From NCBI GenBank assembly GCA_018261905.1, contig JAGTRU010000009.1, positions 124,001 through 188,000 on the forward strand: DNA of 64,000 nucleotides. Direction: 5' to 3'. Below are positions 1-64,000 of this stretch, in pieces. A program made the position numbers and the translations under genes. Numbering within the stretch: the stretch's first letter is position 1; every line of letters starts with the position of its first letter. The notes beneath the pieces were generated by a model. The model worked only from the letters and a program-made list of their open reading frames with translations, was not told the origin of the DNA and did not search any database. Source of the DNA: Pseudomonadota bacterium (GTDB lineage Bacteria > Pseudomonadota > Gammaproteobacteria > Burkholderiales > Rhodocyclaceae).

Positions 1-3000
1 GTTGCCCTTGGTGCTGGCCAGCCCGGCCGGCGTCGGGTCGATCCAGTCGAGATTGCCGAGCTGGTCGACACCGAGATTGCTCGGCGCACTTGGCAGCACA
101 TCGTTCGGATGGAACAGGAAGGGGCGCATGAAGTCGTTTTCTTCATGGCCGAGAATGTGGCAGTGCCAGACATATTCGTTGTCGTATTGGGCGATGGCGT
201 TGGCCACGAACCTCGGGTTATTGGTCTGCGGGTCGATCTGCGTGAAACCCAGGGTCGAGCCGAGCGGTTGCGACGGGTCCATCGGCCGGCTGCTCTGCGG
301 CAGGCCGAAGGGAGCCAGCGGCCGCTTGGCCTTGACGGCGACGAGAATGTCTTCCAACGGGTTCATCTTGACCGTTTCTTTCCAGCCCTGTTCGTTGTCG
401 GCCGGCGGCTTGACGGTGCCGTCCCAGCCGACGCGATTGATCACCTGGACATTGACCAGGTGGAAATGCACCGGGTGGGTGTCGACGCCGTTGTGGGTGA
501 TTTTCCAGATTTGCGTTTCGTTGTCGGCAATGCTCTCGGTCGCCGGGTCGACGTAGCCGAGGGGGATGGTGGTCTGGGTCAGGGCGCTGGTGAAGGGCAG
601 TTCGACGCCGAGCGTGGCATTCATGCGGCCGTAGATCGGTTCGAAGAGCTCCTGGATGGCCTTGTTCTGGACCGGCAGCGAGACCGTTGCGCTGGTCGCC
701 ACCGACGCCGTCGCCCCGATGCCGCCGCCACCGCTGAAGGTGATCTGCGGTGCCGAGGTGTAACCGGAGCCGGGACTGGTCAAGGTCAGGCCGCTGATTT
801 TTTTCGATACCGGGTCCACTGTCGCCGTGGCGCTGGCCTTGGCATTGCCGGGCACGGTCAGGTCGACGCCGCCATTGAAGACGACGGTCGGCGTCGAGGT
901 ATAGCCGGTACCGCCGCTGGTCAGGGTGATGCTGCTGATGGTCTGGCCCGGCGAGGTCGGGGTCCAGTTGAAATTGGGCTGGGTGATCGAGCCGGTGGCG
1001 ATCTTGCCGTAATTGTCGGCGTCGGCCGTGCCGAAAGCCGCGTTATAGACCGATTCGGGAACCACCGGTCGCTCCTGGCTGGCGCCGTAAGCCGCCGGCA
1101 GGGCGGTGTTCAGCGCATTCAGATTGAAGGCCGGTGTTGCCGTGCCGCCCTGGGGTATGGCCTGCACCTTGATCTGCAGCATGGTCCGGGTATTCGGGCC
1201 GTAGCCGGGGAGGGTGTCGTGGGCGCCACCTTCTCCGGTCTGGTCGCCATTGCCGGTGAAGTAGTCGATGCGCGGGTCGAAAGCCGGCACCGGGGCCGGG
1301 GCGTCGTTATAGAGGATCAATGTCTGCCCGGCATAGGGCGAGAAATCGACGATGATGTCGGCCCGTTCGGCCGGTCCCATGTAGAGGCCATGGTCGAGGA
1401 CATTGAGGACGGTGATGCTGCGCCGGTTTGCCTCGTAGGTGACCGGTTGCGGCGGAATGACCACGGGTTTGGGCAGGATGCCGCCTTCGTTGCCGATCTG
1501 GATGATGGCCGGGCCGACCAGGCTGGGGTCGGGCACGCCGCCGGCCCGCCCGTCGGTCGGCCAGGTCGGTGGATAACTGGGGTTGGGAATGGCCGCGACC
1601 ATTTTGACTTCCTTGTCGAAGCCCGGATTGATGGCGTGGCTGACCGGGTCGATGACGGGGATGGTCGGGTCGGTCTTGAACAGGTTGAGATTGATGAAGC
1701 GATCGTTGGCCGCGTTCAAGACCCGGAAACGATAGGCCTTCGGTTCGACGGACAGCGTCGGGTAGGCCGTGCCGTTGATGACCGGCGTATCCATGAAGGC
1801 TTCCGGCGTCGTCGAGGCATCGCCGTATCCGCCGGAGGGCAGCGAATACTGGGCGGGGAACACCGGCCAGAACCAGGGCCCCCAGTCCCAGCGGCCGACC
1901 GGGTTGGTGCCGTCGATCGAATTCGGGTCCTGGTTGGTTTCATAAACGTGCGGGAACCACAGGTCGCCTTCCTGGCCCCAGTGCGTGGTGTCCCACTTGG
2001 CATCCTGCTGGGCGATGTCCTTGGGGACGAAGGTTTTGTCCTGGATGACCAGCGGTATCTGCTCGGCCGGTATCTGGCCGCTGCTGACCAGCGCCTGTTC
2101 GACGGGGTCCTGGATCAGGTAGCCGGCGGCCATGCCGGCATAGACGTTGAGGCGGGTCAGGCCGAGCGAGTGATCGTGATAGAACATCAGGCGGGCGCTG
2201 AGGTTGTTGGGGAAATAGAGCGTCGTCGAACCGGGACCGGGGTCCGGCATGTCGGGAACGTTGCGGCTGCTGACCCCCTTGCCCATGGTCGTGCCGTTGG
2301 CGTCGAGCACGGTAGCGTAGGCGGTGGTCTCGCCGGCCGGGGCAATCCACTGGTGCGGCGTGCCGTCGCTGATCCACGGCGTGTCGCCGCCATGCCAGTG
2401 CACGGCGGCGCGGTTTTCGGTATAGCTGGTGAGGCCATCGGGACCGAGGCCGGCACCCGGCAAGGTCTTGTCTACCGGGATGAAGAGATCGCCGGCGAGG
2501 CCAAGCGGCAGGTAGTTGGTGAATTTGATGCGGACGGCCGTGCCGCGCTGGGCGACGATCAGCGGGCCGAGGTAATGCGGCTTGTCCACCGCGAACACCG
2601 GCGCCCCGCTGCGATCGAGGATCGGCGTGCCGTCCGGGTAGCTGAGCGGCAAATGCTTGCCGGGATTGGTCGGCGTGCTCAATTGCACATAGCCGCGCAG
2701 ACGGGTCGGCTTGACCAGATCGCTGTGCATTTTTTCGCTGTATTCGACGACGGCGATCTCGTAATAGTCGTCGGCGGTGCTGTTGCCATTGCCATCCACC
2801 CACTTTTCCGGACTGCCGATGGGGATGTACTGGCCAAGCAGATTGGCCTTGGCCTCGCCGAGGCCGGGCAGGGCGTCGACAAACTTGCGCAGGGCGGTGC
2901 CGGTATCGATCAGCAGCGGCGTCGCGCTGCCGGTGGCCGGGTCGACGACGGTGCCGCCCAGCGGGTCCGGACGCAGGCCGGAGGGGCTGTTGGCGTAGAA

Positions 3001-3150
3001 GGTCTGAACCTTGATCGGGGCGCCGGTGATGTCGATGTTGTCACCCCAGCCGGCCCCGGCGTGGGCCAGGTGTACGGAGGCGGGTGACCCCAGGCTGAGA
3101 AGCACGGCCAAGGTGATTTTGTTCAGTTTGAATTGCTTGTGGTCTGACAT
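1..3150 (-). CDS. large multicopper oxidase, C-terminus cut by window edge
   Basis: The frame is open from the ATG at 3150 to base 1, 1050 codons without a stop. Residues 1-33 look like a Sec signal peptide (cut after AHA); there is no twin arginine. Copper motifs are all present: HWHGG near residue 251, YHDHSLG near 325, HPVHFH near 890 and WHCHILGHEENDFM near 995. The family is CotA/bilirubin-oxidase-like laccases, but it is about twice their usual length. Around residues 735-810 two copies of a glycine-rich repeat (GGTGYTSTP and GSGYTSAP) are inserted before the last cupredoxin domain. After the last copper motif, the PSAPSNL segment resembles the start of a fibronectin type III domain, so the protein continues past the window. 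Role: oxidation of an unknown substrate with O2 outside the cytoplasm; Mn(II) or phenolics are possible but not shown. Confidence 0.9.
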   Translation of the reverse strand, partial: MSDHKQFKLNKITLAVLLSLGSPASVHLAHAGAGWGDNIDITGAPIKVQTFYANSPSGLRPDPLGGTVVDPATGSATPLLIDTGTALRKFVDALPGLGEAKANLLGQYIPIGSPEKWVDGNGNSTADDYYEIAVVEYSEKMHSDLVKPTRLRGYVQLSTPTNPGKHLPLSYPDGTPILDRSGAPVFAVDKPHYLGPLIVAQRGTAVRIKFTNYLPLGLAGDLFIPVDKTLPGAGLGPDGLTSYTENRAAVHWHGGDTPWISDGTPHQWIAPAGETTAYATVLDANGTTMGKGVSSRNVPDMPDPGPGSTTLYFPNNLSARLMFYHDHSLGLTRLNVYAGMAAGYLIQDPVEQALVSSGQIPAEQIPLVIQDKTFVPKDIAQQDAKWDTTHWGQEGDLWFPHVYETNQDPNSIDGTNPVGRWDWGPWFWPVFPAQYSLPSGGYGDASTTPEAFMDTPVINGTAYPTLSVEPKAYRFRVLNAANDRFINLNLFKTDPTIPVIDPVSHAINPGFDKEVKMVAAIPNPSYPPTWPTDGRAGGVPDPSLVGPAIIQIGNEGGILPKPVVIPPQPVTYEANRRSITVLNVLDHGLYMGPAERADIIVDFSPYAGQTLILYNDAPAPVPAFDPRIDYFTGNGDQTGEGGAHDTLPGYGPNTRTMLQIKVQAIPQGGTATPAFNLNALNTALPAAYGASQERPVVPESVYNAAFGTADADNYGKIATGSITQPNFNWTPTSPGQTISSITLTSGGTGYTSTPTVVFNGGVDLTVPGNAKASATATVDPVSKKISGLTLTSPGSGYTSAPQITFSGGGGIGATASVATSATVSLPVQNKAIQELFEPIYGRMNATLGVELPFTSALTQTTIPLGYVDPATESIADNETQIWKITHNGVDTHPVHFHLVNVQVINRVGWDGTVKPPADNEQGWKETVKMNPLEDILVAVKAKRPLAPFGLPQSSRPMDPSQPLGSTLGFTQIDPQTNNPRFVANAIAQYDNEYVWHCHILGHEENDFMRPFLFHPNDVLPSAPSNLGVDQLGNLDWIDPTPAGLASTKGN

Positions 3151-3704
3151 GGAAGGCCCCCGAAAATCGTCGATTCAAATAAGGTGAACCACTCATTGGG
3201 CCGTGGGGGATTGCATTTGGGCGGAGCATTGGCGAGCCACGGTAGCCACTAAGGGTGTTTGCAAAATGAATTTTCGGCGCCGTGACAAAATGTCGCACTT
3301 AGGCCAAACCCGAAATCTAGGCAGGGCAAACCCTAATCCCCGCTTGAGGGCGTCGTTGCCCCTTGGTTTTTACAAATTCGCCGGCAATTCATTGGCTTGT
3401 GAAGCATCTTAAAAATGCTGTCGCGATATTTTCGTTGCCTCCGGCCGAAAAACCCCGCCTTTTCAGGTAGGGTTTTACCCCGCTTTTTCAGTCGCTTTTG
3501 GGGAATTCAGTCGTCTCTTTCGCGCGCGGGGGGCTGCGATTTTTCCGAGATTCTGCGAGCATCGCGTGCCGTTCCCCGGTGGCGCCGCTCAGGCGGCGAG
3601 GGCGGCGGGAAAACCCGGCTTCGACCGGCCGGGCGTTGACGCCCGAGCCCAAAGGCGTGCCTAATGCCGGCCGGGGTCGTTGCGATTTTACGTCGAGGGG
3701 AAGC
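3151..3704. other. intergenic region between oxidase and sensor kinase genes
   Basis: No convincing gene is seen in these 554 bases. They hold the upstream region of the oxidase on the minus strand, including the palindrome at 3281-3297, and the upstream region of the small open frame and kinase on the plus strand. A -24/-12-like pair facing the oxidase lies near 3225-3239, but its spacing is one base short of the sigma-54 rule. Confidence 0.6.
3281..3297. promoter_or_regulatory. imperfect palindrome, likely regulator-binding site
   Basis: CGTGACA-AAA-TGTCGCA, 139 bp upstream of the oxidase start on the minus strand. On the minus strand it reads TGCGACATTTTGTCACG, which matches the perfect palindrome at 9547-9563 at 15 of 17 positions. 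Sharing by two oxidase promoters suggests one regulator binds both. Which one is not known; the NtrC-like or NarL-like regulators nearby are candidates. Confidence 0.5.
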
Positions 3705-3833
3705 GTGAGCATCTTCGTTGAGATCATTCCAGCGCTGTCTGCAGCCTCGGCTGTCGCCCCCTGCCGCCTTTTTCCCCGGTGCCAGCGCGCGGCCGGGCCG
3801 GGTCTGGCGTTGCCGGCGAGTTGGTCGCGATGA
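3705..3833 (+). CDS. 42-codon leader ORF coupled to sensor kinase
   Basis: A GTG start at 3705 follows a good ribosome-binding site (GAGGGGA) and opens a 42-codon frame ending in TGA at 3831-3833. That stop overlaps the ATG of the downstream kinase (ATGA at 3830). The kinase itself has no good ribosome-binding site, so the small frame probably delivers ribosomes to it by translational coupling. The predicted peptide starts MSIFVEIIPALSAAS and has two Cys. No family is recognised; the peptide itself may have no function. Confidence 0.45.
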   Translation: MSIFVEIIPALSAASAVAPCRLFPRCQRAAGPGLALPASWSR

Positions 3834-5191
3834 CCGGTCCGCTCCTGCCTTCTGGCTCGCACGCCAGTTCGGTGCGGGTATTCCGCAGCTTCAACCTGAT
3901 CAGTTTCATCACCATCGCGCTGGCCGGAATCATCCTCGCCCTTTGTTTCCGCTATGTCTCGATCGAGAGCATCACGCGCCAGAGCGAAGCCAGCAACCTG
4001 GTCGTGGCGCAGGCCTCGCGGCATGCCGCGCACGAGGATATCGCCGGTTTCCTGGCGCGCCAGGAAAGCGATCCGGCCGAAGTGTTCCCGCCAGCGATCG
4101 CCGCGGCCTTTTACGATCTGGTCAAGGACACCAAGGTGCGCAAGGTGAAGATCTACGATCGCTACGGCAACGTGGTTTTTTCGACCCAGGGCTCGGAAAT
4201 CGGTCGTCATCAATCCGCCAATGCCGGGGTTGTCGCCGCCCTCGAGGGCGGCGTCACCAGCAAACTGATCTATCGCGATGCCTTCAATTTCCTGGATGGC
4301 ATTACCGCCGAGGATAATTTCGTCCAGACCTATCTCCCGGTACAGGTCGAACACCAGGGTAAAGCGGTCGGCGTCTTCGAAATCTACACCGACGTTTCCG
4401 CCATGGTGGCACTCAGTGTCAATGCGCAGATCATCGTCGCGCTGACCTCGATCCTCGTCATGCTCATGCTTTATATCCTGCTCCTCGCCATCGTGCGGCG
4501 TATTCAGCGCATCATCGTCGTTCAGCAGGATGCGCTGGAGGAGCGGTCGGAACTGCTGGCGGCGCTTTCCACCCGCATGCTGAATGTCCATGAAAGCGAG
4601 AACCAGCGCCTGGCGGCCGAACTGCACGAGCGCGTGGCGCAGACCATCGCCGCCGTCAAAATGGGCGTCGAAGGGGCGATCCAGAATATCCGCAACGGTC
4701 GCGACTCCCTGCCGATGATGGAAACGATGGTGCCTTTCCTGCAGGCGGCGACGCAGGAGGTCCGTCTCATCGCCCTCGGCCTGTGCCCGCCCAGCCTGCA
4801 CGAACTCGGCCTGATCCCGACCCTGCAATGGCGGAGTCGGGATTACATGGAAAAGCATCCGGAGATCAGCGTCGATGTCGAATTGAGCGCCGCCGAGGAA
4901 AATATTCCGGAAGTCTTGCGCGCCATCATCTATCGCGTCGCGGACGATGCCTTGGGGGCACTGGCCGGCAATCCGGCGATCGACCGGGTGACGCTTTCCC
5001 TGCACAGCGATGCGCGGCGAATTGTCCTCGCCATCGGCGACGATGCGCGCGGCGATGGGGGCACGACCGCCGACGTCAAATCGCCCAGCTATCTCGGGGC
5101 GCGCGAACGGACCCTGTTGTCCGGCGGCAAATTTTCCCTGCTCCACAACGCCTGGGGCGGCATCACCATGCAGGCCGTCTGGTTGCGCTGA
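3830..5191 (+). CDS. NarX/DegS-type sensor histidine kinase
   Basis: 453 residues. A first membrane helix lies at about 21-42 and a second at about 200-222, with a periplasmic sensor segment of about 155 residues between them. A HisKA_3 dimerisation domain follows, with the phospho-acceptor His near 266 in the motif AAELHERVAQ. The C-terminal ATPase domain is weak: the N-box reads YRVADDALGAL with no Asn where ATP-binding kinases have it, and the G1-like stretch is GDDARG; the GARERTLLSGG segment fits the G2 region. The ATG at 3830 is chosen because it overlaps the stop of the coupled leader frame; a GTG at 3779 is the alternative. It converges with the NarL-type regulator at 5201-5860, its likely partner. 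Confidence 0.82.
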   Translation: MTGPLLPSGSHASSVRVFRSFNLISFITIALAGIILALCFRYVSIESITRQSEASNLVVAQASRHAAHEDIAGFLARQESDPAEVFPPAIAAAFYDLVKDTKVRKVKIYDRYGNVVFSTQGSEIGRHQSANAGVVAALEGGVTSKLIYRDAFNFLDGITAEDNFVQTYLPVQVEHQGKAVGVFEIYTDVSAMVALSVNAQIIVALTSILVMLMLYILLLAIVRRIQRIIVVQQDALEERSELLAALSTRMLNVHESENQRLAAELHERVAQTIAAVKMGVEGAIQNIRNGRDSLPMMETMVPFLQAATQEVRLIALGLCPPSLHELGLIPTLQWRSRDYMEKHPEISVDVELSAAEENIPEVLRAIIYRVADDALGALAGNPAIDRVTLSLHSDARRIVLAIGDDARGDGGTTADVKSPSYLGARERTLLSGGKFSLLHNAWGGITMQAVWLR

Positions 5192-5200
5192 GCCGCCCGC

Positions 5201-5860
5201 TTACAGCGAAACGATGCCTTTGCTGATGGCGTAGGCGGTCAGCATCGAGGCATTGCGGACATTGAGCTTGCTCATCAGGCTGGAGCGATGTTTTTCCACG
5301 GTCTTGATGCTGATGCACAGGTAGTCGGCAATGTGCTTGTTGCCATAACCTTCGGCGACCAGCTTGAGCACCTGTTTCTCGCGCAGGGTCAGGGTATCCC
5401 AGGTGACGACGGTCTTCTCGGCCGGGGGGGCGGCGGACAGGTAGCCGGGGAGCAATCGTTCGGAGACTTCCGGGCTGAGATAGAGCTTGCCGCCGAGCAC
5501 CGTGCGGATGGCCATCTTCAGTTCGTCGTGGCTGGCCTCCTTGAGTATGTAGCCGGTGGCGCCATTGCGCAGGGCGACCTGGATATATTCATCGGTCTTG
5601 TGCATGGTCACCACCAGGATCTTGACGTCCGGCATCCGCTTCTTGATCTCGCTGATGGCTTCCAGGCCGTTGCTGCCCGGCATCGACAAATCCATCAGTA
5701 CCAGGGTCGGGTTCAGGGCGCAGGCCAGCCGGACGATGTCCTTGCCGTTCTCGGCTTCGGCGACGATCTCGATATCGGTTTCGGCCGACAGCAGGGCCCG
5801 TAGCCCGGCCCGGAACAAGGCGTGATCTTCAGCGATAAGAATCGTGTGCTTGATTGTCAT
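5201..5860 (-). CDS. NarL/FixJ-family response regulator
   Basis: 219 residues. An N-terminal receiver domain carries the acidic pair E11/D12, the phospho-acceptor D57 (VLMDLSMPG) and the conserved Lys in YILKEAS. A LuxR-type helix-turn-helix follows at the C-terminus (LTLREKQVLKLVAEGYGNKHIA, then SIKTVEKHRSSLMSKL). The start at 5860 follows a strong GGGAGGA site 8 bases upstream, better than the longer frame starting at 5890. Its gene faces the HisKA_3 kinase gene with a 9-base gap, so the two probably form a two-component pair. Target genes are not shown by the sequence; the shared palindromes at 3281 and 9547 are possible sites. Confidence 0.92.
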   Translation of the reverse strand: MTIKHTILIAEDHALFRAGLRALLSAETDIEIVAEAENGKDIVRLACALNPTLVLMDLSMPGSNGLEAISEIKKRMPDVKILVVTMHKTDEYIQVALRNGATGYILKEASHDELKMAIRTVLGGKLYLSPEVSERLLPGYLSAAPPAEKTVVTWDTLTLREKQVLKLVAEGYGNKHIADYLCISIKTVEKHRSSLMSKLNVRNASMLTAYAISKGIVSL

Positions 5861-6343
5861 CGGTGTGTCCTCCCTAGTCTTATCGAGCAAGTTTAGTAAA
5901 ACCTTGCCGCTAAGAACCCCCTTTTCTCAGTTTGCTCAGCGAAGCCCGGCGCTAGATTACACCGAAATATTTATCCGTTATTGGTGAATTGGGCGGGCGG
6001 CCATTCCTGCCGGCATGAGCGAGGCGTCGGCTGCTCCGCAAAAACACCCGGTAGTCGGGCCGGTTATGCGCTGCGGGCCGAGTTCCGCGGCATTGACCGC
6101 GATTCGAGCTAACAGTGCTCGGCTCAGTGGGTAACGGCGTGCTTCGCAATTCTGGGGAATGGCCGCAAAAAATGGGGGGCTTCCCCGCTCGTCGCCCTCG
6201 CCAATCCGTTGGCCTTGGCCGGAAAATCGGTTACCGGTTGTTGGCACGCAGTATGCATCTCGCGCTGCAAGCACTTCCATCGACATTTCCCGCTGAACAA
6301 GAGTTTGCGATGGGTGAAGTGAACGTCAAAGGAGGAACCTAAA
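5861..6343. other. intergenic region with sigma-54 promoter
   Basis: The 483 bases between two divergent genes hold no convincing coding frame. They contain the promoter of the regulator gene on the minus strand (not resolved), the -24/-12 promoter at 6242-6257, and a TGGGGAA half-site at 6153-6159 with a TTCCCC half-site at 6181-6186 about 60-90 bases upstream of it. Confidence 0.6.
6242..6257 (+). promoter_or_regulatory. sigma-54 (-24/-12) promoter
   Basis: TGGCACGCAGTATGCA matches the RpoN consensus TGGCAC-N5-TTGCW with one mismatch in the -12 box and keeps the strict GG-to-GC spacing. It lies about 87 bases before the start codon of the gene at 6344, preceded by a 5' UTR of about 75 bases. 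Confidence 0.75.
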
Positions 6344-6670
6344 ATGGGCCGCATACTGACCGAACAGGAACTGCAACTCGAAACCCGGGCTTTCGTCGGC
6401 ACCGGCGGGACCAGCGCCAATAGCCGGAGCAGCGGTTTTCTTCCGGCTTTTCTGGACACCTGCACGCAGGCTGTCTACCTCTCCCGCTATTGCGATGGCC
6501 GGCCGGCGCCCTTTCATCTGATCGATGGTTTGCCCGATGCCGTCGTCTTGAGTCGTAGCGCCTCGGGCAAAGTCGAAGCGGTCAAGCCGGGCGTTGTTTC
6601 GGGCTTTGTTCTCGACGGGCAGTTTTATAGCCGCGAGGAATCGGCGAAGCGGGTTGCCGATAGGCGTTGA
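6344..6670 (+). CDS. hypothetical small protein, sigma-54 controlled
   Basis: 108 residues, start at ATG 6344 behind a perfect GGAGG site. No signal peptide or membrane helix is seen. The sequence is composed like a folded cytoplasmic protein, with motifs AFVGTGGTSAN, YLSRYCDGRPAPFHLIDGLP and VVSGFVLDGQFYSREE. I do not recognise a named family. It is the first gene after a clear -24/-12 promoter and sits among copper-oxidase and two-component genes, so it is probably co-regulated with them. Confidence 0.7.
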   Translation: MGRILTEQELQLETRAFVGTGGTSANSRSSGFLPAFLDTCTQAVYLSRYCDGRPAPFHLIDGLPDAVVLSRSASGKVEAVKPGVVSGFVLDGQFYSREESAKRVADRR

Positions 6671-6689
6671 CCGCCAATCGCCGTAGGAA

Positions 6690-6707
6690 TTCCCCAGGCT
6701 TGGGGAA
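6690..6707. promoter_or_regulatory. perfect palindrome upstream of sigma-54 promoter
   Basis: TTCCCCA-GGCT-TGGGGAA, 7-bp arms. Its centre lies about 125 bp upstream of the -24 element at 6823, the usual distance for an enhancer site of a sigma-54 activator. It could also act as a weak hairpin after the gene ending at 6670. Confidence 0.35.
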
Positions 6708-6822
6708 AGAGGATTTGTCGATTGAGGCCGGACGCGGCCGGCAGGTTCCGGCGGAGCCGGAAAAAGTCTTGTCGGTCAAACGCTTGGCGGAAATTCGAGC
6801 AACCCGGAGCGGGTGCAACTGA

Positions 6823-6838
6823 TGGCACGCTTGCTGCA
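6823..6838 (+). promoter_or_regulatory. sigma-54 (-24/-12) promoter
   Basis: TGGCACGCTTGCTGCA: perfect -24 box, CTGCA as -12 box, correct spacing. It lies 70 bases before the ATG at 6909. Confidence 0.75.
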
Positions 6839-6908
6839 TTAGCTTGCCTACGGTGGTGCCAATTCTGGCGGGATGGAGAGGGCGATAGGACAACAGGGGG
6901 AGAGGATC

Positions 6909-7295
6909 ATGCGGAAAGCTTGTGCCGGAGAAATTTGCGAACATCGGCACCGGCCGACATGGCCGCTCCACCACTTGTTTGTCGATGGCCGCTGGCCGGT
7001 TGCCCGGCGAGGCGCCACGGCGCTGGCGGCGCCGATCACCCCGCGTGTCGTCCCGGTGCCGAGCCCCGCCCCCATTTCTGTGTCTCCTCCCCACGTGCCG
7101 CGGGCGATTTCCCCCGCTCAGCTCCCGGCCTTCCGGTCGATGCCCCTGGTCAAGGAAGCGCACGCTCCGGCAGCGCTCTGCAGGGCCGGCTTGTCCACTT
7201 CTCCGCCGCTATGGCCGGCGCCGGGCACGGTGTTCGTGAAATCGGGGCGGGCGAGTTGGGGGCGTTCTGAGCAGGCAATAATTCTGTTGCAATGA
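6909..7295 (+). CDS. hypothetical proline-rich protein
   Basis: 128 residues from ATG 6909, which follows a strong GGGGGAGAGG ribosome-binding site; an in-frame ATG at 6873 lacks one. The first 30 residues contain CAGEICEHRHRPTW and LHHLFVDGRW; the middle (about 40-80) is rich in Pro, Val and Ala. No family is recognised. Support comes from the ribosome-binding site and from the -24/-12 promoter 70 bases upstream; the composition is less typical of a real protein than its neighbours, so it could be a short-lived or non-conserved frame. Overlapping frames in this stretch lack comparable signals. Confidence 0.5.
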   Translation: MRKACAGEICEHRHRPTWPLHHLFVDGRWPVARRGATALAAPITPRVVPVPSPAPISVSPPHVPRAISPAQLPAFRSMPLVKEAHAPAALCRAGLSTSPPLWPAPGTVFVKSGRASWGRSEQAIILLQ

Positions 7296-7316
7296 AGTAG
7301 CCATTGGCGTTTTAGC

Positions 7317-7332
7317 TGGCACGAGAGGTGCA
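7317..7332 (+). promoter_or_regulatory. sigma-54 (-24/-12) promoter
   Basis: TGGCACGAGAGGTGCA: perfect -24 box, GTGCA as -12 box, correct spacing. It lies 72 bases before the ATG of the receiver gene at 7405 and probably drives 7405-9358. Confidence 0.75.
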
Positions 7333-7404
7333 TGTGGGAATTCGTAACACGCAATTTTTGTTTTATCCGCTCCGGCGGTTTCAATATTTTGAAGGGATGT
7401 CGAA

Positions 7405-7830
7405 ATGCCTCCACCTCCGAATATTCTGATTGTCGAAGATGAGCGGGTCCTGGCCGAAAACATCATGGAATTTCTCGGGCGCCGGGTACCCAACGTGCGT
7501 CTGGTATCCGATGGCGAACATGCGGTCGAAATGCTGAATCACTTTTCGCCAGATGCCATTGTTATGGATTATCGACTGCCCGGGATGAATGGTTTGGATA
7601 CCTATAGCGAGATGCTCCGCCGCAACCCGAAGAAAATTGATTGCGTAATGATTACCGGCGATCCGGCGGAGGATTTGGCGCAAAGCGCCAGTGATCGGGG
7701 CATCCGGCACGTATTGTCCAAACCCTTCAGTTTTGCCGAGTTGCTGGAAAGCCTGGAGCCACCGGTGGCGGGCAGTACGCCGGAAAGTGGAGTAACTAGA
7801 AGCACGGCGCCAAAGGAGAATAAAAAATGA
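7405..7830 (+). CDS. single-domain response regulator (receiver)
   Basis: 141 residues, almost all one CheY-like receiver: E11/D12, phospho-acceptor D55 in IVMDYRLPGMNG, Thr in MITGDPAED, and Lys in VLSKPFSFAELL. There is no output domain; the last 25 residues are polar and probably disordered. The N-terminus (ILIVEDERVLAENI) resembles the receiver of the NtrC-like activator at 17726, suggesting a recent common origin. It begins an apparent operon with the membrane protein and outer-membrane barrel genes downstream. It may act as a phosphate sink or bind a partner in the kinase cascade of this cluster. Confidence 0.88.
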   Translation: MPPPPNILIVEDERVLAENIMEFLGRRVPNVRLVSDGEHAVEMLNHFSPDAIVMDYRLPGMNGLDTYSEMLRRNPKKIDCVMITGDPAEDLAQSASDRGIRHVLSKPFSFAELLESLEPPVAGSTPESGVTRSTAPKENKK

Positions 7831-8345
7831 TCCACCTTCAAAAAACCACGCTCTGGCTGGCGGTCTTATTTGCCATGACCGGTACCGCCTGCGTCATGCT
7901 CTTCCTGCTACAGCAGACCACCGACGGGCGGCTATTGTTCAAAGCGGCGCTGGCGGCGCTGCTCAGCATCGTTTCGCTGGGCCTCGGGGTATTCCTGATT
8001 GCCTCACCGATTTCCAGGCCGGCGCGGGATTACTCCGGGGCGACTCGGGCGCGCAGCCTGCTCGAACAATTTACCCATCGCCAACAGATCATTGGCCAAC
8101 GCCTGAATATTGATCCGCCGCATTTTTGCACCCTGGCCAAGGCGCCATGCACCTCCTGGTCGTTTTGCGGTTCCGTTCCCGAGACCCCCTCGACGGCGGG
8201 CCGGGAGCCGGATGCCAGCGACCCGTCGCCGTCCATGCCGATTGTTCACCGCAATCCCCCGGCGTTGTCCTGTCTGGCGCTTTCCCCGGGGGCCGACACC
8301 GCTGGCTTGCCGCCGCCAAGCGACCCGACTAGGGCCGCCGGCTAG
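7827..8345 (+). CDS. hypothetical membrane protein
   Basis: 172 residues. The ATG overlaps the stop of the receiver gene (ATGA) and follows GGAG, so the two are translationally coupled. Two membrane helices lie at about 8-28 and 37-60; the rest, about 110 residues, is Pro- and Ser-rich with Cys at several positions (FCTLAKAPC, SFCGSVP) and looks poorly structured. No family is recognised. The reading frame after about residue 100 has weaker protein character, so the functional part may be the paired helices. It may serve as a small inner-membrane partner for the receiver or barrel. Confidence 0.6.
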   Translation: MIHLQKTTLWLAVLFAMTGTACVMLFLLQQTTDGRLLFKAALAALLSIVSLGLGVFLIASPISRPARDYSGATRARSLLEQFTHRQQIIGQRLNIDPPHFCTLAKAPCTSWSFCGSVPETPSTAGREPDASDPSPSMPIVHRNPPALSCLALSPGADTAGLPPPSDPTRAAG

Positions 8346-8362
8346 CTGACAGGAGAATTGCC

Positions 8363-9358
8363 ATGCAACGCTATCTGCTTTCCTTGGCTTTGATTTCCAT
8401 GGCCAGCGCCGCCAACGCTTCCTGCGGTTCCGCCTTTTGCTCGGTGAATACCCACTGGGACACCCAGGGACTGTCGAGCAGCGAGGGGCTGCGCCTCGAC
8501 CTGCGTTACTCCTACGCCAGGGCCAACCAGTTGCGGGCCGGAGCGTCGCGCCTCAGCCCCGAGGCGCCGGGCAACAGTGGGGCCGAAATCGAAGACCGGC
8601 GGACCGTCAATCAACTGCTCAACATCGATGCCGACTATGCCATCAACGGGCGCTGGAACATTGCCCTGGGCATCCCGCTGGTCAGGCGCGACCATAGCCA
8701 TACCTTCGATCCCCTGGTCGGCGACGCGTTCCCCCAACAGGCCAAATTCACCGAACTCGGCGATCTGCGTATCGTCGGCAAATACAAGCTGGCTGCGGGC
8801 GGGATGGAGGCGGGGAGCGGTTTGCGTTGTGGCCTGAAGCTGCCGAGCGGGGCCATCAACAAGACGATGAGCCCGCCCGATCCGGCCGATCCGGGCCAGC
8901 CTTATGCGCTGGAGCGCTCGAGCCAGCCGGGCAGTGGCAGCACCGACGCGATTCTCGGGGCCTATTATTTCCGCAATTATCCGGAGCGCGACTGGGGGTG
9001 GTTTGTCAGCGCCCAGTTCCAGTCACCATTGGCCATTCGCGATCATTATCGGCCGGGCAGTGAAGTGGCGCTCGATCTGGGCTTGCACTACGCACTCGGT
9101 CCCTCCTGGAATGCGCTGCTCCAGCTCAACGGCCAGTACCGGGGGCGCGACACGGGGCGCAACGCCAATGTCGCATCCGGTGGCTATGCCTGGTATTTGA
9201 GCCCCGGCCTGAGCTACGCGCTGTCAATGCAAACCGAGATTTACGGCGTCTGGCAAATGGCCGTCCGGCAGTACGTCAATACCGATCCGGCCGAGGCGGG
9301 ATCCGGCCAATTGACTGCCCCCTGGTCGCTGGCGCTGGGCATTAGCCAGCGCTTTTAG
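8363..9358 (+). CDS. predicted outer-membrane beta-barrel protein
   Basis: 331 residues with a Sec signal peptide (cut after ANA near residue 19). The mature protein starts SCGSAFCSVNTHW, a CxxxxC pair, then shows alternating amphipathic strands and ends in a typical barrel-closing strand (LALGISQRF, terminal Phe). The layout resembles outer-membrane channel-like proteins of the meta-pathway/transporter type, but no exact family can be assigned. A 17-base gap from the upstream gene and AGGAG before the ATG place it in the same operon. The position next to the copper-oxidase genes suggests passage of metal or substrate across the outer membrane, which is inference. Confidence 0.78.
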   Translation: MQRYLLSLALISMASAANASCGSAFCSVNTHWDTQGLSSSEGLRLDLRYSYARANQLRAGASRLSPEAPGNSGAEIEDRRTVNQLLNIDADYAINGRWNIALGIPLVRRDHSHTFDPLVGDAFPQQAKFTELGDLRIVGKYKLAAGGMEAGSGLRCGLKLPSGAINKTMSPPDPADPGQPYALERSSQPGSGSTDAILGAYYFRNYPERDWGWFVSAQFQSPLAIRDHYRPGSEVALDLGLHYALGPSWNALLQLNGQYRGRDTGRNANVASGGYAWYLSPGLSYALSMQTEIYGVWQMAVRQYVNTDPAEAGSGQLTAPWSLALGISQRF

Positions 9359-9360
9359 GG

Positions 9361-9405
9361 GCCGGAGCGACTCTCTTCTGTGGGCAGGAAGAGAGCTCCG
9401 GCTTT
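9361..9405 (+). terminator. hairpin terminator after barrel gene
   Basis: GCCGGAG...CTCTCTTC pairs with GAAGAGAG-CTCCGGC around a 9-base loop and is followed by TTT. It starts two bases after the barrel gene stop. Confidence 0.65.
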
Positions 9406-9546
9406 GGCGACAACGAGGCGAACAAAACTGGGGGATTACGGGGCGGCAAACCCAGCTTTGGGTATAAGTTCCCCATCTCCCGTGCCCCGGATCAGCCAAT
9501 TTTCCCCCCGCGTATATTCAAAATCCCCTCGCCGAAGTCCATTGGC

Positions 9547-9563
9547 TGCGACATTTTGTCGCA
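9547..9563. promoter_or_regulatory. perfect palindrome, likely activator site
   Basis: TGCGACATTTTGTCGCA: 7-bp arms around TTT. Its centre is 40 bp upstream of the -24 box. A near copy lies upstream of the first oxidase gene at 3281-3297. Confidence 0.55.
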
Positions 9564-9594
9564 TCTGCCGTTTCAAAGACCATACCCACAGCGT

Positions 9595-9610
9595 TGGCAT
9601 AGATGCTGCT
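9595..9610 (+). promoter_or_regulatory. sigma-54 (-24/-12) promoter
   Basis: TGGCATAGATGCTGCT keeps the GG and GC pairs at the right spacing, with one mismatch in each box. It lies 132 bases before the oxidase ATG at 9742. Confidence 0.65.
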
Positions 9611-9741
9611 GATAGTGCTCCGTACCGATCGTCCAGGCGTCTTTTTCCTGCTCGCGGTCTAGGGTTCCGAATGGTTTTAGGCACTCATTGGTGCGAAAGA
9701 TAAGTCTCACGGTCAAGGGCATTCGTGAAAGGGATAGAAAA

Positions 9742-11613
9742 ATGAACTCACATGAAAAACTGATTCAGCGGACCATGGATCTGCAACGGGAAATCACCAG
9801 GGAAGGTCTGACCCGCCGTGATTTGCTGAAGATGGGCATGCTCAGTCTGAGCAGCGGCTTGCTGCTGCCGATTCCCGGTCTGAGTCTGCGCGCGGCCAGG
9901 GCTGACGCGATCTGTCCGGAACCGGGCAAGGATCTGTTCAGTCCGCCGACCCGGCCGTGGACGGTCGAGTTGCCGCGTCTGGTCGAGAAGCAGGTGGTCC
10001 CCGGCAACGATCCGTCAAGTTGTGATGTCGGCTATGGTGGCGCGCTGCCCGGCCCGGGCGTGCCGGTCGGTACGATGACCGGCGGCGATTCGAAATTCCG
10101 CTGTTGTGAGGAGTTCCCGGAACTGCACAATGCCACACCCTACGCCGAACTTGATCACCAGGCCTGGGGTAAGGGGGGGCGGTTGGGCAATTTCGCGCCG
10201 CAAAAATTCTACGAAATGCGCGCCAAGCAATTCAACCACGTCTGGCATCCCGACCTGCCCGCCGGCAATAGCGGGCAGCCGGCCTGGGGCTTCGATTCGG
10301 TGGTGCCCGGCCCGATGTTCCGGACGCGCTATGGCGAGCCGCATTTCGTGCGTATCCATAACGATCTGCCGGCGCAGAACCTGGGCTTCGGCATCAACCA
10401 GATCAGCACCCACATGCACAACCTGCATTCGCCGTCGGAGAGCGACGGCAACCCGCTGTTCGTCAATTACTCCGGGCACTATTACGACTACCACTATCCG
10501 AACGTCTATGCCGGGGTGAACCAGTACGGCGGGATCGGCAATCCGAACGAAGCGCTCGGCACCTTGTGGTATCACGACCACAAGCTCGATTTCACGTCGC
10601 AGAACGTCTATGCCGGCCTAGCCGGGATGAACTGTATCTACGACGCGCACGGCATCTACGCCGACCCCAACATGGGCGACTACGGCGATGAGACCAAGGG
10701 CTGGCGGCTGCCCTGCGGCGACAACTACGAGTTCGATGTCGGTCTGGTTTTCCATGATCGGCAATTCGATCCGAACGGCGTCGATTTCTTCCCGCTGACC
10801 TGCCTCGATGGCGCCATCGGCGACAAGATGACGGTCAATGGCAAGATTCAGCCGTTCATGCCGGTCAAGCGCCGCAAGTACCGTTTCCGGATGCTCAACA
10901 TGGGGCCATCGCGTTCCTACGACTGGTTCCTCAGCAACGGTGCTTCCTTCGTCGTCATCGCCAACGACGGCAACTTGCTGCCCGCCCCGGTGGTGGTCAA
11001 GAATTTCAAGCAGACCGTCGCCGAACGTTTCGACGTCATCATGGATTTCTCGCTCTATCCCGCCGGGACGCAGATCGTCCTGGTCAACCGGGCCGAACAG
11101 AAGAGCGGACGCGGCCCCACCGGCAACCTGATCAGCCCGGGATTCCAGGTCCTGAAATTCGTCGTTACCTCGGATGCCTTCGGAGTCGACGAGAGCCGGA
11201 TTCCGGCCAAGCTGCGGCCGCTGCCGGACATCAAACAGCCCATTTCGCGCAGTCGTTCCTGGGAGTTCAAGCGGAACGGCGGCGAGTGGACGGTGAATGG
11301 TCTGCCGTACAACCGCAATGTGATCAGCGCGGAAATCCCGGAAGGGTCGGCTGAGCGGTGGACGATCATCAACGGTGGCGGATCGTGGCAACACCCGGTG
11401 CATATTCATTACGAAGAGCATCGCATGCTGACCTACAACCGGCGGACGCTGCCGCCGATCGAAGGCGGACGCAAAGATGTGATCCGTCTCGATGCCAATG
11501 CCACGGCCGAAATCTACATGCGCTTCCGCGACTTCAAGGGCATCTACCCGATGCACTGCCATAACGTGGTGCACGAGGACCACGCCATGATGGTGATGTG
11601 GAAAATCGTCTGA
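9742..11613 (+). CDS. Tat-exported multicopper oxidase
   Basis: 623 residues. The Tat signal TRRDLLKMG lies near residues 23-31 with a hydrophobic stretch and a likely cut after ARA near 52. All four copper motifs are seen: STHMHN and YHDHKLD for the trinuclear centre, HPVHIH, and MHCHNVVHEDHAMM for the type 1 site. Length and motif style resemble phenoxazinone-synthase-like oxidases more than CotA. The ATG at 9742 follows GAAAGGGA; a TTG 18 codons upstream is the alternative and would hide the Tat signal. It is the first gene after the sigma-54 promoter at 9595, and a strong hairpin separates it from the SCO gene. Its substrate is unknown; a close paralogue lies at 12320. Confidence 0.93.
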   Translation: MNSHEKLIQRTMDLQREITREGLTRRDLLKMGMLSLSSGLLLPIPGLSLRAARADAICPEPGKDLFSPPTRPWTVELPRLVEKQVVPGNDPSSCDVGYGGALPGPGVPVGTMTGGDSKFRCCEEFPELHNATPYAELDHQAWGKGGRLGNFAPQKFYEMRAKQFNHVWHPDLPAGNSGQPAWGFDSVVPGPMFRTRYGEPHFVRIHNDLPAQNLGFGINQISTHMHNLHSPSESDGNPLFVNYSGHYYDYHYPNVYAGVNQYGGIGNPNEALGTLWYHDHKLDFTSQNVYAGLAGMNCIYDAHGIYADPNMGDYGDETKGWRLPCGDNYEFDVGLVFHDRQFDPNGVDFFPLTCLDGAIGDKMTVNGKIQPFMPVKRRKYRFRMLNMGPSRSYDWFLSNGASFVVIANDGNLLPAPVVVKNFKQTVAERFDVIMDFSLYPAGTQIVLVNRAEQKSGRGPTGNLISPGFQVLKFVVTSDAFGVDESRIPAKLRPLPDIKQPISRSRSWEFKRNGGEWTVNGLPYNRNVISAEIPEGSAERWTIINGGGSWQHPVHIHYEEHRMLTYNRRTLPPIEGGRKDVIRLDANATAEIYMRFRDFKGIYPMHCHNVVHEDHAMMVMWKIV

Positions 11614-11616
11614 GCC

Positions 11617-11655
11617 GAGCCCCCGGAGAGTCATTGGTTTGCGCTCTCCGGGCTC
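11617..11655 (+). terminator. intercistronic hairpin, possible attenuator
   Basis: GAGCCCCCGGAGAG pairs with CTCTCCGGGCTC around a 13-base loop, just after the oxidase stop. There is no T-run, so it may only reduce read-through or protect the upstream mRNA, giving more oxidase than SCO protein. Confidence 0.4.
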
Positions 11656-11686
11656 CGTCCTTCGTCCTTCAACGCGGAGAATGATC

Positions 11687-12283
11687 ATGGATCGCAGAAG
11701 TTTTCTCGGCCTCGGCCTGGCCGCCCCGGCCCTTTCCGTACCGGGCCGGAGCCTGGCCGCAACGGAGCGACCGCGCTCGCGCGCCGCCCAAGCCGGCTAC
11801 CTGCCGAACATCCCTTTGCTGGCGCACACCGGCGAGCGCTTTCGCTTCTACGACGACCTGATCCGTGAGCGCACCGTGCTTTTCAATTTCTTCCTGGTCA
11901 GTTGCTCGGAAGGCCGTTGTCCGCTGGCCACGGCAAAGCTGCGGGCGGTGCAGGATTTGCTTGGCGAGCGGATGGGGCGCGATGTTTTCTTTTATTCCAT
12001 CAGTTTGCAGCCGGAGGTCGATACCCGGCAGGTGCTGAAAGAATACGCCGAGGCTTTCGACGTCAAGCCGGGCTGGTTGTTCCTGACCGGCAAAAAAGCC
12101 GATATCGAGCTGCTGCGGCGCAGCCAGGGCTTTGTCGATAACGATCCGGAGCGCGACAAGGATCTGAGCAATCACGTCGGGATGGCACGCTACGGCAACG
12201 ATCGCCTCGAACGCTGGGGGGCGGTTTCGGTGAACAGCGAGGCGGAAAACATCGCCAGCACCTTCAAGTGGCTGACCAGTTGA
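11687..12283 (+). CDS. SCO1/SenC-family copper protein, Tat-exported
   Basis: 198 residues. The N-terminus MDRRSFLGLGLAAP is a Tat signal (RRSFLG). The thioredoxin-fold body carries the copper-binding Cys pair in SCSEGRCPLAT and a His in NHVGMARYG, as SCO proteins do. The Cys pair is spaced CxxxxC; the family norm is CxxxC. SCO proteins deliver copper to or reduce the copper site of periplasmic oxidases. The gene lies between two multicopper oxidase genes, so maturation of these oxidases, not cytochrome oxidase, is its likely job. The ATG at 11687 sits 7 bases after GGAGA; an ATG at 11681 is too close to it. Confidence 0.9.
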   Translation: MDRRSFLGLGLAAPALSVPGRSLAATERPRSRAAQAGYLPNIPLLAHTGERFRFYDDLIRERTVLFNFFLVSCSEGRCPLATAKLRAVQDLLGERMGRDVFFYSISLQPEVDTRQVLKEYAEAFDVKPGWLFLTGKKADIELLRRSQGFVDNDPERDKDLSNHVGMARYGNDRLERWGAVSVNSEAENIASTFKWLTS

Positions 12284-12319
12284 GGGTGAGCCCTCCGCGC
12301 TATGGCCTGGGGAACGATC

Positions 12320-14173
12320 ATGAAGACTCGGGAAAAACTGATCGAGAAGACGATCGATCTGCATCGGCAAATTGTCAGCGAGAGACTAAGCCGTCGCGAC
12401 TTGTTGAAAATGGGTTTGCTGGGGGCGGGTAGCGGTCTGTTGTTGCCGATTTCCGGCTTGAGTCTGCGGGCCGTCTGGGCGAGCGACAGTTGTCCGCAAC
12501 CGGGCAAGGATCTGAGCAGCCCGCCGACCCGACCATGGCTCGAAGAAATGCCCCGGCTGCCGGAGAAAAAAACGGTGCCGGACAACGATCCGGCGGCGAT
12601 CAGCCGCGGCGACGGCGGTGGGCCACCCGGTCCCGACCCGGTCGGTACCCTGCGCGGTGGCGACTCCAAGGTTCTGCTCCGCCACAATTTCCCGGAACTG
12701 TTCCGGCCCTATCCGGCCGGTGCGACGCCGCTGGCCTTTTCCCACCAGGCCTGGAGCAAGTACCCGCCGCAGCAATGGTATGAAATGCGGGTCAGGCAAT
12801 TCAATCACGTCTGGCATCGCGATCTGCCCGCCGGCAACGGCGGCCAACCGGCCTGGGGCTTCGACGGCCAGTTTCCGGGGCCGATGTTGCGGACCCACTA
12901 TGGGGTAGCGCATTTCTTGCGGGTGCATAACGACCTGCCGGCGCGCAACCTGGGTTTTGGCATCAACCAGATCAGCACGCATCTGCACAATGCCCATACG
13001 CCGGCGGAAAGCGATGGCCACCCCCTGTTCACCAACTATCCCGGGCATTACTACGACTATCACTACCCCAATGTCTGCGCCGGCGCCACGCACGATGGCG
13101 GCTACGGCGATGCCAGCGAGGCGCTGGGTAGCATGTTCTACCACGACCACCAACTCGATTTCACGGCGCAGAACGTCTACGCCGGCCTGGCCGGCATGCA
13201 CTGCATCTACGATGCGCTGGATGCCGGCGATCCCGATGAAAGCGCCGGGCTGCGCCTGCCCTGCGGCGAAAATTTCGAATTCGATGTCGGCCTGGTCTTT
13301 CACGACCGGCAGTTCGACCCGCAGGGCCAAGACTTCTTCCCGCTGACCTGTCTCGACGGGGCGATCGGCGACAAGATGACGGTCAATGGCAAGATCCAGC
13401 CGTTCTTCCCGGTCAAGCGCCGCAAGTATCGTTTCCGCCTGGTCAATCTCGGGCCTTCCCGGCTGTACCGCTGGTTCCTGCGCGACGAGACGGCGCGCCG
13501 CTATCTTCCCTTCACGGTCATCGCCAATGACGGCAACCTGTTGCCGGCACCGCTCCAGGCGGCCAGCCTGGCCCAGGATGTCGGCGAGCGCTTCGACATC
13601 GTCGTCGATTTTGCCGGCTATCAGCCGGGGCAGGAACTTGTCCTGTACAACCGCGCCGAGCAGGTGAGCGGCCGGGGGCCGACCGGGAGTCTGCTCAGTC
13701 CGGGCTTTGCCGTTCTCAAGTTCATCGTCGATTCGGCGACGGTCGCCGACCACAGCGAGGTCCCGGCCAAGCTACGCCCTTTGCCGGCCGGCAGCCCGCC
13801 GGCTGCGGCCTGGCGGCGCTGGGAGTTCGGGCGCAGCGGCGGCGAGTGGGTGGTCAACGGCGAGCCCTATAGCCGTAACCTGATCCAGGCGACGATGGCC
13901 GAAGGCGCGGCCGAGCAATGGGCCTTGATCAACAAGGGCGGATCCTGGACGCACCCGATCCACGCCCATTTGGAGGAGGTCCGTCTCCTCAGTTTCAACC
14001 GTGCCCCACCCCCGCCGCTGCTGGCCGGGCGCAAGGACATGATCAGTCTGGGGCCGAACGCCGAGGCGGAGATTTATCTGCGTTTCCGTGACTTCAAGGG
14101 GCAATACGTCATGCACTGTCATAACGTCGTGCATGAGGACCACGCCATGATGATCAACTTTAAAGTCGTCTGA
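12320..14173 (+). CDS. Tat-exported multicopper oxidase, paralogue
   Basis: 617 residues and clearly a tandem paralogue of the product of 9742-11613: same Tat signal type (SRRDLLKMG), same ordering of motifs STHLHN, YHDHQLD, HPIHAH and MHCHNVVHEDHAMM, and long identical stretches such as LPCG-EN/DNFEFDVGLVFHDRQFDP. The ATG at 12320 follows GGGGA by 6 bases and starts 36 bases after the SCO gene; an upstream in-frame ATG at 12302 lacks a site. All copper ligands appear intact, so it should be active. It may oxidise a related substrate or form a heteromer with the first copy. Confidence 0.93.
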   Translation: MKTREKLIEKTIDLHRQIVSERLSRRDLLKMGLLGAGSGLLLPISGLSLRAVWASDSCPQPGKDLSSPPTRPWLEEMPRLPEKKTVPDNDPAAISRGDGGGPPGPDPVGTLRGGDSKVLLRHNFPELFRPYPAGATPLAFSHQAWSKYPPQQWYEMRVRQFNHVWHRDLPAGNGGQPAWGFDGQFPGPMLRTHYGVAHFLRVHNDLPARNLGFGINQISTHLHNAHTPAESDGHPLFTNYPGHYYDYHYPNVCAGATHDGGYGDASEALGSMFYHDHQLDFTAQNVYAGLAGMHCIYDALDAGDPDESAGLRLPCGENFEFDVGLVFHDRQFDPQGQDFFPLTCLDGAIGDKMTVNGKIQPFFPVKRRKYRFRLVNLGPSRLYRWFLRDETARRYLPFTVIANDGNLLPAPLQAASLAQDVGERFDIVVDFAGYQPGQELVLYNRAEQVSGRGPTGSLLSPGFAVLKFIVDSATVADHSEVPAKLRPLPAGSPPAAAWRRWEFGRSGGEWVVNGEPYSRNLIQATMAEGAAEQWALINKGGSWTHPIHAHLEEVRLLSFNRAPPPPLLAGRKDMISLGPNAEAEIYLRFRDFKGQYVMHCHNVVHEDHAMMINFKVV

Positions 14174-14194
14174 GGCGGTGGGCTGGGAAATGCC

Positions 14195-15163
14195 ATGAAC
14201 CGACTTCGACAGCTTGCCGGCGCCTCGCTCCTTTATTGGTTGGCGCTGACGGTGGGGGCGGCAGCCCCGGGCTGGGCAGCCGGGGAGTCTGGCGCGACGT
14301 CGGTTGGCGAGCCGACGAGCGAAACACTGGCGGCTACGGCCGAGAGCTTGGCGGAGGTGTCCAATAAAAATCGGAGCGAGGTGGCGGCGCTCTTTGCCCG
14401 AGCTAACGATGCCTTGGCGCAACGCGACTATGGCGCTGCCGAGCAGGCTTTCCGGCGGGCTGCCGAGTCCGGTTATGCGCCGGCGCAATCGGCCCTGGCC
14501 GGCCTCTATCTGAGCGGCAAGAACGGCGCGGCCAAGCCGGAAGCGGCGCTCAAGTGGTATCGGCGGGCGGTCGAACAGGGCGACGCCGAGGGGCAAACCG
14601 GGCTCGGCTTGATGTATGCCCGGGGCCAGGAGGTCGAACGAGACGATGAACTGGCCGCCCGCTTGCTGTACCAGGCGGCAGAACAGGGCAATCCGCTGGC
14701 GCAAAGCAGTCTGGGTATGCTCTATCGGCTCGGTCGGGGCGTGGAGGGGGATGCAAGTATCGCCGCCGAGTGGTTCCGGCTGGCCGCCATCCAGGGCGAG
14801 ATTGGCGCCCAGAACGAGATCGCCGCCGCCTTCCGCGACGGACAGGGGGTCGAGGCGGATGCGCAGGAAGCCGCCTGGTGGTACCGGCAGGCCGCCGAGA
14901 AGGGCGATTCCGAGGCGCAGGCCAATCTCGGCGTGATGTACCGACAGGGGCTGGGCGTCCATCAGGACGAGAACGAGGCCGTACACTGGTTCCGCCAGGC
15001 CGCCGAACGGGGGAATGCCCTGGCCCAGTACCAGTTGGGTATCAGCTACAGCGAGGGGCTGGGTCTCGAGGTCGATCCGGAAGAAGGCAGAAAGTGGCTG
15101 GAGGCGGCAGCCAGCCAGGGGCAGCACGAAGCGCAGGAATATTTGCGGAGCGGCGTTCGTTAG
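14195..15163 (+). CDS. Sel1-repeat (SLR) periplasmic protein
   Basis: 322 residues. A Sec signal peptide ends near residue 29 (GWAA). From about 70 to the end come seven Sel1-like repeats of about 36 residues, with the pattern AxxxLGxxYxxGxGVxxDxxxAxxWYRxAAExG. Such solenoids bind other proteins. The gene follows the second oxidase by 21 bases and is probably in the same operon, so it may scaffold or bind the exported oxidases; that role is inferred. Confidence 0.88.
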   Translation: MNRLRQLAGASLLYWLALTVGAAAPGWAAGESGATSVGEPTSETLAATAESLAEVSNKNRSEVAALFARANDALAQRDYGAAEQAFRRAAESGYAPAQSALAGLYLSGKNGAAKPEAALKWYRRAVEQGDAEGQTGLGLMYARGQEVERDDELAARLLYQAAEQGNPLAQSSLGMLYRLGRGVEGDASIAAEWFRLAAIQGEIGAQNEIAAAFRDGQGVEADAQEAAWWYRQAAEKGDSEAQANLGVMYRQGLGVHQDENEAVHWFRQAAERGNALAQYQLGISYSEGLGLEVDPEEGRKWLEAAASQGQHEAQEYLRSGVR

Positions 15164-15196
15164 GTGGGTTTAATCCAACAGGCAAGGAGAAATACC

Positions 15197-15877
15197 ATGC
15201 GTCGTACATTCGTCGCGCTATGCGCCGCCCTACTCGTCGCCCCGCCGCTGCAGGCGGCGGGCGATCTGACGGCCTTGCTCGGGATCCAGGAGGAGTGTGT
15301 CGAGGTCGGCGCGATATCCTTCGGTGCTCACGGTCGCTGGGCGGATTGCCAGGTGAGCCGGGGGCGCTGGGTGTCCACCATCGATCTGGTCGATATGTAC
15401 CAGGCCCAGTACTGCCTGGGCGATGGTGGCGAAACCTGTCAGCAGCGGGCGCTGCTGCTTTTCGGCAATCGCGCCTACACGCCGACCGCCCGACTGATGC
15501 TGCAGCGCCTCGATCCGGGCGGCGCCGAATACGACGATCCGCAGGTCGTGGTCAATGAGTACGGGCGCATCCTGACCGTGACGGCCCGCCTGCCCGACGG
15601 GACGAGAAGCAGCGATTACTACCTCTGGCAGTCCGGGCAGTGGCTTCGCCTCGATGCCAGGCACTGGCTGCAAGACTTCGTCAAGGGCCTGCCGGCCGGC
15701 GTCCGGGTGGGTGAGGTGGAGTTGCCCGATATCGATACGATGAGTGCCAAGGTCACCTTGTACCGCCCGGGAAATGCCGATTGTTGTCGCGACGGCGAGG
15801 TCGCCACGGTCGCTCTCGGCCTGCGGCAGCAACGCTTTTCGCTCAAAAAGCCGGGGATCGGGAAAACGCGCCACTAA
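15197..15877 (+). CDS. hypothetical exported protein
   Basis: 226 residues from ATG 15197, which follows AAGGAGA; an in-frame start at 15164 lacks a site. A Sec signal peptide ends near residue 20 (LQAA). The mature part has six or more Cys (ECVEVG, WADCQVS, YCLGDGGETCQQ, DCCRDGE) arranged as if in disulfides, and a C-terminal strand-rich part. I do not recognise a family. It closes the apparent oxidase operon, 33 bases after the Sel1 gene. Confidence 0.75.
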   Translation: MRRTFVALCAALLVAPPLQAAGDLTALLGIQEECVEVGAISFGAHGRWADCQVSRGRWVSTIDLVDMYQAQYCLGDGGETCQQRALLLFGNRAYTPTARLMLQRLDPGGAEYDDPQVVVNEYGRILTVTARLPDGTRSSDYYLWQSGQWLRLDARHWLQDFVKGLPAGVRVGEVELPDIDTMSAKVTLYRPGNADCCRDGEVATVALGLRQQRFSLKKPGIGKTRH

Positions 15878-16227
15878 CTACGGGGATTCGGGCGATTTCG
15901 CGGGCCTTGTGCGGGGCCGCAGGGGCGCCCCCGAATCGCGCAAAAGGCAGGGCTGGCGGCGGATTTGGTGGGTTTGTGGGATATATTCCCGCGTAATCGC
16001 TGGTGTCGGGTTTACCCGCAACGAAAATACAGGGTTCACTGTATTAGGGTTTGGGTCAACGGGAGTCTATTCTGCTCCCATCGATGTGACGACTGGCGGC
16101 AGAGTAGGGTTTGTGGAGTGCCGCCCAATCGTTGGGAACGTTTCCCACAACGTGGGCGACATTAGGGGTAATTCGTCATTTGTACCAGATGCAGAAACCA
16201 TATGTTTCTGGTATCGGGGAGTGTCTT
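15878..16227. other. intergenic region with several inverted repeats
   Basis: The 350 bases hold no gene. A GATTCGGG/CCCGAATC stem at 15885-15937 may end the upstream operon. Three further inverted repeats precede the kinase gene: AATACAG-N6-CTGTATT at 16026-16045, TGGGAA-CGT-TTCCCA at 16133-16147, and CAGAAAC-CATAT-GTTTCTG at 16192-16210. The last ends 5 bases before the GGGGA ribosome-binding site. No -24/-12 promoter with a proper GC is seen here. Confidence 0.6.
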
Positions 16228-17721
16228 ATGTATCAGAAACTACGTTTGGTTTTTGGACGCTGGCTTCCCTACGGGGATTTCGAGGATAAATCGAAAGTTG
16301 TCGCGGCACAGGGGCCGCGACCGTTCAATCTGTTGCGCTGGTTTTCCTTGCTCAGTTTCGCCCTGGTGGCCGTGATCAGTGTCGGATTCGCGTCGACGCT
16401 GACGCATTTCCTGACCCGGGAAATCCTGCAGCGCGACGCCTTGTTAACGACTCAGTTCGTCCACAGCATCGTTACCGTCCAGAATCAGCAGGCACGCCTG
16501 GGGCGCAGCTTCACCCTGGGGGGGATACTCGATGAGCGTGTCAATGTCGCCACGTTGGGGATTGACCCGCGGGAAGCGGCGTCGGTGCGCAGCCAGTTCT
16601 ACGACCATATCAAGTTGCTGCCGGACGTGCTGCTGGCCAATGTTTTTGCTGCCGATCGAAAAATTATCTGGTCGACCAACCCAGCCCTGATCGGCAAGTT
16701 TGATACGAACAACGACGAACTGGAAGATGCCATCAAAGCGCGGAGCATGGTGGCCACCAATTATCTCGACCAGGAAAATCACGGCGAAAAGCAACACAAG
16801 GACGAGCAGTTTTTCGCCGCCGAGCCGAAGAAATTCTTTGTCGAAACCTACATGCCCCTGTTGAATGGCGGGGGCGACGTGCTGGCCGTCGTCGAAATCT
16901 ACAAGGAGCCGGAGTCCCTGCTCGATGCCGTTAAACGTTGCCGCCAGTTAGTCTGGGCGTGTACCGCGCTGGGCATGATCTTTCTCTATCTGGCGATGTT
17001 CTGGATCATCCGGCGGGCCGACCGGACGCTGGACGATCAGCAACGGCAGATCCTGGAATCGGAAACCTTGTGCGTGGTCGGCGAAATGTCGGCCTCGGTC
17101 GCGCACGGCATCCGGAATCCGCTGGCCTCCATCCGTTCGAGCGCCGAACTGGCACTTGAGGGCGACCTCAAGTCGGTGCAGAAAAACGCCAACGACATCA
17201 TTTCGCAGGTCGACCGCCTGAGCAAGTGGGTGCGCGACCTGTTGGTCTTTTCGCGGCCGGTCGCCGGAGAAAACCAGGTCATGGACGTGCTCGCCCTGAT
17301 CGAAGATTGCCTGCCGAATTTTGCCGCGCAACTGGAAAAAAACGGTATCAATTGCTCCGTCATTCGCCCGTCCGGCACTGTGCCGCGGGTCAAGGGCAAT
17401 CGCTCGCTGGCGACGCAGGCGCTGGCCAGCGTCATTTCCAATGCGATCGAGGCGATGCCGGGCGGCGGTTGCCTGAAAGTGGAATTGCAGGTCGCGGAAA
17501 GGGAACACTTGGTCAGCCTGGTGGTTTCCGACACCGGCATCGGCATGTCGGAAACCCAGATGGATCTGGTCTTCAAACCTTTTTACACCACCAAGCGCAA
17601 TGGCCTGGGGCTGGGCATGGCGCTCGTCAAACGCATCATGGAACGTTTTGGCGGCGCCATTCGTCTACATAGCGGCGAAGGCAAGGGGACCCGTGTCAGC
17701 CTGATTTTCAACTCCGATTGA
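16228..17721 (+). CDS. NtrB/PrsK-like sensor histidine kinase
   Basis: 497 residues. Membrane helices lie at about 39-60 and 238-262, with a periplasmic sensor segment of about 175 residues between them. Then come the H-box (VAHGIRNPLASIR, His 293) and an ATPase domain with N-box (ISNAIEAMPGG), G1 (DTGIGM), F-box (FKPFYTTK) and G2 (GLGLGMALVKRI). The His-Gly in place of His-Glu is a small variation. The ATG at 16228 lies 7 bases after GGGGA; longer frames run from 16111. It ends 4 bases before the NtrC-like regulator gene, so the two form a two-component pair. The signal it senses is unknown. Confidence 0.92.
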   Translation: MYQKLRLVFGRWLPYGDFEDKSKVVAAQGPRPFNLLRWFSLLSFALVAVISVGFASTLTHFLTREILQRDALLTTQFVHSIVTVQNQQARLGRSFTLGGILDERVNVATLGIDPREAASVRSQFYDHIKLLPDVLLANVFAADRKIIWSTNPALIGKFDTNNDELEDAIKARSMVATNYLDQENHGEKQHKDEQFFAAEPKKFFVETYMPLLNGGGDVLAVVEIYKEPESLLDAVKRCRQLVWACTALGMIFLYLAMFWIIRRADRTLDDQQRQILESETLCVVGEMSASVAHGIRNPLASIRSSAELALEGDLKSVQKNANDIISQVDRLSKWVRDLLVFSRPVAGENQVMDVLALIEDCLPNFAAQLEKNGINCSVIRPSGTVPRVKGNRSLATQALASVISNAIEAMPGGGCLKVELQVAEREHLVSLVVSDTGIGMSETQMDLVFKPFYTTKRNGLGLGMALVKRIMERFGGAIRLHSGEGKGTRVSLIFNSD

Positions 17722-17725
17722 TGCC

Positions 17726-19138
17726 ATGACCCATTCTATTCTGATCGTCGAGGACGACGAGATGCTGGCCGACAACATCCGTCTCTATCTCGAACGCAAC
17801 CATTGGGAAGTCGAGGTCGCGCACAGTGCCGAGGCCGGACTGAAGCTGCTCGAGAGCACCCACCCGGATGTCGTGCTGACCGACCACATGCTGCCGGGCA
17901 AGACCGGCGTGCAGTTGATCGCCGGCGCCCTGGCGATCAATCCGCAGATCAAGATCGTCATGATGACCGGCGAGGGCAGCGTCCAGGTTGCCGTCGATGC
18001 GATGAAGGCCGGGGCCTGCGACTATCTTTCGAAGCCGGTGTCGCTGGCCGAGCTGAAGCTGGTCCTCGAGAAAGCGCTCGATCAGGCACATATGGAAAAC
18101 ACCTTGTCGGTGTTCCAGAGGAAGCAGTCGCGCGGCATGTCGATGGCGTCGATCATCGGCAATTCGCCGGCCATGCAGAACCTCAAGGCCAAGGCGCAGC
18201 AGGTGCTGGCGGCGGAACGACGGATCAGCGACGGCGATCTGCCGGCCATCCTGATTACCGGCGAAACCGGCTCGGGCAAGGAAATGCTGGCGCGGGCGCT
18301 GCATTTCGACGGGGTGCGCTGCGACCGACCGTTCATCGAACTGAATTGCGCCTCACTGCCGGCCAATCTGCTGGAGGCCGAACTTTTCGGCCATGAGCGC
18401 GGGGCCTTCACCGATGCCAAGGATAGGCGCATCGGTCTGGCCGAAGCGGCGGATGGCGGGACGCTGTTTCTCGACGAAATCGGCGAAATCGATCTGTCGA
18501 TCCAGGCCAAGCTCTTGAAGCTGCTGGAAGAGAAAACCCTGCGCCGCATCGGCAGCGTGCGCGAGCACAAGGTGAATATCCGCATCATCAGCGCCACCAA
18601 CCGCGATCTGGAAAAAATGATCCGCGAGGGCAGTTTCCGCAGCGACCTGTTTTTCCGCCTGCGGGTCATTACCCTGACCATGCCGCCGTTGCGCACGACC
18701 GGCGACGACATCCTGAACCTGGCCAATTTCTACCTGCAATTGCATTCGCGGCGCTACGGCAAGAAAAACCTGCGTTTTTCGGCCGAGGCCGAAGAGATGA
18801 TGCAGTGTTACGGCTGGCCGGGCAATGTCCGCGAAATGAAAAACATGCTGGAGCAGACCGTATTGCTGGCCGACGGCGAAGTGATCGGCTCCGATCAACT
18901 GGCCATCTGCCCCGGCTTGCTCCGCGAGCCGAGCGAAGTGCGTTACCCAGCGTCCGCCAATTCGGCGCCAGCCGTGCGCAGCACGGGCCGGGTCTCCGAT
19001 GTCGAACGTGACCTGGTCTTGAAAACTCTCGAAAAGACCGACTGGAACGTTTCGAAATCGGCCAAGCTGCTCGGCTTGTCACGTGACATGCTGCGCTACC
19101 GGATCGAGAAGTATCAATTTGTTGCCCCCCAGGAGTGA
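17726..19138 (+). CDS. NtrC-family sigma-54 activator
   Basis: 470 residues: receiver (D10, D11, phospho-acceptor D53, SKPVS Lys) at 1-120; AAA+ domain at about 145-375 with Walker A GETGSGKE, loop 1 FGHERGAFTDA, Walker B GTLFLDEIGE, sensor I (ISATNRDL) and Arg finger region (FRSDLFFRL); Fis-type helix-turn-helix at the end (WNVSKSAKLLGLSRDML). The sigma-54-contacting loop reads GAFTDA where GAFTGA is usual; this variant exists in working activators. It partners with the kinase upstream and is the best candidate activator of the four -24/-12 promoters at 6.2-9.6 kb. Confidence 0.94.
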   Translation: MTHSILIVEDDEMLADNIRLYLERNHWEVEVAHSAEAGLKLLESTHPDVVLTDHMLPGKTGVQLIAGALAINPQIKIVMMTGEGSVQVAVDAMKAGACDYLSKPVSLAELKLVLEKALDQAHMENTLSVFQRKQSRGMSMASIIGNSPAMQNLKAKAQQVLAAERRISDGDLPAILITGETGSGKEMLARALHFDGVRCDRPFIELNCASLPANLLEAELFGHERGAFTDAKDRRIGLAEAADGGTLFLDEIGEIDLSIQAKLLKLLEEKTLRRIGSVREHKVNIRIISATNRDLEKMIREGSFRSDLFFRLRVITLTMPPLRTTGDDILNLANFYLQLHSRRYGKKNLRFSAEAEEMMQCYGWPGNVREMKNMLEQTVLLADGEVIGSDQLAICPGLLREPSEVRYPASANSAPAVRSTGRVSDVERDLVLKTLEKTDWNVSKSAKLLGLSRDMLRYRIEKYQFVAPQE

Positions 19139-19230
19139 GGGTGTGGCACCTTGCCGATGTTTCCGAAAGTAGATCGGCCAAGGTCGAGCGGCATTTTTCC
19201 CCGCCGGCAGATGCCTTGAGCCGAGGTTGA

Positions 19231-20556
19231 ATGGGACAGGGCGGCCGCATCCTTGTCGTCGATGATGATCCGGGGATGTTGCATCTCATCGGCTTACGCC
19301 TGGCCAGCGCCGGTTATCAGGTCACTACGGCCGAGTCGGGCGAGGCGGCCTTGCTCGGCTTTCGCGAGCATCTGCCGCAACTGGTGATCACCGATCTGTA
19401 CATGAGGGGCATGGACGGGCTGGCCCTGCTCGATCATCTGCAGGCCGCGGCGCCCAGTGTGCCGGTGATCATGCTGACCGCCCACGGCTCGATTCCGGAT
19501 GCGATCAGCGCAACGCAACGCGGCGTCTTCGGCTTTCTCACCAAGCCGTTTGACGGCCAGGAATTGCTGCAACGGGTGGGTGAGGCGATCCGCCTTTCGC
19601 CCCTGCTTAATCCCGAACACGTCTCCGCGCAGTGGCGCAAGGAGGTGGTCAGCGTTAGCGTGCGCATGGAGGAAGCGCTACGCCAGGCCCTGCGCATCAG
19701 CCTGGAAGGCAAGGCCGCCCTGCTGGTCGGTCCGGGCGGCTCGGGCAAGGCGACGCTGGTCCGCGCCATCCAGCGGGCCGGCGCGCGCTCGGCCGGGCCG
19801 CTGGTGCATCTGCTCGCGGCGGACTACCCGCCGTCCGTCCAGGAGGCTATGCTGTCGCCGCATGATGCCGAGGGGGTCTGGCAGCGGGCAGCGGGGGGCT
19901 TGGTGTACCTGGCCGAGGTGGGGGCCTTGTCGCCGGCCGCCCAGGCTCGCCTGTTTGCCGTACTGCTGGCGCAAATGCAGGCGAGCGATCCCTTATACCG
20001 GCTGGGTCAGGCGAGTCAGCCGGAGGCGGTGCCTGACGTCCAGATCATCGCCTCGACCCCCCGCTCGCTCGAGGCGGCCGTCGCCGACGGGCGTTTCCGT
20101 CGCGACCTGTATTATTTGTTGAGTAAAGTCAGCCTGCAGGTGCCGTCGCTGAGCGAACGCCCGGAAGATATTGCGGTTCTCGGCCAGCATTTTCTTGCCG
20201 CGATCCGGCCCGAACTCGGCCTCCGTCTGGCGCCGGGGGCGCTGCAGGCGTTGCAGGCGGCGCGCTGGCCGGACAACGTCCGGCAACTCCGCCTGGTGCT
20301 CGAACAGGCCGCGGCGACCAGCCTGACGCCGGTGCTCACCGAGACGGCCGTGCGCCGGGTCATTCGTCAATATGCGGCGGAAAGCCTGGCTGGCTTTGAC
20401 GATGCGCGGCGTGATTTCGAGCGCGATTATCTGATTCGTCTATTGCAAACGACGGCCGGCAATGTGACGCATGCGGCCCGGATCGCCCGCCGTAACCGGA
20501 CGGAGTTTTATAAACTGTTGGCCAGACACGGCCTGGATCCGGTCGATTTCAAGTAG
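19231..20556 (+). CDS. GlrR/YfhA-like regulator with degenerate AAA+ domain
   Basis: 441 residues. The receiver is intact (D11-D13, phospho-acceptor D55, LTKPFDG Lys). The central domain aligns with sigma-54 activators but is eroded: Walker A is GPGGSGKA, Walker B is GGLVYLAEVG with Ala in place of the catalytic Asp, and the ELFGHxxGAFTGA loop is missing altogether (QEAMLSPHDAEGVW stands there). The Arg-finger region (RFRRDLYYLL) and the C-terminal helix-turn-helix (AARIARRNRTEFYKLL) typical of GlrR/YfhA are kept. It probably binds DNA without activating sigma-54, as a repressor, competitor or sigma-70 regulator. It starts 93 bases after the activator gene. Confidence 0.88.
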   Translation: MGQGGRILVVDDDPGMLHLIGLRLASAGYQVTTAESGEAALLGFREHLPQLVITDLYMRGMDGLALLDHLQAAAPSVPVIMLTAHGSIPDAISATQRGVFGFLTKPFDGQELLQRVGEAIRLSPLLNPEHVSAQWRKEVVSVSVRMEEALRQALRISLEGKAALLVGPGGSGKATLVRAIQRAGARSAGPLVHLLAADYPPSVQEAMLSPHDAEGVWQRAAGGLVYLAEVGALSPAAQARLFAVLLAQMQASDPLYRLGQASQPEAVPDVQIIASTPRSLEAAVADGRFRRDLYYLLSKVSLQVPSLSERPEDIAVLGQHFLAAIRPELGLRLAPGALQALQAARWPDNVRQLRLVLEQAAATSLTPVLTETAVRRVIRQYAAESLAGFDDARRDFERDYLIRLLQTTAGNVTHAARIARRNRTEFYKLLARHGLDPVDFK

Positions 20557-20860
20557 GGGCGGCGCTTGCCCGGTGCCCCTCTCGACAGGCGAGGCGAGCA
20601 GCTTACTTTGCGCCAGGGCGATGCGGCCGGTATAGTCATCTCTTTGGACGGCCGGGGGGCGGCAAGTCAAATCGGATCAAATCAACCTGGAACATGCAAT
20701 TAAACCGCGGAGACGCCGAGGAAAAACAAGACTTGCCCGGACTGTTCGGCACGCCTTCCGGGTGAGCCCCGTCAGCCAGGCTCGCGACATATTTTGTGAT
20801 TTCCTCTGCTCCTCGGCGACTCTGCGGTAAGGTTTCTAAAATAACGGCAAGGAATTCGCA
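20557..20860. other. intergenic region with repeat element
   Basis: The 304 bases hold no gene. More than half is the repeat at 20685-20843; the remaining 130 bases after the regulator gene show nothing definite. Confidence 0.6.
20685..20843. repeat. interspersed repeat with inverted ends, copy 1
   Basis: About 160 bases bounded by inverted ends: AAACCGCGGAGACGCCGAGG on the left pairs with CTCGGCGACTCTGCGGTAAGG on the right, with AACCT/ggTTT outside them. A second copy with the same ends lies at 60181-60348; the middles differ. It has no coding frame, as in MITE-like or REP-type elements. Confidence 0.65.
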
Positions 20861-21595
20861 ATGGGAGAGGTAATGCTGGCCTTGATGCGCACGCTGGGAA
20901 GCTTGCGCCACGGTCGGGTGTGGGGCTACGTGCTGGCGCCGGCCCTTTTTTCGTTGGTCCTGTGGGTGGCTCTCGCCATCTGGGGGTTGGGCAGGTTGGT
21001 CGACTGGCTGCTCGGTCATCCGCCGATGACCCTGCTGATCGGCTGGGGCGTCGCCTGGCTGGCCCATATCCTGGCTTACCTGGGCGGCTGGATGGCGATC
21101 TTCGCCTGCGCCTACCTGACCACTTCGCTGCTCGCGGCGCTGATTGTCATGCCGCTGCTGCTCAAACATTTGTCGGCGACCGAGTATCGCGACGTTGCGC
21201 CGATGGGCAAGGACAGTTTTGCAGCGGCCGCCGGCAACAGCCTGTGGGCTTCGTTGCTGTTCATTGCCGGCTGGCTGCTGACCCTGCCGCTGTGGATCAT
21301 TCCTGGCCTTTCCCTGATTCTGCCGCTGCTCTTGATGGCCTGGCTCAACCGCCGTACCTTTGCCTACGATGCGCTGTCGCTGCATGCGACCGCCGAAGAA
21401 TGGCGCGCCATCCGCCGCCAGCACGGCTCGCCGCTGTTTGTGCTGGGCTTGACCATGGCGCTGTTCGCCCATCTTCCCGTCCTCGGTTTGCTGGTGCCGG
21501 CGCTGGCCGCCTTGTCCTTTGTCCATTTCGGTCTGGAGGCCCTACGTCGAGCACGCCGCGGGGCCGTCGTCAGTATTGAGGGAGAACGTCTATGA
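20861..21595 (+). CDS. EI24-domain inner-membrane protein
   Basis: 244 residues with about five hydrophobic segments (about 25-50, 58-75, 80-105, 128-160, 188-215), matching the EI24/CysZ-like domain. In E. coli, CysZ takes up sulfate; members in betaproteobacteria are mostly uncharacterised, so transport of sulfate is only a possibility. The start at 20861 follows AAGGAA; ATG 20873 after GGAGAGG is an alternative. Its end overlaps the next gene by 4 bases (ATGA). Confidence 0.82.
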   Translation: MGEVMLALMRTLGSLRHGRVWGYVLAPALFSLVLWVALAIWGLGRLVDWLLGHPPMTLLIGWGVAWLAHILAYLGGWMAIFACAYLTTSLLAALIVMPLLLKHLSATEYRDVAPMGKDSFAAAAGNSLWASLLFIAGWLLTLPLWIIPGLSLILPLLLMAWLNRRTFAYDALSLHATAEEWRAIRRQHGSPLFVLGLTMALFAHLPVLGLLVPALAALSFVHFGLEALRRARRGAVVSIEGERL

Positions 21596-22356
21596 GTCGT
21601 ATCTTTGGCGCCGTCATCATCGGCGACGAAATTTTGTCCGGCAAGCGCCAGGATAAGCACTTTGCCAAAATTGCTAGCCTCCTGGCCGAGCGCGGTCTGC
21701 GCCTGTCCTGGGTAGACTATCTGGGCGATGATCGCGCCCGGCTGGCCGCCACTTTCCGGCGCACGATGGCGGCCGGCGACGTGGTGTTTTCCTGTGGTGG
21801 CATCGGTAATACGCCGGATGACCATACCCGCCAGGCCGCCGCCGCGGCGCTTGGCGTCGGGCTGGAGTTGCATCCGGCCGGCTTGGCCGAGTTGCAGGTG
21901 CGTTTCAAGGGCGAGGAAATCAGCGCCCAGCGCCAGCAACTGGTGACCTTCCCGGCCGGCGTGCAGATCGTGCCCAATCCTTTCAATCGCATTCCCGGCT
22001 TCATGGTTCGGGACCACTACTTCGTGCCCGGTTTCCCGCAAATGGCCCATCCGATGATCGAGTGGGCGCTGGATACGTTTTACCGGGAGCAGTTCCGGCC
22101 GGTCGACGGCATCGTCGAAAAGGCATTTCTGCTGACCGGGCCGAACGCTTACGAAAGCGCCCTGCTCGACCTGATGGAACATATCGTCGCCCGCTATCCG
22201 ACGCTGCGGCTGTTTTCCTTACCCTCCCTGCAGGGCCAGGAACGCCGGCACCTGGAACTGGGGGTGGAAGGCGAGCCAGCCTTGGTCGAACAAGCGATGG
22301 AGGAAATTCGGCAGGCGGTCGAGGGGCGGGGAATCACCTGGTGCTGGCGCCCCTGA
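21592..22356 (+). CDS. CinA-N/MoaB-like molybdopterin-binding-domain protein
   Basis: 254 residues. The N-terminal 170 residues match the MoCF-biosynthesis fold with GDEILSGKRQD and the binding motif SCGGIGNTPDD. It lacks the C-terminal CinA amidase domain, so it is the short form. Members may act as nucleotide or ADP-ribose hydrolases; the exact activity is not clear here. It is translationally coupled to the EI24 gene and followed by a strong terminator. Confidence 0.85.
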   Translation: MSRIFGAVIIGDEILSGKRQDKHFAKIASLLAERGLRLSWVDYLGDDRARLAATFRRTMAAGDVVFSCGGIGNTPDDHTRQAAAAALGVGLELHPAGLAELQVRFKGEEISAQRQQLVTFPAGVQIVPNPFNRIPGFMVRDHYFVPGFPQMAHPMIEWALDTFYREQFRPVDGIVEKAFLLTGPNAYESALLDLMEHIVARYPTLRLFSLPSLQGQERRHLELGVEGEPALVEQAMEEIRQAVEGRGITWCWRP

Positions 22357-22375
22357 GAAAGGCTCGGTAAACGCA

Positions 22376-22401
22376 AGAAACCCGGCAACGGCCGGGTTTC
22401 T
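22376..22401. terminator. bidirectional hairpin terminator
   Basis: AGAAACCCGGC-AACG-GCCGGGTTTCT sits between converging genes, with A/T-rich flanks that serve both strands. Confidence 0.8.
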
Positions 22402-22419
22402 GGTGTGCTCGGGCGCTGT

Positions 22420-22983
22420 TTACTTGGCGCTCTTCTTGGCTGCGGCCGCCGTTGCGCTGACGGCTTTGCCGCTCGCCTTGGTGGCGGTTTCAACATTGGT
22501 TTCGGCGATGTCGGAGAGTTGCTTGGCCATCGAGGTCATGCTGTCGAAAGCCTTGCTCGACGCACCGAGCATGGACTTCATGGTGGCGGCGAAGACGTCG
22601 CCGCCCAGTGGGGCGCTGGCGGTCGCCTGGTCGACGGCGCTGGCGGCATTTTTGGTGAAGATGCTGTACTGCGCTTCCATGACCGAGGTGATTTCCTTCT
22701 GCATGTCGGTCACCAGGTCGTAGACGCTGCGCGAATAATCGGCGAACTTTTCGACGCCGGGCGTCGCCAGTTCGCTGTTCAGCTTGGCGAGTTGACTGGC
22801 ATCCTTGGCGGCCAGCAGTTGCTTGGCATTGGCCACGGTGTTGTTGAACAATTCGCGGGAGGCGGCCAGGTTGATCGCGGTCAGTCGCTCGACGCCGTTG
22901 AAGGCGGTACGCAGCAGGGCGGTCATGACTTCAACGTTGGCTTTCTGGGCGGCGGCCAGTTGTTCGAGATTCGGGTTGCTCAT
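22420..22983 (-). CDS. phasin family protein
   Basis: 187 residues, a PhaP-type helical protein that coats polyhydroxyalkanoate granules. The core (about 5-120) carries NVEVMTALLRTAFNGVERLTAINLAASRE and VEKFADYSRSVYDLVTDMQ-like segments, and the C-terminus is an Ala/Lys tail (ATAAAAKKSAK) as in many phasins. The ATG at 22983 lies 7 bases after GGAGAAG; the adjacent ATG at 22986 is closer. It is downstream of a second phasin of equal length and separated from it by a hairpin. Confidence 0.92.
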   Translation of the reverse strand: MSNPNLEQLAAAQKANVEVMTALLRTAFNGVERLTAINLAASRELFNNTVANAKQLLAAKDASQLAKLNSELATPGVEKFADYSRSVYDLVTDMQKEITSVMEAQYSIFTKNAASAVDQATASAPLGGDVFAATMKSMLGASSKAFDSMTSMAKQLSDIAETNVETATKASGKAVSATAAAAKKSAK

Positions 22984-23021
22984 CATCTTCTCCAGTTTGG
23001 AATGGCGGCTATGGATGCGAC

Positions 23022-23051
23022 AAAGCCCCCGCCCGGAGGCGGGGGCTTTTA
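23022..23051 (-). terminator. hairpin between the two phasin genes
   Basis: AAAGCCCCCGCC pairs with GGCGGGGGCTTT around CGGA. On the minus strand it lies 9 bases after the upstream phasin stop, and would limit read-through into the second phasin. Confidence 0.6.
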
Positions 23052-23059
23052 CGAATTGC

Positions 23060-23623
23060 TTACTTGCTCTTCTTGCCGGCAGCGGCGGAAGCGCCAACGG
23101 CCTTGACCGTGGCGTTGGTGGCGGCAGCAACGTTGGCTTCGGTGATTTCAGCAACTTGCTTGGCGGCCTTGTTCAGGTTGTCGAAAGCGGAGTTGGCGGC
23201 GGCAATGGCCGACTTGACGGCGGCAACGGCGACATCAGAACCGGCCGGAGCGGACTTGGCGGCCTTGTCGAGGAGGTCGGCGACTTGCTTCTGGAAACCG
23301 CCGAATTGGCCTTCCAGGGTCTTCGACAGCTCTTCTTGGGCTTGGGCGGAGATTTCATACACCGAACGGGAATAGGCAACGGCCTTTTCGACATTCGGCT
23401 GGGCCAGGGAAGCCTGGATGGAGAGGGCTTCTTGCACGTCCTTGGCGCCGAGCAGGGCCTTGGTGCCGGAGACGCCATCTTCCAGGATGGAGCGGGCGGC
23501 GTTCAGGTTCAGGGCGGCGATGCGCTCGGCCGAAGCGAGGGCGGTGTTGGCCAGCGAGAGCAGGGAATCGACGGCGGTCTTGTTGGCGGTGGTGAATTGT
23601 TCGGGGGTAGTGAAGTAGGTCAT
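23060..23623 (-). CDS. phasin family protein
   Basis: 187 residues, start at ATG 23623 after GGAGA. The phasin core shows TPEQFTTANKTAVDSLLSLAN, ALASAERIAALNLNAAR and VAYSRSVYEISAQAQEEL, then an Ala-rich tail ending AAGKKSK. It is a paralogue of the phasin at 22420-22983. It lies directly behind a consensus sigma-70 promoter with PhaR-like sites, so it is likely abundant when polyhydroxyalkanoate is made. No polymerase gene is in the window. Confidence 0.93.
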   Translation of the reverse strand: MTYFTTPEQFTTANKTAVDSLLSLANTALASAERIAALNLNAARSILEDGVSGTKALLGAKDVQEALSIQASLAQPNVEKAVAYSRSVYEISAQAQEELSKTLEGQFGGFQKQVADLLDKAAKSAPAGSDVAVAAVKSAIAAANSAFDNLNKAAKQVAEITEANVAAATNATVKAVGASAAAGKKSK

Positions 23624-23690
23624 GGGTAGATCTCCTGGGAATGTTACGAACTTGGAAAACGGTGAAGTTGGTGACCGGTTGGTGAGCTCA

Positions 23691-23770
23691 TGTTGCACTG
23701 CACCATGGAGCCAATTATAAGAGTGATTGGCGCGCTGTCAACAACTATTTTGTGCGGTGCAGCAATTTGT
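23691..23770 (-). promoter_or_regulatory. phasin promoter with PhaR-like sites
   Basis: On the minus strand TTGACA (23741-23736) and TATAAT (23719-23714) are both perfect and 16 bases apart. TGC-rich sites flank it: TGTTGCACTGCACC at 23691-23704, downstream of -10, and TTTTGTGCGGTGCAGCAATTTG at 23748-23769, upstream of -35. They resemble the TGC-N-TGCA type sites bound by the PHA repressor PhaR in betaproteobacteria. Confidence 0.65.
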
Positions 23771-23853
23771 GAAAATAGCCACGAAATCAGACCGTTAGGC
23801 GATCGTTTCGGGCCGCCGGATGGGCGCTTGGCGGGCGCCTCGGCGGCGCCGTG

Positions 23854-24456
23854 CTAGTCGCGCTCGGGGGGCGCGATCAGGCCGCCGGAACCCTTCAGAT
23901 CCAGGCCTTCGCCGCGGCTGCCGGCCGGGCCGACCGGCGTGCCCTTGCTTTTCGGCTGGATGGTGGCGCGAACGCGGGGCGGCGGCCCTTTCGGATCGCG
24001 GTTTTCGCCGGCGGTTACCAAGTATTTCTCGCTGACCGTGTCGTACCAGATGTAGTCGCCCTTGAGCTGGTCTTCGCCGTTCTTGACCCAGGCCCGGTGG
24101 AAGAGTTCGAGAACTTCACTGTTGGTGTCGTATTCGATACGTTCGGCTTCGCCGTCGATGTATTCCTCGCGTCCTTCGCGTTTCTGGCGGAATTTGGCGA
24201 GGCTGCCTTTGCCCCCGAAGGCGGTCCCTTTCTGGAAACCATAACGATCTTCGGTGACCACCACGCGGTCGGCCTTGAGAATCATGGTGCCCTTGATGAG
24301 CACGACATCGCCTTCGAGAATCTGGATTTTTTTGGCGTCGTCGATGGAAACCTTGTTGGCTTCAAGTTGCAGCGGTTTGTCGCGGTCGGCTCTTTCGGCA
24401 AAGGCGGCCGGGCTGGCGAGCAGGCAGAGGAAAAGGGTGGCGAGACGGAGTTTCAT
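23854..24456 (-). CDS. lptA: lipopolysaccharide transport periplasmic protein LptA
   Basis: 200 residues with a Sec signal peptide cut near AFA (about 20). The OstA/LptA fold is recognisable by LQLEANKVSIDDAKKIQILEGDVVLIKGTM and ADRVVVTEDRYGFQ. LptA bridges the periplasm and carries LPS from LptC to the outer membrane. It overlaps lptC by 4 bases. The expected next gene lptB is absent; the operon ends here and phasin genes follow. Confidence 0.93.
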   Translation of the reverse strand: MKLRLATLFLCLLASPAAFAERADRDKPLQLEANKVSIDDAKKIQILEGDVVLIKGTMILKADRVVVTEDRYGFQKGTAFGGKGSLAKFRQKREGREEYIDGEAERIEYDTNSEVLELFHRAWVKNGEDQLKGDYIWYDTVSEKYLVTAGENRDPKGPPPRVRATIQPKSKGTPVGPAGSRGEGLDLKGSGGLIAPPERD

Positions 24457-25034
24457 GGCTTAGCCCTGGGTCGGAAGTACAGGCCGGTCACCTGTGATTG
24501 CAGCACAAAGGTCGAGGTATTGTTATCAAGTTGCGCGCCGACGCCCTTGATCCAGGATGCGCCCTGGGTGATTTCGACCGGGCTGTTGGTGAACGCCAGG
24601 CCGGCTTCCGGCTGGGTAATCAGGTCGGGCATGCGGGCGACCATTTCCAGGCGATCCGGGGCGGCGGCCCGGGTGACGCTGACATTGTCCCAGAGAAATA
24701 CGGTTTCCCCGCGCGCCGTTATCTTGGCGTGATCGCCGGTCAGGGTGACCGGCGGCGACTCGGGGCGATAAGCGATGAGGACGGGAGACTTGACTTCGGA
24801 GCTGTCGTCGTCCGGATAATGCACGAGGTAGGGGGCGGTCAGGCGATATTTGACATTGCCGTTGTTGTCAAAGCGGCGGACCGTGAAGTTTTCGGCATAG
24901 GCGTCCGGGTCATGGCGCAACTTGCCATTGGTCTTGGGCGGTTCCGGTTCGACGGTTCGTTGCAGCCAGAAACTGAGACCGGCCAGCAAGGCCAGTAGAA
25001 CGATGGGGAACAGTTGGCTCGGCCAATGCTTCAT
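24453..25034 (-). CDS. lptC: LPS export ABC transporter component LptC
   Basis: 193 residues. One N-terminal membrane anchor (about 8-24) is followed by a periplasmic LptC fold (DAYAENFTVRRFDNNGNVKYRLTA, then SPVEITQGASWIKGVGAQLDN). LptC receives LPS from the LptBFG transporter and passes it to LptA, with which it overlaps by 4 bases, as does kdsC upstream. Confidence 0.93.
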   Translation of the reverse strand: MKHWPSQLFPIVLLALLAGLSFWLQRTVEPEPPKTNGKLRHDPDAYAENFTVRRFDNNGNVKYRLTAPYLVHYPDDDSSEVKSPVLIAYRPESPPVTLTGDHAKITARGETVFLWDNVSVTRAAAPDRLEMVARMPDLITQPEAGLAFTNSPVEITQGASWIKGVGAQLDNNTSTFVLQSQVTGLYFRPRAKP

Positions 25035-25558
25035 GGCGCGTCGAGGTAGGGGGCGAAGGCCGCTGCCAGTTTGCCCTGGGCGGCGAGAATGAATTCGATG
25101 GCTTCGCGCACGGCACCCCGCCCGCCGGCCGCCTCGGTGATGGTATGGGCGTGCTGTTTGACGATCGGGCGGGCGTTGGCGGGGGCGATGGCCAGGCCGC
25201 AGCGGGTCATGGCCGGCAGGTCGATGACGTCATCGCCCATGAAGGCGCAGTCGTCCCACTCGAGACCAAGCTTTTCCAGCAGGTCGCCGACAGCGGCCCG
25301 CTTGTTGGCGACGCCCTGGTAGACATGTTCGATGCCGAGATCGGCGGCGCGGGCGGCGACCACGCCGGACGTCCGGCCGGTCACGATGGCCAGTTCGAAT
25401 CCGGCGCGCTGCATGAATTTCAGGCCGAGGCCGTCCTGCACGTTGAAGGTCTTCAGTTCGCCGCCGTCGTCGGTGTAATGCAGGCCACCATCGGTCATCA
25501 CACCATCGATATCGAAGGCGACGAGTTTGATACGGGCGGCGCGGGTGTTAGCGTCCAT
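25031..25558 (-). CDS. kdsC: KDO 8-phosphate phosphatase
   Basis: 175 residues, HAD superfamily. Motif I is FDIDGVMTDG, motif II TGRTS and motif IV GDDVIDLP. It removes the phosphate from 3-deoxy-D-manno-octulosonate 8-phosphate to give KDO for the LPS core. Length is normal for the family. It sits between kdsD and lptC with overlapping ends, as is common. Confidence 0.95.
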   Translation of the reverse strand: MDANTRAARIKLVAFDIDGVMTDGGLHYTDDGGELKTFNVQDGLGLKFMQRAGFELAIVTGRTSGVVAARAADLGIEHVYQGVANKRAAVGDLLEKLGLEWDDCAFMGDDVIDLPAMTRCGLAIAPANARPIVKQHAHTITEAAGGRGAVREAIEFILAAQGKLAAAFAPYLDAP

Positions 25559-26556
25559 CAGATAACCTTGGCGGTGAACAGGTCGTGCATGTTGAGGGCG
25601 CCGACCAGCCGACCGTCGGCATCGACGACGAGGAGGGCGTTGATGCGCAGGCGTTCCATCATCTCGACGGCTTCGACGGCCAGGCGCTCGGGGCCGATGC
25701 TGCGTGGCGCCGGGTGCATGACCGAAGCGATCGTGCCCTGGCGCAGATCAAGGCGTTTTTCGAAGGCGCGGCGCAGGTCGCCGTCGGTGAAAATGCCGAG
25801 CGCCCGGTTCGCGCTATCGGTAATGGCGACCAGACCGAGGCCGCCGCGCGACATGGCGATGATGGCATCGCTGATGTCGGTTTCCGGTGCCACCCTCGGT
25901 AGCTGATCGCCGCCTCGCATGACGTCGCTGACATGGGTTAACAGGCGGCGACCGAGCGAGCCGCCGGGGTGCGAACGGGCGAAATCTTCCGGCCCGAAGC
26001 CGCGGGCATCGAGCAGGGCGACGGCCAGGGCGTCGCCGAGGGCGAGGGCGGCGGTGGTACTGGCGGTCGGCGCCAGATTGTGTGGACAGGCTTCCTGGGC
26101 GACGCCGGCGTCGAGATGAAGGTCGGCTTCGCGGGCCAGCGTCGAGGTTGGCACACCGGTCATCGAGATCAGCCGGGCGCCGGAGCGCTTGACCAGCGGG
26201 ACGATGCGCAACAATTCCTCGGATTCGCCGGAATTCGACAGGGCGAGCAGCACGTCGTCGCGGGTGATCATGCCGAGATCGCCGTGGCTGGCTTCGGCCG
26301 GATGCACGAAATAGGCCGGAGTACCTGTGCTGGCCATGGTCGCCGCGATCTTGCGGGCGATGTGGCCGGACTTGCCCATGCCGCTGACGATCAGCCGGCC
26401 GTGGCTGCCGAGAATGAGTTCGACGGCTTTGGCGAAGTCGCCGTTCAGTCTGCTGCGCAGCGCGTCGACCGCCGCCGCCTCGATGCTCAGGGTCTGACGA
26501 CCCAGTTCCAGAGCGCGTTCCGGGGAAAAACGAGAGGCTGATTGGCTTGGGTTCAT
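25558..26556 (-). CDS. kdsD: arabinose-5-phosphate isomerase
   Basis: 332 residues: a SIS sugar-isomerase domain (SGMGKSGHIARKIAATMASTGTP; SNSGESEE) at about 40-180, followed by two CBS domains (VSDVMRGGDQLP, then SVMHPAPRSIGP) at about 205-325. It converts ribulose 5-phosphate to arabinose 5-phosphate, first step of KDO synthesis. The start at 26556 gives the normal family length; a longer frame begins at 26682. It is first in the kdsD-kdsC-lptC-lptA run and diverges from the antiporter gene. Confidence 0.93.
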   Translation of the reverse strand: MNPSQSASRFSPERALELGRQTLSIEAAAVDALRSRLNGDFAKAVELILGSHGRLIVSGMGKSGHIARKIAATMASTGTPAYFVHPAEASHGDLGMITRDDVLLALSNSGESEELLRIVPLVKRSGARLISMTGVPTSTLAREADLHLDAGVAQEACPHNLAPTASTTAALALGDALAVALLDARGFGPEDFARSHPGGSLGRRLLTHVSDVMRGGDQLPRVAPETDISDAIIAMSRGGLGLVAITDSANRALGIFTDGDLRRAFEKRLDLRQGTIASVMHPAPRSIGPERLAVEAVEMMERLRINALLVVDADGRLVGALNMHDLFTAKVI

Positions 26557-26608
26557 GGGGGGGCTGCGGTTATGATGGCCGAAGTATACCTGAATCGCGA
26601 AAACGGCC

Positions 26609-28588
26609 TTGAGCGTCCTCTCCCTAATCCTCCTCTTGCTCGGCGCATCGGTTCTGGCGGTGGTCATTTTCCGCCGTTTCAACCTGCCGCCGGTGCTCGG
26701 CTATCTGCTGGTCGGTACCATCATCGGGCCGCACGCGCTGAATCTGCTGCGGGATGTCTACCGGGCCGAACAATTGGCCGAATTCGGCGTCGTCTTCCTG
26801 ATGTTTTCGATCGGCCTCGAATTTTCGCTGCCCAAGCTCTATGCCATGAAACGCATCGTCTTCGGGCTGGGCTTGCTGCAGGTGATCTTGAGCATGCTGT
26901 TGATAACCGGCCTGGTCATGCTGCTCGGCGTGAACTGGCAGTTGGGCATTGCCTTGGGCGGGGTTTTTGCGATGTCGTCGACGGCGGTGCTGACCAAGTT
27001 GCTGGCCGAGCGCATGCAGCTCGATTCGGCGCACGGGCGGGAGATCATGGGCGTTCTGCTGTTCCAGGATCTGGCCGTGGTGCCCTTGCTGGTGCTGATT
27101 CCTTCGCTGACCCAGCCGCCGGAGAAACTGGCCATGCTGCTCGGCATCGCGCTGCTCAAGGCGGTGGTGGTGCTGGCGGTGATCCTGGTCTTCGGCCAGA
27201 AACTGATGCGCAAGTGGTTCCATTTTGTGGCCCGCGCCAAGTCGTCGGAAGTGTTCGTCCTCAATGTGCTGCTGATCACCCTCAGTCTCGCCACCATTAC
27301 CGAACTGGCCGGCCTGTCGCAGGCGCTGGGCGCTTTCGTCGCCGGCATGCTGATTTCCGAGACGGAATACCGGCTGCAGGTGGAAGAGGACATCAAGCCC
27401 TTTCGCGATGTGCTGATGGGATTGTTTTTCGTCACCGTCGGCGTCAAGCTCGATCTCGGAATCCTGCTCGGCCTGTGGTGGCAGGTGCTGATCGGGTTGC
27501 TCGCCCTGCTCGTTCTGAAGAGTCTGGTCGTCGGTCTGCTTTCCTGGCGCCTCGGTTCGACGCCCGGCAACGGCATCCGTTCGGCCCTCTGGCTATGCGC
27601 CGGCGGCGAGTTCGGTTTCGTGCTGCTCGGCGAAATCAGCCATCTGCCGAAAGAAATCGAGCAACTGACCCTCACCGTGCTGGTGCTTTCCATGCTGGTC
27701 GCGCCGTTTGTCGTTCAGTACAGCGAAAAGCTGGTGATGCGCTTCGTCGCCAGCGAATGGTTGTTGCGCTCGATGCAACTGACGCAGATCGCCGCCCAGT
27801 CGATGGGCACGGAAAAGCACGCGATTCTTTGCGGCTTCGGGCGCAGCGGCCAATATCTCGCCCGCTTTCTCGGGCAGGAAGGTGTCAATTACATTGCCCT
27901 CGATATCGATCCGGATCGCGTTCGCGAAGCGGCGGCGGGGGGCGAAAATGTCGTTTTTGGTGATGCCGGGCGCAAGGAAGCCTTGATGGCGGCCGGCTTG
28001 ATGCGGGCCAGCGTCGTCGTGTTCACGATGAGCGATACGCCGCTCGCCGAAAAAGTCCTGCACCACGTCCAGTCAATGCGCCCCGATCTGCCGGTGATCG
28101 TCCGCACCTCCGACGAGCGCGACATGGCCCGGCTCTCCAAGGCGGGCGCCGCCGAGGTCGTGCCGGAAACGCTGGAAGCCAGCCTGATGCTGGCTTCCCA
28201 TGCCCTGGTCCTGGTCGGCGTGCCGCTCAACCGGGTGCTCAAGCGCATCCGCCTGATCCGCAGTCAACGCTACCGCTTGTTGCGCGGTTTCTATCGTGGC
28301 TTTTCCGACCGCGACGAAGACGAGGATCATCAGCCCCGTCTGCATTCCGTCTGGCTGACGCCGGGGGCGGCCGGGGTCGGCCAGACCCTGCGCGATCTCG
28401 ATTTGGAAAGTTTCGGCTGCGAAGTCAGCGCCATCCGGCGGCGCGGCATCCGGGCCGTCGAACCGGCGCCCGAGACGCGCCTGGAAGAAGGCGATGTCGT
28501 TGTCGTCCTGGGCGATCCCGAAGCCGTCACTGCCGCCGAAGAGCGCCTGCTCAAAAACGAAAAGGCCCGCCGCAGCGGGCCGAAGTAG
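26609..28588 (+). CDS. Kef-type monovalent cation/proton antiporter
   Basis: 659 residues. About 12 membrane helices form the CPA2 antiporter domain (residues 1-390), with GPHALNLL and FVAGMLISETEYR typical of the family. A TrkA-N domain (residues about 405-525) has the NAD-binding motif CGFGRSGQYLARFL, and a TrkA-C domain closes the protein. It exports K+ or Na+ in exchange for protons. The start is a TTG at 26609 with no clear ribosome-binding site; no ATG fits. A GC-rich stem near 28564-28581 lies within its last codons. Confidence 0.92.
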   Translation: MSVLSLILLLLGASVLAVVIFRRFNLPPVLGYLLVGTIIGPHALNLLRDVYRAEQLAEFGVVFLMFSIGLEFSLPKLYAMKRIVFGLGLLQVILSMLLITGLVMLLGVNWQLGIALGGVFAMSSTAVLTKLLAERMQLDSAHGREIMGVLLFQDLAVVPLLVLIPSLTQPPEKLAMLLGIALLKAVVVLAVILVFGQKLMRKWFHFVARAKSSEVFVLNVLLITLSLATITELAGLSQALGAFVAGMLISETEYRLQVEEDIKPFRDVLMGLFFVTVGVKLDLGILLGLWWQVLIGLLALLVLKSLVVGLLSWRLGSTPGNGIRSALWLCAGGEFGFVLLGEISHLPKEIEQLTLTVLVLSMLVAPFVVQYSEKLVMRFVASEWLLRSMQLTQIAAQSMGTEKHAILCGFGRSGQYLARFLGQEGVNYIALDIDPDRVREAAAGGENVVFGDAGRKEALMAAGLMRASVVVFTMSDTPLAEKVLHHVQSMRPDLPVIVRTSDERDMARLSKAGAAEVVPETLEASLMLASHALVLVGVPLNRVLKRIRLIRSQRYRLLRGFYRGFSDRDEDEDHQPRLHSVWLTPGAAGVGQTLRDLDLESFGCEVSAIRRRGIRAVEPAPETRLEEGDVVVVLGDPEAVTAAEERLLKNEKARRSGPK

Positions 28589-28599
28589 CCGGCCTGGGT

Positions 28600-29250
28600 T
28601 CAGAAGGCCTGGCAAACGACGTAACTCTTATTGCCTTCGTAAGCCGTATCCCCCGGCTTGGTCTTGTCCGTCGCTGTTTCCTGGGCGCGTAAGCTTCCCC
28701 GGTTTGGCGTGCCGTCATCCAGGTTGACGTCCAGTTGCTGCGCCAGCTTGCCGTTGAGACCGCTGGAACAGAGATAGTAGGTGCCGCTCATTTCCAGTAT
28801 CGGTGCCGTCATCTGCATGCCGACCTGGCCACCTTCGGCATTGGCCGGCAAGCCGGCCGTGCCGGTGGTGGAAAAATCGGTGGAACCGGTAGCCAGGCCG
28901 GCCAGGCGAATGTGCTGCCAGAACAGGACATTCTCGTTCGTCAGGTCCGTGGAGTTCCAGTCGCCTTCGATAATACCGTTGCCGGCCTTGCTGCCGACCG
29001 GGGTGGTGGCAAGTGTCGCCGTAGCGCCAAGATGGCTGGTGACGAGCGGGTCGTCGCCGGGGAGGCGCTTGAATTTGTCCTGGTAGGCGTAGATGAAAAG
29101 CGGGATGGAGCGAAAGTCGCCGGCCAGATTCTTTACCTTGGCGCTGTTGATCAGTTCCTGGCCCTTGAAGACACCGCCCAGCAACAGACCGATGATGACG
29201 AGAACAATGGCGATTTCGACGAGGGTGAAGCCATGTTGGTAGCGATGCAT
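28600..29250 (-). CDS. prepilin-like protein
   Basis: 216 residues. The leader MHRYQHG ends at the prepilin peptidase site G/FTLVE with Glu at +5, and a hydrophobic helix follows (IAIVLVIIGLLLGGVFKG). The rest is a pilin-like globular domain with a probable disulfide (LCSSG and VCQAF). It is the last gene of the secretion operon, after a 93-base gap, and its high Gly/Thr content fits a major pilin or pseudopilin. Confidence 0.88.
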   Translation of the reverse strand: MHRYQHGFTLVEIAIVLVIIGLLLGGVFKGQELINSAKVKNLAGDFRSIPLFIYAYQDKFKRLPGDDPLVTSHLGATATLATTPVGSKAGNGIIEGDWNSTDLTNENVLFWQHIRLAGLATGSTDFSTTGTAGLPANAEGGQVGMQMTAPILEMSGTYYLCSSGLNGKLAQQLDVNLDDGTPNRGSLRAQETATDKTKPGDTAYEGNKSYVVCQAF

Positions 29251-29343
29251 GATCTTCTCCGGTTAAGTGTTTGGGGAATTTGCCCAGGAAATAATATGCC
29301 TATGACATTATTTTGCGGTGTATTTTTGTAAAGCGCAGCCCCC

Positions 29344-30123
29344 TCAGGGAAGACGGCCGGCGGCGAGCAGGCGGCTGTAGTAGAGGTTCGACGATAGCCA
29401 GACCAGGTGGTCGTCAAACTCGTTCGGCGGCAGGCTCTGGGAGTGCGAGACGAACAGTCGGTCGTTATTGGCATTGGCCTGTTCGTCGCTGCCGGCCGCG
29501 GTCTGTTTGCCGTTCTTGCCCGGCGAAAAAATGACGGCCACGGCATCCTTGGTAAGGACCTGGCCGCTGGCGCATTCCGCACTGCCGGCGCTTCCCGTGC
29601 TGCCGCTGGCGCTGGTGCAGACGCGCAGGTCCGGGAGCGGTGGGTGGTCGCTGTTCCAGGCGTTGCGGACGCCATTTTCGTTACTCAGGCAATAATTCGC
29701 GCCGCAGGCCGGATTGGTAAAGGCGCTGATCGCGTAGCGCAGCGGGTTTCCCCAAGGGTCGACGGCATAGCCGGACGTGTCGACCGGATGAATGCCCAGG
29801 CTGATGGCCGGCAGGTAGCCATCCCAGGGATGGGTGCAATTGCCGCCGGGGCCCGTCGATTCGCTGCCGTTACTGGCCGGTGCGGCCGGGCATGGCAGGC
29901 GGCCATGGCGGCTGGCGAAGCCGAGCAGGGCCTCGCTGGCGTTGGCCAGTTGCTGCTCGGCGTCTTCTCTGGCCGCCGTTTCGCGCAGGGCGGAAAAGCC
30001 GAGCAACATGCTATTGGCCAGCAGGCCGACGATGACCAGCACGATACTGAGTTCGAGCAGCGAAAAGCCCGCCGGCCGGGAGCCTCGTCGTTTTCGCCGA
30101 GCGTCAGTAGGCGATTCGGTCAT
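29344..30123 (-). CDS. prepilin-like protein, MSHA/GspH type
   Basis: 259 residues. The leader is longer (22 residues, rich in Arg) and ends at AG/FSLLELSIVLVIVG with Glu at +5. The globular part has the LPCPA motif, the CTHPWDGYLPA motif and the NDRLFVSHSQSL ending seen in prepilins of betaproteobacterial MSHA-type clusters, with several Cys pairs. It overlaps the upstream gene by 20 bases, which supports the start at 30123. Confidence 0.87.
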   Translation of the reverse strand: MTESPTDARRKRRGSRPAGFSLLELSIVLVIVGLLANSMLLGFSALRETAAREDAEQQLANASEALLGFASRHGRLPCPAAPASNGSESTGPGGNCTHPWDGYLPAISLGIHPVDTSGYAVDPWGNPLRYAISAFTNPACGANYCLSNENGVRNAWNSDHPPLPDLRVCTSASGSTGSAGSAECASGQVLTKDAVAVIFSPGKNGKQTAAGSDEQANANNDRLFVSHSQSLPPNEFDDHLVWLSSNLYYSRLLAAGRLP

Positions 30124-32692
30124 TGAAGTCGGAACGCGGCGCCCTGGCCGAGAAATGATTGCTCGGGGCGCTGGCCGCGCCATCGCGGGATGGGTCGGCA
30201 TTCTGTCCTTCGAGGAAATTGGCCACTGTCGGCCGGTCGCGGTTCTGCTGCGGCAGTGCCGGGCCGGCGGCCAGGGCCACCAGACGGTAGGGGCCCTGGC
30301 CGTTGATCCAGAGCGAACCCGGCACGGCCTTGAGCGGGTTGCCGATCTGGAAAAATAGCGTGGGCGCCCACTGGTTGTCGTTCCACCAGCTCTTCCTGCC
30401 GGGCAGCAGGAAGTCGCAACGGGCGCTCAGCCAGACCAGCGGTTGCGCGCTGGCCGTGGTCGTCGACAAACTATCGGCCAGCGTTCGTTGCCTGGTCAGC
30501 AGAGTAGCTAGCTGATCGCCGGTGGCAGCCAGGGCGCTGGCGGCTTTCAGCGGATAGTCGCTGTCCGGGTGGTCGATTGCGGCCTGCAACAATTCGCCGC
30601 TTCCTTTCTTTTCATCGATGCTGCTCAGCGCATTTGCCGCGGCGCGATAAGCCGAATCGGGCAAAACGCTGGCCTCGGCGGCTTGCCTGTCGCGGGTCAC
30701 GGGATCGGCCATGGCCAGGGGGGCGCTACGGCTGGCACTGGCGGCAATGATCTGCGTCCACTGCGCGATCATGCCGGCTGCCTCGCCCAGACTCGTGGCG
30801 TAGGGCAACAGGTCGCTCGGGGTGCCGTCGAGGGCCGTGAAATTGTCCCGGGCCGTCCGGTAGGTGCGCAAGGCAGCGAGCACGCTGGTCCGGCTCAGAT
30901 TGTTGTCGTTGTTTTCGTTGTCGGCGATGCTGCCGACCAGCGCCCGGGTCTGGGCGATGGCGAGGCTGGTCGCCGCGCCGATCCCGGCATAGTCCGCGGG
31001 CGCCGCCCGGGCAGCCTGGCGTGCAGCCAGCAGAGCGGCGCTGGCCTGCGCCTGAGTGGTGACGATACTTTCCTGCCCGCTGCTGATTTCGGCGATCCTT
31101 TGGCTGGCGGCATCCAGCCCGGCGAGCAGGGCCGTCGCGTTTTGTTGGGCCGGGTCGTCGGCCAGGGCTGCGTTGAGGGTTTCGAGAAGACTGGCGTAGT
31201 CCGCGATTTCCTGGGCCAGGACATTGACCCGGCTGGCCTGCAACGCGCCGCCCAGGCTTGTCGTCGAGGCGAGCAACTGCTCGGTTGCCGCCTTGGCGGT
31301 GGCGAGCCGCGCCGCGTCGGCGCTCTCGGCCGTGGCGGCCAGGGCCGCCCGCTGGGCCGCCTGCGCCGCTTGCTGACTGGCGGCGAGGGCCGTTGCCAGG
31401 TCGTGGCGCGGCGTGCTGCTGGCGGCCAGCAGCCGGCTGATCTCGGCCACGCCGGCGAGCAGTTGACCAGGGGTTTCGGCCATGCCGAGGACGGCATTGC
31501 GGCGCGCCAGTTCCTGCGGGAAAGGATCGGCCCCGAATTCACCGAGCAGCTCGGGCAGCGAGTCGAGGCTGGCCTCGCCACTTTGACTCTGGCGGCGTAT
31601 GGCGCTGCCTTCGGCGGGGCTGATTTGACCATCGCCGGCGGCCGCGGCAATGGTTGAATCAATCGCCAGCAGTTGCTCGCTGATACTGTCGGCCGCTTGT
31701 TTGAGCCGATTGCTGGTCAGGAAAATGACTTCTGACAGGTTGCGCGCCTGCACCAGCAGGTCGCGCAGGCCGGTGAGCCGAGCCAGTTGCTGGCTGGCAT
31801 CGCCACTGCCAAGCTGCGCTGCCACTTGTGCCATCTGGGCAAGGTTTTCCTTGAGGGCGGCGGCCGCGCCGGCCCCCGGCTGAGTGGCCGGGAGACGTCC
31901 GAAGCGGCTGCCGCTTTTGCCATGCCCATCGCCAGCGGCGAGCGGGGCGGCCCACGGGTAGCGCTGGCCGGCGTTGGCCGGCGCATCGGCATGCCGTTCT
32001 AGACAATTCAGCACCTCACCGGCGATCCGCTTGTCGACGGCGGCCATCAACTCCTGGCGAGTGATGACCAGAAGTCGGTCGTTAAAGTCGGGACCCGGTG
32101 GGCCGCTGCGGTAGCCGTTGTGCTGACCGTTGCCGCCGTCAAGATAATCGGCGATCTGGTTCGATGGCCGCAATTGCCCCGCCAACGGGGCGCCAGCCGC
32201 CATGACAATGGCCGCGATGTCGCCTCTGCCATCCACTTCGAGCGCCATGGGCGTGGTGCTGTTGATCGGCTGGGCGCTGTCGTCATCGCGCAAGCTCGGG
32301 GACAGCGCGTACCAGAGGCGAGTCCCCGTGTCGTCCTGCAACTCCGGCAGGTCCAGTGTCAGCCACGGCAACCAGCCGACGTAACTCGGACAATGGTTGC
32401 CGGCCAGCATGTCGGCTTTGCCATCGCCGGGAAAGTTGTACAAGCCGGCGCTGGTCGTGACCAGGTCGGGGCAGGGCAGACTGCCGGGACGGTTGGCATC
32501 GGTGACGGCGCGGGCGATCAGGGCGGCCTTGGCCTGAACAAGCTGGGCAGCCAGCCGGCTGTCGGCGCGGCCGTCGCTGAAGCGCGCATTCGCCGTGCGG
32601 TAGATGGCGTAGCCCGCCCCTACCGTCAAGGCGAAGACCAGCAGCCAGAGGACAAAGCCGCCTTGTTTGGGGCACTGTCGCCGCGCCTTCAT
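30104..32692 (-). CDS. prepilin-like protein with giant Ala-rich insertion
   Basis: 862 residues. The start at 32692 overlaps the previous stop (ATGA). The N-terminus, QGGFVLWLLVFALTVGAGY, resembles a prepilin signal but lacks Glu at +5. Residues about 70-230 carry the prepilin-type motifs LPCPD, RLWYALSP and PDFNDRLLVITRQEL. The final 95 residues carry the matching half (WWNDNQWAP, VANFLEGQNAD, SDFNDRIAY). Between them, at about 275-760, lies an alanine-rich stretch predicted to be almost entirely helical and coiled-coil-like, with no known domain. It looks like a pilin-associated fold split by a long rod, perhaps a minor pilin or assembly adaptor. Confidence 0.8.
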   Translation of the reverse strand: MKARRQCPKQGGFVLWLLVFALTVGAGYAIYRTANARFSDGRADSRLAAQLVQAKAALIARAVTDANRPGSLPCPDLVTTSAGLYNFPGDGKADMLAGNHCPSYVGWLPWLTLDLPELQDDTGTRLWYALSPSLRDDDSAQPINSTTPMALEVDGRGDIAAIVMAAGAPLAGQLRPSNQIADYLDGGNGQHNGYRSGPPGPDFNDRLLVITRQELMAAVDKRIAGEVLNCLERHADAPANAGQRYPWAAPLAAGDGHGKSGSRFGRLPATQPGAGAAAALKENLAQMAQVAAQLGSGDASQQLARLTGLRDLLVQARNLSEVIFLTSNRLKQAADSISEQLLAIDSTIAAAAGDGQISPAEGSAIRRQSQSGEASLDSLPELLGEFGADPFPQELARRNAVLGMAETPGQLLAGVAEISRLLAASSTPRHDLATALAASQQAAQAAQRAALAATAESADAARLATAKAATEQLLASTTSLGGALQASRVNVLAQEIADYASLLETLNAALADDPAQQNATALLAGLDAASQRIAEISSGQESIVTTQAQASAALLAARQAARAAPADYAGIGAATSLAIAQTRALVGSIADNENNDNNLSRTSVLAALRTYRTARDNFTALDGTPSDLLPYATSLGEAAGMIAQWTQIIAASASRSAPLAMADPVTRDRQAAEASVLPDSAYRAAANALSSIDEKKGSGELLQAAIDHPDSDYPLKAASALAATGDQLATLLTRQRTLADSLSTTTASAQPLVWLSARCDFLLPGRKSWWNDNQWAPTLFFQIGNPLKAVPGSLWINGQGPYRLVALAAGPALPQQNRDRPTVANFLEGQNADPSRDGAASAPSNHFSARAPRSDFNDRIAY

Positions 32693-33051
32693 TGTGGCGA
32701 TGGCGCCGGCTTGATCGTCAGTTGGCCGTCGCCGAGCAGGCTGCGGCGTTGGCCGGTGCGCCGCTGATAGCTGTCGCCAACGGCGAGCGCCGGCAAGGCA
32801 TCGGCCTCCCTTTCGGCGGGTCGGCCATTGATCCATTGCTGCCGCCGGTCGTTGTGCCGTATTTCGCCATTCAAGGTGAGACGGTTGTCTTCGGGCTCGG
32901 CCTCGGTTGTGTTGAGACGCCGGCGATCAAGCTCGGCGCGTTGCTCGGCGCTGAAGAACAGGCGTCCCAAAGCGGCGCTTTCGGCATGGGCGGGCGGGCC
33001 GGGCAGCGCCATGCCCAACAACAGAAGGAGGTGACGGGCGACGACTTTCAT
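32689..33051 (-). CDS. small exported assembly protein (MshK/PilP-like position)
   Basis: 120 residues. A signal peptide ends near residue 20 (AHA). The rest (DNRLTLNGEIRHNDRRQQWINGR) is short, basic and shows the 'L-x-G-x-I' core seen in MshK/GspC-like small periplasmic proteins. Overlapping ends with both neighbours place it in the operon. Family assignment by position is inference. Confidence 0.65.
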   Translation of the reverse strand: MKVVARHLLLLLGMALPGPPAHAESAALGRLFFSAEQRAELDRRRLNTTEAEPEDNRLTLNGEIRHNDRRQQWINGRPAEREADALPALAVGDSYQRRTGQRRSLLGDGQLTIKPAPSPQ

Positions 33052-33638
33052 TGGCTGGCCGCTACCGGTTTGATGGTGATCCAGTCCATGTCGCATTCGA
33101 CGTCCAGGAAGGCTTCGGCGAGGTTTTCCGAGGCGCGTGCCAGATGGCAGCGACGCGTCAGAACGAAAGCCGGGGCTTGTTTCTCGATGCGCTCGAGCAG
33201 GCGGAGCAGGTCGCTTTCGTGCAGCAGCTTGGCGCGCAGGTGCAGGCGACTGCTGAAATAGTCATGGCCGGGGCGGCCGGCGCCAGCCAGCGGGGTCGCC
33301 GGGGAAAAATCGTAATCCATGGCGGGTAGCCCCAAAGCGTGGTGGGCGTCGTGCAGCACTTCGTCCCATTGCCGGCGATTTTCCTCGCCGACCATTCCGG
33401 ACGCCTGCCACTGGCGAAATAGTCGGGCGCGCTCGGTTAACTCGTGTGCTTCGCCATCCGCCTGCCGTAACTGTTGCTCGAGGCGCAAGTGGCTGGCTCG
33501 TTGCGCTTCATGTTGGCGTTGGGCGCTGGCCAGTTGGCCGTCGCTCCAGAAGCCGAGAAGCCCGGCCAGAGCGAGGCTGGCGCTGGCGCCGAGCAAGGCC
33601 CAACGGAGTTTGCCGAAGTCGCGGGCGGTTGGTTTCAT
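33048..33638 (-). CDS. PilO/MshJ-like inner-membrane assembly protein
   Basis: 196 residues. One N-terminal membrane helix (about 13-30) is followed by a coiled coil (about 35-75, ASHLRLEQQLRQADGEAHEL) and a small ferredoxin-like domain. This layout is that of PilO/GspM/MshJ proteins, which form the inner-membrane ring with PilM/N-like partners. It overlaps both neighbouring genes by 4 bases. Confidence 0.75.
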   Translation of the reverse strand: MKPTARDFGKLRWALLGASASLALAGLLGFWSDGQLASAQRQHEAQRASHLRLEQQLRQADGEAHELTERARLFRQWQASGMVGEENRRQWDEVLHDAHHALGLPAMDYDFSPATPLAGAGRPGHDYFSSRLHLRAKLLHESDLLRLLERIEKQAPAFVLTRRCHLARASENLAEAFLDVECDMDWITIKPVAASQ

Positions 33639-35137
33639 CGGCTACTCTGCCGGGTGATGCGGAGCGAGAACGGGCGCGCTTCCGCTGGATTGTTCTCGGC
33701 CCCGCTTGCTGACTGCGCCAGGCTGGCCGCGGTGGCTAACAGGGGCGGGCCGAGGTCGACGGTGCAGCCCGTCTGGGCCCGCAGGAGTCCGATGAATTGT
33801 TCGAGCGTGGCCAAACCGGTGGCCGGCGCGGAGCGAATGAAGCCACTCAGGGCGAGGCTTTCCGGAAGGGCGCTTGGGGTCTCCGCGGGGCCGGGCGGGG
33901 CCAGGTCGAGACGCCAGTCCAGGCTTTCCAGTTCGATAGCTGCGACCTGGTCCATGACTTCGCTGAGTCGCTGCAAGCTGGCCCCGAGGCGACCCTGATG
34001 GCCGAGGAGTGTGGCCTGGCGGTCGGTCAGGTGGCGCAGGGTGGGATGGTCGATGGCGAGTTGCGGAAAAGTTGCGGCGATTTCCCGGTAGCGCCGCTGT
34101 AAATCGGCTTCCCGGCTGGCCAGTTGCCGGCTTGCCGCGTTCAGCCCGGTGCTCCGGTAGGTGTTGCTGGCGGCCAGCAGGGTTGCGCTGAGCAGGGTGC
34201 CGAGGCTCAGTGCAATCAGTGCCTGACGGATTTGCGCCAGGCGGAAATTGTGGCGCAGTTGGCTGTCGGCGAATTGTTGCCGGGGGCGGTGCTGGGCCAG
34301 CAAATGAAGATAGAGCCGGGCGCAGGAATTGTCGTCGGGGCCCGTTTTGAGCTTGAGGCGGTCGGCGGCGGCGGGCAGGTCGATGACGGTAAAGGCCAGC
34401 GTCCCTCGGTTGTGGCCGCCTTGCCGGATGGGCTGCAGGGCCGCCGGCTGGGCGATGACATATACCGGCAGGATATCCTCGCGGCCGATTTGCCGTTGGC
34501 CGAGCAGATATTGCTGCAGTTTGCCGGCTTCGGAAACAAGTGCCTCGGCCAGGGCTTCCGGGCGACGGTCGCCGATCGCCACCAGACGCGAGAATACCGT
34601 CTGCCCGTTCAGTAGATGGCTTTCCCGGATGGCATCGCCGAACTGGCACAAGAGCAGCCCGTCGCATGGCGGGTGGCCAAGTCGTTGCAACAGTGCTCCG
34701 GCCAATTGGGTTACCGAGTAGATGCCGCTGAGGGCGACTTCCGACTCGCTGATGGCTTGCTGCCAGGGCTGCAAGCGATCGGGGGCGGTGAATGCCGCGA
34801 GGAGCAGTTTTTCGTTTTTGCGCCTGGTTTTTTCGTGGCCGAGGGAAAGGCTCGTGCGTAACACCGGGCCGGCAAAATGTTGGCGGCTTTTGCGCTCGAT
34901 CAGCGCCTGACGGTCCGCTCCCCACAAGAAAGGAATCGTCTCCTGGCGATAGCTTTCTTCGGCGCTATTGACCAGCCAATGGAAGTACTCGCGGTGGTGC
35001 GCTGCGAGATATCCCCGGAAGTTGTCCAAGCCGGGGCCATCCGGCGCAAACCCGACGGCATCGACGAGTTGCCCCCGCTGCCAGGCGAACGCCGTCAGTT
35101 GATCGGCCTCGAGATAGAGCAGGCGGCAGCTATTCAT
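33635..35137 (-). CDS. PilM/N-like (MshI-type) assembly protein
   Basis: 500 residues. The N-terminal part (about 1-330) resembles the actin-like PilM/MshI fold (ESEVALSGIYSVTQLAGALL, LCQFGDAIRESHLLNG); a membrane helix at about 335-352 (ALIALSLGTLLSATLLAAS) and a periplasmic coiled coil and domain follow, as in PilN/GspL. It therefore combines the PilM and PilN roles in one chain, as MshI/GspL does. Start at 35137 overlaps the stop of the platform gene. Confidence 0.75.
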   Translation of the reverse strand: MNSCRLLYLEADQLTAFAWQRGQLVDAVGFAPDGPGLDNFRGYLAAHHREYFHWLVNSAEESYRQETIPFLWGADRQALIERKSRQHFAGPVLRTSLSLGHEKTRRKNEKLLLAAFTAPDRLQPWQQAISESEVALSGIYSVTQLAGALLQRLGHPPCDGLLLCQFGDAIRESHLLNGQTVFSRLVAIGDRRPEALAEALVSEAGKLQQYLLGQRQIGREDILPVYVIAQPAALQPIRQGGHNRGTLAFTVIDLPAAADRLKLKTGPDDNSCARLYLHLLAQHRPRQQFADSQLRHNFRLAQIRQALIALSLGTLLSATLLAASNTYRSTGLNAASRQLASREADLQRRYREIAATFPQLAIDHPTLRHLTDRQATLLGHQGRLGASLQRLSEVMDQVAAIELESLDWRLDLAPPGPAETPSALPESLALSGFIRSAPATGLATLEQFIGLLRAQTGCTVDLGPPLLATAASLAQSASGAENNPAEARPFSLRITRQSSR

Positions 35138-36333
35138 GGCTTGATCCGGCCGATCACCTCGTAAATTGGGCCGATGACCGACAGCATGATCCAACCCAGC
35201 ATCAGCCCCATGCCGACCGTCAGTATCGGTTCGATCATCGTCTGTGCCTTGGCGACGGCTTCCTTGACATCGCGGTTGTAAAAATAGGCGACATTGAGCA
35301 GGGCAGCGTCGAGTTTGCCGGTGCTTTCGCCGACGTGCAGCATGCGCACCACCAGGGAGGGGAAAAGTTGGGCGCTGGCAAAGGCGCCGGCGACGCTACG
35401 CCCTTCGCGTATCAATTGCTCGACCTCCTCGAGTGCCTGCTGGAGCCGCTGATTGCCGACGGCGAGCCGGGTAATGGCCAGCGCTTCGAGTACCGGAATG
35501 CCCGCCGCGTAAAGCATGGCCAGCGTATTGGCGAAGCGGGCCAGGATGATCTTGTTGAGGATCTTGCCGAGCCCGGGGCAACGCAGCTTGGCGGCGTCCA
35601 GCCGGAGTCGGGCGGCCGGGTTGTGGCGGACGACGATGGGCAGCAGGCTGAGGATGGCGATGGGGAGCAAGAGGAAAAGGAACCAACAGTCGGCGAGCAG
35701 TTGAGAGACGAAAAAGAGCAGCCTGGTGTGGGCCGGCAGGGTCTGGCCCATGTTGCTGACGAACAGCTTCAACTGCGGCACCATGTAGATCATCAGGAAA
35801 ATGCTGGCGGCCAGGACGATGCCGGCGACCAGCGACGGATATAGCAGCAGCTTCTTGGTGTGGCTGGCCAGCTCGTCTTCCCACTTCAGCGATGCGCCCA
35901 GGCTGGCCAGTACTTCCGGGAGTTGGCCGCTGGCTTCGCCAGCGCGGACGAGATTGACGAAGACCCGGCTGAATGCCGCGGGGTGTTCGGCCATGGCTTG
36001 CGACAGAGTCTGGCCGCCTTCGATGCCTTCGATCAGGCTGGCCGTGAGGCGGCGAAAGTCGGGGGGTGTGATTGCCTCCCGCAGGTCGGCCAGACCATCC
36101 AGGAGGGGCACTCCGGCGCTGCTGAGTTGCTCGAGATGGAAACAGAAATTGATCAGGTCGCGGCGCGGGATGCGGCGTCGGCGCAGGGTCCTGGCGGGAC
36201 GTGCCGGGCGACCGGCGACCAGGTCGAGATCCATGCGCAACAGGCGCATTTCGAGATCGCTCAGGTTGCCGGCGTCGAGTTCCCCGCGGACCCGTCGGCC
36301 GCTGGCGCTGACCGCTTTGTAGGCGAAGCGCAT
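35134..36333 (-). CDS. GspF/PilC/MshG-like platform protein
   Basis: 399 residues. Two T2SSF domains are seen at about 60-185 and 260-385 with the motifs FCFHLEQLSSAGVPLLDGL and FANTLAMLYAAGIPVLEAL, and three membrane segments (about 160, 213 and 368). The protein sits in the inner membrane and links the ATPase to the pilin pool. Overlapping starts with the next gene and a 2-base gap to the ATPase gene support one operon. Confidence 0.93.
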   Translation of the reverse strand: MRFAYKAVSASGRRVRGELDAGNLSDLEMRLLRMDLDLVAGRPARPARTLRRRRIPRRDLINFCFHLEQLSSAGVPLLDGLADLREAITPPDFRRLTASLIEGIEGGQTLSQAMAEHPAAFSRVFVNLVRAGEASGQLPEVLASLGASLKWEDELASHTKKLLLYPSLVAGIVLAASIFLMIYMVPQLKLFVSNMGQTLPAHTRLLFFVSQLLADCWFLFLLLPIAILSLLPIVVRHNPAARLRLDAAKLRCPGLGKILNKIILARFANTLAMLYAAGIPVLEALAITRLAVGNQRLQQALEEVEQLIREGRSVAGAFASAQLFPSLVVRMLHVGESTGKLDAALLNVAYFYNRDVKEAVAKAQTMIEPILTVGMGLMLGWIMLSVIGPIYEVIGRIKP

Positions 36334-36335
36334 GG

Positions 36336-38042
36336 TCAGTCGCGATCGGTCAGGTCAATGCAACGGCGCAGTTCGGCGAGCGAGGTGCAGCCTTGGCGGA
36401 CCCGCCGCAGACCGTCTTCGGCCAACGTGCTGAAGCCCTGGCGGGTGGCCTGACAGAGAATTTCGTGGGAACTTGCCCGACGCGCGATCAGGGCATCGAG
36501 TTCTCGACCGAGGCGTAACAGTTCCATGATTGCCAGGCGTCCCCGGTAGCCCTGGAAGGCGCATCGGTCGCAGCCATTGGCCCGGAACAGCAGCACTGGC
36601 TGCCCGTCGTCCGGTTCCGAAAACAGGCGGGCTTCCTCGGCCGGCGCCTGATAGGGCGTCTTGCAGTGTTCGCAGAGACGGCGCAGCAGGCGTTGGGCGA
36701 CGATGCCGATCATGTTGCCGGCCATCAGGTCGGGCAAGATGCCGCTGTCGAGGAGCCGGGGGATGGCGCCGACGGCGGAATTGCTGTGCAGGGTGGCATA
36801 CACCTGGTGCCCGGTCATGGCTGCCCGGAAGGCCATTTTGGCGGTTTCGGCATCGCGGATTTCGCCGACCAGAATGACGTCCGGGTCCTGGCGCATCATT
36901 GAGCGGATGCCGTTGGCGAAGTCGAGTTTGGCATTCTCCGCCACCGAGGTCTGGCGGATCAGCGGCATCGGGTATTCGACCGGGTCTTCCAGGGTCATGA
37001 TGTGGATGCCCTCGTTGTTGATATGGTTGAGCAGGGAGTACAAGGTGGTCGTCTTGCCACTGCCGGTCGGGCCGGTGAGCAGGATGATGCCCTCCGGGCG
37101 GGCGATCATCAGTTCGAGTTGCCGCAACTGTGTCGCGGTCAGTCCGAGTTCTTCGAGGGGGACGATGCCCTTTTGCCGGTCGAGAATGCGCAATACGATA
37201 TTTTCGCCGTGGATGGTCGGCTGGCTGGCGACGCGAAAATCAACCGGGTGACCGAAGACGGCGAGGCCGATGCGGCCATCCTGCGGGGCGCGCATTTCGG
37301 CGATGTTCATGCCGGCCATGATCTTGATGCGAACGCTCATGGCCGGCCAGTACGAGTGATGGAGGGCGCGGATTTGGCGCAGCAGGCCATCGATCCGGTA
37401 ACGGATGCGGAGAAAGCCGGCTTCCGGTTCGAAGTGGATGTCGGAAGCGCCCTGTTTGACGGCATCGATCAGGATCGAGTCAATCAGGCGAACGACCGGC
37501 TGGTGGTAGTCGTCGTTTGCGGAGCGGCGACTGCCAGACTCGATTTCGCCGGTTTCCAGTTCGTGCAGGATGCCGTCGATCGACAATTCGTGACCGTAAT
37601 ACTGGTCGATGGCACGGTCGATTTCCGTTTCGCCGGCGAGCAGCATCTCGATTTCCAGGCCGGCACCCAGTTCGGCACGGAGGCGGTCGATAGCGATCAG
37701 ATCGTGGATGTCGGCGATCGCGAGGCGTAACCGGTGGTGCTGGCTGTCGTAGGCGAGCGGCAGCAGGCGGTGGTGCTTGGCCAGTTCGCGGGGGAGCAGT
37801 TTGATGGCTTGCGGCTCGACCACGGTGCGCGATAGATCGATGCAACGCTGCCCGAGGTTTTCAGCGAGCGCCTGACGCAATGCCGCTTCGTGGACGAAGC
37901 CCAGGCTGATCAGCAGCTTGCCGAGCGGTTGGTTGCGCTTGAGTTGCTCGTAGAGCGCGATGCGTAGCTGATCCTCGCTCAGAAAGCCGGCGCCGATCAG
38001 GATCTGGCCCAAAGGACGGCGTTCCGGAGGCTGATTGCTCAT
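36336..38042 (-). CDS. GspE/PilB/MshE-like assembly ATPase
   Basis: 568 residues. Residues 1-150 are a T2SSE-N/MshEN domain (GFLSEDQLRIALYEQ and GFVHEAALRQALAEN); the ATPase follows with Walker A GPTGSGKTTT, the Asp box, Walker B DVILVGEIRD and the His box TLHSNSA. A zinc tetracysteine (CEHC...CDRC) lies near residue 470. It powers pilin polymerisation. The MshEN domain binds c-di-GMP in relatives, a possibility here. Confidence 0.94.
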   Translation of the reverse strand: MSNQPPERRPLGQILIGAGFLSEDQLRIALYEQLKRNQPLGKLLISLGFVHEAALRQALAENLGQRCIDLSRTVVEPQAIKLLPRELAKHHRLLPLAYDSQHHRLRLAIADIHDLIAIDRLRAELGAGLEIEMLLAGETEIDRAIDQYYGHELSIDGILHELETGEIESGSRRSANDDYHQPVVRLIDSILIDAVKQGASDIHFEPEAGFLRIRYRIDGLLRQIRALHHSYWPAMSVRIKIMAGMNIAEMRAPQDGRIGLAVFGHPVDFRVASQPTIHGENIVLRILDRQKGIVPLEELGLTATQLRQLELMIARPEGIILLTGPTGSGKTTTLYSLLNHINNEGIHIMTLEDPVEYPMPLIRQTSVAENAKLDFANGIRSMMRQDPDVILVGEIRDAETAKMAFRAAMTGHQVYATLHSNSAVGAIPRLLDSGILPDLMAGNMIGIVAQRLLRRLCEHCKTPYQAPAEEARLFSEPDDGQPVLLFRANGCDRCAFQGYRGRLAIMELLRLGRELDALIARRASSHEILCQATRQGFSTLAEDGLRRVRQGCTSLAELRRCIDLTDRD

Positions 38043-38048
38043 GGTTGC

Positions 38049-39839
38049 TCAGTGGCTGGGCCGGATGTTGAAGGGTTGCGCTTCATTGCGCGGCACGAAG
38101 AAATTCTCTTTGGGCAGCAAGTTGCCGAAATCCCGGTAGTCAGCCTCCAGGCTGGCTTCGGTGATGACCACGGGGCGCAGGAAAATGACCAGTTCGGTTT
38201 TTTGGGTGAAGTTGTTGCGGTTGGTCACCAGTTCGCCGAGGAGCGGAATTTGGCCGGCCACCGGCAAGCGTCGGGTCTGGTGATCGATGCGGTCCTCCAT
38301 CAGGCCGCCAAGAATGGCAATGTCGCCGCTGGCGATACGCATGACGGACTCGACTTCGCGCGTGCGGATGACCGGCACCAGGTTTTCAATGCCGTTCTTG
38401 CGCAGTTCGGGGTTGGGGTCGGCGATTTCCTTGCCGACGCTGGTAATGGTTGGTCGGACGTTGAGAATGACCATGTTGTTGGGGCTGATCTGGGCCGTAA
38501 CGCCCATGATCAATCCGACCGAGACCGTTTGCGGTGTCGTCGTGTAGGTGGTGGCGGTGCCGACATTGGCGGTCGTTGTTGTATCGGCCTTGACCGAGAA
38601 ATAGACGTAGTTTTCGACGACCTTGAGCAAGGCCGTCTGGTTGTTCAGCACCGAGAGGCGCGGGCTGGAGAGGACTTTTGTACTGCCGAAGGTTTCCAGC
38701 AGGCTGATCAGGGCGTTCGGATTCTGCTCCCGGGTGTATTTCAGATTGACCGTGCTTTTCAGCGGGTTGCCGATGTACTCGACCAGGCCGCGGGCGCTGA
38801 GCTGGGTCCAGTCGATGCCCTGTTCGTAGCCGTCCTTGAGGGCGACTTCGATGATGGTCGATTCGATCAGCACCTGGCGATGGGCAGCGTTGACCAGATG
38901 TTCGAGAAACTCGGCAATACGCTCATGCTGGCGCTGGGTGGCGCGCACGACAACGATGCCGTTCTCGGTATTCATGATGACCGAGGCGGCTTCCCGGAAG
39001 GTGTTGCGCCGCACCGTGGCATTCCCCGTCGCCTGACTGGCCGAACTGGGCAGGGGAAGGTTCGGCTCGGCGCCGGTGCCGGCCCGGGCGGGGCGTTTTC
39101 CGGTGTATTGCGGCAGCGCGGCAGTGCCGCTGGCGGTCTGGTTGCTGCTTTGCTCAATGAGCGTTTCGCTGGAGCCCGGGGGCAGGATCTTGTCGGTTTC
39201 CCGGAGAATGTCCTTGATATTCTTTTCCAGCGATTCCCAGAACTGGTTTTTGGCGATGTTTTCAATCCGCGTGTTGGAGATGTTGCCGCCGTTCCCGCCG
39301 CTGCCCGGGGCGCTTGCGGCGGCGCTGGGGAGGCCGGTGGCGATCTGGCTGTTGGCCGAAACCAGGCCATTGACGGTGCGCGAAAGATTGACGTAATCGA
39401 CCGTGTAGTGCTTCAGAAATGGCGTATCCGGCATGATGCTGAGATAGCTGCCATTCAGTTCTATACGCATGTCCACCTGGCGGGCGATGCGACTGAGCAA
39501 TTGCGACAGGGTCTGGTCTATGGCGTTGAGGGTGACGCTGCCGTTTATCCCGGGATGGATATCGACGTTGAGCTTGGCGTCGCGGGCCAGGACGAAGAGC
39601 AGGTCATGAACCGGAACGTTATTGACGATGACGCTGAAGGTATCTGTTTTGGCGACGGGGGGTGGCGGGCTGGTGGCGCTCGCCATGGCCGGTGTTGGGG
39701 GCTTGGCTGGGCGCGGGCCGCCGACGCTCTTCTCGCCGAGATGACCGCGCAAAGGTTCGTGCGGTATTGGCGCCGAGCAGGAGGTGGCGAGAGCGGCAAG
39801 GAGCAGGCTCGGGAAAAAGCCGATTTTCATCGGGGGCAT
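38049..39839 (-). CDS. secretin, MshL/PilQ/GspD family
   Basis: 596 residues. The signal sequence carries a possible lipobox (LATSC), so the protein may be a lipoprotein. An STN domain lies at about 60-130 (NVPVHDLLFVLARDAKLNVDIHPG), N1-like parts follow, and the secretin barrel occupies the last 260 residues (VLSSPRLSVLNNQTALLKV; GDIAILGGLMEDR; VPLLGELVTNRN-like). A low-complexity linker is at about 200-260. It forms the outer-membrane gate and is the first gene of the operon. An ATG at 39830 (MKIGFF) is the alternative start; neither has a clear ribosome-binding site. Confidence 0.92.
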   Translation of the reverse strand: MPPMKIGFFPSLLLAALATSCSAPIPHEPLRGHLGEKSVGGPRPAKPPTPAMASATSPPPPVAKTDTFSVIVNNVPVHDLLFVLARDAKLNVDIHPGINGSVTLNAIDQTLSQLLSRIARQVDMRIELNGSYLSIMPDTPFLKHYTVDYVNLSRTVNGLVSANSQIATGLPSAAASAPGSGGNGGNISNTRIENIAKNQFWESLEKNIKDILRETDKILPPGSSETLIEQSSNQTASGTAALPQYTGKRPARAGTGAEPNLPLPSSASQATGNATVRRNTFREAASVIMNTENGIVVVRATQRQHERIAEFLEHLVNAAHRQVLIESTIIEVALKDGYEQGIDWTQLSARGLVEYIGNPLKSTVNLKYTREQNPNALISLLETFGSTKVLSSPRLSVLNNQTALLKVVENYVYFSVKADTTTTANVGTATTYTTTPQTVSVGLIMGVTAQISPNNMVILNVRPTITSVGKEIADPNPELRKNGIENLVPVIRTREVESVMRIASGDIAILGGLMEDRIDHQTRRLPVAGQIPLLGELVTNRNNFTQKTELVIFLRPVVITEASLEADYRDFGNLLPKENFFVPRNEAQPFNIRPSH

Positions 39840-40128
39840 GGTCTGGGCGACAAGGCGGCGGTTGGGGAGAGGCCAAGGGGAAAGCGCGAGGCTTCAATTT
39901 AGACCGTTGTCATATACCGGGCTAATCCGTGTGCGTGAATTTTTGTAAATCGGCAGCGCTTCCGTGCTTCTCCCTGGGGTGACGGCTGGTGCATCCAGTT
40001 CTCGTCTGTTTTTCGTCGGCGGCGGTAGCTTGGCCAGATGTCGGCAAATTTTCCGGCATTTACACGCTTAAGCATCAGGCATTGGCGGTGAGTCTGGTAA
40101 AATCGCCCGACTTTTTGAGGACAGAGCT
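39840..40128. other. divergent intergenic region, secretin / mlaF
   Basis: The 289 bases hold no gene. They must carry promoters for both the secretin operon and the Mla operon. A GGTAAAATCGCC stretch at 40095-40107, about 25 bases before mlaF, is a candidate extended -10 region; no clear -35 is seen. Confidence 0.5.
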
Positions 40129-40941
40129 TTGCCCGAAGACATCCTGGTCGATATTGCCGACCTCCAGTTCAATTATGACGGCCGACCCGTATTGCAGGGG
40201 ATCAACATGAAGATCCCCCGGGGCAAGGTGGTGGCCATCATGGGCGGCTCGGGTTGCGGCAAGACGACATTGTTGCGCTGTATCGGCGGTCAGTTGCGGC
40301 CGACCGGCGGGCGCGTGCGCCTGGAAAAGCATCAGGTCAGCGAAATGTCGGAGTCGGATCTGTATCGACTGCGCCGCAAGATGGGGATGCTTTTCCAGTT
40401 TGGTGCGCTGTTTACCGATATCTCGGTGTTCGAGAACGTGGCCTTTCCCTTGCGCGAGCATACCGATCTGGCGGAAGAAATGATCCGCGATCTGGTTCTG
40501 ATGAAGCTGGAAGCGGTCGGTTTGCGCGGCGCCAGCCACTTGATGCCGGGGGAACTTTCCGGTGGCATGGCGCGGCGCGTGGCGCTGGCCCGGGCCGTGG
40601 CGCTCGACCCGATGCTGGTGATGTACGACGAGCCGTTTACCGGTCTCGATCCGATTGCGCTCGGGGTCATCGGACAACTGATCCGTAAATTGAACGATGC
40701 GCTGGGGGCGACCTCGATCATGGTCACCCATGATGTGCAGGAGTCCCTGCAGATCGTCGACTACATCTATTTCATTTCGAACGGGCAGATCGTCGCCGAA
40801 GGAACGCCGGATCAAATCCGTGCCTCGGATGACCCCTTCGTGCACCAGTTCGTGCATGCCGAAATCGAAGGGCCGGTCCATTTCGACTATCCGGCGCCGT
40901 CGATCAGGCAGGAATTCTTGGCCGGGGTGGCGCATGCTTAA
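40129..40941 (+). CDS. mlaF: phospholipid transport ATPase MlaF
   Basis: 270 residues. ABC ATPase with Walker A GGSGCGKTT, signature LSGGMARRVALAR, Walker B MYDEPFTGLDP and the H-loop THD. Residues 230-270 carry the long C-terminal tail typical of MlaF. It powers the transport of phospholipids between the inner membrane and the periplasm. The start is a TTG at 40129, 7 bases after GAGGA. It overlaps mlaE by 8 bases. Confidence 0.94.
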   Translation: MPEDILVDIADLQFNYDGRPVLQGINMKIPRGKVVAIMGGSGCGKTTLLRCIGGQLRPTGGRVRLEKHQVSEMSESDLYRLRRKMGMLFQFGALFTDISVFENVAFPLREHTDLAEEMIRDLVLMKLEAVGLRGASHLMPGELSGGMARRVALARAVALDPMLVMYDEPFTGLDPIALGVIGQLIRKLNDALGATSIMVTHDVQESLQIVDYIYFISNGQIVAEGTPDQIRASDDPFVHQFVHAEIEGPVHFDYPAPSIRQEFLAGVAHA

Positions 40942-41728
40942 TCCGGCGACCTGGTTGCGTAAGCTGGGGCATGCGGTGACGGATCGGATTTGGCGTTTGG
41001 GTTTTGCCGCGCGCTTCCTGTATGCCATTTTTACCCATTCGGGCGTCGCTTTTCGCCGTTTGCCCTTGACCCTGCGGGAAATCTATTTCAGCGGCGTGCT
41101 GTCGCTCATCATCATTCTGGTATCCGGCCTGTTCGTCGGCATGGTGCTTGGTCTGCAGGGCTTTGAAACCCTGCAGCGCTTCGGGTCGACCGAAGCCCTC
41201 GGCATCATGGTCGCCCTTTCCCTGACGCGAGAGTTGGGGCCGGTGGTGGCCGGCCTGTTGTTCGCTTCGCGCGCCGGCACGTCGGTGACGGCAGAAATCG
41301 GCTTGATGAAGGCGACCGAACAGCTAAAAGCCATGGACATGATGGCGGTCAATCCGATCGCCCGCGTCGTGGCGCCGCGTTTCTGGGGGGGCGTCATTGC
41401 CATGCCGCTGTTGGCCGCGATGTTCTCGGCGATGGGCGTGCTCGGCGGCTGGCTGATCGGGGTGGTTTTTATCGGGGTCGACGATGGTGCCTTCTGGTCG
41501 CAGATGCAGGCGGGGGTGGACTGGCACTACGATGTCTTGAATGGCGTCATCAAAAGTTTTGTCTTTGGCATCGCGGTTTCGCTGATCGCCGTTTTCGAAG
41601 GTTACGATTCAGTGCCGACCGCCGAGGGCGTTTCCCGGGCAATCACCCGCACCGTGGTGACTTCGGCTCTGACCATTCTGGCCCTTGATTTCATTCTCAC
41701 CTCCTTCATGTTCCGGGGAACTTCATGA
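40934..41728 (+). CDS. mlaE: phospholipid transport permease MlaE
   Basis: 264 residues with about five or six membrane helices. The family motifs ELGPVVAGLLFASRAGTSVTAEIG and MKATEQLKAMDMMAVNPIARVVAPRF are present. The ATG at 40934 lies inside the end of mlaF, so translation is coupled; longer frames are shadows of mlaF. Confidence 0.94.
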   Translation: MLNPATWLRKLGHAVTDRIWRLGFAARFLYAIFTHSGVAFRRLPLTLREIYFSGVLSLIIILVSGLFVGMVLGLQGFETLQRFGSTEALGIMVALSLTRELGPVVAGLLFASRAGTSVTAEIGLMKATEQLKAMDMMAVNPIARVVAPRFWGGVIAMPLLAAMFSAMGVLGGWLIGVVFIGVDDGAFWSQMQAGVDWHYDVLNGVIKSFVFGIAVSLIAVFEGYDSVPTAEGVSRAITRTVVTSALTILALDFILTSFMFRGTS

Positions 41729-42195
41729 ACCGTACCGTTCTTGATCTCTGGGTCGGCTTTTTCGTCGCCCTGGGGATTGCCGCATTGTTGTTTTTGGCGC
41801 TCAAAGTGGGCAACCTTTCGTCGGCGCACTTGTCCGAGACGTATGTCTTGCAGGCCAAGTTTGATAACATCGGGGGACTGAAAGTGCGTGGACCGGTGAA
41901 AAGCGCCGGGGTCGTCGTCGGCCGGATTGCCGATATCAAATTCGATCCGGTAGCTTACGAAGCGGTGGTGACCATGAATGTGGATGGTCGTTATCATTTT
42001 CCGAAAGATACTTTCGCCTCGATCAATACCGCCGGCTTGCTCGGCGAACAGTACATCGGCCTCGATGCGGGTGGTGACGAGAAAATGTTGCAGGCGGGCG
42101 ATATCGTCAGCAAAACGCAGTCGGCAGTGGTTTTGGAAAAACTGATCAGTCAGTTTCTCTTCAATAAGGCGGCAGAAGGACAGGATACGAAATGA
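41725..42195 (+). CDS. mlaD: MCE-domain lipid-binding protein MlaD
   Basis: 156 residues. One membrane anchor (about 8-27) and one MCE domain (YVLQAKFDNIGGLKVRGPVKSAGVVVGRI). MlaD forms the hexameric ring that shuttles lipid between MlaC and MlaFE. The start overlaps the mlaE stop (ATGA). Confidence 0.95.
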   Translation: MNRTVLDLWVGFFVALGIAALLFLALKVGNLSSAHLSETYVLQAKFDNIGGLKVRGPVKSAGVVVGRIADIKFDPVAYEAVVTMNVDGRYHFPKDTFASINTAGLLGEQYIGLDAGGDEKMLQAGDIVSKTQSAVVLEKLISQFLFNKAAEGQDTK

Positions 42196-42911
42196 TGGTG
42201 AGGCGCGGGGCGTTGGGCGTGGGAGTTCGCTTGCTGGCAGTTGGCCTGATTGGCTTGGTCACGGCCGCTGGCGCCATGGCTGACGAAGACTCGCATGACC
42301 GTTATGAAGGTTTTAACCGGACCATGTTCTCGGTTAATGAGGCGGTGGACAAGGTCGTCACCAAACCCGTCGGGCAGGCTTACGACAAGACGGTGCCGCT
42401 GCCGGTCAAGGCCAGTGTCGGTAATTTTTTCGGCAATGCCGGCGACCTGTGGATTGGCGTCAATAGTGCCCTGCAGGGAAAGTTTGCCGAGGCCGGCGTT
42501 GATGTCGGTCGTCTGCTCATCAATTCGACCATCGGAATCTTCGGGCTCTTTGATGTGGCGAGCGAGTTGGGGCTCGACAAGCACGAGGAAGATTTCGGCC
42601 AGACGCTCGCCGTCTGGGGGGTTGGCGACGGCGGCTACCTCTTCTGGCCAATTATCGGGCCACGCACTGTACGCGATACGGCGGGTTGGGGCGTTGATAC
42701 CTATGTCGATACTGTTTCGTACATTCGTCCCGTCGCGGCGCGAAACGGTGCGGTTGTCCTGCGTTTCGTCGATATCCGGGCCAGCCTGTTGCCGGCGGAT
42801 CGGGTGGTCGATGAGGCGGCTCTTGATAAGTACGCCTACGTGCGTGACGCTTATTTGCAACGTCGTCGTAACCAGATTTTCGATGGCCGCCCGCCGCGGT
42901 TGGATGATTGA
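42192..42911 (+). CDS. mlaA: outer-membrane lipid asymmetry protein MlaA (VacJ)
   Basis: 239 residues, VacJ family: YEGFNRTMFSVNEAVDKVV, GDLWIGVNSALQGK, DFGQTLAVWGVGDGGYLFWPIIGPRTVRD. It takes phospholipids from the outer leaflet of the outer membrane and passes them to MlaC. The leader is an ordinary signal peptide ending AMA near residue 30 with no Cys, whereas E. coli MlaA is a lipoprotein. Start overlaps mlaD by 4 bases. Confidence 0.93.
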   Translation: MMVRRGALGVGVRLLAVGLIGLVTAAGAMADEDSHDRYEGFNRTMFSVNEAVDKVVTKPVGQAYDKTVPLPVKASVGNFFGNAGDLWIGVNSALQGKFAEAGVDVGRLLINSTIGIFGLFDVASELGLDKHEEDFGQTLAVWGVGDGGYLFWPIIGPRTVRDTAGWGVDTYVDTVSYIRPVAARNGAVVLRFVDIRASLLPADRVVDEAALDKYAYVRDAYLQRRRNQIFDGRPPRLDD

Positions 42912-42929
42912 TTCTTGATTGTAGAGATA

Positions 42930-43553
42930 ATGAAAAAGCTATTTGCCGTTCTCTTTTCGTTTTTTGTCGTCGCCGCCGCTGTCGCCCAGGAAGCGCCGGA
43001 TGCAATGGTGCAGCAGGTGACCGAAGAAGTGCTCGACATCATCCGCAAGGATAAGGATATCCAGAACGGCAACACGCACAAGGCGATTGAACTGATCGAC
43101 AAGAAAGTGCTGCCGAATTTCAATTTCCAGCACATGACGGCGCTCGCCGTCGGCAAGGAGTGGAAAAAAGCCAGTGCCCAGCAGCAGGCCCAATTGGTGG
43201 CGGAATTCCGGACTTTGCTGGTCCGTACCTACGCCAACGCGCTGACCAGCTACAAGAATCAGAAAGTGGTGTACAAGCCGTTCAAGATGAATCCTGCTGA
43301 TGCCGATGTGCTGGTCCGTACTGAAATTGCCCAGCCGGGGGCCAAGGCGATCCAGCTTGATTACAACCTGGAAAAGCTCGAAGCCGGCTGGAAGGTATAC
43401 GACGTGACGGTGGCCGGTATCAGTCTGGTTACCAATTACCGCGAACAGTTCGCGCAGGAAGTGCGCAACGGCGGTATCGATGGGTTGGTCGCTTCGGTCG
43501 CCGCCAAGAACAAATCGCTGGAAGCCAATCAGGGCAAGGCCGAGAAAAAATGA
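42930..43553 (+). CDS. mlaC: periplasmic phospholipid carrier MlaC
   Basis: 207 residues; signal peptide cut near AVA (about 19). The Tol_Tol_Ttg2 fold is marked by FNFQHMTALAVGKEWKKAS and FRTLLVRTYANALTSYKN. It ferries lipid between MlaA and MlaD. The ATG at 42930 is used; a TTG at 42915 is in frame but lacks a site. It overlaps mlaB by 4 bases. Confidence 0.94.
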   Translation: MKKLFAVLFSFFVVAAAVAQEAPDAMVQQVTEEVLDIIRKDKDIQNGNTHKAIELIDKKVLPNFNFQHMTALAVGKEWKKASAQQQAQLVAEFRTLLVRTYANALTSYKNQKVVYKPFKMNPADADVLVRTEIAQPGAKAIQLDYNLEKLEAGWKVYDVTVAGISLVTNYREQFAQEVRNGGIDGLVASVAAKNKSLEANQGKAEKK

Positions 43554-43831
43554 TCGAAAGACAGGCCGGGCGCCTGCTCGTCAAGGTGCCCCTGATTATG
43601 GCCAATGCCCGCGGCCTGCTCGACGCAGGCCGCGCCGCTTTGCAGGCCGGCGAGCAGGTTTTCGACTTCTCCGAAGTGAGCGAGGCGGATTCCTCTGCCC
43701 TTGCCGTCATGCTTGGTTGGTTGCGCGCCGCCGCTGCTTCGCAGTCGGCGCTCAAATTTGCCCATGTGCCAACGGGCGTCCGTTCCCTGGCCGAGCTTTA
43801 CGGTATCACCGAGCTATTGCCCCTCGTTTGA
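43550..43831 (+). CDS. mlaB: STAS-domain protein MlaB
   Basis: 93 residues, a single STAS domain (VFDFSEVSEADSSALAVMLGWLRAA). It binds MlaF and stabilises the transporter. The order F-E-D-A-C-B is the usual one in betaproteobacteria where mlaA sits inside the operon. Confidence 0.9.
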   Translation: MIERQAGRLLVKVPLIMANARGLLDAGRAALQAGEQVFDFSEVSEADSSALAVMLGWLRAAAASQSALKFAHVPTGVRSLAELYGITELLPLV

Positions 43832-43834
43832 GGG

Positions 43835-44560
43835 ATGCCTATGCCTGCTGCCGTTTCCATTGTTGACGTCGTCAAGCATTTCGGCTCGCTGCAAGCCCTG
43901 GCTGGCGTCTCGCTCGAGATCGCGGAAGGCGAATTTTTCGGTCTGCTCGGCCCGAATGGGGCCGGCAAGACGACACTGATTTCTGCCCTGGCCGGCTTGC
44001 TCCGGGTCGATTCCGGCTCCCTGAGGGTGCTCGGGCACGATGTTGTTGCTGATTTTCGCCAGGCCCGTCGCCTGCTCGGTGTGGTCCCGCAAGAACTGGT
44101 TTTCGATCCGTTTTTCTCGGTTCGTGAAACCTTGCGCATTCAGTCCGGTTATTTCGGCATCCGCAAGAACGACGACTGGATCGATGAAATTCTCGACAAT
44201 CTCGATTTGACCGGGAAGGCCGATGCCAATATGCGCCGGTTGTCGGGCGGCATGAAGCGGCGGGTGCTGGTCGCCCAGGCGCTGGTGCACAAGCCGCCGG
44301 TGATCGTCCTCGATGAGCCGACCGCCGGCGTTGATGTCGAACTACGTCAGGGCCTATGGCAGTTTGTCCGTCGCCTGAATGGCGAAGGGCACACCATTAT
44401 CCTGACGACGCATTACCTGGAGGAAGCCGAGGCGCTGTGCGGACGGATTGCCCTGATGAAGCAGGGGCGGGTGATTGCGCTCGATACCACGGCCAACCTG
44501 ATGGCGGCTTACCCGGGGGCCTCGCTGGAAGAGGTCTTCGTTCGGACGATGAAGCAGTGA
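43835..44560 (+). CDS. ABC-2 exporter ATPase (YadG-like)
   Basis: 241 residues. Walker A GPNGAGKTTL, signature LSGGMKRRVLVAQAL, Walker B VIVLDEPTAGVD and the H-loop TTHYLEEAE are present. It follows mlaB by 3 bases and overlaps the permease gene by 4 bases. YadGH-like systems are exporters of unknown substrate; this gene pair is widely conserved next to mla in betaproteobacteria. Confidence 0.9.
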   Translation: MPMPAAVSIVDVVKHFGSLQALAGVSLEIAEGEFFGLLGPNGAGKTTLISALAGLLRVDSGSLRVLGHDVVADFRQARRLLGVVPQELVFDPFFSVRETLRIQSGYFGIRKNDDWIDEILDNLDLTGKADANMRRLSGGMKRRVLVAQALVHKPPVIVLDEPTAGVDVELRQGLWQFVRRLNGEGHTIILTTHYLEEAEALCGRIALMKQGRVIALDTTANLMAAYPGASLEEVFVRTMKQ

Positions 44561-45309
44561 TCGGTTTCTGGACCCTCTTTTACAAGGAATTGCTGCGTTT
44601 CTGGAAAGTCAGTTTCCAGACCGTCGCCGCGCCGGTGTTGACGGCGCTGCTCTATCTGCTGATTTTCGGCCACGTGCTTGATGACCGGGTCCTGGTGCAT
44701 GGTGTCCGCTATACCAGCTTCCTGGTCCCCGGCCTGGTAATGATGCAGGTCCTGCAGAACGCTTTCGCCAATTCCTCGTCCAGCCTGATCCAGGCCCGGG
44801 TTACCGGCTCCATCGTTTTCGTCCTGTTGCCGCCCATTCCCTACAGCGCCTTTTTTGGCGCCTACGTTCTGGCGGCGATGGTGCGAGGCCTGGTAGTCGG
44901 CGTCGGGGTGTTGCTGGCGACCCTGTGGTTCGCCGAATTGCACGTTGTCTCGCCGCTCTGGGTCTTTGCCTTCGCCCTGTTTGGCGGAGCCTTGTTCGGG
45001 GCGCTCGGCATGATTGCCGGGATCTGGGCGGAGAAGTTCGATCAGCTCGCAGCCTTCCAGAATTTCCTGATCATGCCGCTGACCATGCTCTCCGGTGTTT
45101 TCTACTCGATTTATTCGTTGCCCCCGTTCTGGCAGCGTCTGTCGCATTACAATCCCGTCTTTTACATGATCGATGGCTTCCGCTACGGCTTTTTCGGCGT
45201 CTCCGACGTGCCGCCCGAAACGAGTCTGCTGGTCGTCATCGCCTGCTTCGCAGCCGTCTCGCTGCTGACGCTAAGTCTGCTCCAGCGGGGCTGGAAACTC
45301 AGGGCCTAA
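44557..45309 (+). CDS. ABC-2 exporter permease (YadH-like)
   Basis: 250 residues with six membrane helices and the ABC-2 pattern (TSFLVPGLVMMQVLQNAFANSSSSL, then FQNFLIMPLTMLSGVFYSIYSLP). The start is a GTG at 44557 overlapping the ATPase stop (GTGA); longer frames run out of frame with the ATPase gene. Substrate unknown. Confidence 0.88.
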   Translation: MIGFWTLFYKELLRFWKVSFQTVAAPVLTALLYLLIFGHVLDDRVLVHGVRYTSFLVPGLVMMQVLQNAFANSSSSLIQARVTGSIVFVLLPPIPYSAFFGAYVLAAMVRGLVVGVGVLLATLWFAELHVVSPLWVFAFALFGGALFGALGMIAGIWAEKFDQLAAFQNFLIMPLTMLSGVFYSIYSLPPFWQRLSHYNPVFYMIDGFRYGFFGVSDVPPETSLLVVIACFAAVSLLTLSLLQRGWKLRA

Positions 45310-45313
45310 ACCT

Positions 45314-46802
<1,489 letters not shown>

Positions 46803-47018
46803 AGCGGCAGGGCAATCGGGCGGCGGCTTTTTGGGGTTGGCTACGGAAAAATTCAAAAAATGCTTTGCATAATTGAAACTGTGGCCCATACTCTGAGCCT
46901 CGGGATTTCCAGGCAGTGTTTTGTTCCTGCGCCGTACTCCGGTTTGTCAGCTCCTCGGTCTTGGTTCTCGTGTTTGTTGGGCGTAAGCCCGTTAATTTTT
47001 TTCCAAGGAAGCTATAAA
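46803..47018 (+). promoter_or_regulatory. long leader region of cold-shock gene
   Basis: 216 bases with an A/T-rich patch at 46850-46870 (TTTGCATAATTG is a candidate -10) and an untranslated leader of perhaps 140 bases. Long structured leaders that change fold with temperature are typical of cspA-type genes; the fold was not computed here. Confidence 0.45.
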
Positions 47019-47225
47019 ATGGCAAATGGTACCGTCAAGTGGTTCAACGACTCCAAAGGTTTTGGTTTTATCTCCCCGTCTGAAGGCGGCGAAGATCTCT
47101 TCGCTCACTTCTCTGCCATCCAAGGCAACGGTTTCAAGACCCTGGCCGAAAACCAAAAAGTGACGTTCGATATCGTTACCGGCCCGAAGGGCAAGCAAGC
47201 TGCCAACATTCGCCCTGCTGAATAA
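47019..47225 (+). CDS. cold-shock protein, CspA family
   Basis: 68 residues, one OB-fold domain with the RNA-binding motifs [12 protein letters not shown] (RNP1) and DLFAHFSAI (RNP2). It binds single-stranded RNA as a chaperone. The ATG at 47019 follows AAGGAAG. It ends in a strong terminator. Confidence 0.96.
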
Positions 47226-47252
47226 GTCAGGCGAAAGCGCAAGCTTCAGAAG

Positions 47253-47277
47253 AACCCGGCTCTTGCCGGGTTTTTTG
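47253..47277 (+). terminator. intrinsic terminator
   Basis: AACCCGGC-TCTT-GCCGGGTT followed by a run of T, 27 bases after the cold-shock stop. Confidence 0.92.
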
Positions 47278-47381
47278 TTTGTCGGCTTGCGAAATTGCCG
47301 GGGCTTGCTTGTCGGTTTGGCGGCGGGCGAATAGCGTTAAAATATCGATCTGGTATTTGCCGCATCTCTTTAGGAAGATTC

Positions 47382-47879
47382 ATGAAGGACATTCGCTTTC
47401 TTTCGCTGTTGTTGGCCCTCTGCTGGGTTCTGCCGGTAGCGGCCGACGAGGTGAAAATCGGTTTCGTCAATATCCAGCGTATCGTGCGCGATGCGCCGGC
47501 AGCCATCAAGGCGGCGCGCAAGCTGGACCAGGAGTTCGGCCGGCGGGATGCTGAACTGCAAGCCCTGGCCAAGGATGTCCAGGGACGCCAGGAAGCTTTG
47601 CGCAGCAAGTCGTTGGCCGACTCGGTTCGGGCGCAGAAGGAAAAGGAATTGGCCGAATTGTCGCGCGATTTCCAGCGCAAGAGCGAGCTCTTCCAGGAAG
47701 ACCTCAACCTTCGCCAGAATGAAGAAAACGCCGCATTGATCGAACGGGCCAACAATGCCATCCGGCAGATCGCCAAGAGTGAGAACTTCGACGTCATCCT
47801 GCAGGATGCTGTCGCTGTCGGCGATCGTATCGATATCACCGACAAGGTCATCAAGGCTCTTTCCGACGACGTTCGTTAA
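47382..47879 (+). CDS. OmpH/Skp family periplasmic chaperone
   Basis: 165 residues. Signal peptide cut near AAD (about 22), then KIGFVNIQRIVRDAP and a long helical, coiled-coil body (AELQALAKDVQGRQEALRSK). Skp holds unfolded outer-membrane proteins. It is present without bamA or lpxD, its usual neighbours. The ATG at 47382 follows TAGGAAG. Confidence 0.88.
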   Translation: MKDIRFLSLLLALCWVLPVAADEVKIGFVNIQRIVRDAPAAIKAARKLDQEFGRRDAELQALAKDVQGRQEALRSKSLADSVRAQKEKELAELSRDFQRKSELFQEDLNLRQNEENAALIERANNAIRQIAKSENFDVILQDAVAVGDRIDITDKVIKALSDDVR

Positions 47880-47978
47880 GCGTTGACCGGAACGTTCGTC
47901 GCCCTTGCTAGGCGGCTAAGGCAGCGGGGTGGTGCGGCCTTGCGGTAAAATAGCTTTTTTGTTCGAAGACCGCGCCTC

Positions 47979-48623
47979 GTGACCACCATTACCATCGCCC
48001 TTTCCAAGGGCCGCATTTTTGACGAAACCCTGCCCCTGCTGGCGGCGGCGGGCATCGTCCCCAGCGAAAACCCGGAAACTTCCCGCAAGCTGATCATCGG
48101 CACCAATCGTCCGGAAGTGCGCGTCGTCATCGTTCGTGCCACCGATGTGCCGACCTATGTCCAGTACGGTGCCGCCGATCTTGGCGTGGCCGGCAAGGAT
48201 GTCTTGATCGAACATGGTGGCGAAGGCCTTTACTCGCCGCTCGACCTGAAAATCGCCAAGTGCCGGATGATGGTCGCCGTGCCGGAAGGTTTTGATTACG
48301 CCAACGCCGTGCGCCAGGGCGCCCGCCTCAAGGTGGCGAGCAAATATACCAACATGGCGCGGGAACATTTCGCCAGCAAGGGCGTTCATATCGACCTGAT
48401 CAAGCTCTATGGCTCGATGGAGCTAGCGCCGCTGGCCGGGCTGGCCGATGCCATCGTCGATCTGGTGTCCACCGGCGGTACGTTGAAGGCCAACAAGTTG
48501 CTGGCGGTCGAGCACATCATGGACATCTCGTCGCGCCTGGTGGTCAATCAGGCGTCGCTGAAGGTCAAGCGCGAAACCCTGCAACCGATTATCGACGCCT
48601 TTGCCCAGGCGGTGGAGAAGTAA
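47979..48623 (+). CDS. hisG: ATP phosphoribosyltransferase, short form
   Basis: 214 residues with the catalytic fold [16 protein letters not shown] and the PRPP-binding segment [15 protein letters not shown]. It makes the first step of histidine synthesis. It is the short form, which lacks the regulatory ACT-like domain and needs HisZ; hisZ is not in the window. The start is GTG 47979. It begins the his run. Confidence 0.95.
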
Positions 48624-48627
48624 ATCT

Positions 48628-49929
48628 ATGCTCGCCATCAAACGACTGGCTACGGCCGATGCCGATTTCACGGCCAAAATGGATGCCCTGCTGGCTTTCG
48701 AAGGGGCGCAGGACGAAGGCATCGAACGCACGGTGATCGGCATTCTGGCCGACGTCAAAGCGCGCGGCGATGCGGCGGTGGTTGAATATACCAACAAGTT
48801 CGATCGCCTGGTGGTTTCCGGCATGAGCGACCTGACGTTGTCGCCAGCCGAATTGCAAAAGGCGCTCGACGGCCTGCCGACCGAGCAGCGCCAGGCGCTG
48901 GAAGCAGCGGCGCAGCGCGTGCGCATCTATCATGAGAAACAGAAGCTCGAAGGCTGGCGCTACACCGAAGCCGACGGCACCATGCTCGGCCAGATGATCA
49001 CTCCGCTCGATCGCGTCGGTCTCTACGTGCCGGGCGGTAAGGCGGCTTACCCGTCGTCGGTGTTGATGAATGCGATTCCGGCCAAGGTGGCCGGCGTCAA
49101 GGAATTGATCATGGTCGTGCCGACGCCGGGCGGCGAGCATAACCAGCTGGTCCTGGCAGCGGCCTGTCTGGCCGGCGTCGACCGCGTGTTCACCATCGGT
49201 GGCGCCCAGGCGGTGGGGGCGCTGGCCTACGGGACGGCGAGCATCCCGCAAGTGGACAAGATCGTCGGGCCGGGCAATGCCTACGTTGCCTGCGCCAAGC
49301 GCCGGGTGTTCGGTATCGTCGGCATCGACATGGTGGCCGGGCCCTCGGAAATCCTCGTCGTCTCTGATGGCTCAGGCAATCCTGACTGGGTGGCGATGGA
49401 TCTGTTCTCGCAGGCCGAACACGACGAACTGGCCCAGTCCATCCTGATCTGTACCGATGCCGGCTTTATCGACCGGGTTCAGGCCAGTATCGAAAAACTG
49501 CTGCCGACCATGCCGCGGCGCGCCGTGATCGAGACCTCGCTGAAGGATCGTGGTGCCTTCATTCTTGTCCGCGACCTGAAAGAAGCTGTGGCCATCGCCA
49601 ACCGCGTCGCGCCGGAACACCTCGAATTGTCGCTGGCCGATCCCGACCCCTGGGTGGAAAAGATTCACCACGCCGGGGCCATTTTCATCGGGCATTACAC
49701 CTCTGAATCGCTCGGCGATTATTGCGCCGGCCCGAATCACGTTTTGCCGACTTCCGGTAGCGCCCGCTTCTCGTCACCGCTCGGCGTTTATGACTTTCAG
49801 AAGCGGACCAGCCTGATCCGCGTCTCCAAAGCCGGCGCCCAGACCCTCGGTAGGATCGCCTCGACGCTGGCGCATGGCGAGGGCTTGCCGGCGCACGCCA
49901 AGTCGGCCGAGTTCCGCCTGGAGTCGTAA
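48628..49929 (+). CDS. hisD: histidinol dehydrogenase
   Basis: 433 residues; NAD-dependent oxidation of histidinol to histidine. The zinc/catalytic signature [11 protein letters not shown] and the NAD-binding [11 protein letters not shown] motif are present. The ATG at 48628 is used. It touches the first chromate-transport gene (TAATG). Confidence 0.96.
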
Positions 49930-50492
49930 TGCCGCCGGAGACGGTGCCGGCGTCGGCCAATCCGGATCTCAAGGCGCTGTTTCTCGGTTTCTCGGCGGTC
50001 GGGTTGTCCGGCTTCGGTGGCGTTTTGCCCTTTGCCCGCCGCATGCTGGTCGACGAAAAGCGCTGGCTGACCGCGGAGGAATTCAACGCCCAATTGGGCT
50101 TGTGTCAGTTTTTGCCGGGGCCGAACGTCATCAATCTCTCGGTCCTGGTCGGCAAGCGCTACCAGGGTGTCGCCGGAGCCATCGTTGCGCCGCTCGGCAT
50201 GTTGGCGGCGCCGTTTGCCATCGTGCTGCTGCTGGCGCTGCTCTATGATCGCTTTGGCAGTCTGGCTCCCGTCCAGTCGATGCTGCGCGGCATTGCCGCG
50301 GTCGGTTGCGGCCTGCTCTTTGCGACGGCCTGGCGGATGGGCGCCGCGATCAAGGACAAGGCGATCTTCCTGCCCTTTACGGCATTTAATGTCGCGGCCA
50401 TCGCCTGGCTGCGCTGGCCGATGCCCAGTGTCATGCTGGCCGGCCTCGTTCTTTCCGGTGGCGTCGCCTATTGGAAGCTGGGGCGCCAATGA
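49929..50492 (+). CDS. chromate transporter, N-terminal CHR domain
   Basis: 187 residues. One CHR domain with FGGVLPFARRMLVDEKRWL and the FLPGPNVINLS motif, with about five membrane segments. It shares its start with the end of hisD and overlaps the second domain gene by 4 bases. Split ChrA pairs of this type act as heterodimers. Insertion in the his operon is unusual. Confidence 0.88.
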   Translation: MPPETVPASANPDLKALFLGFSAVGLSGFGGVLPFARRMLVDEKRWLTAEEFNAQLGLCQFLPGPNVINLSVLVGKRYQGVAGAIVAPLGMLAAPFAIVLLLALLYDRFGSLAPVQSMLRGIAAVGCGLLFATAWRMGAAIKDKAIFLPFTAFNVAAIAWLRWPMPSVMLAGLVLSGGVAYWKLGRQ

Positions 50493-51013
50493 GCGTGGTC
50501 GGCCAGCTTTTCCTTGAGTTCGCGCTGCTCTCTTTTGTCGCTTTTGGCGGGGCGACCGCACTGTTGCCCGAGATGCACCGGGTCGTCGTGGAAAACCACC
50601 ATTGGCTGGACGACGCCACCTTTACCCATCTCTATGCCATCGCCCAGGCGGCGCCGGGGCCGAATGTGCTGGTCGTCAGCTTGATCGGCTGGGAAATCGG
50701 CGGTCTGTTCGGCGCCTTTGCCACGACGCTGGCCATGTGTTTGCCGATGAGCGTCTTGATCTATCTGCTGATTGACCGTTGGGAGAGTTTTTCCGGCAAG
50801 CGCTGGCAGCAGGCGCTCAGTCTTGGTGTGGCGCCGCTCGCCGTCGGCCTGATTTTTTCCGGGGCGACGCTGATCGGACAATCGGCCGGATTCGGTGTCG
50901 GCGGCTGGCTGTTGCTCGCCGCCGTGCTGGCGATCAACCTGCGATTACGCGGCTTGCACCCCTTGTGGTTGATCGCGGCTGGCGCCGTCATCGGCCTGCT
51001 GGGGCTGGTCTAG
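50489..51013 (+). CDS. chromate transporter, C-terminal CHR domain
   Basis: 174 residues. Second CHR domain with FVAFGGATALLPEMHRVVV and APGPNVLVVSLIGW, and about five membrane segments. It is coupled to the upstream domain gene by an ATGA overlap. Confidence 0.88.
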   Translation: MSVVGQLFLEFALLSFVAFGGATALLPEMHRVVVENHHWLDDATFTHLYAIAQAAPGPNVLVVSLIGWEIGGLFGAFATTLAMCLPMSVLIYLLIDRWESFSGKRWQQALSLGVAPLAVGLIFSGATLIGQSAGFGVGGWLLLAAVLAINLRLRGLHPLWLIAAGAVIGLLGLV

Positions 51014-51109
51014 TTGCTAGTAATTAGTCGGTAGTCTTGAGCAAAAGCCAAGGGCGCCGCGGCGCCCGCAAAACACCGCTAACTACTAGCGACTAACGAC
51101 TTGCAACTA
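51011..51109. repeat. intergenic TAGT-heptad inverted repeat, copy 1
   Basis: Left arm TAGTTGCTAGTAATTAGTC (51011-51037) and right arm AACTACTAGCGACTAACGA (51080-51100) form an imperfect inverted repeat of TAGTnnn units, with a GGGCGCC-GC-GGCGCCC hairpin between them. A similar block lies at 56520-56594. Confidence 0.6.
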
Positions 51110-51310
51110 TTGGTTGTAGGGGTTCTTCAGGTTGTTGATGACTTCCTGAAAGACTTCGCGAATCTGTGCTTCATCGCATTCCATCAACAGCGCATCCTCG
51201 AAGGCGTCCTGGGCGACTTGTTGCAGTTCTTCGAGATTTTCGCGCAGCACCTTGATCTTTTCGGTGCACGAGACGATCGAGCCGTCGGGGCGTTTCCAGA
51301 TGGTTTTCAT
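51107..51310 (-). CDS. small conserved protein of unknown function
   Basis: 67 residues. MKTIWKRPDGSIVSC at the start, then a helical, acidic coiled-coil-like body. It follows hisC by 3 bases and shares its transcript. No family name is recognised. Confidence 0.72.
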   Translation of the reverse strand: MKTIWKRPDGSIVSCTEKIKVLRENLEELQQVAQDAFEDALLMECDEAQIREVFQEVINNLKNPYNQ

Positions 51311-51313
51311 GGC

Positions 51314-52381
51314 TTAGCTGAGTATCTGACGCAGCGCGGCGGTCAGGGCCTGGCATTCGCCATCGGTGCCGATGGAAATGCGCAGGAACTGGTCGATACG
51401 CGGCAGTTTGAAATGGCGGACGATGATGCTCCGGGCGCGCAAGGCCTGCGCCAGTCCGGCAGCATCGTGGCGCGGGTGGCGGGCGAAGATGAAGTTGGCC
51501 GCAGAGGGCAGGACTTCAAAACCCAGCTCGGCCAGTTCGGCGCTCAGTGTGCGGCGGGTGGCGATCACCGCGAGTCGGGTTTTTTCGAAGTGTGCTTCGT
51601 CCTCGATTGCCGCGACGGCGCCGACGATGGCCAGGCGATCGAGCGGGTAGGAGTTGAAGCTGTTCTTGACCCGCTCCAGCGCCTCGATCAAGGCCGGATG
51701 GCCGAGTGCGAAGCCGACCCGCAGGCCGGCCAGCGAGCGCGACTTCGACAGGGTGTGGATGACCAGCAGGTTGTCGTAATGGGCGATCAGCGGGATGGCG
51801 CTGGCCCCGCCAAAGTCGATATAGGCTTCGTCGACCACCACCACTGAGGCCGGATTGGCCTTGAGCATTTGCTCGATGGCGGCCAAGTCCAGCGGGCAGC
51901 CGGTGGGTGCATTCGGGTTGGGGAAGATGATGCCGCCATTAGGCTGGGCGTAATCGGCCGGGGCGATGGTGAAGTCTTCGCTCAGTGCTACCGTCCGGTA
52001 GTCGATGCCATACAGCCCGCAATAGACCGGGTAGAAACTGTAGGTGATGTCCGGGAAGAGGATCGGCTGTTCGTGCTTGAGCAGGGCCATGAAGACATGA
52101 GCCAGGACTTCGTCCGAGCCGTTGCCGACAAAGATTTGTCCGGGGCTGAGTTGGTGCTGCCGGGCGATGGCGGCCTTGAGCCGGTCGGCATTCGGGTCCG
52201 GGTAGAGGCGCAGGCGCGCCGCATCGTCGCCCAGTTCGGCCTGAATCGCCTCGCGAACCTTGGGCGACGGCGGGTAGGGGTTCTCGTTGGTGTTGAGTTT
52301 GATCAGGTTGGCGAGCTTGGGTTGCTCGCCCGGCACGTAGGGGGTGAGGTCGTTGACGACCCGGCTCCAGAAGCGACTCAT
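51314..52381 (-). CDS. hisC: histidinol-phosphate aminotransferase
   Basis: 355 residues, class I/II PLP aminotransferase. The PLP Lys is in the [13 protein letters not shown] motif, and [12 protein letters not shown] at the start is typical of HisC. It is on the minus strand while the rest of the his genes are on the plus strand, and diverges from hisB with 80 bases between them. Confidence 0.95.
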
Positions 52382-52461
52382 GGGATTTTCACGGAAAGCG
52401 TAAAAGTAGGCTGAAATGGTATCATGGCCCTCCGATCAAATGCCTTTTGCAGCCCTTACCC

Positions 52462-53049
52462 ATGCGGCAAGCCGAAATTACTCGCAATACGCTGGAGACG
52501 CAAATTTCCGTGCGTCTCGATCTCGATGGCACCGGCCAGGGCAAATTTGCCACCGGCGTGCCTTTTCTCGATCACATGCTCGACCAGATCGCCCGCCATG
52601 GGCTGATTGACCTCGATGTCGTGGCCAAGGGCGATCTGCATATCGATGCCCATCATACGGTCGAGGATATCGGCATCACCGTCGGCCAGGCGTTGGCCAA
52701 GGCCTGGGGCGACAAGAAGGGGCTGACCCGTTATGGTCACAGTTATGTGCCGCTCGACGAGGCGCTGTCGCGCGTGGTGATCGATCTATCCGGCCGGCCG
52801 GGCCTCGAATTCAACCTGGTCTTTACGCGGGCGATGATCGGTCAGTTCGATGTCGACCTGGTGCATGAATTTTTCCAGGGGCTGGTCAACCACGCCGGCA
52901 TGACCCTGCACATTGACGGCCTGCGCGGCGTCAATGCGCATCATCAGGCGGAAACCGTCTTCAAGGCCTTCGGTCGTGCCCTGCGCATGGCGGCGACGCC
53001 CGATCCGCGCATGGCCGGCGCCATGCCGTCGACGAAAGGCTCGCTGTGA
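52462..53049 (+). CDS. hisB: imidazoleglycerol-phosphate dehydratase
   Basis: 195 residues, monofunctional. The metal-binding motifs [15 protein letters not shown] and [14 protein letters not shown] are present. The ATG at 52462 gives the usual start [10 protein letters not shown]. It overlaps hisH by 4 bases. Confidence 0.96.
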
Positions 53050-53678
53050 GCATCGCTGTCATCGACTACGGCATGGGCAATCTGCGCTCGGTATCGAAAG
53101 CGCTGGAACATGTTGCCGCCGGCCGGGAAGTTATCGTCACCGCCGATCCGGCCGTGGTGGCTGCGGCAGAGCGGGTGGTTTTTCCCGGTCAGGGCGCCAT
53201 GCCCGATTGCATGCGCGAACTCGATGCCCGTGGCCTGCGTCCGGCGGTGCTAGCGGCGGCCAGGGAAAAGCCTTTCCTGGGTATCTGCATCGGCCTGCAA
53301 ATGCTATTTGAGCACAGCGACGAAGGCAATGTCGCCGGTTTGGGCATCTTCGCCGGCGACGTCAAACGTTTCCCCGAAGAGAAAATGTTTGCCGCCGATG
53401 GTCAGCGCCTGAAGGTGCCGCACATGGGCTGGAACGAAGTCCGCCAGAGGCCGCATGCCATGTGGGCCAATATTGAAGATGGCGCCCGCTTCTATTTCGT
53501 CCATAGCTACTGCGTGCAGCCGGCCGATCCGGCGCTGGTGATGGCGACCGCTGATTACGGCGTCCCCTTTACCTGCGCAGTGGGCCGGGATAATATCTTC
53601 GCGGTTCAATGCCACCCCGAGAAAAGTGCTCGCGATGGCCTGCAGTTGCTGCAAAATTTTATCGAGTGGCGTCCCTGA
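53046..53678 (+). CDS. hisH: imidazole glycerol phosphate synthase glutaminase subunit
   Basis: 210 residues, class I glutamine amidotransferase. The nucleophile Cys lies in GICIGLQML; the His and Glu of the triad lie in QCHPEKS. GTG start at 53046. It works with HisF. Confidence 0.96.
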
Positions 53679-53715
53679 TACGCCTCCTGTTGCCTTCCTC
53701 CCCATCTGATATCCC

Positions 53716-54456
53716 ATGCTGATTATTCCTGCGATAGATCTGAAGGACGGCCAATGTGTCCGTCTTAAACAAGGCCTGATGGAACAGGCCACCGTCTTCT
53801 CCGACAGTCCGGCTGAAATGGCCCAGCACTGGCTGGATCAGGGCGCCCGCCGGCTGCATCTGGTCGACCTGAACGGCGCCTTTGCCGGCAAGCCGAAGAA
53901 TGCGGCAGCGATCAAGGCCATCCTACAGGTGGTCGGCGACGACATTCCGGTGCAACTGGGCGGCGGCATTCGCGATCTCGATACCATCGGCGCCTGCCTC
54001 GACGGTGGTTTGTCCTACGTCATCATCGGCACGGCAGCGGTCAAGAATCCCGGCTTCCTGCACGACGCCTGCGTCGCCTTCCCCGGCCACATCATCGTCG
54101 GTCTCGATGCCAAGGATGGCAAGGTGGCGACCGATGGCTGGTCCAAGCTGACCGGTCACGATGTCGTCGACCTCGGCAAGAAATACGAGGATTACGGCGT
54201 CGAGTCCATCATTTATACCGATATCGGCCGCGACGGCATGCTGTCCGGTATCAATATCGAAGCCACCCTGCGCCTGGCCCAGGCCCTGACCATTCCGGTG
54301 ATCGCCTCCGGCGGCCTGTCCAATCTTGAGGACATCCGGGCCCTGTGCGCCATCGAGGGCGAAGGCGTGGTCGGCACCATCGCCGGTCGGGCGGTCTATG
54401 ACGGTTCCCTCGATTTCAAGGCGGCGCAGCAAATGGCTGACGAGCTGGGCGCCTGA
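53716..54456 (+). CDS. hisA: ProFAR isomerase
   Basis: 246 residues, (beta/alpha)8 barrel. [14 protein letters not shown] and the second half-barrel motif [12 protein letters not shown] are present. 37-base gap from hisH; it touches hisF (TGATG). Confidence 0.96.
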
Positions 54457-55214
54457 TGCTGGCCAAGCGGATTATTCCCTGCCTGGATGTAACGGCCGGT
54501 CGGGTCGTCAAGGGCACCAATTTCGTCGATCTGCGCGATGCCGGCGACCCGATCGAGATCGCCCGCCGTTACGACGAGCAGGGCGCCGACGAGGTGACTT
54601 TCCTCGATATCACCGCCTCCTCCGATCAGCGCGACATCATCCTGCACATTATCGAAGCCTGTGCCGAACAGGTCTTCATTCCACTCACCGTCGGCGGTGG
54701 TGTGCGCAAGGTCGAAGATGTCCGTCGCCTGCTCAATGCCGGTGCCGACAAGGTGTCGATGAATACGGCGGCGGTGCAGAATCCCGATCTGGTGTTCGAT
54801 GCGTCGAGCAAGGTCGGTTCGCAATGCATCGTCGTCGCCATTGACGCCAAGCAGACGGCGCCCGGCCAGTGGCACGTGTTTACCCACGGCGGCCGCAACG
54901 ACACCGGGCTCGACGCCATCGCCTGGGCGAAAAAGGTCGAAGGCCTGGGCGCCGGCGAAATCCTGCTGACCAGCATGGACCGCGATGGCACCAAGAACGG
55001 TTTCGATCTGGCGCTGACCCGCGCCGTCTCCGATGCCGTGAAAATTCCGGTGATCGCTTCCGGCGGTGTCGGCAATCTGCAGCATCTGGCCGATGGCGTC
55101 ACGGAAGGCCGGGCCGATGCAGTGCTCGCCGCCTCGATTTTTCATTTCGGCGAATACACCGTGCGCCAGGCCAAGGAATACATGGCCGGTCGTGGTATCG
55201 AAGTCCGCCTGTGA
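54456..55214 (+). CDS. hisF: imidazole glycerol phosphate synthase cyclase subunit
   Basis: 252 residues, (beta/alpha)8 barrel with [19 protein letters not shown] and [14 protein letters not shown]. It makes IGP and AICAR with HisH. It overlaps hisI by 4 bases. Confidence 0.97.
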
Positions 55215-55612
55215 GCGATCTCGACAATTCTTTGCCCTGGCTGGCGGCGTTGAAGTGGGACGCCGACGGCATGATTCCGGCGATCGCCCAGGACCAAAAT
55301 GGTCGCGTTGTGATGTTTGCCTTCATGAACCGCGATGCGCTGCGGGAGACGGTCAATTCCGGCAACGCGGTATACTGGTCGCGTTCGCGCCAGCGGCTGT
55401 GGCGCAAGGGTGAGGAATCCGGCCACTTCCAGAAAGTGAAGTCGATCCGCACCGATTGTGATGGTGACGTGTTGCTGCTGGCGATTGAACAAGTCGGCGG
55501 CATTGCCTGTCATACCGGGCGGGAAAGCTGTTTTTTCAATGAATTGCAGGCGGAGCGCTGGGTTCCCGCCGATCCGGTTTTGAAAGACCCTAAGGAAATC
55601 TACGCCAAATGA
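55211..55612 (+). CDS. hisI: phosphoribosyl-AMP cyclohydrolase
   Basis: 133 residues, the cyclohydrolase only. Zn/Mg-binding signature [11 protein letters not shown] and HTGRESCFF are present. The GTG at 55211 overlaps the hisF stop; longer frames are shadows of hisF. Confidence 0.95.
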
Positions 55613-55935
55613 GCACGCATGACATCCTGCACCGTCTCTCCGAGACACTGGCTTCCCGTCGTAATGCCGATCCGGAAAAGTCTTACACCGCCAAGCTGTT
55701 TTCCGAAGGTCCGGATTCGATCCTGAAGAAAATCGGCGAAGAGTGCGCCGAACTGATCATGGCGGCCAAAGATGGCAAGCGTTTGAATATCGTCTGGGAA
55801 TCGACCGACGTGATTTACCACGTGCTGGTCCTGCTCGCCTTCTACGGTTTGAGCATTGAAGATGTTTCCCAGGAAATGCGTCGGCGCGAGGGGATTTCTG
55901 GCATCGACGAGAAGGCCTCGCGAGGCGTCAAGTGA
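55609..55935 (+). CDS. hisE: phosphoribosyl-ATP pyrophosphatase
   Basis: 108 residues with KIGEECAELIMAAKD and ESTDVIYHVLVLL, the MazG-like metal-binding helices. Separate from HisI, as in many betaproteobacteria. Overlaps hisI and hinT by 4 bases each. Confidence 0.95.
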   Translation: MSTHDILHRLSETLASRRNADPEKSYTAKLFSEGPDSILKKIGEECAELIMAAKDGKRLNIVWESTDVIYHVLVLLAFYGLSIEDVSQEMRRREGISGIDEKASRGVK

Positions 55936-56282
55936 GCGACTGCATTTTCTGCAGGATTGTCGACGGCCAGATTCCGGCGAAGAAGGTATTCGAGGATGAG
56001 GACATCATCGCCTTCAACGACATCAATCCGGCTCGGCCCGTGCATGTACTGGTGATCCCGAAAAAGCATATAACTTCCCTGGCTACCGTGACGCCGGAAG
56101 ATGCGCCTATACTCGGCAAGGTCCTTCTCAAGGCCAATGAAATCGCCACGGCTCAAGGCAGTCCGGACGGCTTCCGGGTCATTATCAACACCGGGCGGGT
56201 GGGGCAGCAGGAAGTGCAGCACCTGCACGCGCACATCGTCGGCGGTCCGGACCCGGTCGGTCCGATGCTGAAGCGTATTTAG
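55932..56282 (+). CDS. HIT family nucleotide hydrolase, HinT-like
   Basis: 116 residues. CIFCRIVDGQIPAKKV at the start and the HIT motif HLHAH are present. It acts on purine phosphoramidates. GTG start at 55932. It sits between hisE and tatA, a conserved order in this group. Confidence 0.94.
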   Translation: MSDCIFCRIVDGQIPAKKVFEDEDIIAFNDINPARPVHVLVIPKKHITSLATVTPEDAPILGKVLLKANEIATAQGSPDGFRVIINTGRVGQQEVQHLHAHIVGGPDPVGPMLKRI

Positions 56283-56291
56283 GAGACAATC

Positions 56292-56519
56292 ATGGGCAGT
56301 TTTTCCATCTGGCACTGGCTGATCGTTCTGGTCATCGTCATGCTGATTTTCGGCACCAAGAAATTGCGTAACGTCGGCCAGGATCTTGGCGGCGCCGTCA
56401 AAGGCTTCAAGGACGGCATGAAGGAAGCCAGCGCCGACAAGCCGGCCGAGGTCGAACCGACCCAGCAGGTCAGCGGTCAGACCATCGACGTCGAAGTAAA
56501 GGAAAAGACCAAGAGCTAG
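56292..56519 (+). CDS. tatA: Tat translocase subunit TatA
   Basis: 75 residues. One short membrane helix ([21 protein letters not shown]), the amphipathic helix with FK-D-G motif ([13 protein letters not shown]) and a polar tail. It lines the pore that exports folded proteins such as the multicopper oxidases at 9.7-14.2 kb. Confidence 0.95.
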
Positions 56520-56594
56520 GGTTTAGTCATTAGTCGATACTTGCTAGTCGCTAGCAATGGCCGGCTAACAACTAATAACTAACTACTGATAACT
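56520..56594. repeat. TAGT-heptad repeat inside the tat operon, copy 2
   Basis: The 75 bases between tatA and tatB consist of TAGT/ACTA-type units (TTTAGTCATTAGTCGATA ... AACTAATAACTAACTACT) forming an imperfect inverted repeat, as at 51011-51109. Insertion here breaks the otherwise tight operon spacing. Confidence 0.6.
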
Positions 56595-56963
56595 ATGTTT
56601 GATATCGGCTTCTCCGAACTCATCGTCATCGGCATCGTGGCGCTGGTCGTCATCGGCCCCGAGCGCCTGCCCAAGGTTGCCCGTACCCTGGGGCTGTTGC
56701 TCGGGCGGGCGCAGCGTTACGTCAGTGACGTCAAATCCGATATCAGTCGGGAAATGCAACTCGACGAACTGAAAAAACTGCAGTCCCAAGTCACGGATTC
56801 GGCCCGCGAACTGGAAGGCTCCATGCGCAATGAATTCGAAACCGCGCGTCGCGCGATCGAGACCCCGGCCCAGACCGTGCTTGATGACCTGGAAGCAAAA
56901 GCCAAGCTCGATGAGGTCAGCGCCGTGACCCTGACCGAAACCGCCAGCAAGCCGACGGCATGA
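56595..56963 (+). CDS. tatB: Tat translocase subunit TatB
   Basis: 122 residues. MFDIGFSELIVIGIVALVVIGPERLPKVAR is the TatB signature: membrane helix, Pro kink and conserved Glu. It forms the receptor complex with TatC. It overlaps tatC by 4 bases. Confidence 0.95.
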   Translation: MFDIGFSELIVIGIVALVVIGPERLPKVARTLGLLLGRAQRYVSDVKSDISREMQLDELKKLQSQVTDSARELEGSMRNEFETARRAIETPAQTVLDDLEAKAKLDEVSAVTLTETASKPTA

Positions 56964-57739
56964 GCGAGAGCCAGGAAGAGTCTTTCATTTCGCATCTGAT
57001 CGAATTGCGCGACCGCTTGTTGCGCAGCCTAGTCGCGATCGCCGTGGTGCTCGGCGTCCTGTGTTTTTATCCGGGACCTGGGCAGATTTACGATTTTCTC
57101 GCCGCGCCGCTCACCGCTGCCCTGCCGGAAGGTACCAAAATGGTGGCGATCGGGGTCATCACGCCGTTCATGGTGCCGCTCAAGGTGACCGGTATGGTCG
57201 CTTTCGTCTTGGCCTTGCCTTTCGTTCTCTACCAGGCCTGGGCCTTCATCGCCCCGGGGCTGTACGATCATGAAAAGCGCCTGGGGATACCGCTGATCAT
57301 TTCGAGCACCCTGCTTTTCCTGCTCGGCATGTCTTTTTGTTATTTCTTCGTGTTCGGCCAGGTCTTCCAGTTCATCAACAGTTTTGCCCCGAAAAGCATT
57401 ACCCCGGCGCCGGATATCGAGGCCTACCTGTCTTTCGTGATGACCATGTTCCTGGCTTTCGGGATTGCCTTCGAAGTGCCGGTAGCGCTCGTCGTGCTGG
57501 TCAAGCTCGGGGTGGTGACCGTCGAGAAGCTCAAGGAATGGCGTTCCTATTTCATTGTCGGTGCCTTCATCGTTGCCGCCGTGGTGACGCCGCCGGATGT
57601 CGTTTCCCAGTTGGCCCTGGCAATTCCGATGTGCCTCCTTTACGAACTGGGGATTCTCGCTTCCCGCCTGGTTTCCCGACCCGCCAAGCGGAACGGGGTT
57701 GATGGCGTGGCAAGCGACGCGGGCAATCTTTCGGAATAG
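56960..57739 (+). CDS. tatC: Tat translocase subunit TatC
   Basis: 259 residues with six membrane helices. FISHLIELRDRLLRSL at the start and FGIAFEVPVALVVLV are family signatures. It recognises the twin-arginine signal. It converges on serC with a small hairpin between. Confidence 0.96.
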   Translation: MSESQEESFISHLIELRDRLLRSLVAIAVVLGVLCFYPGPGQIYDFLAAPLTAALPEGTKMVAIGVITPFMVPLKVTGMVAFVLALPFVLYQAWAFIAPGLYDHEKRLGIPLIISSTLLFLLGMSFCYFFVFGQVFQFINSFAPKSITPAPDIEAYLSFVMTMFLAFGIAFEVPVALVVLVKLGVVTVEKLKEWRSYFIVGAFIVAAVVTPPDVVSQLALAIPMCLLYELGILASRLVSRPAKRNGVDGVASDAGNLSE

Positions 57740-57761
57740 ACGGCCACGCATTGTTGGCCGT
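57740..57761. terminator. hairpin between converging tatC and serC
   Basis: ACGGCCA-N8-TGGCCGT just after the tatC stop, without a T-run; may end one or both transcripts. Confidence 0.4.
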
Positions 57762-57772
57762 CTGGCGATCAT

Positions 57773-58873
57773 TCAGGCGCCAGACCGGCGCCGGAAGTCG
57801 TCCATGAAGCCGCGCAATTCGTCTACGGCCGCTTCCGTCAAAGCATTGTAAATCGAGGCCCGAATGCCGCCGATGGCGCGGTGTCCGCCCAGGCCGGAAA
57901 AGCCGGCGGCCTGCGCCGCGCCGAGGAAGTGCTGTTCCCGTTCGGGGCTTGCCAGATTGAAGACGACATTCATCAGGGAGCGATCGGCGAGCGCCGCACG
58001 CCCCCGGTAAAAACCGTCGCTGTCATCCAGGGTGGCATACAGGCTTTCTGCCTTGCGCCGATTGATTTCGGCCATCCGCTCGATGCCGCCGATATCGTTG
58101 AGCAACCAGCGGCTGACCAGGAGCACGACGTAGATGGCGAAGACCGGCGGCGTGTTGAGATTGGAGTGGGCCTGGATCTGCTTCCGATAGTCGAGAAAGC
58201 TGGGTAGTTGGCTGGGCGCTTGTTCGATCAATTCGTCACGCAGGAGGACGATGGTGACGCCGGCCGGGCCGATGTTTTTCTGGGCGTGCGCGTAAATCAG
58301 CGAAAAACGTTCGGCCGCACAGGGGCGGGAGAGGAAGTCCGACGACATGTCGCAGATGCGCGGGACATCGTCGCGCCCGAGGACACGGTGGAACTGCAGG
58401 CCCTCGACCGTTTCGTTGGAGACGTAATGGAGATAGGGCGCATCCGCCGCGAAAATTAGCTCGTCATCGGCCGGTAGCCGGTGGAAACCGTTGGCGGCGC
58501 CGCTCCACAATACTTTCAGGGGGCCTTCAAGTTCCGCCTCGGGAATCGCCTTGCCGCTCCAGTAGCCGGTGTGCAGGTATTCGGCCGGGCGGGACTGGCC
58601 GCGCAGCAGGTGCATCGGCAGCATGGAGAATTGCTGGGTGGCGCCGCCCTGCAGAAACAACACATGATAGTTGTCGGGCAAGCCGAGCAGGGTGCGGAAA
58701 TTGCGTTCCAGTTCGGCGATGACGGCGCAGAACCAGTCCGAGCGATGGCTGATGCCGAGAATCGACAGTCCCACTTCGGGAACTGCAGCAATGGCTTCCC
58801 GGACCTGGGCCAGTACCGTTTCCGGCAGGGCGCCGGGGCCGCCGGAGAAGTTCAGTTCGTTGCGAGGACTCAT
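57773..58873 (-). CDS. serC: phosphoserine aminotransferase
   Basis: 366 residues. LNFSGGPGALPETVL at the start, MSSDFLSRP and the PLP Lys in AHAQKNIGPAG are present. It makes phosphoserine for serine (and pyridoxal phosphate) synthesis. The ATG at 58873 is used; a longer frame to 59053 is a shadow of the next gene. It overlaps the upstream gene by 4 bases. Confidence 0.95.
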   Translation of the reverse strand: MSPRNELNFSGGPGALPETVLAQVREAIAAVPEVGLSILGISHRSDWFCAVIAELERNFRTLLGLPDNYHVLFLQGGATQQFSMLPMHLLRGQSRPAEYLHTGYWSGKAIPEAELEGPLKVLWSGAANGFHRLPADDELIFAADAPYLHYVSNETVEGLQFHRVLGRDDVPRICDMSSDFLSRPCAAERFSLIYAHAQKNIGPAGVTIVLLRDELIEQAPSQLPSFLDYRKQIQAHSNLNTPPVFAIYVVLLVSRWLLNDIGGIERMAEINRRKAESLYATLDDSDGFYRGRAALADRSLMNVVFNLASPEREQHFLGAAQAAGFSGLGGHRAIGGIRASIYNALTEAAVDELRGFMDDFRRRSGA

Positions 58874-60108
58874 CGGCGCGCCATGTTCGGGGCCAGGCGG
58901 AACAGGAAGTCGCGGAAGGCGCTTTTGACTTTCAGCATGTGCAACTGCTTGTAGGGGAAAAGTTCTTCCGGGTCCATCGCATGCACGACCATGGCATGAT
59001 CGATTTCGAAAATCAGCAATTGTCCGTCCGCCGTTTCCGCCCCATCCAGGCACAGGTAATCGAGCCCGGTCCGCTGCTGGATGGCGGCCAGAGCGGGCCC
59101 ATGACGTTCCGCAAAGGCGGCGAAATGCTCCATGAAGGATAACTCTTCGGCCCTTTTTGCCGCATCTTCATACATGCCGGCATTGACGTAATGCACCATC
59201 CAGTGTTCGGAGACGGCCATGTGGCAGGCGAAGGCACGACCATCGATGAGGGCGACCCGAAATTTCCGGTATAAGCCATCCCGAGCGCTGTAATCGATGA
59301 AAGGGGCGAGAAAGAAGCTAGCCTCGCCGACTTGCTGAAGATAGCCGGCGATCTCGGCGGGGCTGTCGATCTTTTCCAGATCGCGGCCGGCATGCGAGCC
59401 GAGCGGGCGCAAGATGATCGGAAAGGCGCAGTCGGTCAGCAGGTCGGCGAGCTTTTTGCGGCCCTGGGCGACGGCGTCCAAATCGTTCCGTGTGATCTGG
59501 CCGGTGGGCGGCATCAGCAGGCCCGGAATGCCCTGCAATAGTTGGCTGGCGGCGGCGCGCTCGACCCGAAGAATGTTTTTCGGCCGGTTGATTACCGGTT
59601 TCGGCCAGTTTGCCAGCACGACTTCCAGGGCTGCCAGATATGGCAGATTCTGTTCGGTTTCGCCAAGGCAGACGACCACCGCGTCGTGTTCGGGGATCGG
59701 CGAGGCGAGCGGATTCTCGGGCGAGACGTAGTAGAGGTCGAGGTCGATGTCGCTGTATTCGAGCAGGCATTCGAGCGGCGTATTGCCGGCCAGGTCGCCG
59801 GGGGCCATCAGCATCAGCAGGCGAAATTTGGCCGGTTGCTCGGCGGCCGGCAGATGGTATACCCGCTTCTGGGCCAGCGCCTCACCCTGGATGGCCAGGC
59901 CGATGTCGCGCTGCTTCAGGCTGAGCATGGCAATCGACAGATTCATCCAGAGATTGGCATCGTCGGGATGGCTTTCGGCCAACGCCAGCATTTGCTGGGC
60001 GATCGGCCGCAGATCGGTGCCGGCGATGCTGGTCCGCAGGAAGGGGGCGAGTCCGAGAAACGGAGTCTGGCGTTGAGCGGCTGGGCCGGAGGTGTCGGTA
60101 GTAGGCAA
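58870..60108 (-). CDS. ATP-grasp protein with TPR-like N-terminus
   Basis: 412 residues. A short TPR-like segment (about 40-85, HPDDANLWMNLSIAMLSLKQRDIG) is followed by a domain with KPVINRPKNILRVERAAASQLL and an ATP-grasp-like fold with FPIILRPLGSHAGRDLEKI, FFLAPFIDYSARDGLYRKFRVALI and LLIFEIDHAMVVHAMDP. It may ligate an amino acid or peptide to an acceptor. It is coupled to serC by a 4-base overlap, though its substrate is unknown. Confidence 0.75.
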   Translation of the reverse strand: MPTTDTSGPAAQRQTPFLGLAPFLRTSIAGTDLRPIAQQMLALAESHPDDANLWMNLSIAMLSLKQRDIGLAIQGEALAQKRVYHLPAAEQPAKFRLLMLMAPGDLAGNTPLECLLEYSDIDLDLYYVSPENPLASPIPEHDAVVVCLGETEQNLPYLAALEVVLANWPKPVINRPKNILRVERAAASQLLQGIPGLLMPPTGQITRNDLDAVAQGRKKLADLLTDCAFPIILRPLGSHAGRDLEKIDSPAEIAGYLQQVGEASFFLAPFIDYSARDGLYRKFRVALIDGRAFACHMAVSEHWMVHYVNAGMYEDAAKRAEELSFMEHFAAFAERHGPALAAIQQRTGLDYLCLDGAETADGQLLIFEIDHAMVVHAMDPEELFPYKQLHMLKVKSAFRDFLFRLAPNMARR

Positions 60109-60476
60109 TTTGGTTTCGCTGAGTTGTTGATGACCTGGGCAGTTGTCCGTCTTGCGCGGCCATTTCGGAATTAGTGAATTAACCTAGAAACGCAATTGAA
60201 CCGCAGAGACGCAGAGATGCTGAGTAAAAACAAGGGCTTGTCCGGATGATGCTGCACTCCTTTGGGGGGAGCTGCAAAAACCAAGCAAGCAACTGTTTTC
60301 ACGCTCTTCTCTGCTCCTTTGCGACTCTGCGGTAAGGTTTTTAGGTTTAATTATCCTGGCCATATTGTGGCGGATGTTGGCGAATTATTTCCCTTCGCCT
60401 GGGGCAATAAGCATCTTTTTTTACAAGCAAAGAAGCAAGTGCGATGAGTCCGGTCGGCGCCCGCCTAGCGCCAGCG
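60109..60476. other. intergenic region with repeat element
   Basis: The 368 bases hold no gene. About half is the repeat at 60181-60348; the rest carries the upstream region of the ATP-grasp gene on the minus strand. No convincing promoter was resolved. Confidence 0.6.
60181..60348. repeat. interspersed repeat with inverted ends, copy 2
   Basis: Left end AACCTAGAAACGCAATTGAA then ACCGCAGAGACGCAGAGA; right end TCTCTGCTCCTTTGCGACTC then TGCGGTAAGGTTTTTAGGTT. The ends pair as an inverted repeat of about 35 bases and match copy 1 at 20685-20843, while the middle differs. Confidence 0.7.
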
Positions 60477-61289
60477 TCAGATGGTCGTTGCCGGCTTGTG
60501 GGGCCCGGGACGGGTGGCGAGCTTCTTGACCACCTCACCTTCTTCAAACCACCACAGCGAGCCGGGCGGCATCTCCTGCCAGACTTCGTTGTCGGTCAGC
60601 GGCTGGGTGGCGATGACGGCGACCCGGTCGTGCGGATTGGTGACGGCGCGGAAATCGACCATGACGTCCTGGTCGCTCAGGTGGGCCTGGGCGAATGGCG
60701 CCTGGCGGATGATGTAGCTCAGTTTGGTCGAAGCATGGGCGAAAAGGCAATCGCCATTCGACAGCAAAAAGTTGAATTCGCCGTGTTCAGCCACGGCCAG
60801 CGTCAGGCGATGCAGCGCGGCGAACAATTCAAGACGCTCCGGGCAGCTGCTGCCGAAGGTCTGGCGTAATTCCTGGAGCAGCCAGCAGAAGGCTGTTTCG
60901 CTATCGGTCAGGCCGACCGGCAGGAAGCTGCCGTCGAGCGTCGGCGCGAAGTCGAGCAGATTGCCGTTGTGGGCGAAGATCCAGTAGCGACCCCACAGTT
61001 CGCGGCGAAACGGATGGGTGTTTTCGAGCCCGACCGAGCCCTGGGTCGCCTTGCGGATGTGGGCGATCACGTTCCGTGACTGGATCGGGTAGTTGCGCAC
61101 CAGTTCGGCGATGGGAGAGGAGCAGGAAGGTTGCGGGTCGAGAAAGAGGCGAACGCCCTTGCCCTCGAAAAAGGCGATGCCCCAGCCGTCCGAATGAACG
61201 TCGGTAGCGCCGCCCCGGGCCTGAAACCCGGTGAAGGAAAAACAGATATCGGTCGGCACATTGCAGTTCATGCCCAGCAACTGGCACAT
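60477..61289 (-). CDS. class II glutamine amidotransferase (YafJ-like)
   Basis: 270 residues. The N-terminal nucleophile Cys 2 (MCQLLGMN), the SDGWGIAFFEG, HIRKATQGS and FAHNGNL motifs mark an Ntn-hydrolase glutaminase. There is no synthase domain, so the acceptor is unknown; E. coli YafJ is a relative. 3 bases after the DegS-like gene on the same strand. Confidence 0.9.
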   Translation of the reverse strand: MCQLLGMNCNVPTDICFSFTGFQARGGATDVHSDGWGIAFFEGKGVRLFLDPQPSCSSPIAELVRNYPIQSRNVIAHIRKATQGSVGLENTHPFRRELWGRYWIFAHNGNLLDFAPTLDGSFLPVGLTDSETAFCWLLQELRQTFGSSCPERLELFAALHRLTLAVAEHGEFNFLLSNGDCLFAHASTKLSYIIRQAPFAQAHLSDQDVMVDFRAVTNPHDRVAVIATQPLTDNEVWQEMPPGSLWWFEEGEVVKKLATRPGPHKPATTI

Positions 61290-61292
61290 GAC

Positions 61293-62450
<1,158 letters not shown>

Positions 62451-62464
62451 GAAGGACCGTATCA

Positions 62465-63211
62465 ATGAGACGTGAAGAATTGGTGGAGTATCTGGATGGA
62501 CTGCTTGAGTCCGGCAAGTATCGCGATTATTGCCCAAATGGCCTGCAAGTGGAAGGACGACCGGAAGTTCGCCGGGTCGTCGTCGGGGTCACGGCCAGCC
62601 AGGCCCTGCTCGATGCGGCGGTGGCGGTTCGGGCCGATACCATCCTGGTTCATCACGGCTATTTCTGGAAGGGTGAAGATGGCCGGGTAACGGGGATCCG
62701 TAAACAGCGCCTGAAAACCTTGCTGGCCAATGACATCAACTTGCTGGCCTACCATTTGCCACTCGATGCGCATCCGCTACTGGGCAACAACGCGCAATTG
62801 GCGACTCGTCTCGGCTGGCTGCCGGAAGGGCGTTTTGGCGATCAGGACATGGCCTGGCTGGGGCGGGCCGCGGCCGAGGGCCGCGCCGCCGATCTGGCCG
62901 GGCAACTGGAGCAGCGGCTCGGTCGCAAACCCTTGTTGATTGCCGGCGACGATCGGCCGATCCGGCGGCTGGCCTGGTGCTCCGGTGGCGCCCAGGGCTA
63001 TTTCGAAGCCGCCATCGGACTCGGCGTCGATGCCTATGTGTCCGGCGAAATTTCCGAACAGACGGTGCATCTCGCCCGCGAAAGCGGGGTGGCCTATCTG
63101 GCTTGCGGGCACCATGCCACCGAGCGTTTCGGTGTGCAGGCCGTGGCCGCCCATCTGGTCGCCAACTGCGGCCTCGATTGCCAGTTTGTCGAGATCGACA
63201 ATCCGGTCTAG
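62465..63211 (+). CDS. NIF3-family protein (YbgI/GTP cyclohydrolase I type 2)
   Basis: 248 residues. Metal-ligand motifs are present: LVHHGYFWKG, AYHLPLDAHPLLGNN and ACGHHATERFGV. The exact activity of the family is unsettled. Start at ATG 62465. It overlaps the next, convergent gene by 4 bases. Confidence 0.9.
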   Translation: MRREELVEYLDGLLESGKYRDYCPNGLQVEGRPEVRRVVVGVTASQALLDAAVAVRADTILVHHGYFWKGEDGRVTGIRKQRLKTLLANDINLLAYHLPLDAHPLLGNNAQLATRLGWLPEGRFGDQDMAWLGRAAAEGRAADLAGQLEQRLGRKPLLIAGDDRPIRRLAWCSGGAQGYFEAAIGLGVDAYVSGEISEQTVHLARESGVAYLACGHHATERFGVQAVAAHLVANCGLDCQFVEIDNPV

Positions 63212-64000
63212 GTTTGCCGGCGGGCTGCCTTCTGATGCCGTCCTAGCCAGCTTGCCAACGTACTGGCAAGAGCGCCGCCGAGCAGCGCGCCGAGCCCGAG
63301 TTGCAGCCAACTTCCGGCCGCCGTGGAGCGCCGTCCGGCCTCCGGCAGTGGCGGGCGGGCGGGCGGCTGGGCAGGTTGCTGCAGGCTTTCGGCCAATTGG
63401 AGTTGATGCCGGGTGGCCGCCATTTCGGTGCTCAGTTTGAGCGTGCTATTGAGCGTTTCGATCTCTTGATTGAGGGCGCGCAGCGAGGTTTCCATTGTCA
63501 GCAGGCGTTCCTCGATCTCGTTGTCGCTGGCCGCTACCGGCGTTTCGCCCGGGGCCAAGGCCAGGGGGGCGGCGCTCAGAATCAGTCGGTCGCCGGCCGG
63601 GGCTTGGGCGTTTGCGGCGGATTTTTTGGCCGGCGAATTTTCCCGGTGCGCCGCACTTGCCGCTTGGCCGTCGGCGGGTCGTGGGCGCGGTCCCGCCTGG
63701 CGTGCCGGCCGGCCCTGTCGCGCCGGGCGCGGAACCGATGATGCGCTGGCCCGTCGATGGGGCGGAACGCGCAGTGTGGTTTCCGATATTTCGGCCAGCG
63801 GCGCCGGGGCATCCGGCATCAAGATGTAATCATGTTGCAGACCAACGCCGCAATTGACGCGCAGACTGATGGTGAATACCGGTTCGACAAGCGCCTTGCT
63901 GCCGATGATCAGCAGGCGGTAATGGTTGTCGCTGCGAATGAGCTTGAGACGGGCGTTGGTGATGACCGGTAAGTCGCTTCCGGGGTGCGGCGCCAGCGCG
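63208..64000 (-). CDS. FimV N-domain-like membrane protein, N-terminus cut by window edge
   Basis: Open from base 64000 to the TAG at 63208; at least 263 residues with no stop. The first 65 visible residues (DLPVITNARLKLIRSDNHYR, then LVEPVFTISLRVNCGVGLQH and DYILMPDAPAP) match the FimV N-terminal domain pattern. A Pro/Arg-rich linker, a coiled coil (about 155-190, ETSLRALNQEIETLN) and a C-terminal membrane helix (SWLQLGLGALLGGALASTL) follow. The usual LysM and TPR parts are absent, so it is a short FimV-like form that may help pilus or polar complex assembly. Confidence 0.75.
   Translation of the reverse strand, partial: ALAPHPGSDLPVITNARLKLIRSDNHYRLLIIGSKALVEPVFTISLRVNCGVGLQHDYILMPDAPAPLAEISETTLRVPPHRRASASSVPRPARQGRPARQAGPRPRPADGQAASAAHRENSPAKKSAANAQAPAGDRLILSAAPLALAPGETPVAASDNEIEERLLTMETSLRALNQEIETLNSTLKLSTEMAATRHQLQLAESLQQPAQPPARPPLPEAGRRSTAAGSWLQLGLGALLGGALASTLASWLGRHQKAARRQT

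Follow-up and report, generated by a model that had tools for sequence, protein, structure and literature searches.

What purpose is served by a cluster of multicopper oxidase (MCO) genes, an SCO-type copper protein gene, and a row of regulators in a Rhodocyclaceae genome? The window analysed here is a 64,000-nucleotide stretch of contig JAGTRU010000009.1, and the cluster occupies its first 20,556 positions. The initial annotation described it as a single sigma-54 regulon and left its purpose blank. The features of this island and its left flank are as follows.

Further left, adjoining mof: type II secretion genes gspG, gspF, gspE, secretin, and pseudopilin-like proteins
Left of the window, after mofA: mofB (FKBP), mofC (cytochrome c), a small exported protein, and an SCO
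1–3150, minus: N-terminal part of a mofA-like gene, a MofA homologue cut by the window's left edge
3779–5191, plus: membrane histidine kinase, HisKA_3 (Pfam), divergent from mofA
5201–5890, minus: LuxR-type response regulator (Pfam)
6242–6257, plus: exact −24/−12 site, preceding ORF 6344–6670
6344–6670, plus: ORF encoding 108 aa, without a Pfam family or any relative in the plasmid collection
6823–6838, plus: exact −24/−12 site, preceding ORF 6909–7295
6909–7295: ORF, doubtful gene
7317–7332, plus: exact −24/−12 site, preceding the receiver gene 7405–7830
7405–7830, plus: single-domain response regulator (receiver; Pfam)
7827–8345, plus: ORF of 172 aa; no family above threshold
8363–9358, plus: secreted-looking protein of 331 aa with a C-terminal Phe, possible outer-membrane barrel
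9595–9610, plus: weaker −24/−12-like site TGGCATAGATGCTGCT, 131 nt before the MCO1 start
9742–11613, plus: MCO1 (Pfam Cu-oxidase_2, Cu-oxidase_3), bilirubin-oxidase/CotA-like, copper motifs present
11639–12283, plus: SCO1/SenC protein (Pfam SCO1-SenC, 4e-12), Tat-type start
12302–14173 (start alternatively at 12320), plus: MCO2 (Pfam Cu-oxidase_2, Cu-oxidase_3), MCO1 paralogue
14195–15163, plus: Sel1-repeat protein (Pfam)
15197–15877, plus: secreted-looking protein, no recognised family
16111–17721 (start alternatively at 16228), plus: membrane histidine kinase HK_B, HisKA (Pfam)
17726–19138, plus: NtrC-type sigma-54 activator with a GAFTDA loop (Pfam)
19231–20556, plus: NtrC2, NtrC-like regulator (Pfam)

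Pfam bore out the SCO and Sel1 proteins and the six two-component proteins (two kinases, the LuxR-type, receiver, NtrC-type, and NtrC-like regulators) named in the initial annotation. The three announced MCOs are all real, the first being the edge-cut MofA homologue on the minus strand. The outer-membrane barrel found no such backing; the 331-aa protein has no Pfam family above threshold and an unusable structure model (pLDDT 30.0). The remark that no haem-copper oxidase lies nearby holds for the Pfam-scanned ORFs in and to the left of positions 1–20,556.

The mof operon at the left edge

The left flank revealed that the mofA-like stop codon lies 1,686 bases outside the window. The whole MofA homologue is 1611 aa long and has the marks of the MofA family, a large MCO with four copper motifs (HWHGG, YHDH, HPVHFH, and HCHILGHEENDFM) and C-terminal fibronectin-III repeats; Pfam detects fn3 and Cu-oxidase_2. 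The FKBP and cytochrome c genes directly downstream are those of a mof operon, and the SCO of the left flank is a second one besides that at 11639–12283. Thus, the purpose of the locus is no longer blank, since the oxidase cut by the window edge is the first gene of a mof operon; it is most likely extracellular Mn(II) oxidation. The sequence shows a mof operon with adjoining type II secretion genes, beside a cassette of MCO1, SCO, MCO2, the Sel1 protein, the secreted protein, a kinase, and NtrC.

In the mof operon of Leptothrix discophora and Rubrivivax A210, mofA, mofB, and mofC follow the same order and are likewise accompanied by genes for an SCO and a small exported protein. In the manganese oxidiser A210, homologues of mofA, mofB, mofC, and SCO surround mofA, and the operon published for it consists of mofA, mofB, and mofC plus genes for a copper chaperone and an exported protein (PMC8218464). 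In the present locus, a gene for a small exported protein separates mofC from SCO, whereas in A210 SCO directly follows mofC; this protein, a putative counterpart of the one in A210, has no relative among the mof loci compared. The functions of MofB and MofC are described as yet to be demonstrated (PMC5566968). Beyond a mof operon alone, the present locus includes adjoining genes for type II secretion, the divergent kinase, the LuxR regulator, and the MCO1 cassette. In A210 as well, mofA is preceded upstream by secretion genes and the gene for a LuxR regulator; the available text of the A210 paper mentions neither, and the term type II secretion does not occur in it (PMC8218464).

Is this arrangement common? 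MofA relatives were confirmed in 277 stretches of named genomes, and 78 mofA loci, including those of Rubrivivax A210 and L. discophora, were kept. Homologues of mofB and mofC occur together at 22 of the 78, and a further 8 loci have a homologue of just one of them. A gspE or gspF of at least 50% identity was found in nine (Ferriphaselus, Rhodocyclales, two Rubrivivax, Methylotenera, and four betaproteobacterial MAGs). The locus of Ferriphaselus sp. R-1, which has the secretion genes, is among the closest, with 69% identity in its best segment. The mof loci of Ferriphaselus, Methylotenera, and Rubrivivax A210 encode relatives of the LuxR regulator (53%, 52%, and 36%, respectively). The Rhodocyclales MAG has a 64% relative about 14 kb from mofA, together with a 37% relative of the HisKA_3 kinase, which is divergent from mofA there too.

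The MCO1-SCO-MCO2 cassette and its distribution

The cassette that runs from MCO1 to NtrC is the less familiar half of the island. MCO1 and MCO2 are 617–623 residues long and 64% identical over 633 aa. The Tat signals reported for both oxidases and the SCO are visible by eye as twin-arginine motifs (LTRRDLLK in MCO1, LSRRDLLK in MCO2, and MDRRSFLG in SCO). The best solved relatives of MCO1 in the PDB are bilirubin oxidase (3.6e-64) and CotA (about 1e-45). Residues 156–620 align with bilirubin oxidase, and the copper motifs are kept; the PDB comparison was made on MCO1 and extends to MCO2 through their 64% identity. Unlike bilirubin oxidase and CotA, the proteins here come with a Tat-type signal, an SCO partner gene, and two-component control. 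The cassette SCO is a clear homologue by sequence, although CxxxxC replaces the CxxxC copper site, a change common only to the Methylotenera orthologue among 26 aligned sequences; the distal His is kept. The mof SCO has CxxxC. The secreted-looking protein at 15197–15877 sits in the cassette in all three genomes where it was found, and its single-sequence structure model is unusable (pLDDT 35.9).

The initial proposal that the SCO is tied to an oxidase gained support from 26 MCO1-type loci, among them those on Limimaricola and Fuscovulum plasmids: an SCO lies within about 1 kb of the MCO1-type gene in 25 of the 25 that could be judged. This set leaves out L045, a contig-end fragment with two stops, and weaker MCO1 matches in G448:C75, G464, G442, G465, G469, and G463. 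A MopA-like peroxidase flanks 6 of the 26 loci, a dihaem peroxidase or homologue adjoins 4, and mofA is near 2. Of 14 genomes that carry MCO1-type genes, 10 contain PF03098, versus none of 14 well-known control genomes.

The cassette is rare. A Methylotenera MAG with mof and secretion genes has it in the same order, lacking MCO2, and the genome G002 reproduces the order in part. Conservation in Rhodocyclales, the check suggested at first, was ruled out: at E 1e-60, the genome studied here is the only one of 150 in the family with an MCO1-type gene, and 3 of the 150, again including this one, have mofA at E 1e-40. A search for MCO1 in 30 mofA genomes gave matches in 10 at E 1e-20 and in only 5 below 1e-75, with none in Rubrivivax A210 or Ferriphaselus. 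An invariable link between cassette and mof was also rejected; of 50 mofA genomes tested, 1 has the cassette marker, and G002 carries the marker without a mofA match at E 1e-60.

Among the titles and abstracts listed in the literature searched, none deals with the present gene combination. The statement that the combination is undescribed holds in part, since a sigma-54 regulator and an SCO beside a manganese oxidase have been published for Pseudomonas, without these oxidases (PMC11409713).

Sigma-54 sites and regulators

Four −24/−12 promoters had been announced, and they were found as the three exact sites and the weaker one before MCO1. The exact pattern, TGGCACGN5TGCW, occurs 21 times in the 4.92 Mb genome versus 5 times for a reversed control. 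Four of the 21 fall within 13.3 kb at the island, one of them preceding the secretion operon (gspG); the binomial P of about 3e-7 is for an interval chosen after seeing the cluster. Only exact sites are informative, since relaxed scans do not rise above chance: with one mismatch, 6 sites were found in the window versus 3.21 expected (11 of 100 shuffles reach 6), and with two mismatches the left flank has fewer than chance (6 versus 12.76). No exact site precedes MCO1 in the window or in Methylotenera, whose orthologue has TGGCATATTTGATGCA at 134 nt before the gene, and MCO1-type loci such as L046, L052, L054, L056, and L157 have no −24/−12 site.

No −24/−12 site precedes the mofA gene itself, for which 373 of 400 control stretches reach the same score. 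With starts taken at the match start, none was found for the mofA of four relatives, and that of L. discophora has a weak one (24 of 400 controls). Thus, a sigma-54-linked gene set stands, but a single regulon for all genes is unsupported because mofA lacks a site.

Elsewhere in the genome, contig C26 carries a MopA-like gene, assigned to its class by its domains (animal haem peroxidase and RTX repeats, often doubled). An exact site lies 122 nt before it, and an NtrC gene 4.4 kb away encodes a protein 67% identical to the NtrC at 17726–19138. In a tree that included 12 of the 29 PF00158 matches of the genome, these two NtrC proteins belong to one clade; two of its six members (C43 of this genome and G950) have no recognised oxidase alongside. 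NtrC2 has no GAFTGA-type motif, a looser pattern matching only an unrelated GNVTHA near its end; therefore, judging from its sequence, it is probably not a sigma-54 activator.

How far does this resemble the Mnx/Mco system of Pseudomonas putida GB-1 (MnxG, McoA, MopA, and MnxS1/S2/MnxR)? Compared by description, both have several oxidases per genome, one of them MopA-like, an SCO beside an MCO, and a sigma-54 response regulator with its promoters; here, the sites before gspG and the MopA-like gene are exact. In contrast to GB-1, MCO1 and MCO2 are bilirubin-oxidase-like, and instead of the two-kinase mnxS1-mnxS2-mnxR operon there is one kinase with NtrC, followed by NtrC2, adjoining the oxidase genes. 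The Xcm secretion pathway belongs to P. putida GB-1. In Pseudomonas, mcoA is followed by an SCO gene and MnxR is described as sigma-54-dependent, and in strain MS-1 an rpoN insertion abolishes manganese oxidation and can be complemented (PMC11409713).

What the island may oxidise

I consider it probable that the cluster forms the regulatory and accessory half of a locus for extracellular metal oxidation, with Mn(II) as the most likely metal; its substrate and regulation are inferred. HK_B would sense an outside signal and phosphorylate the GAFTDA-type NtrC, which would switch on the MCO operon, the small leading genes, and the secretion operon that starts with gspG through their sigma-54 promoters; the same NtrC or its paralogue may drive the MopA-like gene. 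Transcription of mofA is more likely to be controlled by the HisKA_3 kinase and the LuxR regulator next to it. The Tat pathway would export MCO1, MCO2, and SCO, the last loading or repairing the copper of the two oxidases, while the adjoining type II system would export MofA for oxidation of Mn(II) outside. MCO1 and MCO2 may contribute a second oxidation activity, directed at Mn(II)/Mn(III) or protecting against copper or radicals.

Iron is another possible substrate, since MofA relatives occur in Fe(II) oxidisers and as OmpB of Geobacter (PMC5566968). The role of the island might be to oxidise Fe(II) or to carry out some other form of extracellular electron transfer, with MofA acting like OmpB and MofC passing electrons. 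Ferriphaselus sp. R-1, the owner of one of the closest mof loci, is an autotrophic iron oxidiser (PMC5566968), and mofA ranks among the most highly expressed genes in Leptothrix ochracea iron mats (PMC11412304). OmpB of Geobacter sulfurreducens is a MofA homologue with a fibronectin domain and has SCO and MofC-like neighbours; it is needed for Fe(III) oxide reduction and, per a reference title, is secreted by an atypical type II system (PMC5566968). Unlike the present locus, Geobacter has no mofB, the role of OmpB is the reduction of iron oxide, and the secretion genes adjoin mof here. The MopA-like peroxidases beside MCO1-type genes, reported for manganese (PMC6247904), and the sigma-54 control published for manganese oxidation (PMC11409713) argue against iron, which I regard as rather unlikely.

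Might the MCO1/MCO2-SCO cassette instead be a copper response, oxidising Cu(I) in the periplasm and delivering copper, with mof no more than a neighbour? A CusF-like copper-binding protein inside the G002 cassette, CueO-type oxidases among the PDB matches of MCO1 (weaker than bilirubin oxidase), and the finding that mof and the cassette mostly occur apart point that way. On the other hand, no copper pump or PcoB family was detected among the window ORFs scanned with Pfam, MopA-like or dihaem peroxidases accompany some MCO1-type loci, and a sigma-54 site and a nearby sister regulator accompany the MopA-like gene of this genome. A copper response is unlikely. A laccase role for MCO1 and MCO2, with phenolics or humics as substrates and a coupling to breakdown through Mn(III), is very improbable: their kinship to bilirubin oxidase and CotA suggests it, but the family alone does not decide, since Bacillus pumilus CotA also oxidises Mn(II) (PMC3618234), and the window ORFs scanned with Pfam include no aromatic-degradation family.

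Returning to manganese, a broader proposal can be made tentatively, with the balance leaning against it. A Tat-exported bilirubin-oxidase-like MCO with a dedicated SCO may form an unrecognised bacterial manganese-oxidation module that alpha-, beta-, and gammaproteobacteria repeatedly carry next to MopA-type peroxidases, MofA, and type II secretion genes; here, a GAFTDA-type sigma-54 two-component family might jointly control the module, the MopA-like gene, and the secretion operon. This genome bears on the reasons for bacterial manganese oxidation and on how a single cell divides the task among several oxidases: it joins MofA, two bilirubin-oxidase-like MCOs, a MopA-like peroxidase, sister sigma-54 regulators, and secretion genes, a set that may form one programme. 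The MCO-SCO module is a defined candidate for biochemistry.

Gene content at the left edge of the window

The initial annotation described window 1-20556 as a sigma-54-linked copper-oxidase regulon with three multicopper oxidases (MCOs), a SCO protein, an outer-membrane barrel, six two-component proteins and a Sel1 protein. The window covers positions 124001-188000 of contig C38 in the source genome (G000). For the most part, this observation was confirmed: two MCOs, the SCO, the Sel1 protein and the six two-component proteins were recovered with Pfam, while the strand of the third MCO had to be corrected and the barrel was not confirmed by a Pfam family scan or a structure model. The plus-strand frame 109-3087 was rejected as an oxidase gene; Pfam gives it no family, and the true gene lies on the minus strand.

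Start at window 3150, end 1,686 bases past the left edge, minus strand: mofA-like gene

The full-length MofA has 1611 residues, with the MCO copper motifs and fn3 domains. Its gene is followed 3′ by genes for an FKBP protein (mofB), a cytochrome c protein (mofC), a small exported protein and a second SCO having the canonical CxxxC, and then by type II secretion genes (gspG, gspF, gspE, a secretin and pseudopilin-like proteins). In the excerpt of PMC8218464, the mof operon of Rubrivivax sp. A210 is composed of mofA, mofB and mofC along with genes for a copper metallochaperone and an exported protein. Sequence homologues of four of the five are present here, whereas the exported protein is alike in kind only, and it precedes the SCO, while in A210 the SCO comes directly after mofC.

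When named genomes were scanned with a mofA profile, 277 stretches were confirmed; the 78 loci kept include those of Rubrivivax sp. A210, Leptothrix discophora and Ferriphaselus sp. R-1. Homologues of mofB and mofC occur together at 22 of the 78 loci and just one of them at 8 further, these neighbour counts being taken as they stand, including flanks cut by contig ends. A gspE or gspF of at least 50% identity was found at nine loci (L058, L061, L063, L064, L065, L070, L077, L088 and L089; L061, L040 and L159 are one record). A few further loci have a gspE at 22-45%, and L093 and L103 have a secretin alone (31-34%). MofA relatives were also seen in records bearing the labels Actinomycetes, Chloroflexota, Bacillus/Neobacillus and Bathyarchaeota (L069-L135). 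In the alignment, a mofA-like copy, L041 (G350:C381), has lost copper ligands from two HxH motifs, and its genome carries several mofA-like pieces.

The MCO1 cassette and its distribution

The cassette consists of the bilirubin-oxidase-like MCO1 (9742-11613), SCO (11639-12283), MCO2, Sel1, a secreted protein (15197-15877), the kinase HK_B and an NtrC-type regulator (17726-19138). A Methylotenera MAG (L152) has the same order without MCO2 (MCO1 74%, SCO 64%, Sel1 51%, secreted protein 50%, HK_B 52%, NtrC 65%), and its mofABC, SCO and secretion genes are on a different contig (L070). In genome G002, the order is secreted protein, kinase, NtrC and MCO1 up to the contig end, with a CusF-like gene within.

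The island is accessory and patchy, because its genes are rare among the searched genomes. The MCO1-type gene (E 1e-60) is present in 9 of 300 order genomes and 1 of 150 family genomes, and mofA in 1 of 300 order genomes (E 1e-60) and 3 of 150 family genomes (E 1e-40), the source genome being included in every count. Members of the secreted-protein family turned up in 2 of 399 order genomes (the source genome and G002) and in 1 of 50 mofA genomes (Methylotenera). MCO1 matches at E 1e-20 occur in 10 of 30 mofA genomes, five of them below 1e-75. Horizontal transfer of the island would fit this patchiness.

I compared 26 MCO1-type loci (the window, 20 from genomes and 5 chosen from 15 listed plasmid loci); the counts are raw and the loci are not independent, because several share a genome (G070 gives 4). 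At 25 of the 26, a SCO gene is located on the same strand no more than about 1 kb away; the remaining one (L044) is cut by a contig end. MCO and SCO are separated by a small gene in L048, L254, L255 and one of the pairs of L053. In an alignment of 26 SCO proteins (21 beside MCOs and 5 beside mof), the window SCO and its Methylotenera orthologue (L152:5977-6498) have CxxxxC, with one residue extra, while CxxxC is found in 23 of the other 24 and the cysteines are lost in L057. The flanks contain a MopA-like animal haem peroxidase in six loci (L052, L055, L056, L153, L252 and L253), a dihaem peroxidase or homologue in four (L053, L152, L154 and L255) and mofA in two (the window and L156). A Fuscovulum plasmid combines MCO, SCO and peroxidase with annotated type II secretion genes, and a Limimaricola plasmid has peroxidase, MCO, SCO, kinase and regulator; no haem peroxidase of the MopA-like kind is annotated on the Skermanella, Comamonadaceae and Paraburkholderia plasmids. 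PF03098 is present in 10 of 14 genomes with MCO1-type genes versus 0 of 14 well-known control genomes.

A fourth PF07731 oxidase of the source genome (625 aa, RR signal; G000:C26:95001-110000) adjoins a mofC-like stretch (40%) and a SCO that closely resembles the one of mof (60%).

Sigma-54 sites and the NtrC clade

The exact motif TGGCACGN5TGCW occurs 21 times genome-wide versus 5 for the reversed control. Four of the 21 sites lie inside 13.3 kb (one upstream of gspG, the others at window 6242, 6823 and 7317), a clustering with P of about 3e-7 for an interval picked after seeing the sites. A weaker site is located 131 nt 5′ of MCO1 (10 of 400 controls) and one at 134 nt for the Methylotenera orthologue (28 of 400 controls). 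The sole exact site of the Methylotenera cassette locus falls within an ORF, and G002 carries one in the gap that separates NtrC from MCO1, some 500 nt upstream of the latter. No -24/-12 site was found upstream of the mofA of the source genome, and none upstream of several MCO1-type genes from other loci.

At E 1e-105, the window NtrC was matched in 7 of 369 class genomes, the source genome included. In a tree taking in 12 of the 29 PF00158 matches of the source genome, it belongs to a clade (support 1.00) of six members, all with G[AS]FTDA. The Methylotenera and G002 members are also in MCO1 cassettes. A member on contig C26 of the source genome is 4.4 kb from a MopA-like gene, whose start is preceded by an exact site at a distance of 122 nt; this sister NtrC is within 8 kb of that gene, together with a hybrid kinase, a LuxR regulator and a ferritin-like protein. 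The members on contig C43 of the source genome and in G950 have no oxidase recognised alongside, and exact sites also exist 3′ of both regulators.

The MopA-like peroxidase itself (G000:C26:262001-280939) has 3137 aa or more and runs off the contig. Kinase and NtrC of the C43 locus (G000:C43:7001-26900; 40% and 53%) make up a third pair of this type, and an exact site there precedes an ORF of 201 aa that belongs to no family. Two deltaproteobacterial mofA loci (L098 and L108) also have a nearby kinase and NtrC-type regulator; these regulators are 33-35% to the window NtrC and outside the clade. Elsewhere in the window, Rfam matches a cspA thermoregulator (46880-47279, 95.2 bits).

Comparison with manganese oxidation systems

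In the excerpts of the cited papers, Pseudomonas putida GB-1 has MnxG, McoA, MopA and the sigma-54-dependent MnxR, a SCO gene comes after mcoA, and Mn oxidation by Pseudomonas MS-1 was abolished by an rpoN insertion and complemented (PMC11409713). Predicted IHF and sigma-54 sites are present in the promoters of mnxG and mcoA, and activity of these promoters is confined to stationary phase in the presence of Mn; mopA activity was never seen in the wild type (PMC11930936). SCO and MofC cluster with OmpB/MofA (PMC5566968), and CotA oxidises Mn(II) (PMC3618234). Therefore, the general kind of system is known, and the variant part is the module of a bilirubin-oxidase-like MCO and its SCO, which has a kinase and a regulator of its own. 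The interpretation as one regulon of unknown purpose was partly supported; I infer both the regulon and the secretion route of MofA. Most likely, the island serves manganese-type extracellular oxidation, with manganese as the presumed substrate.
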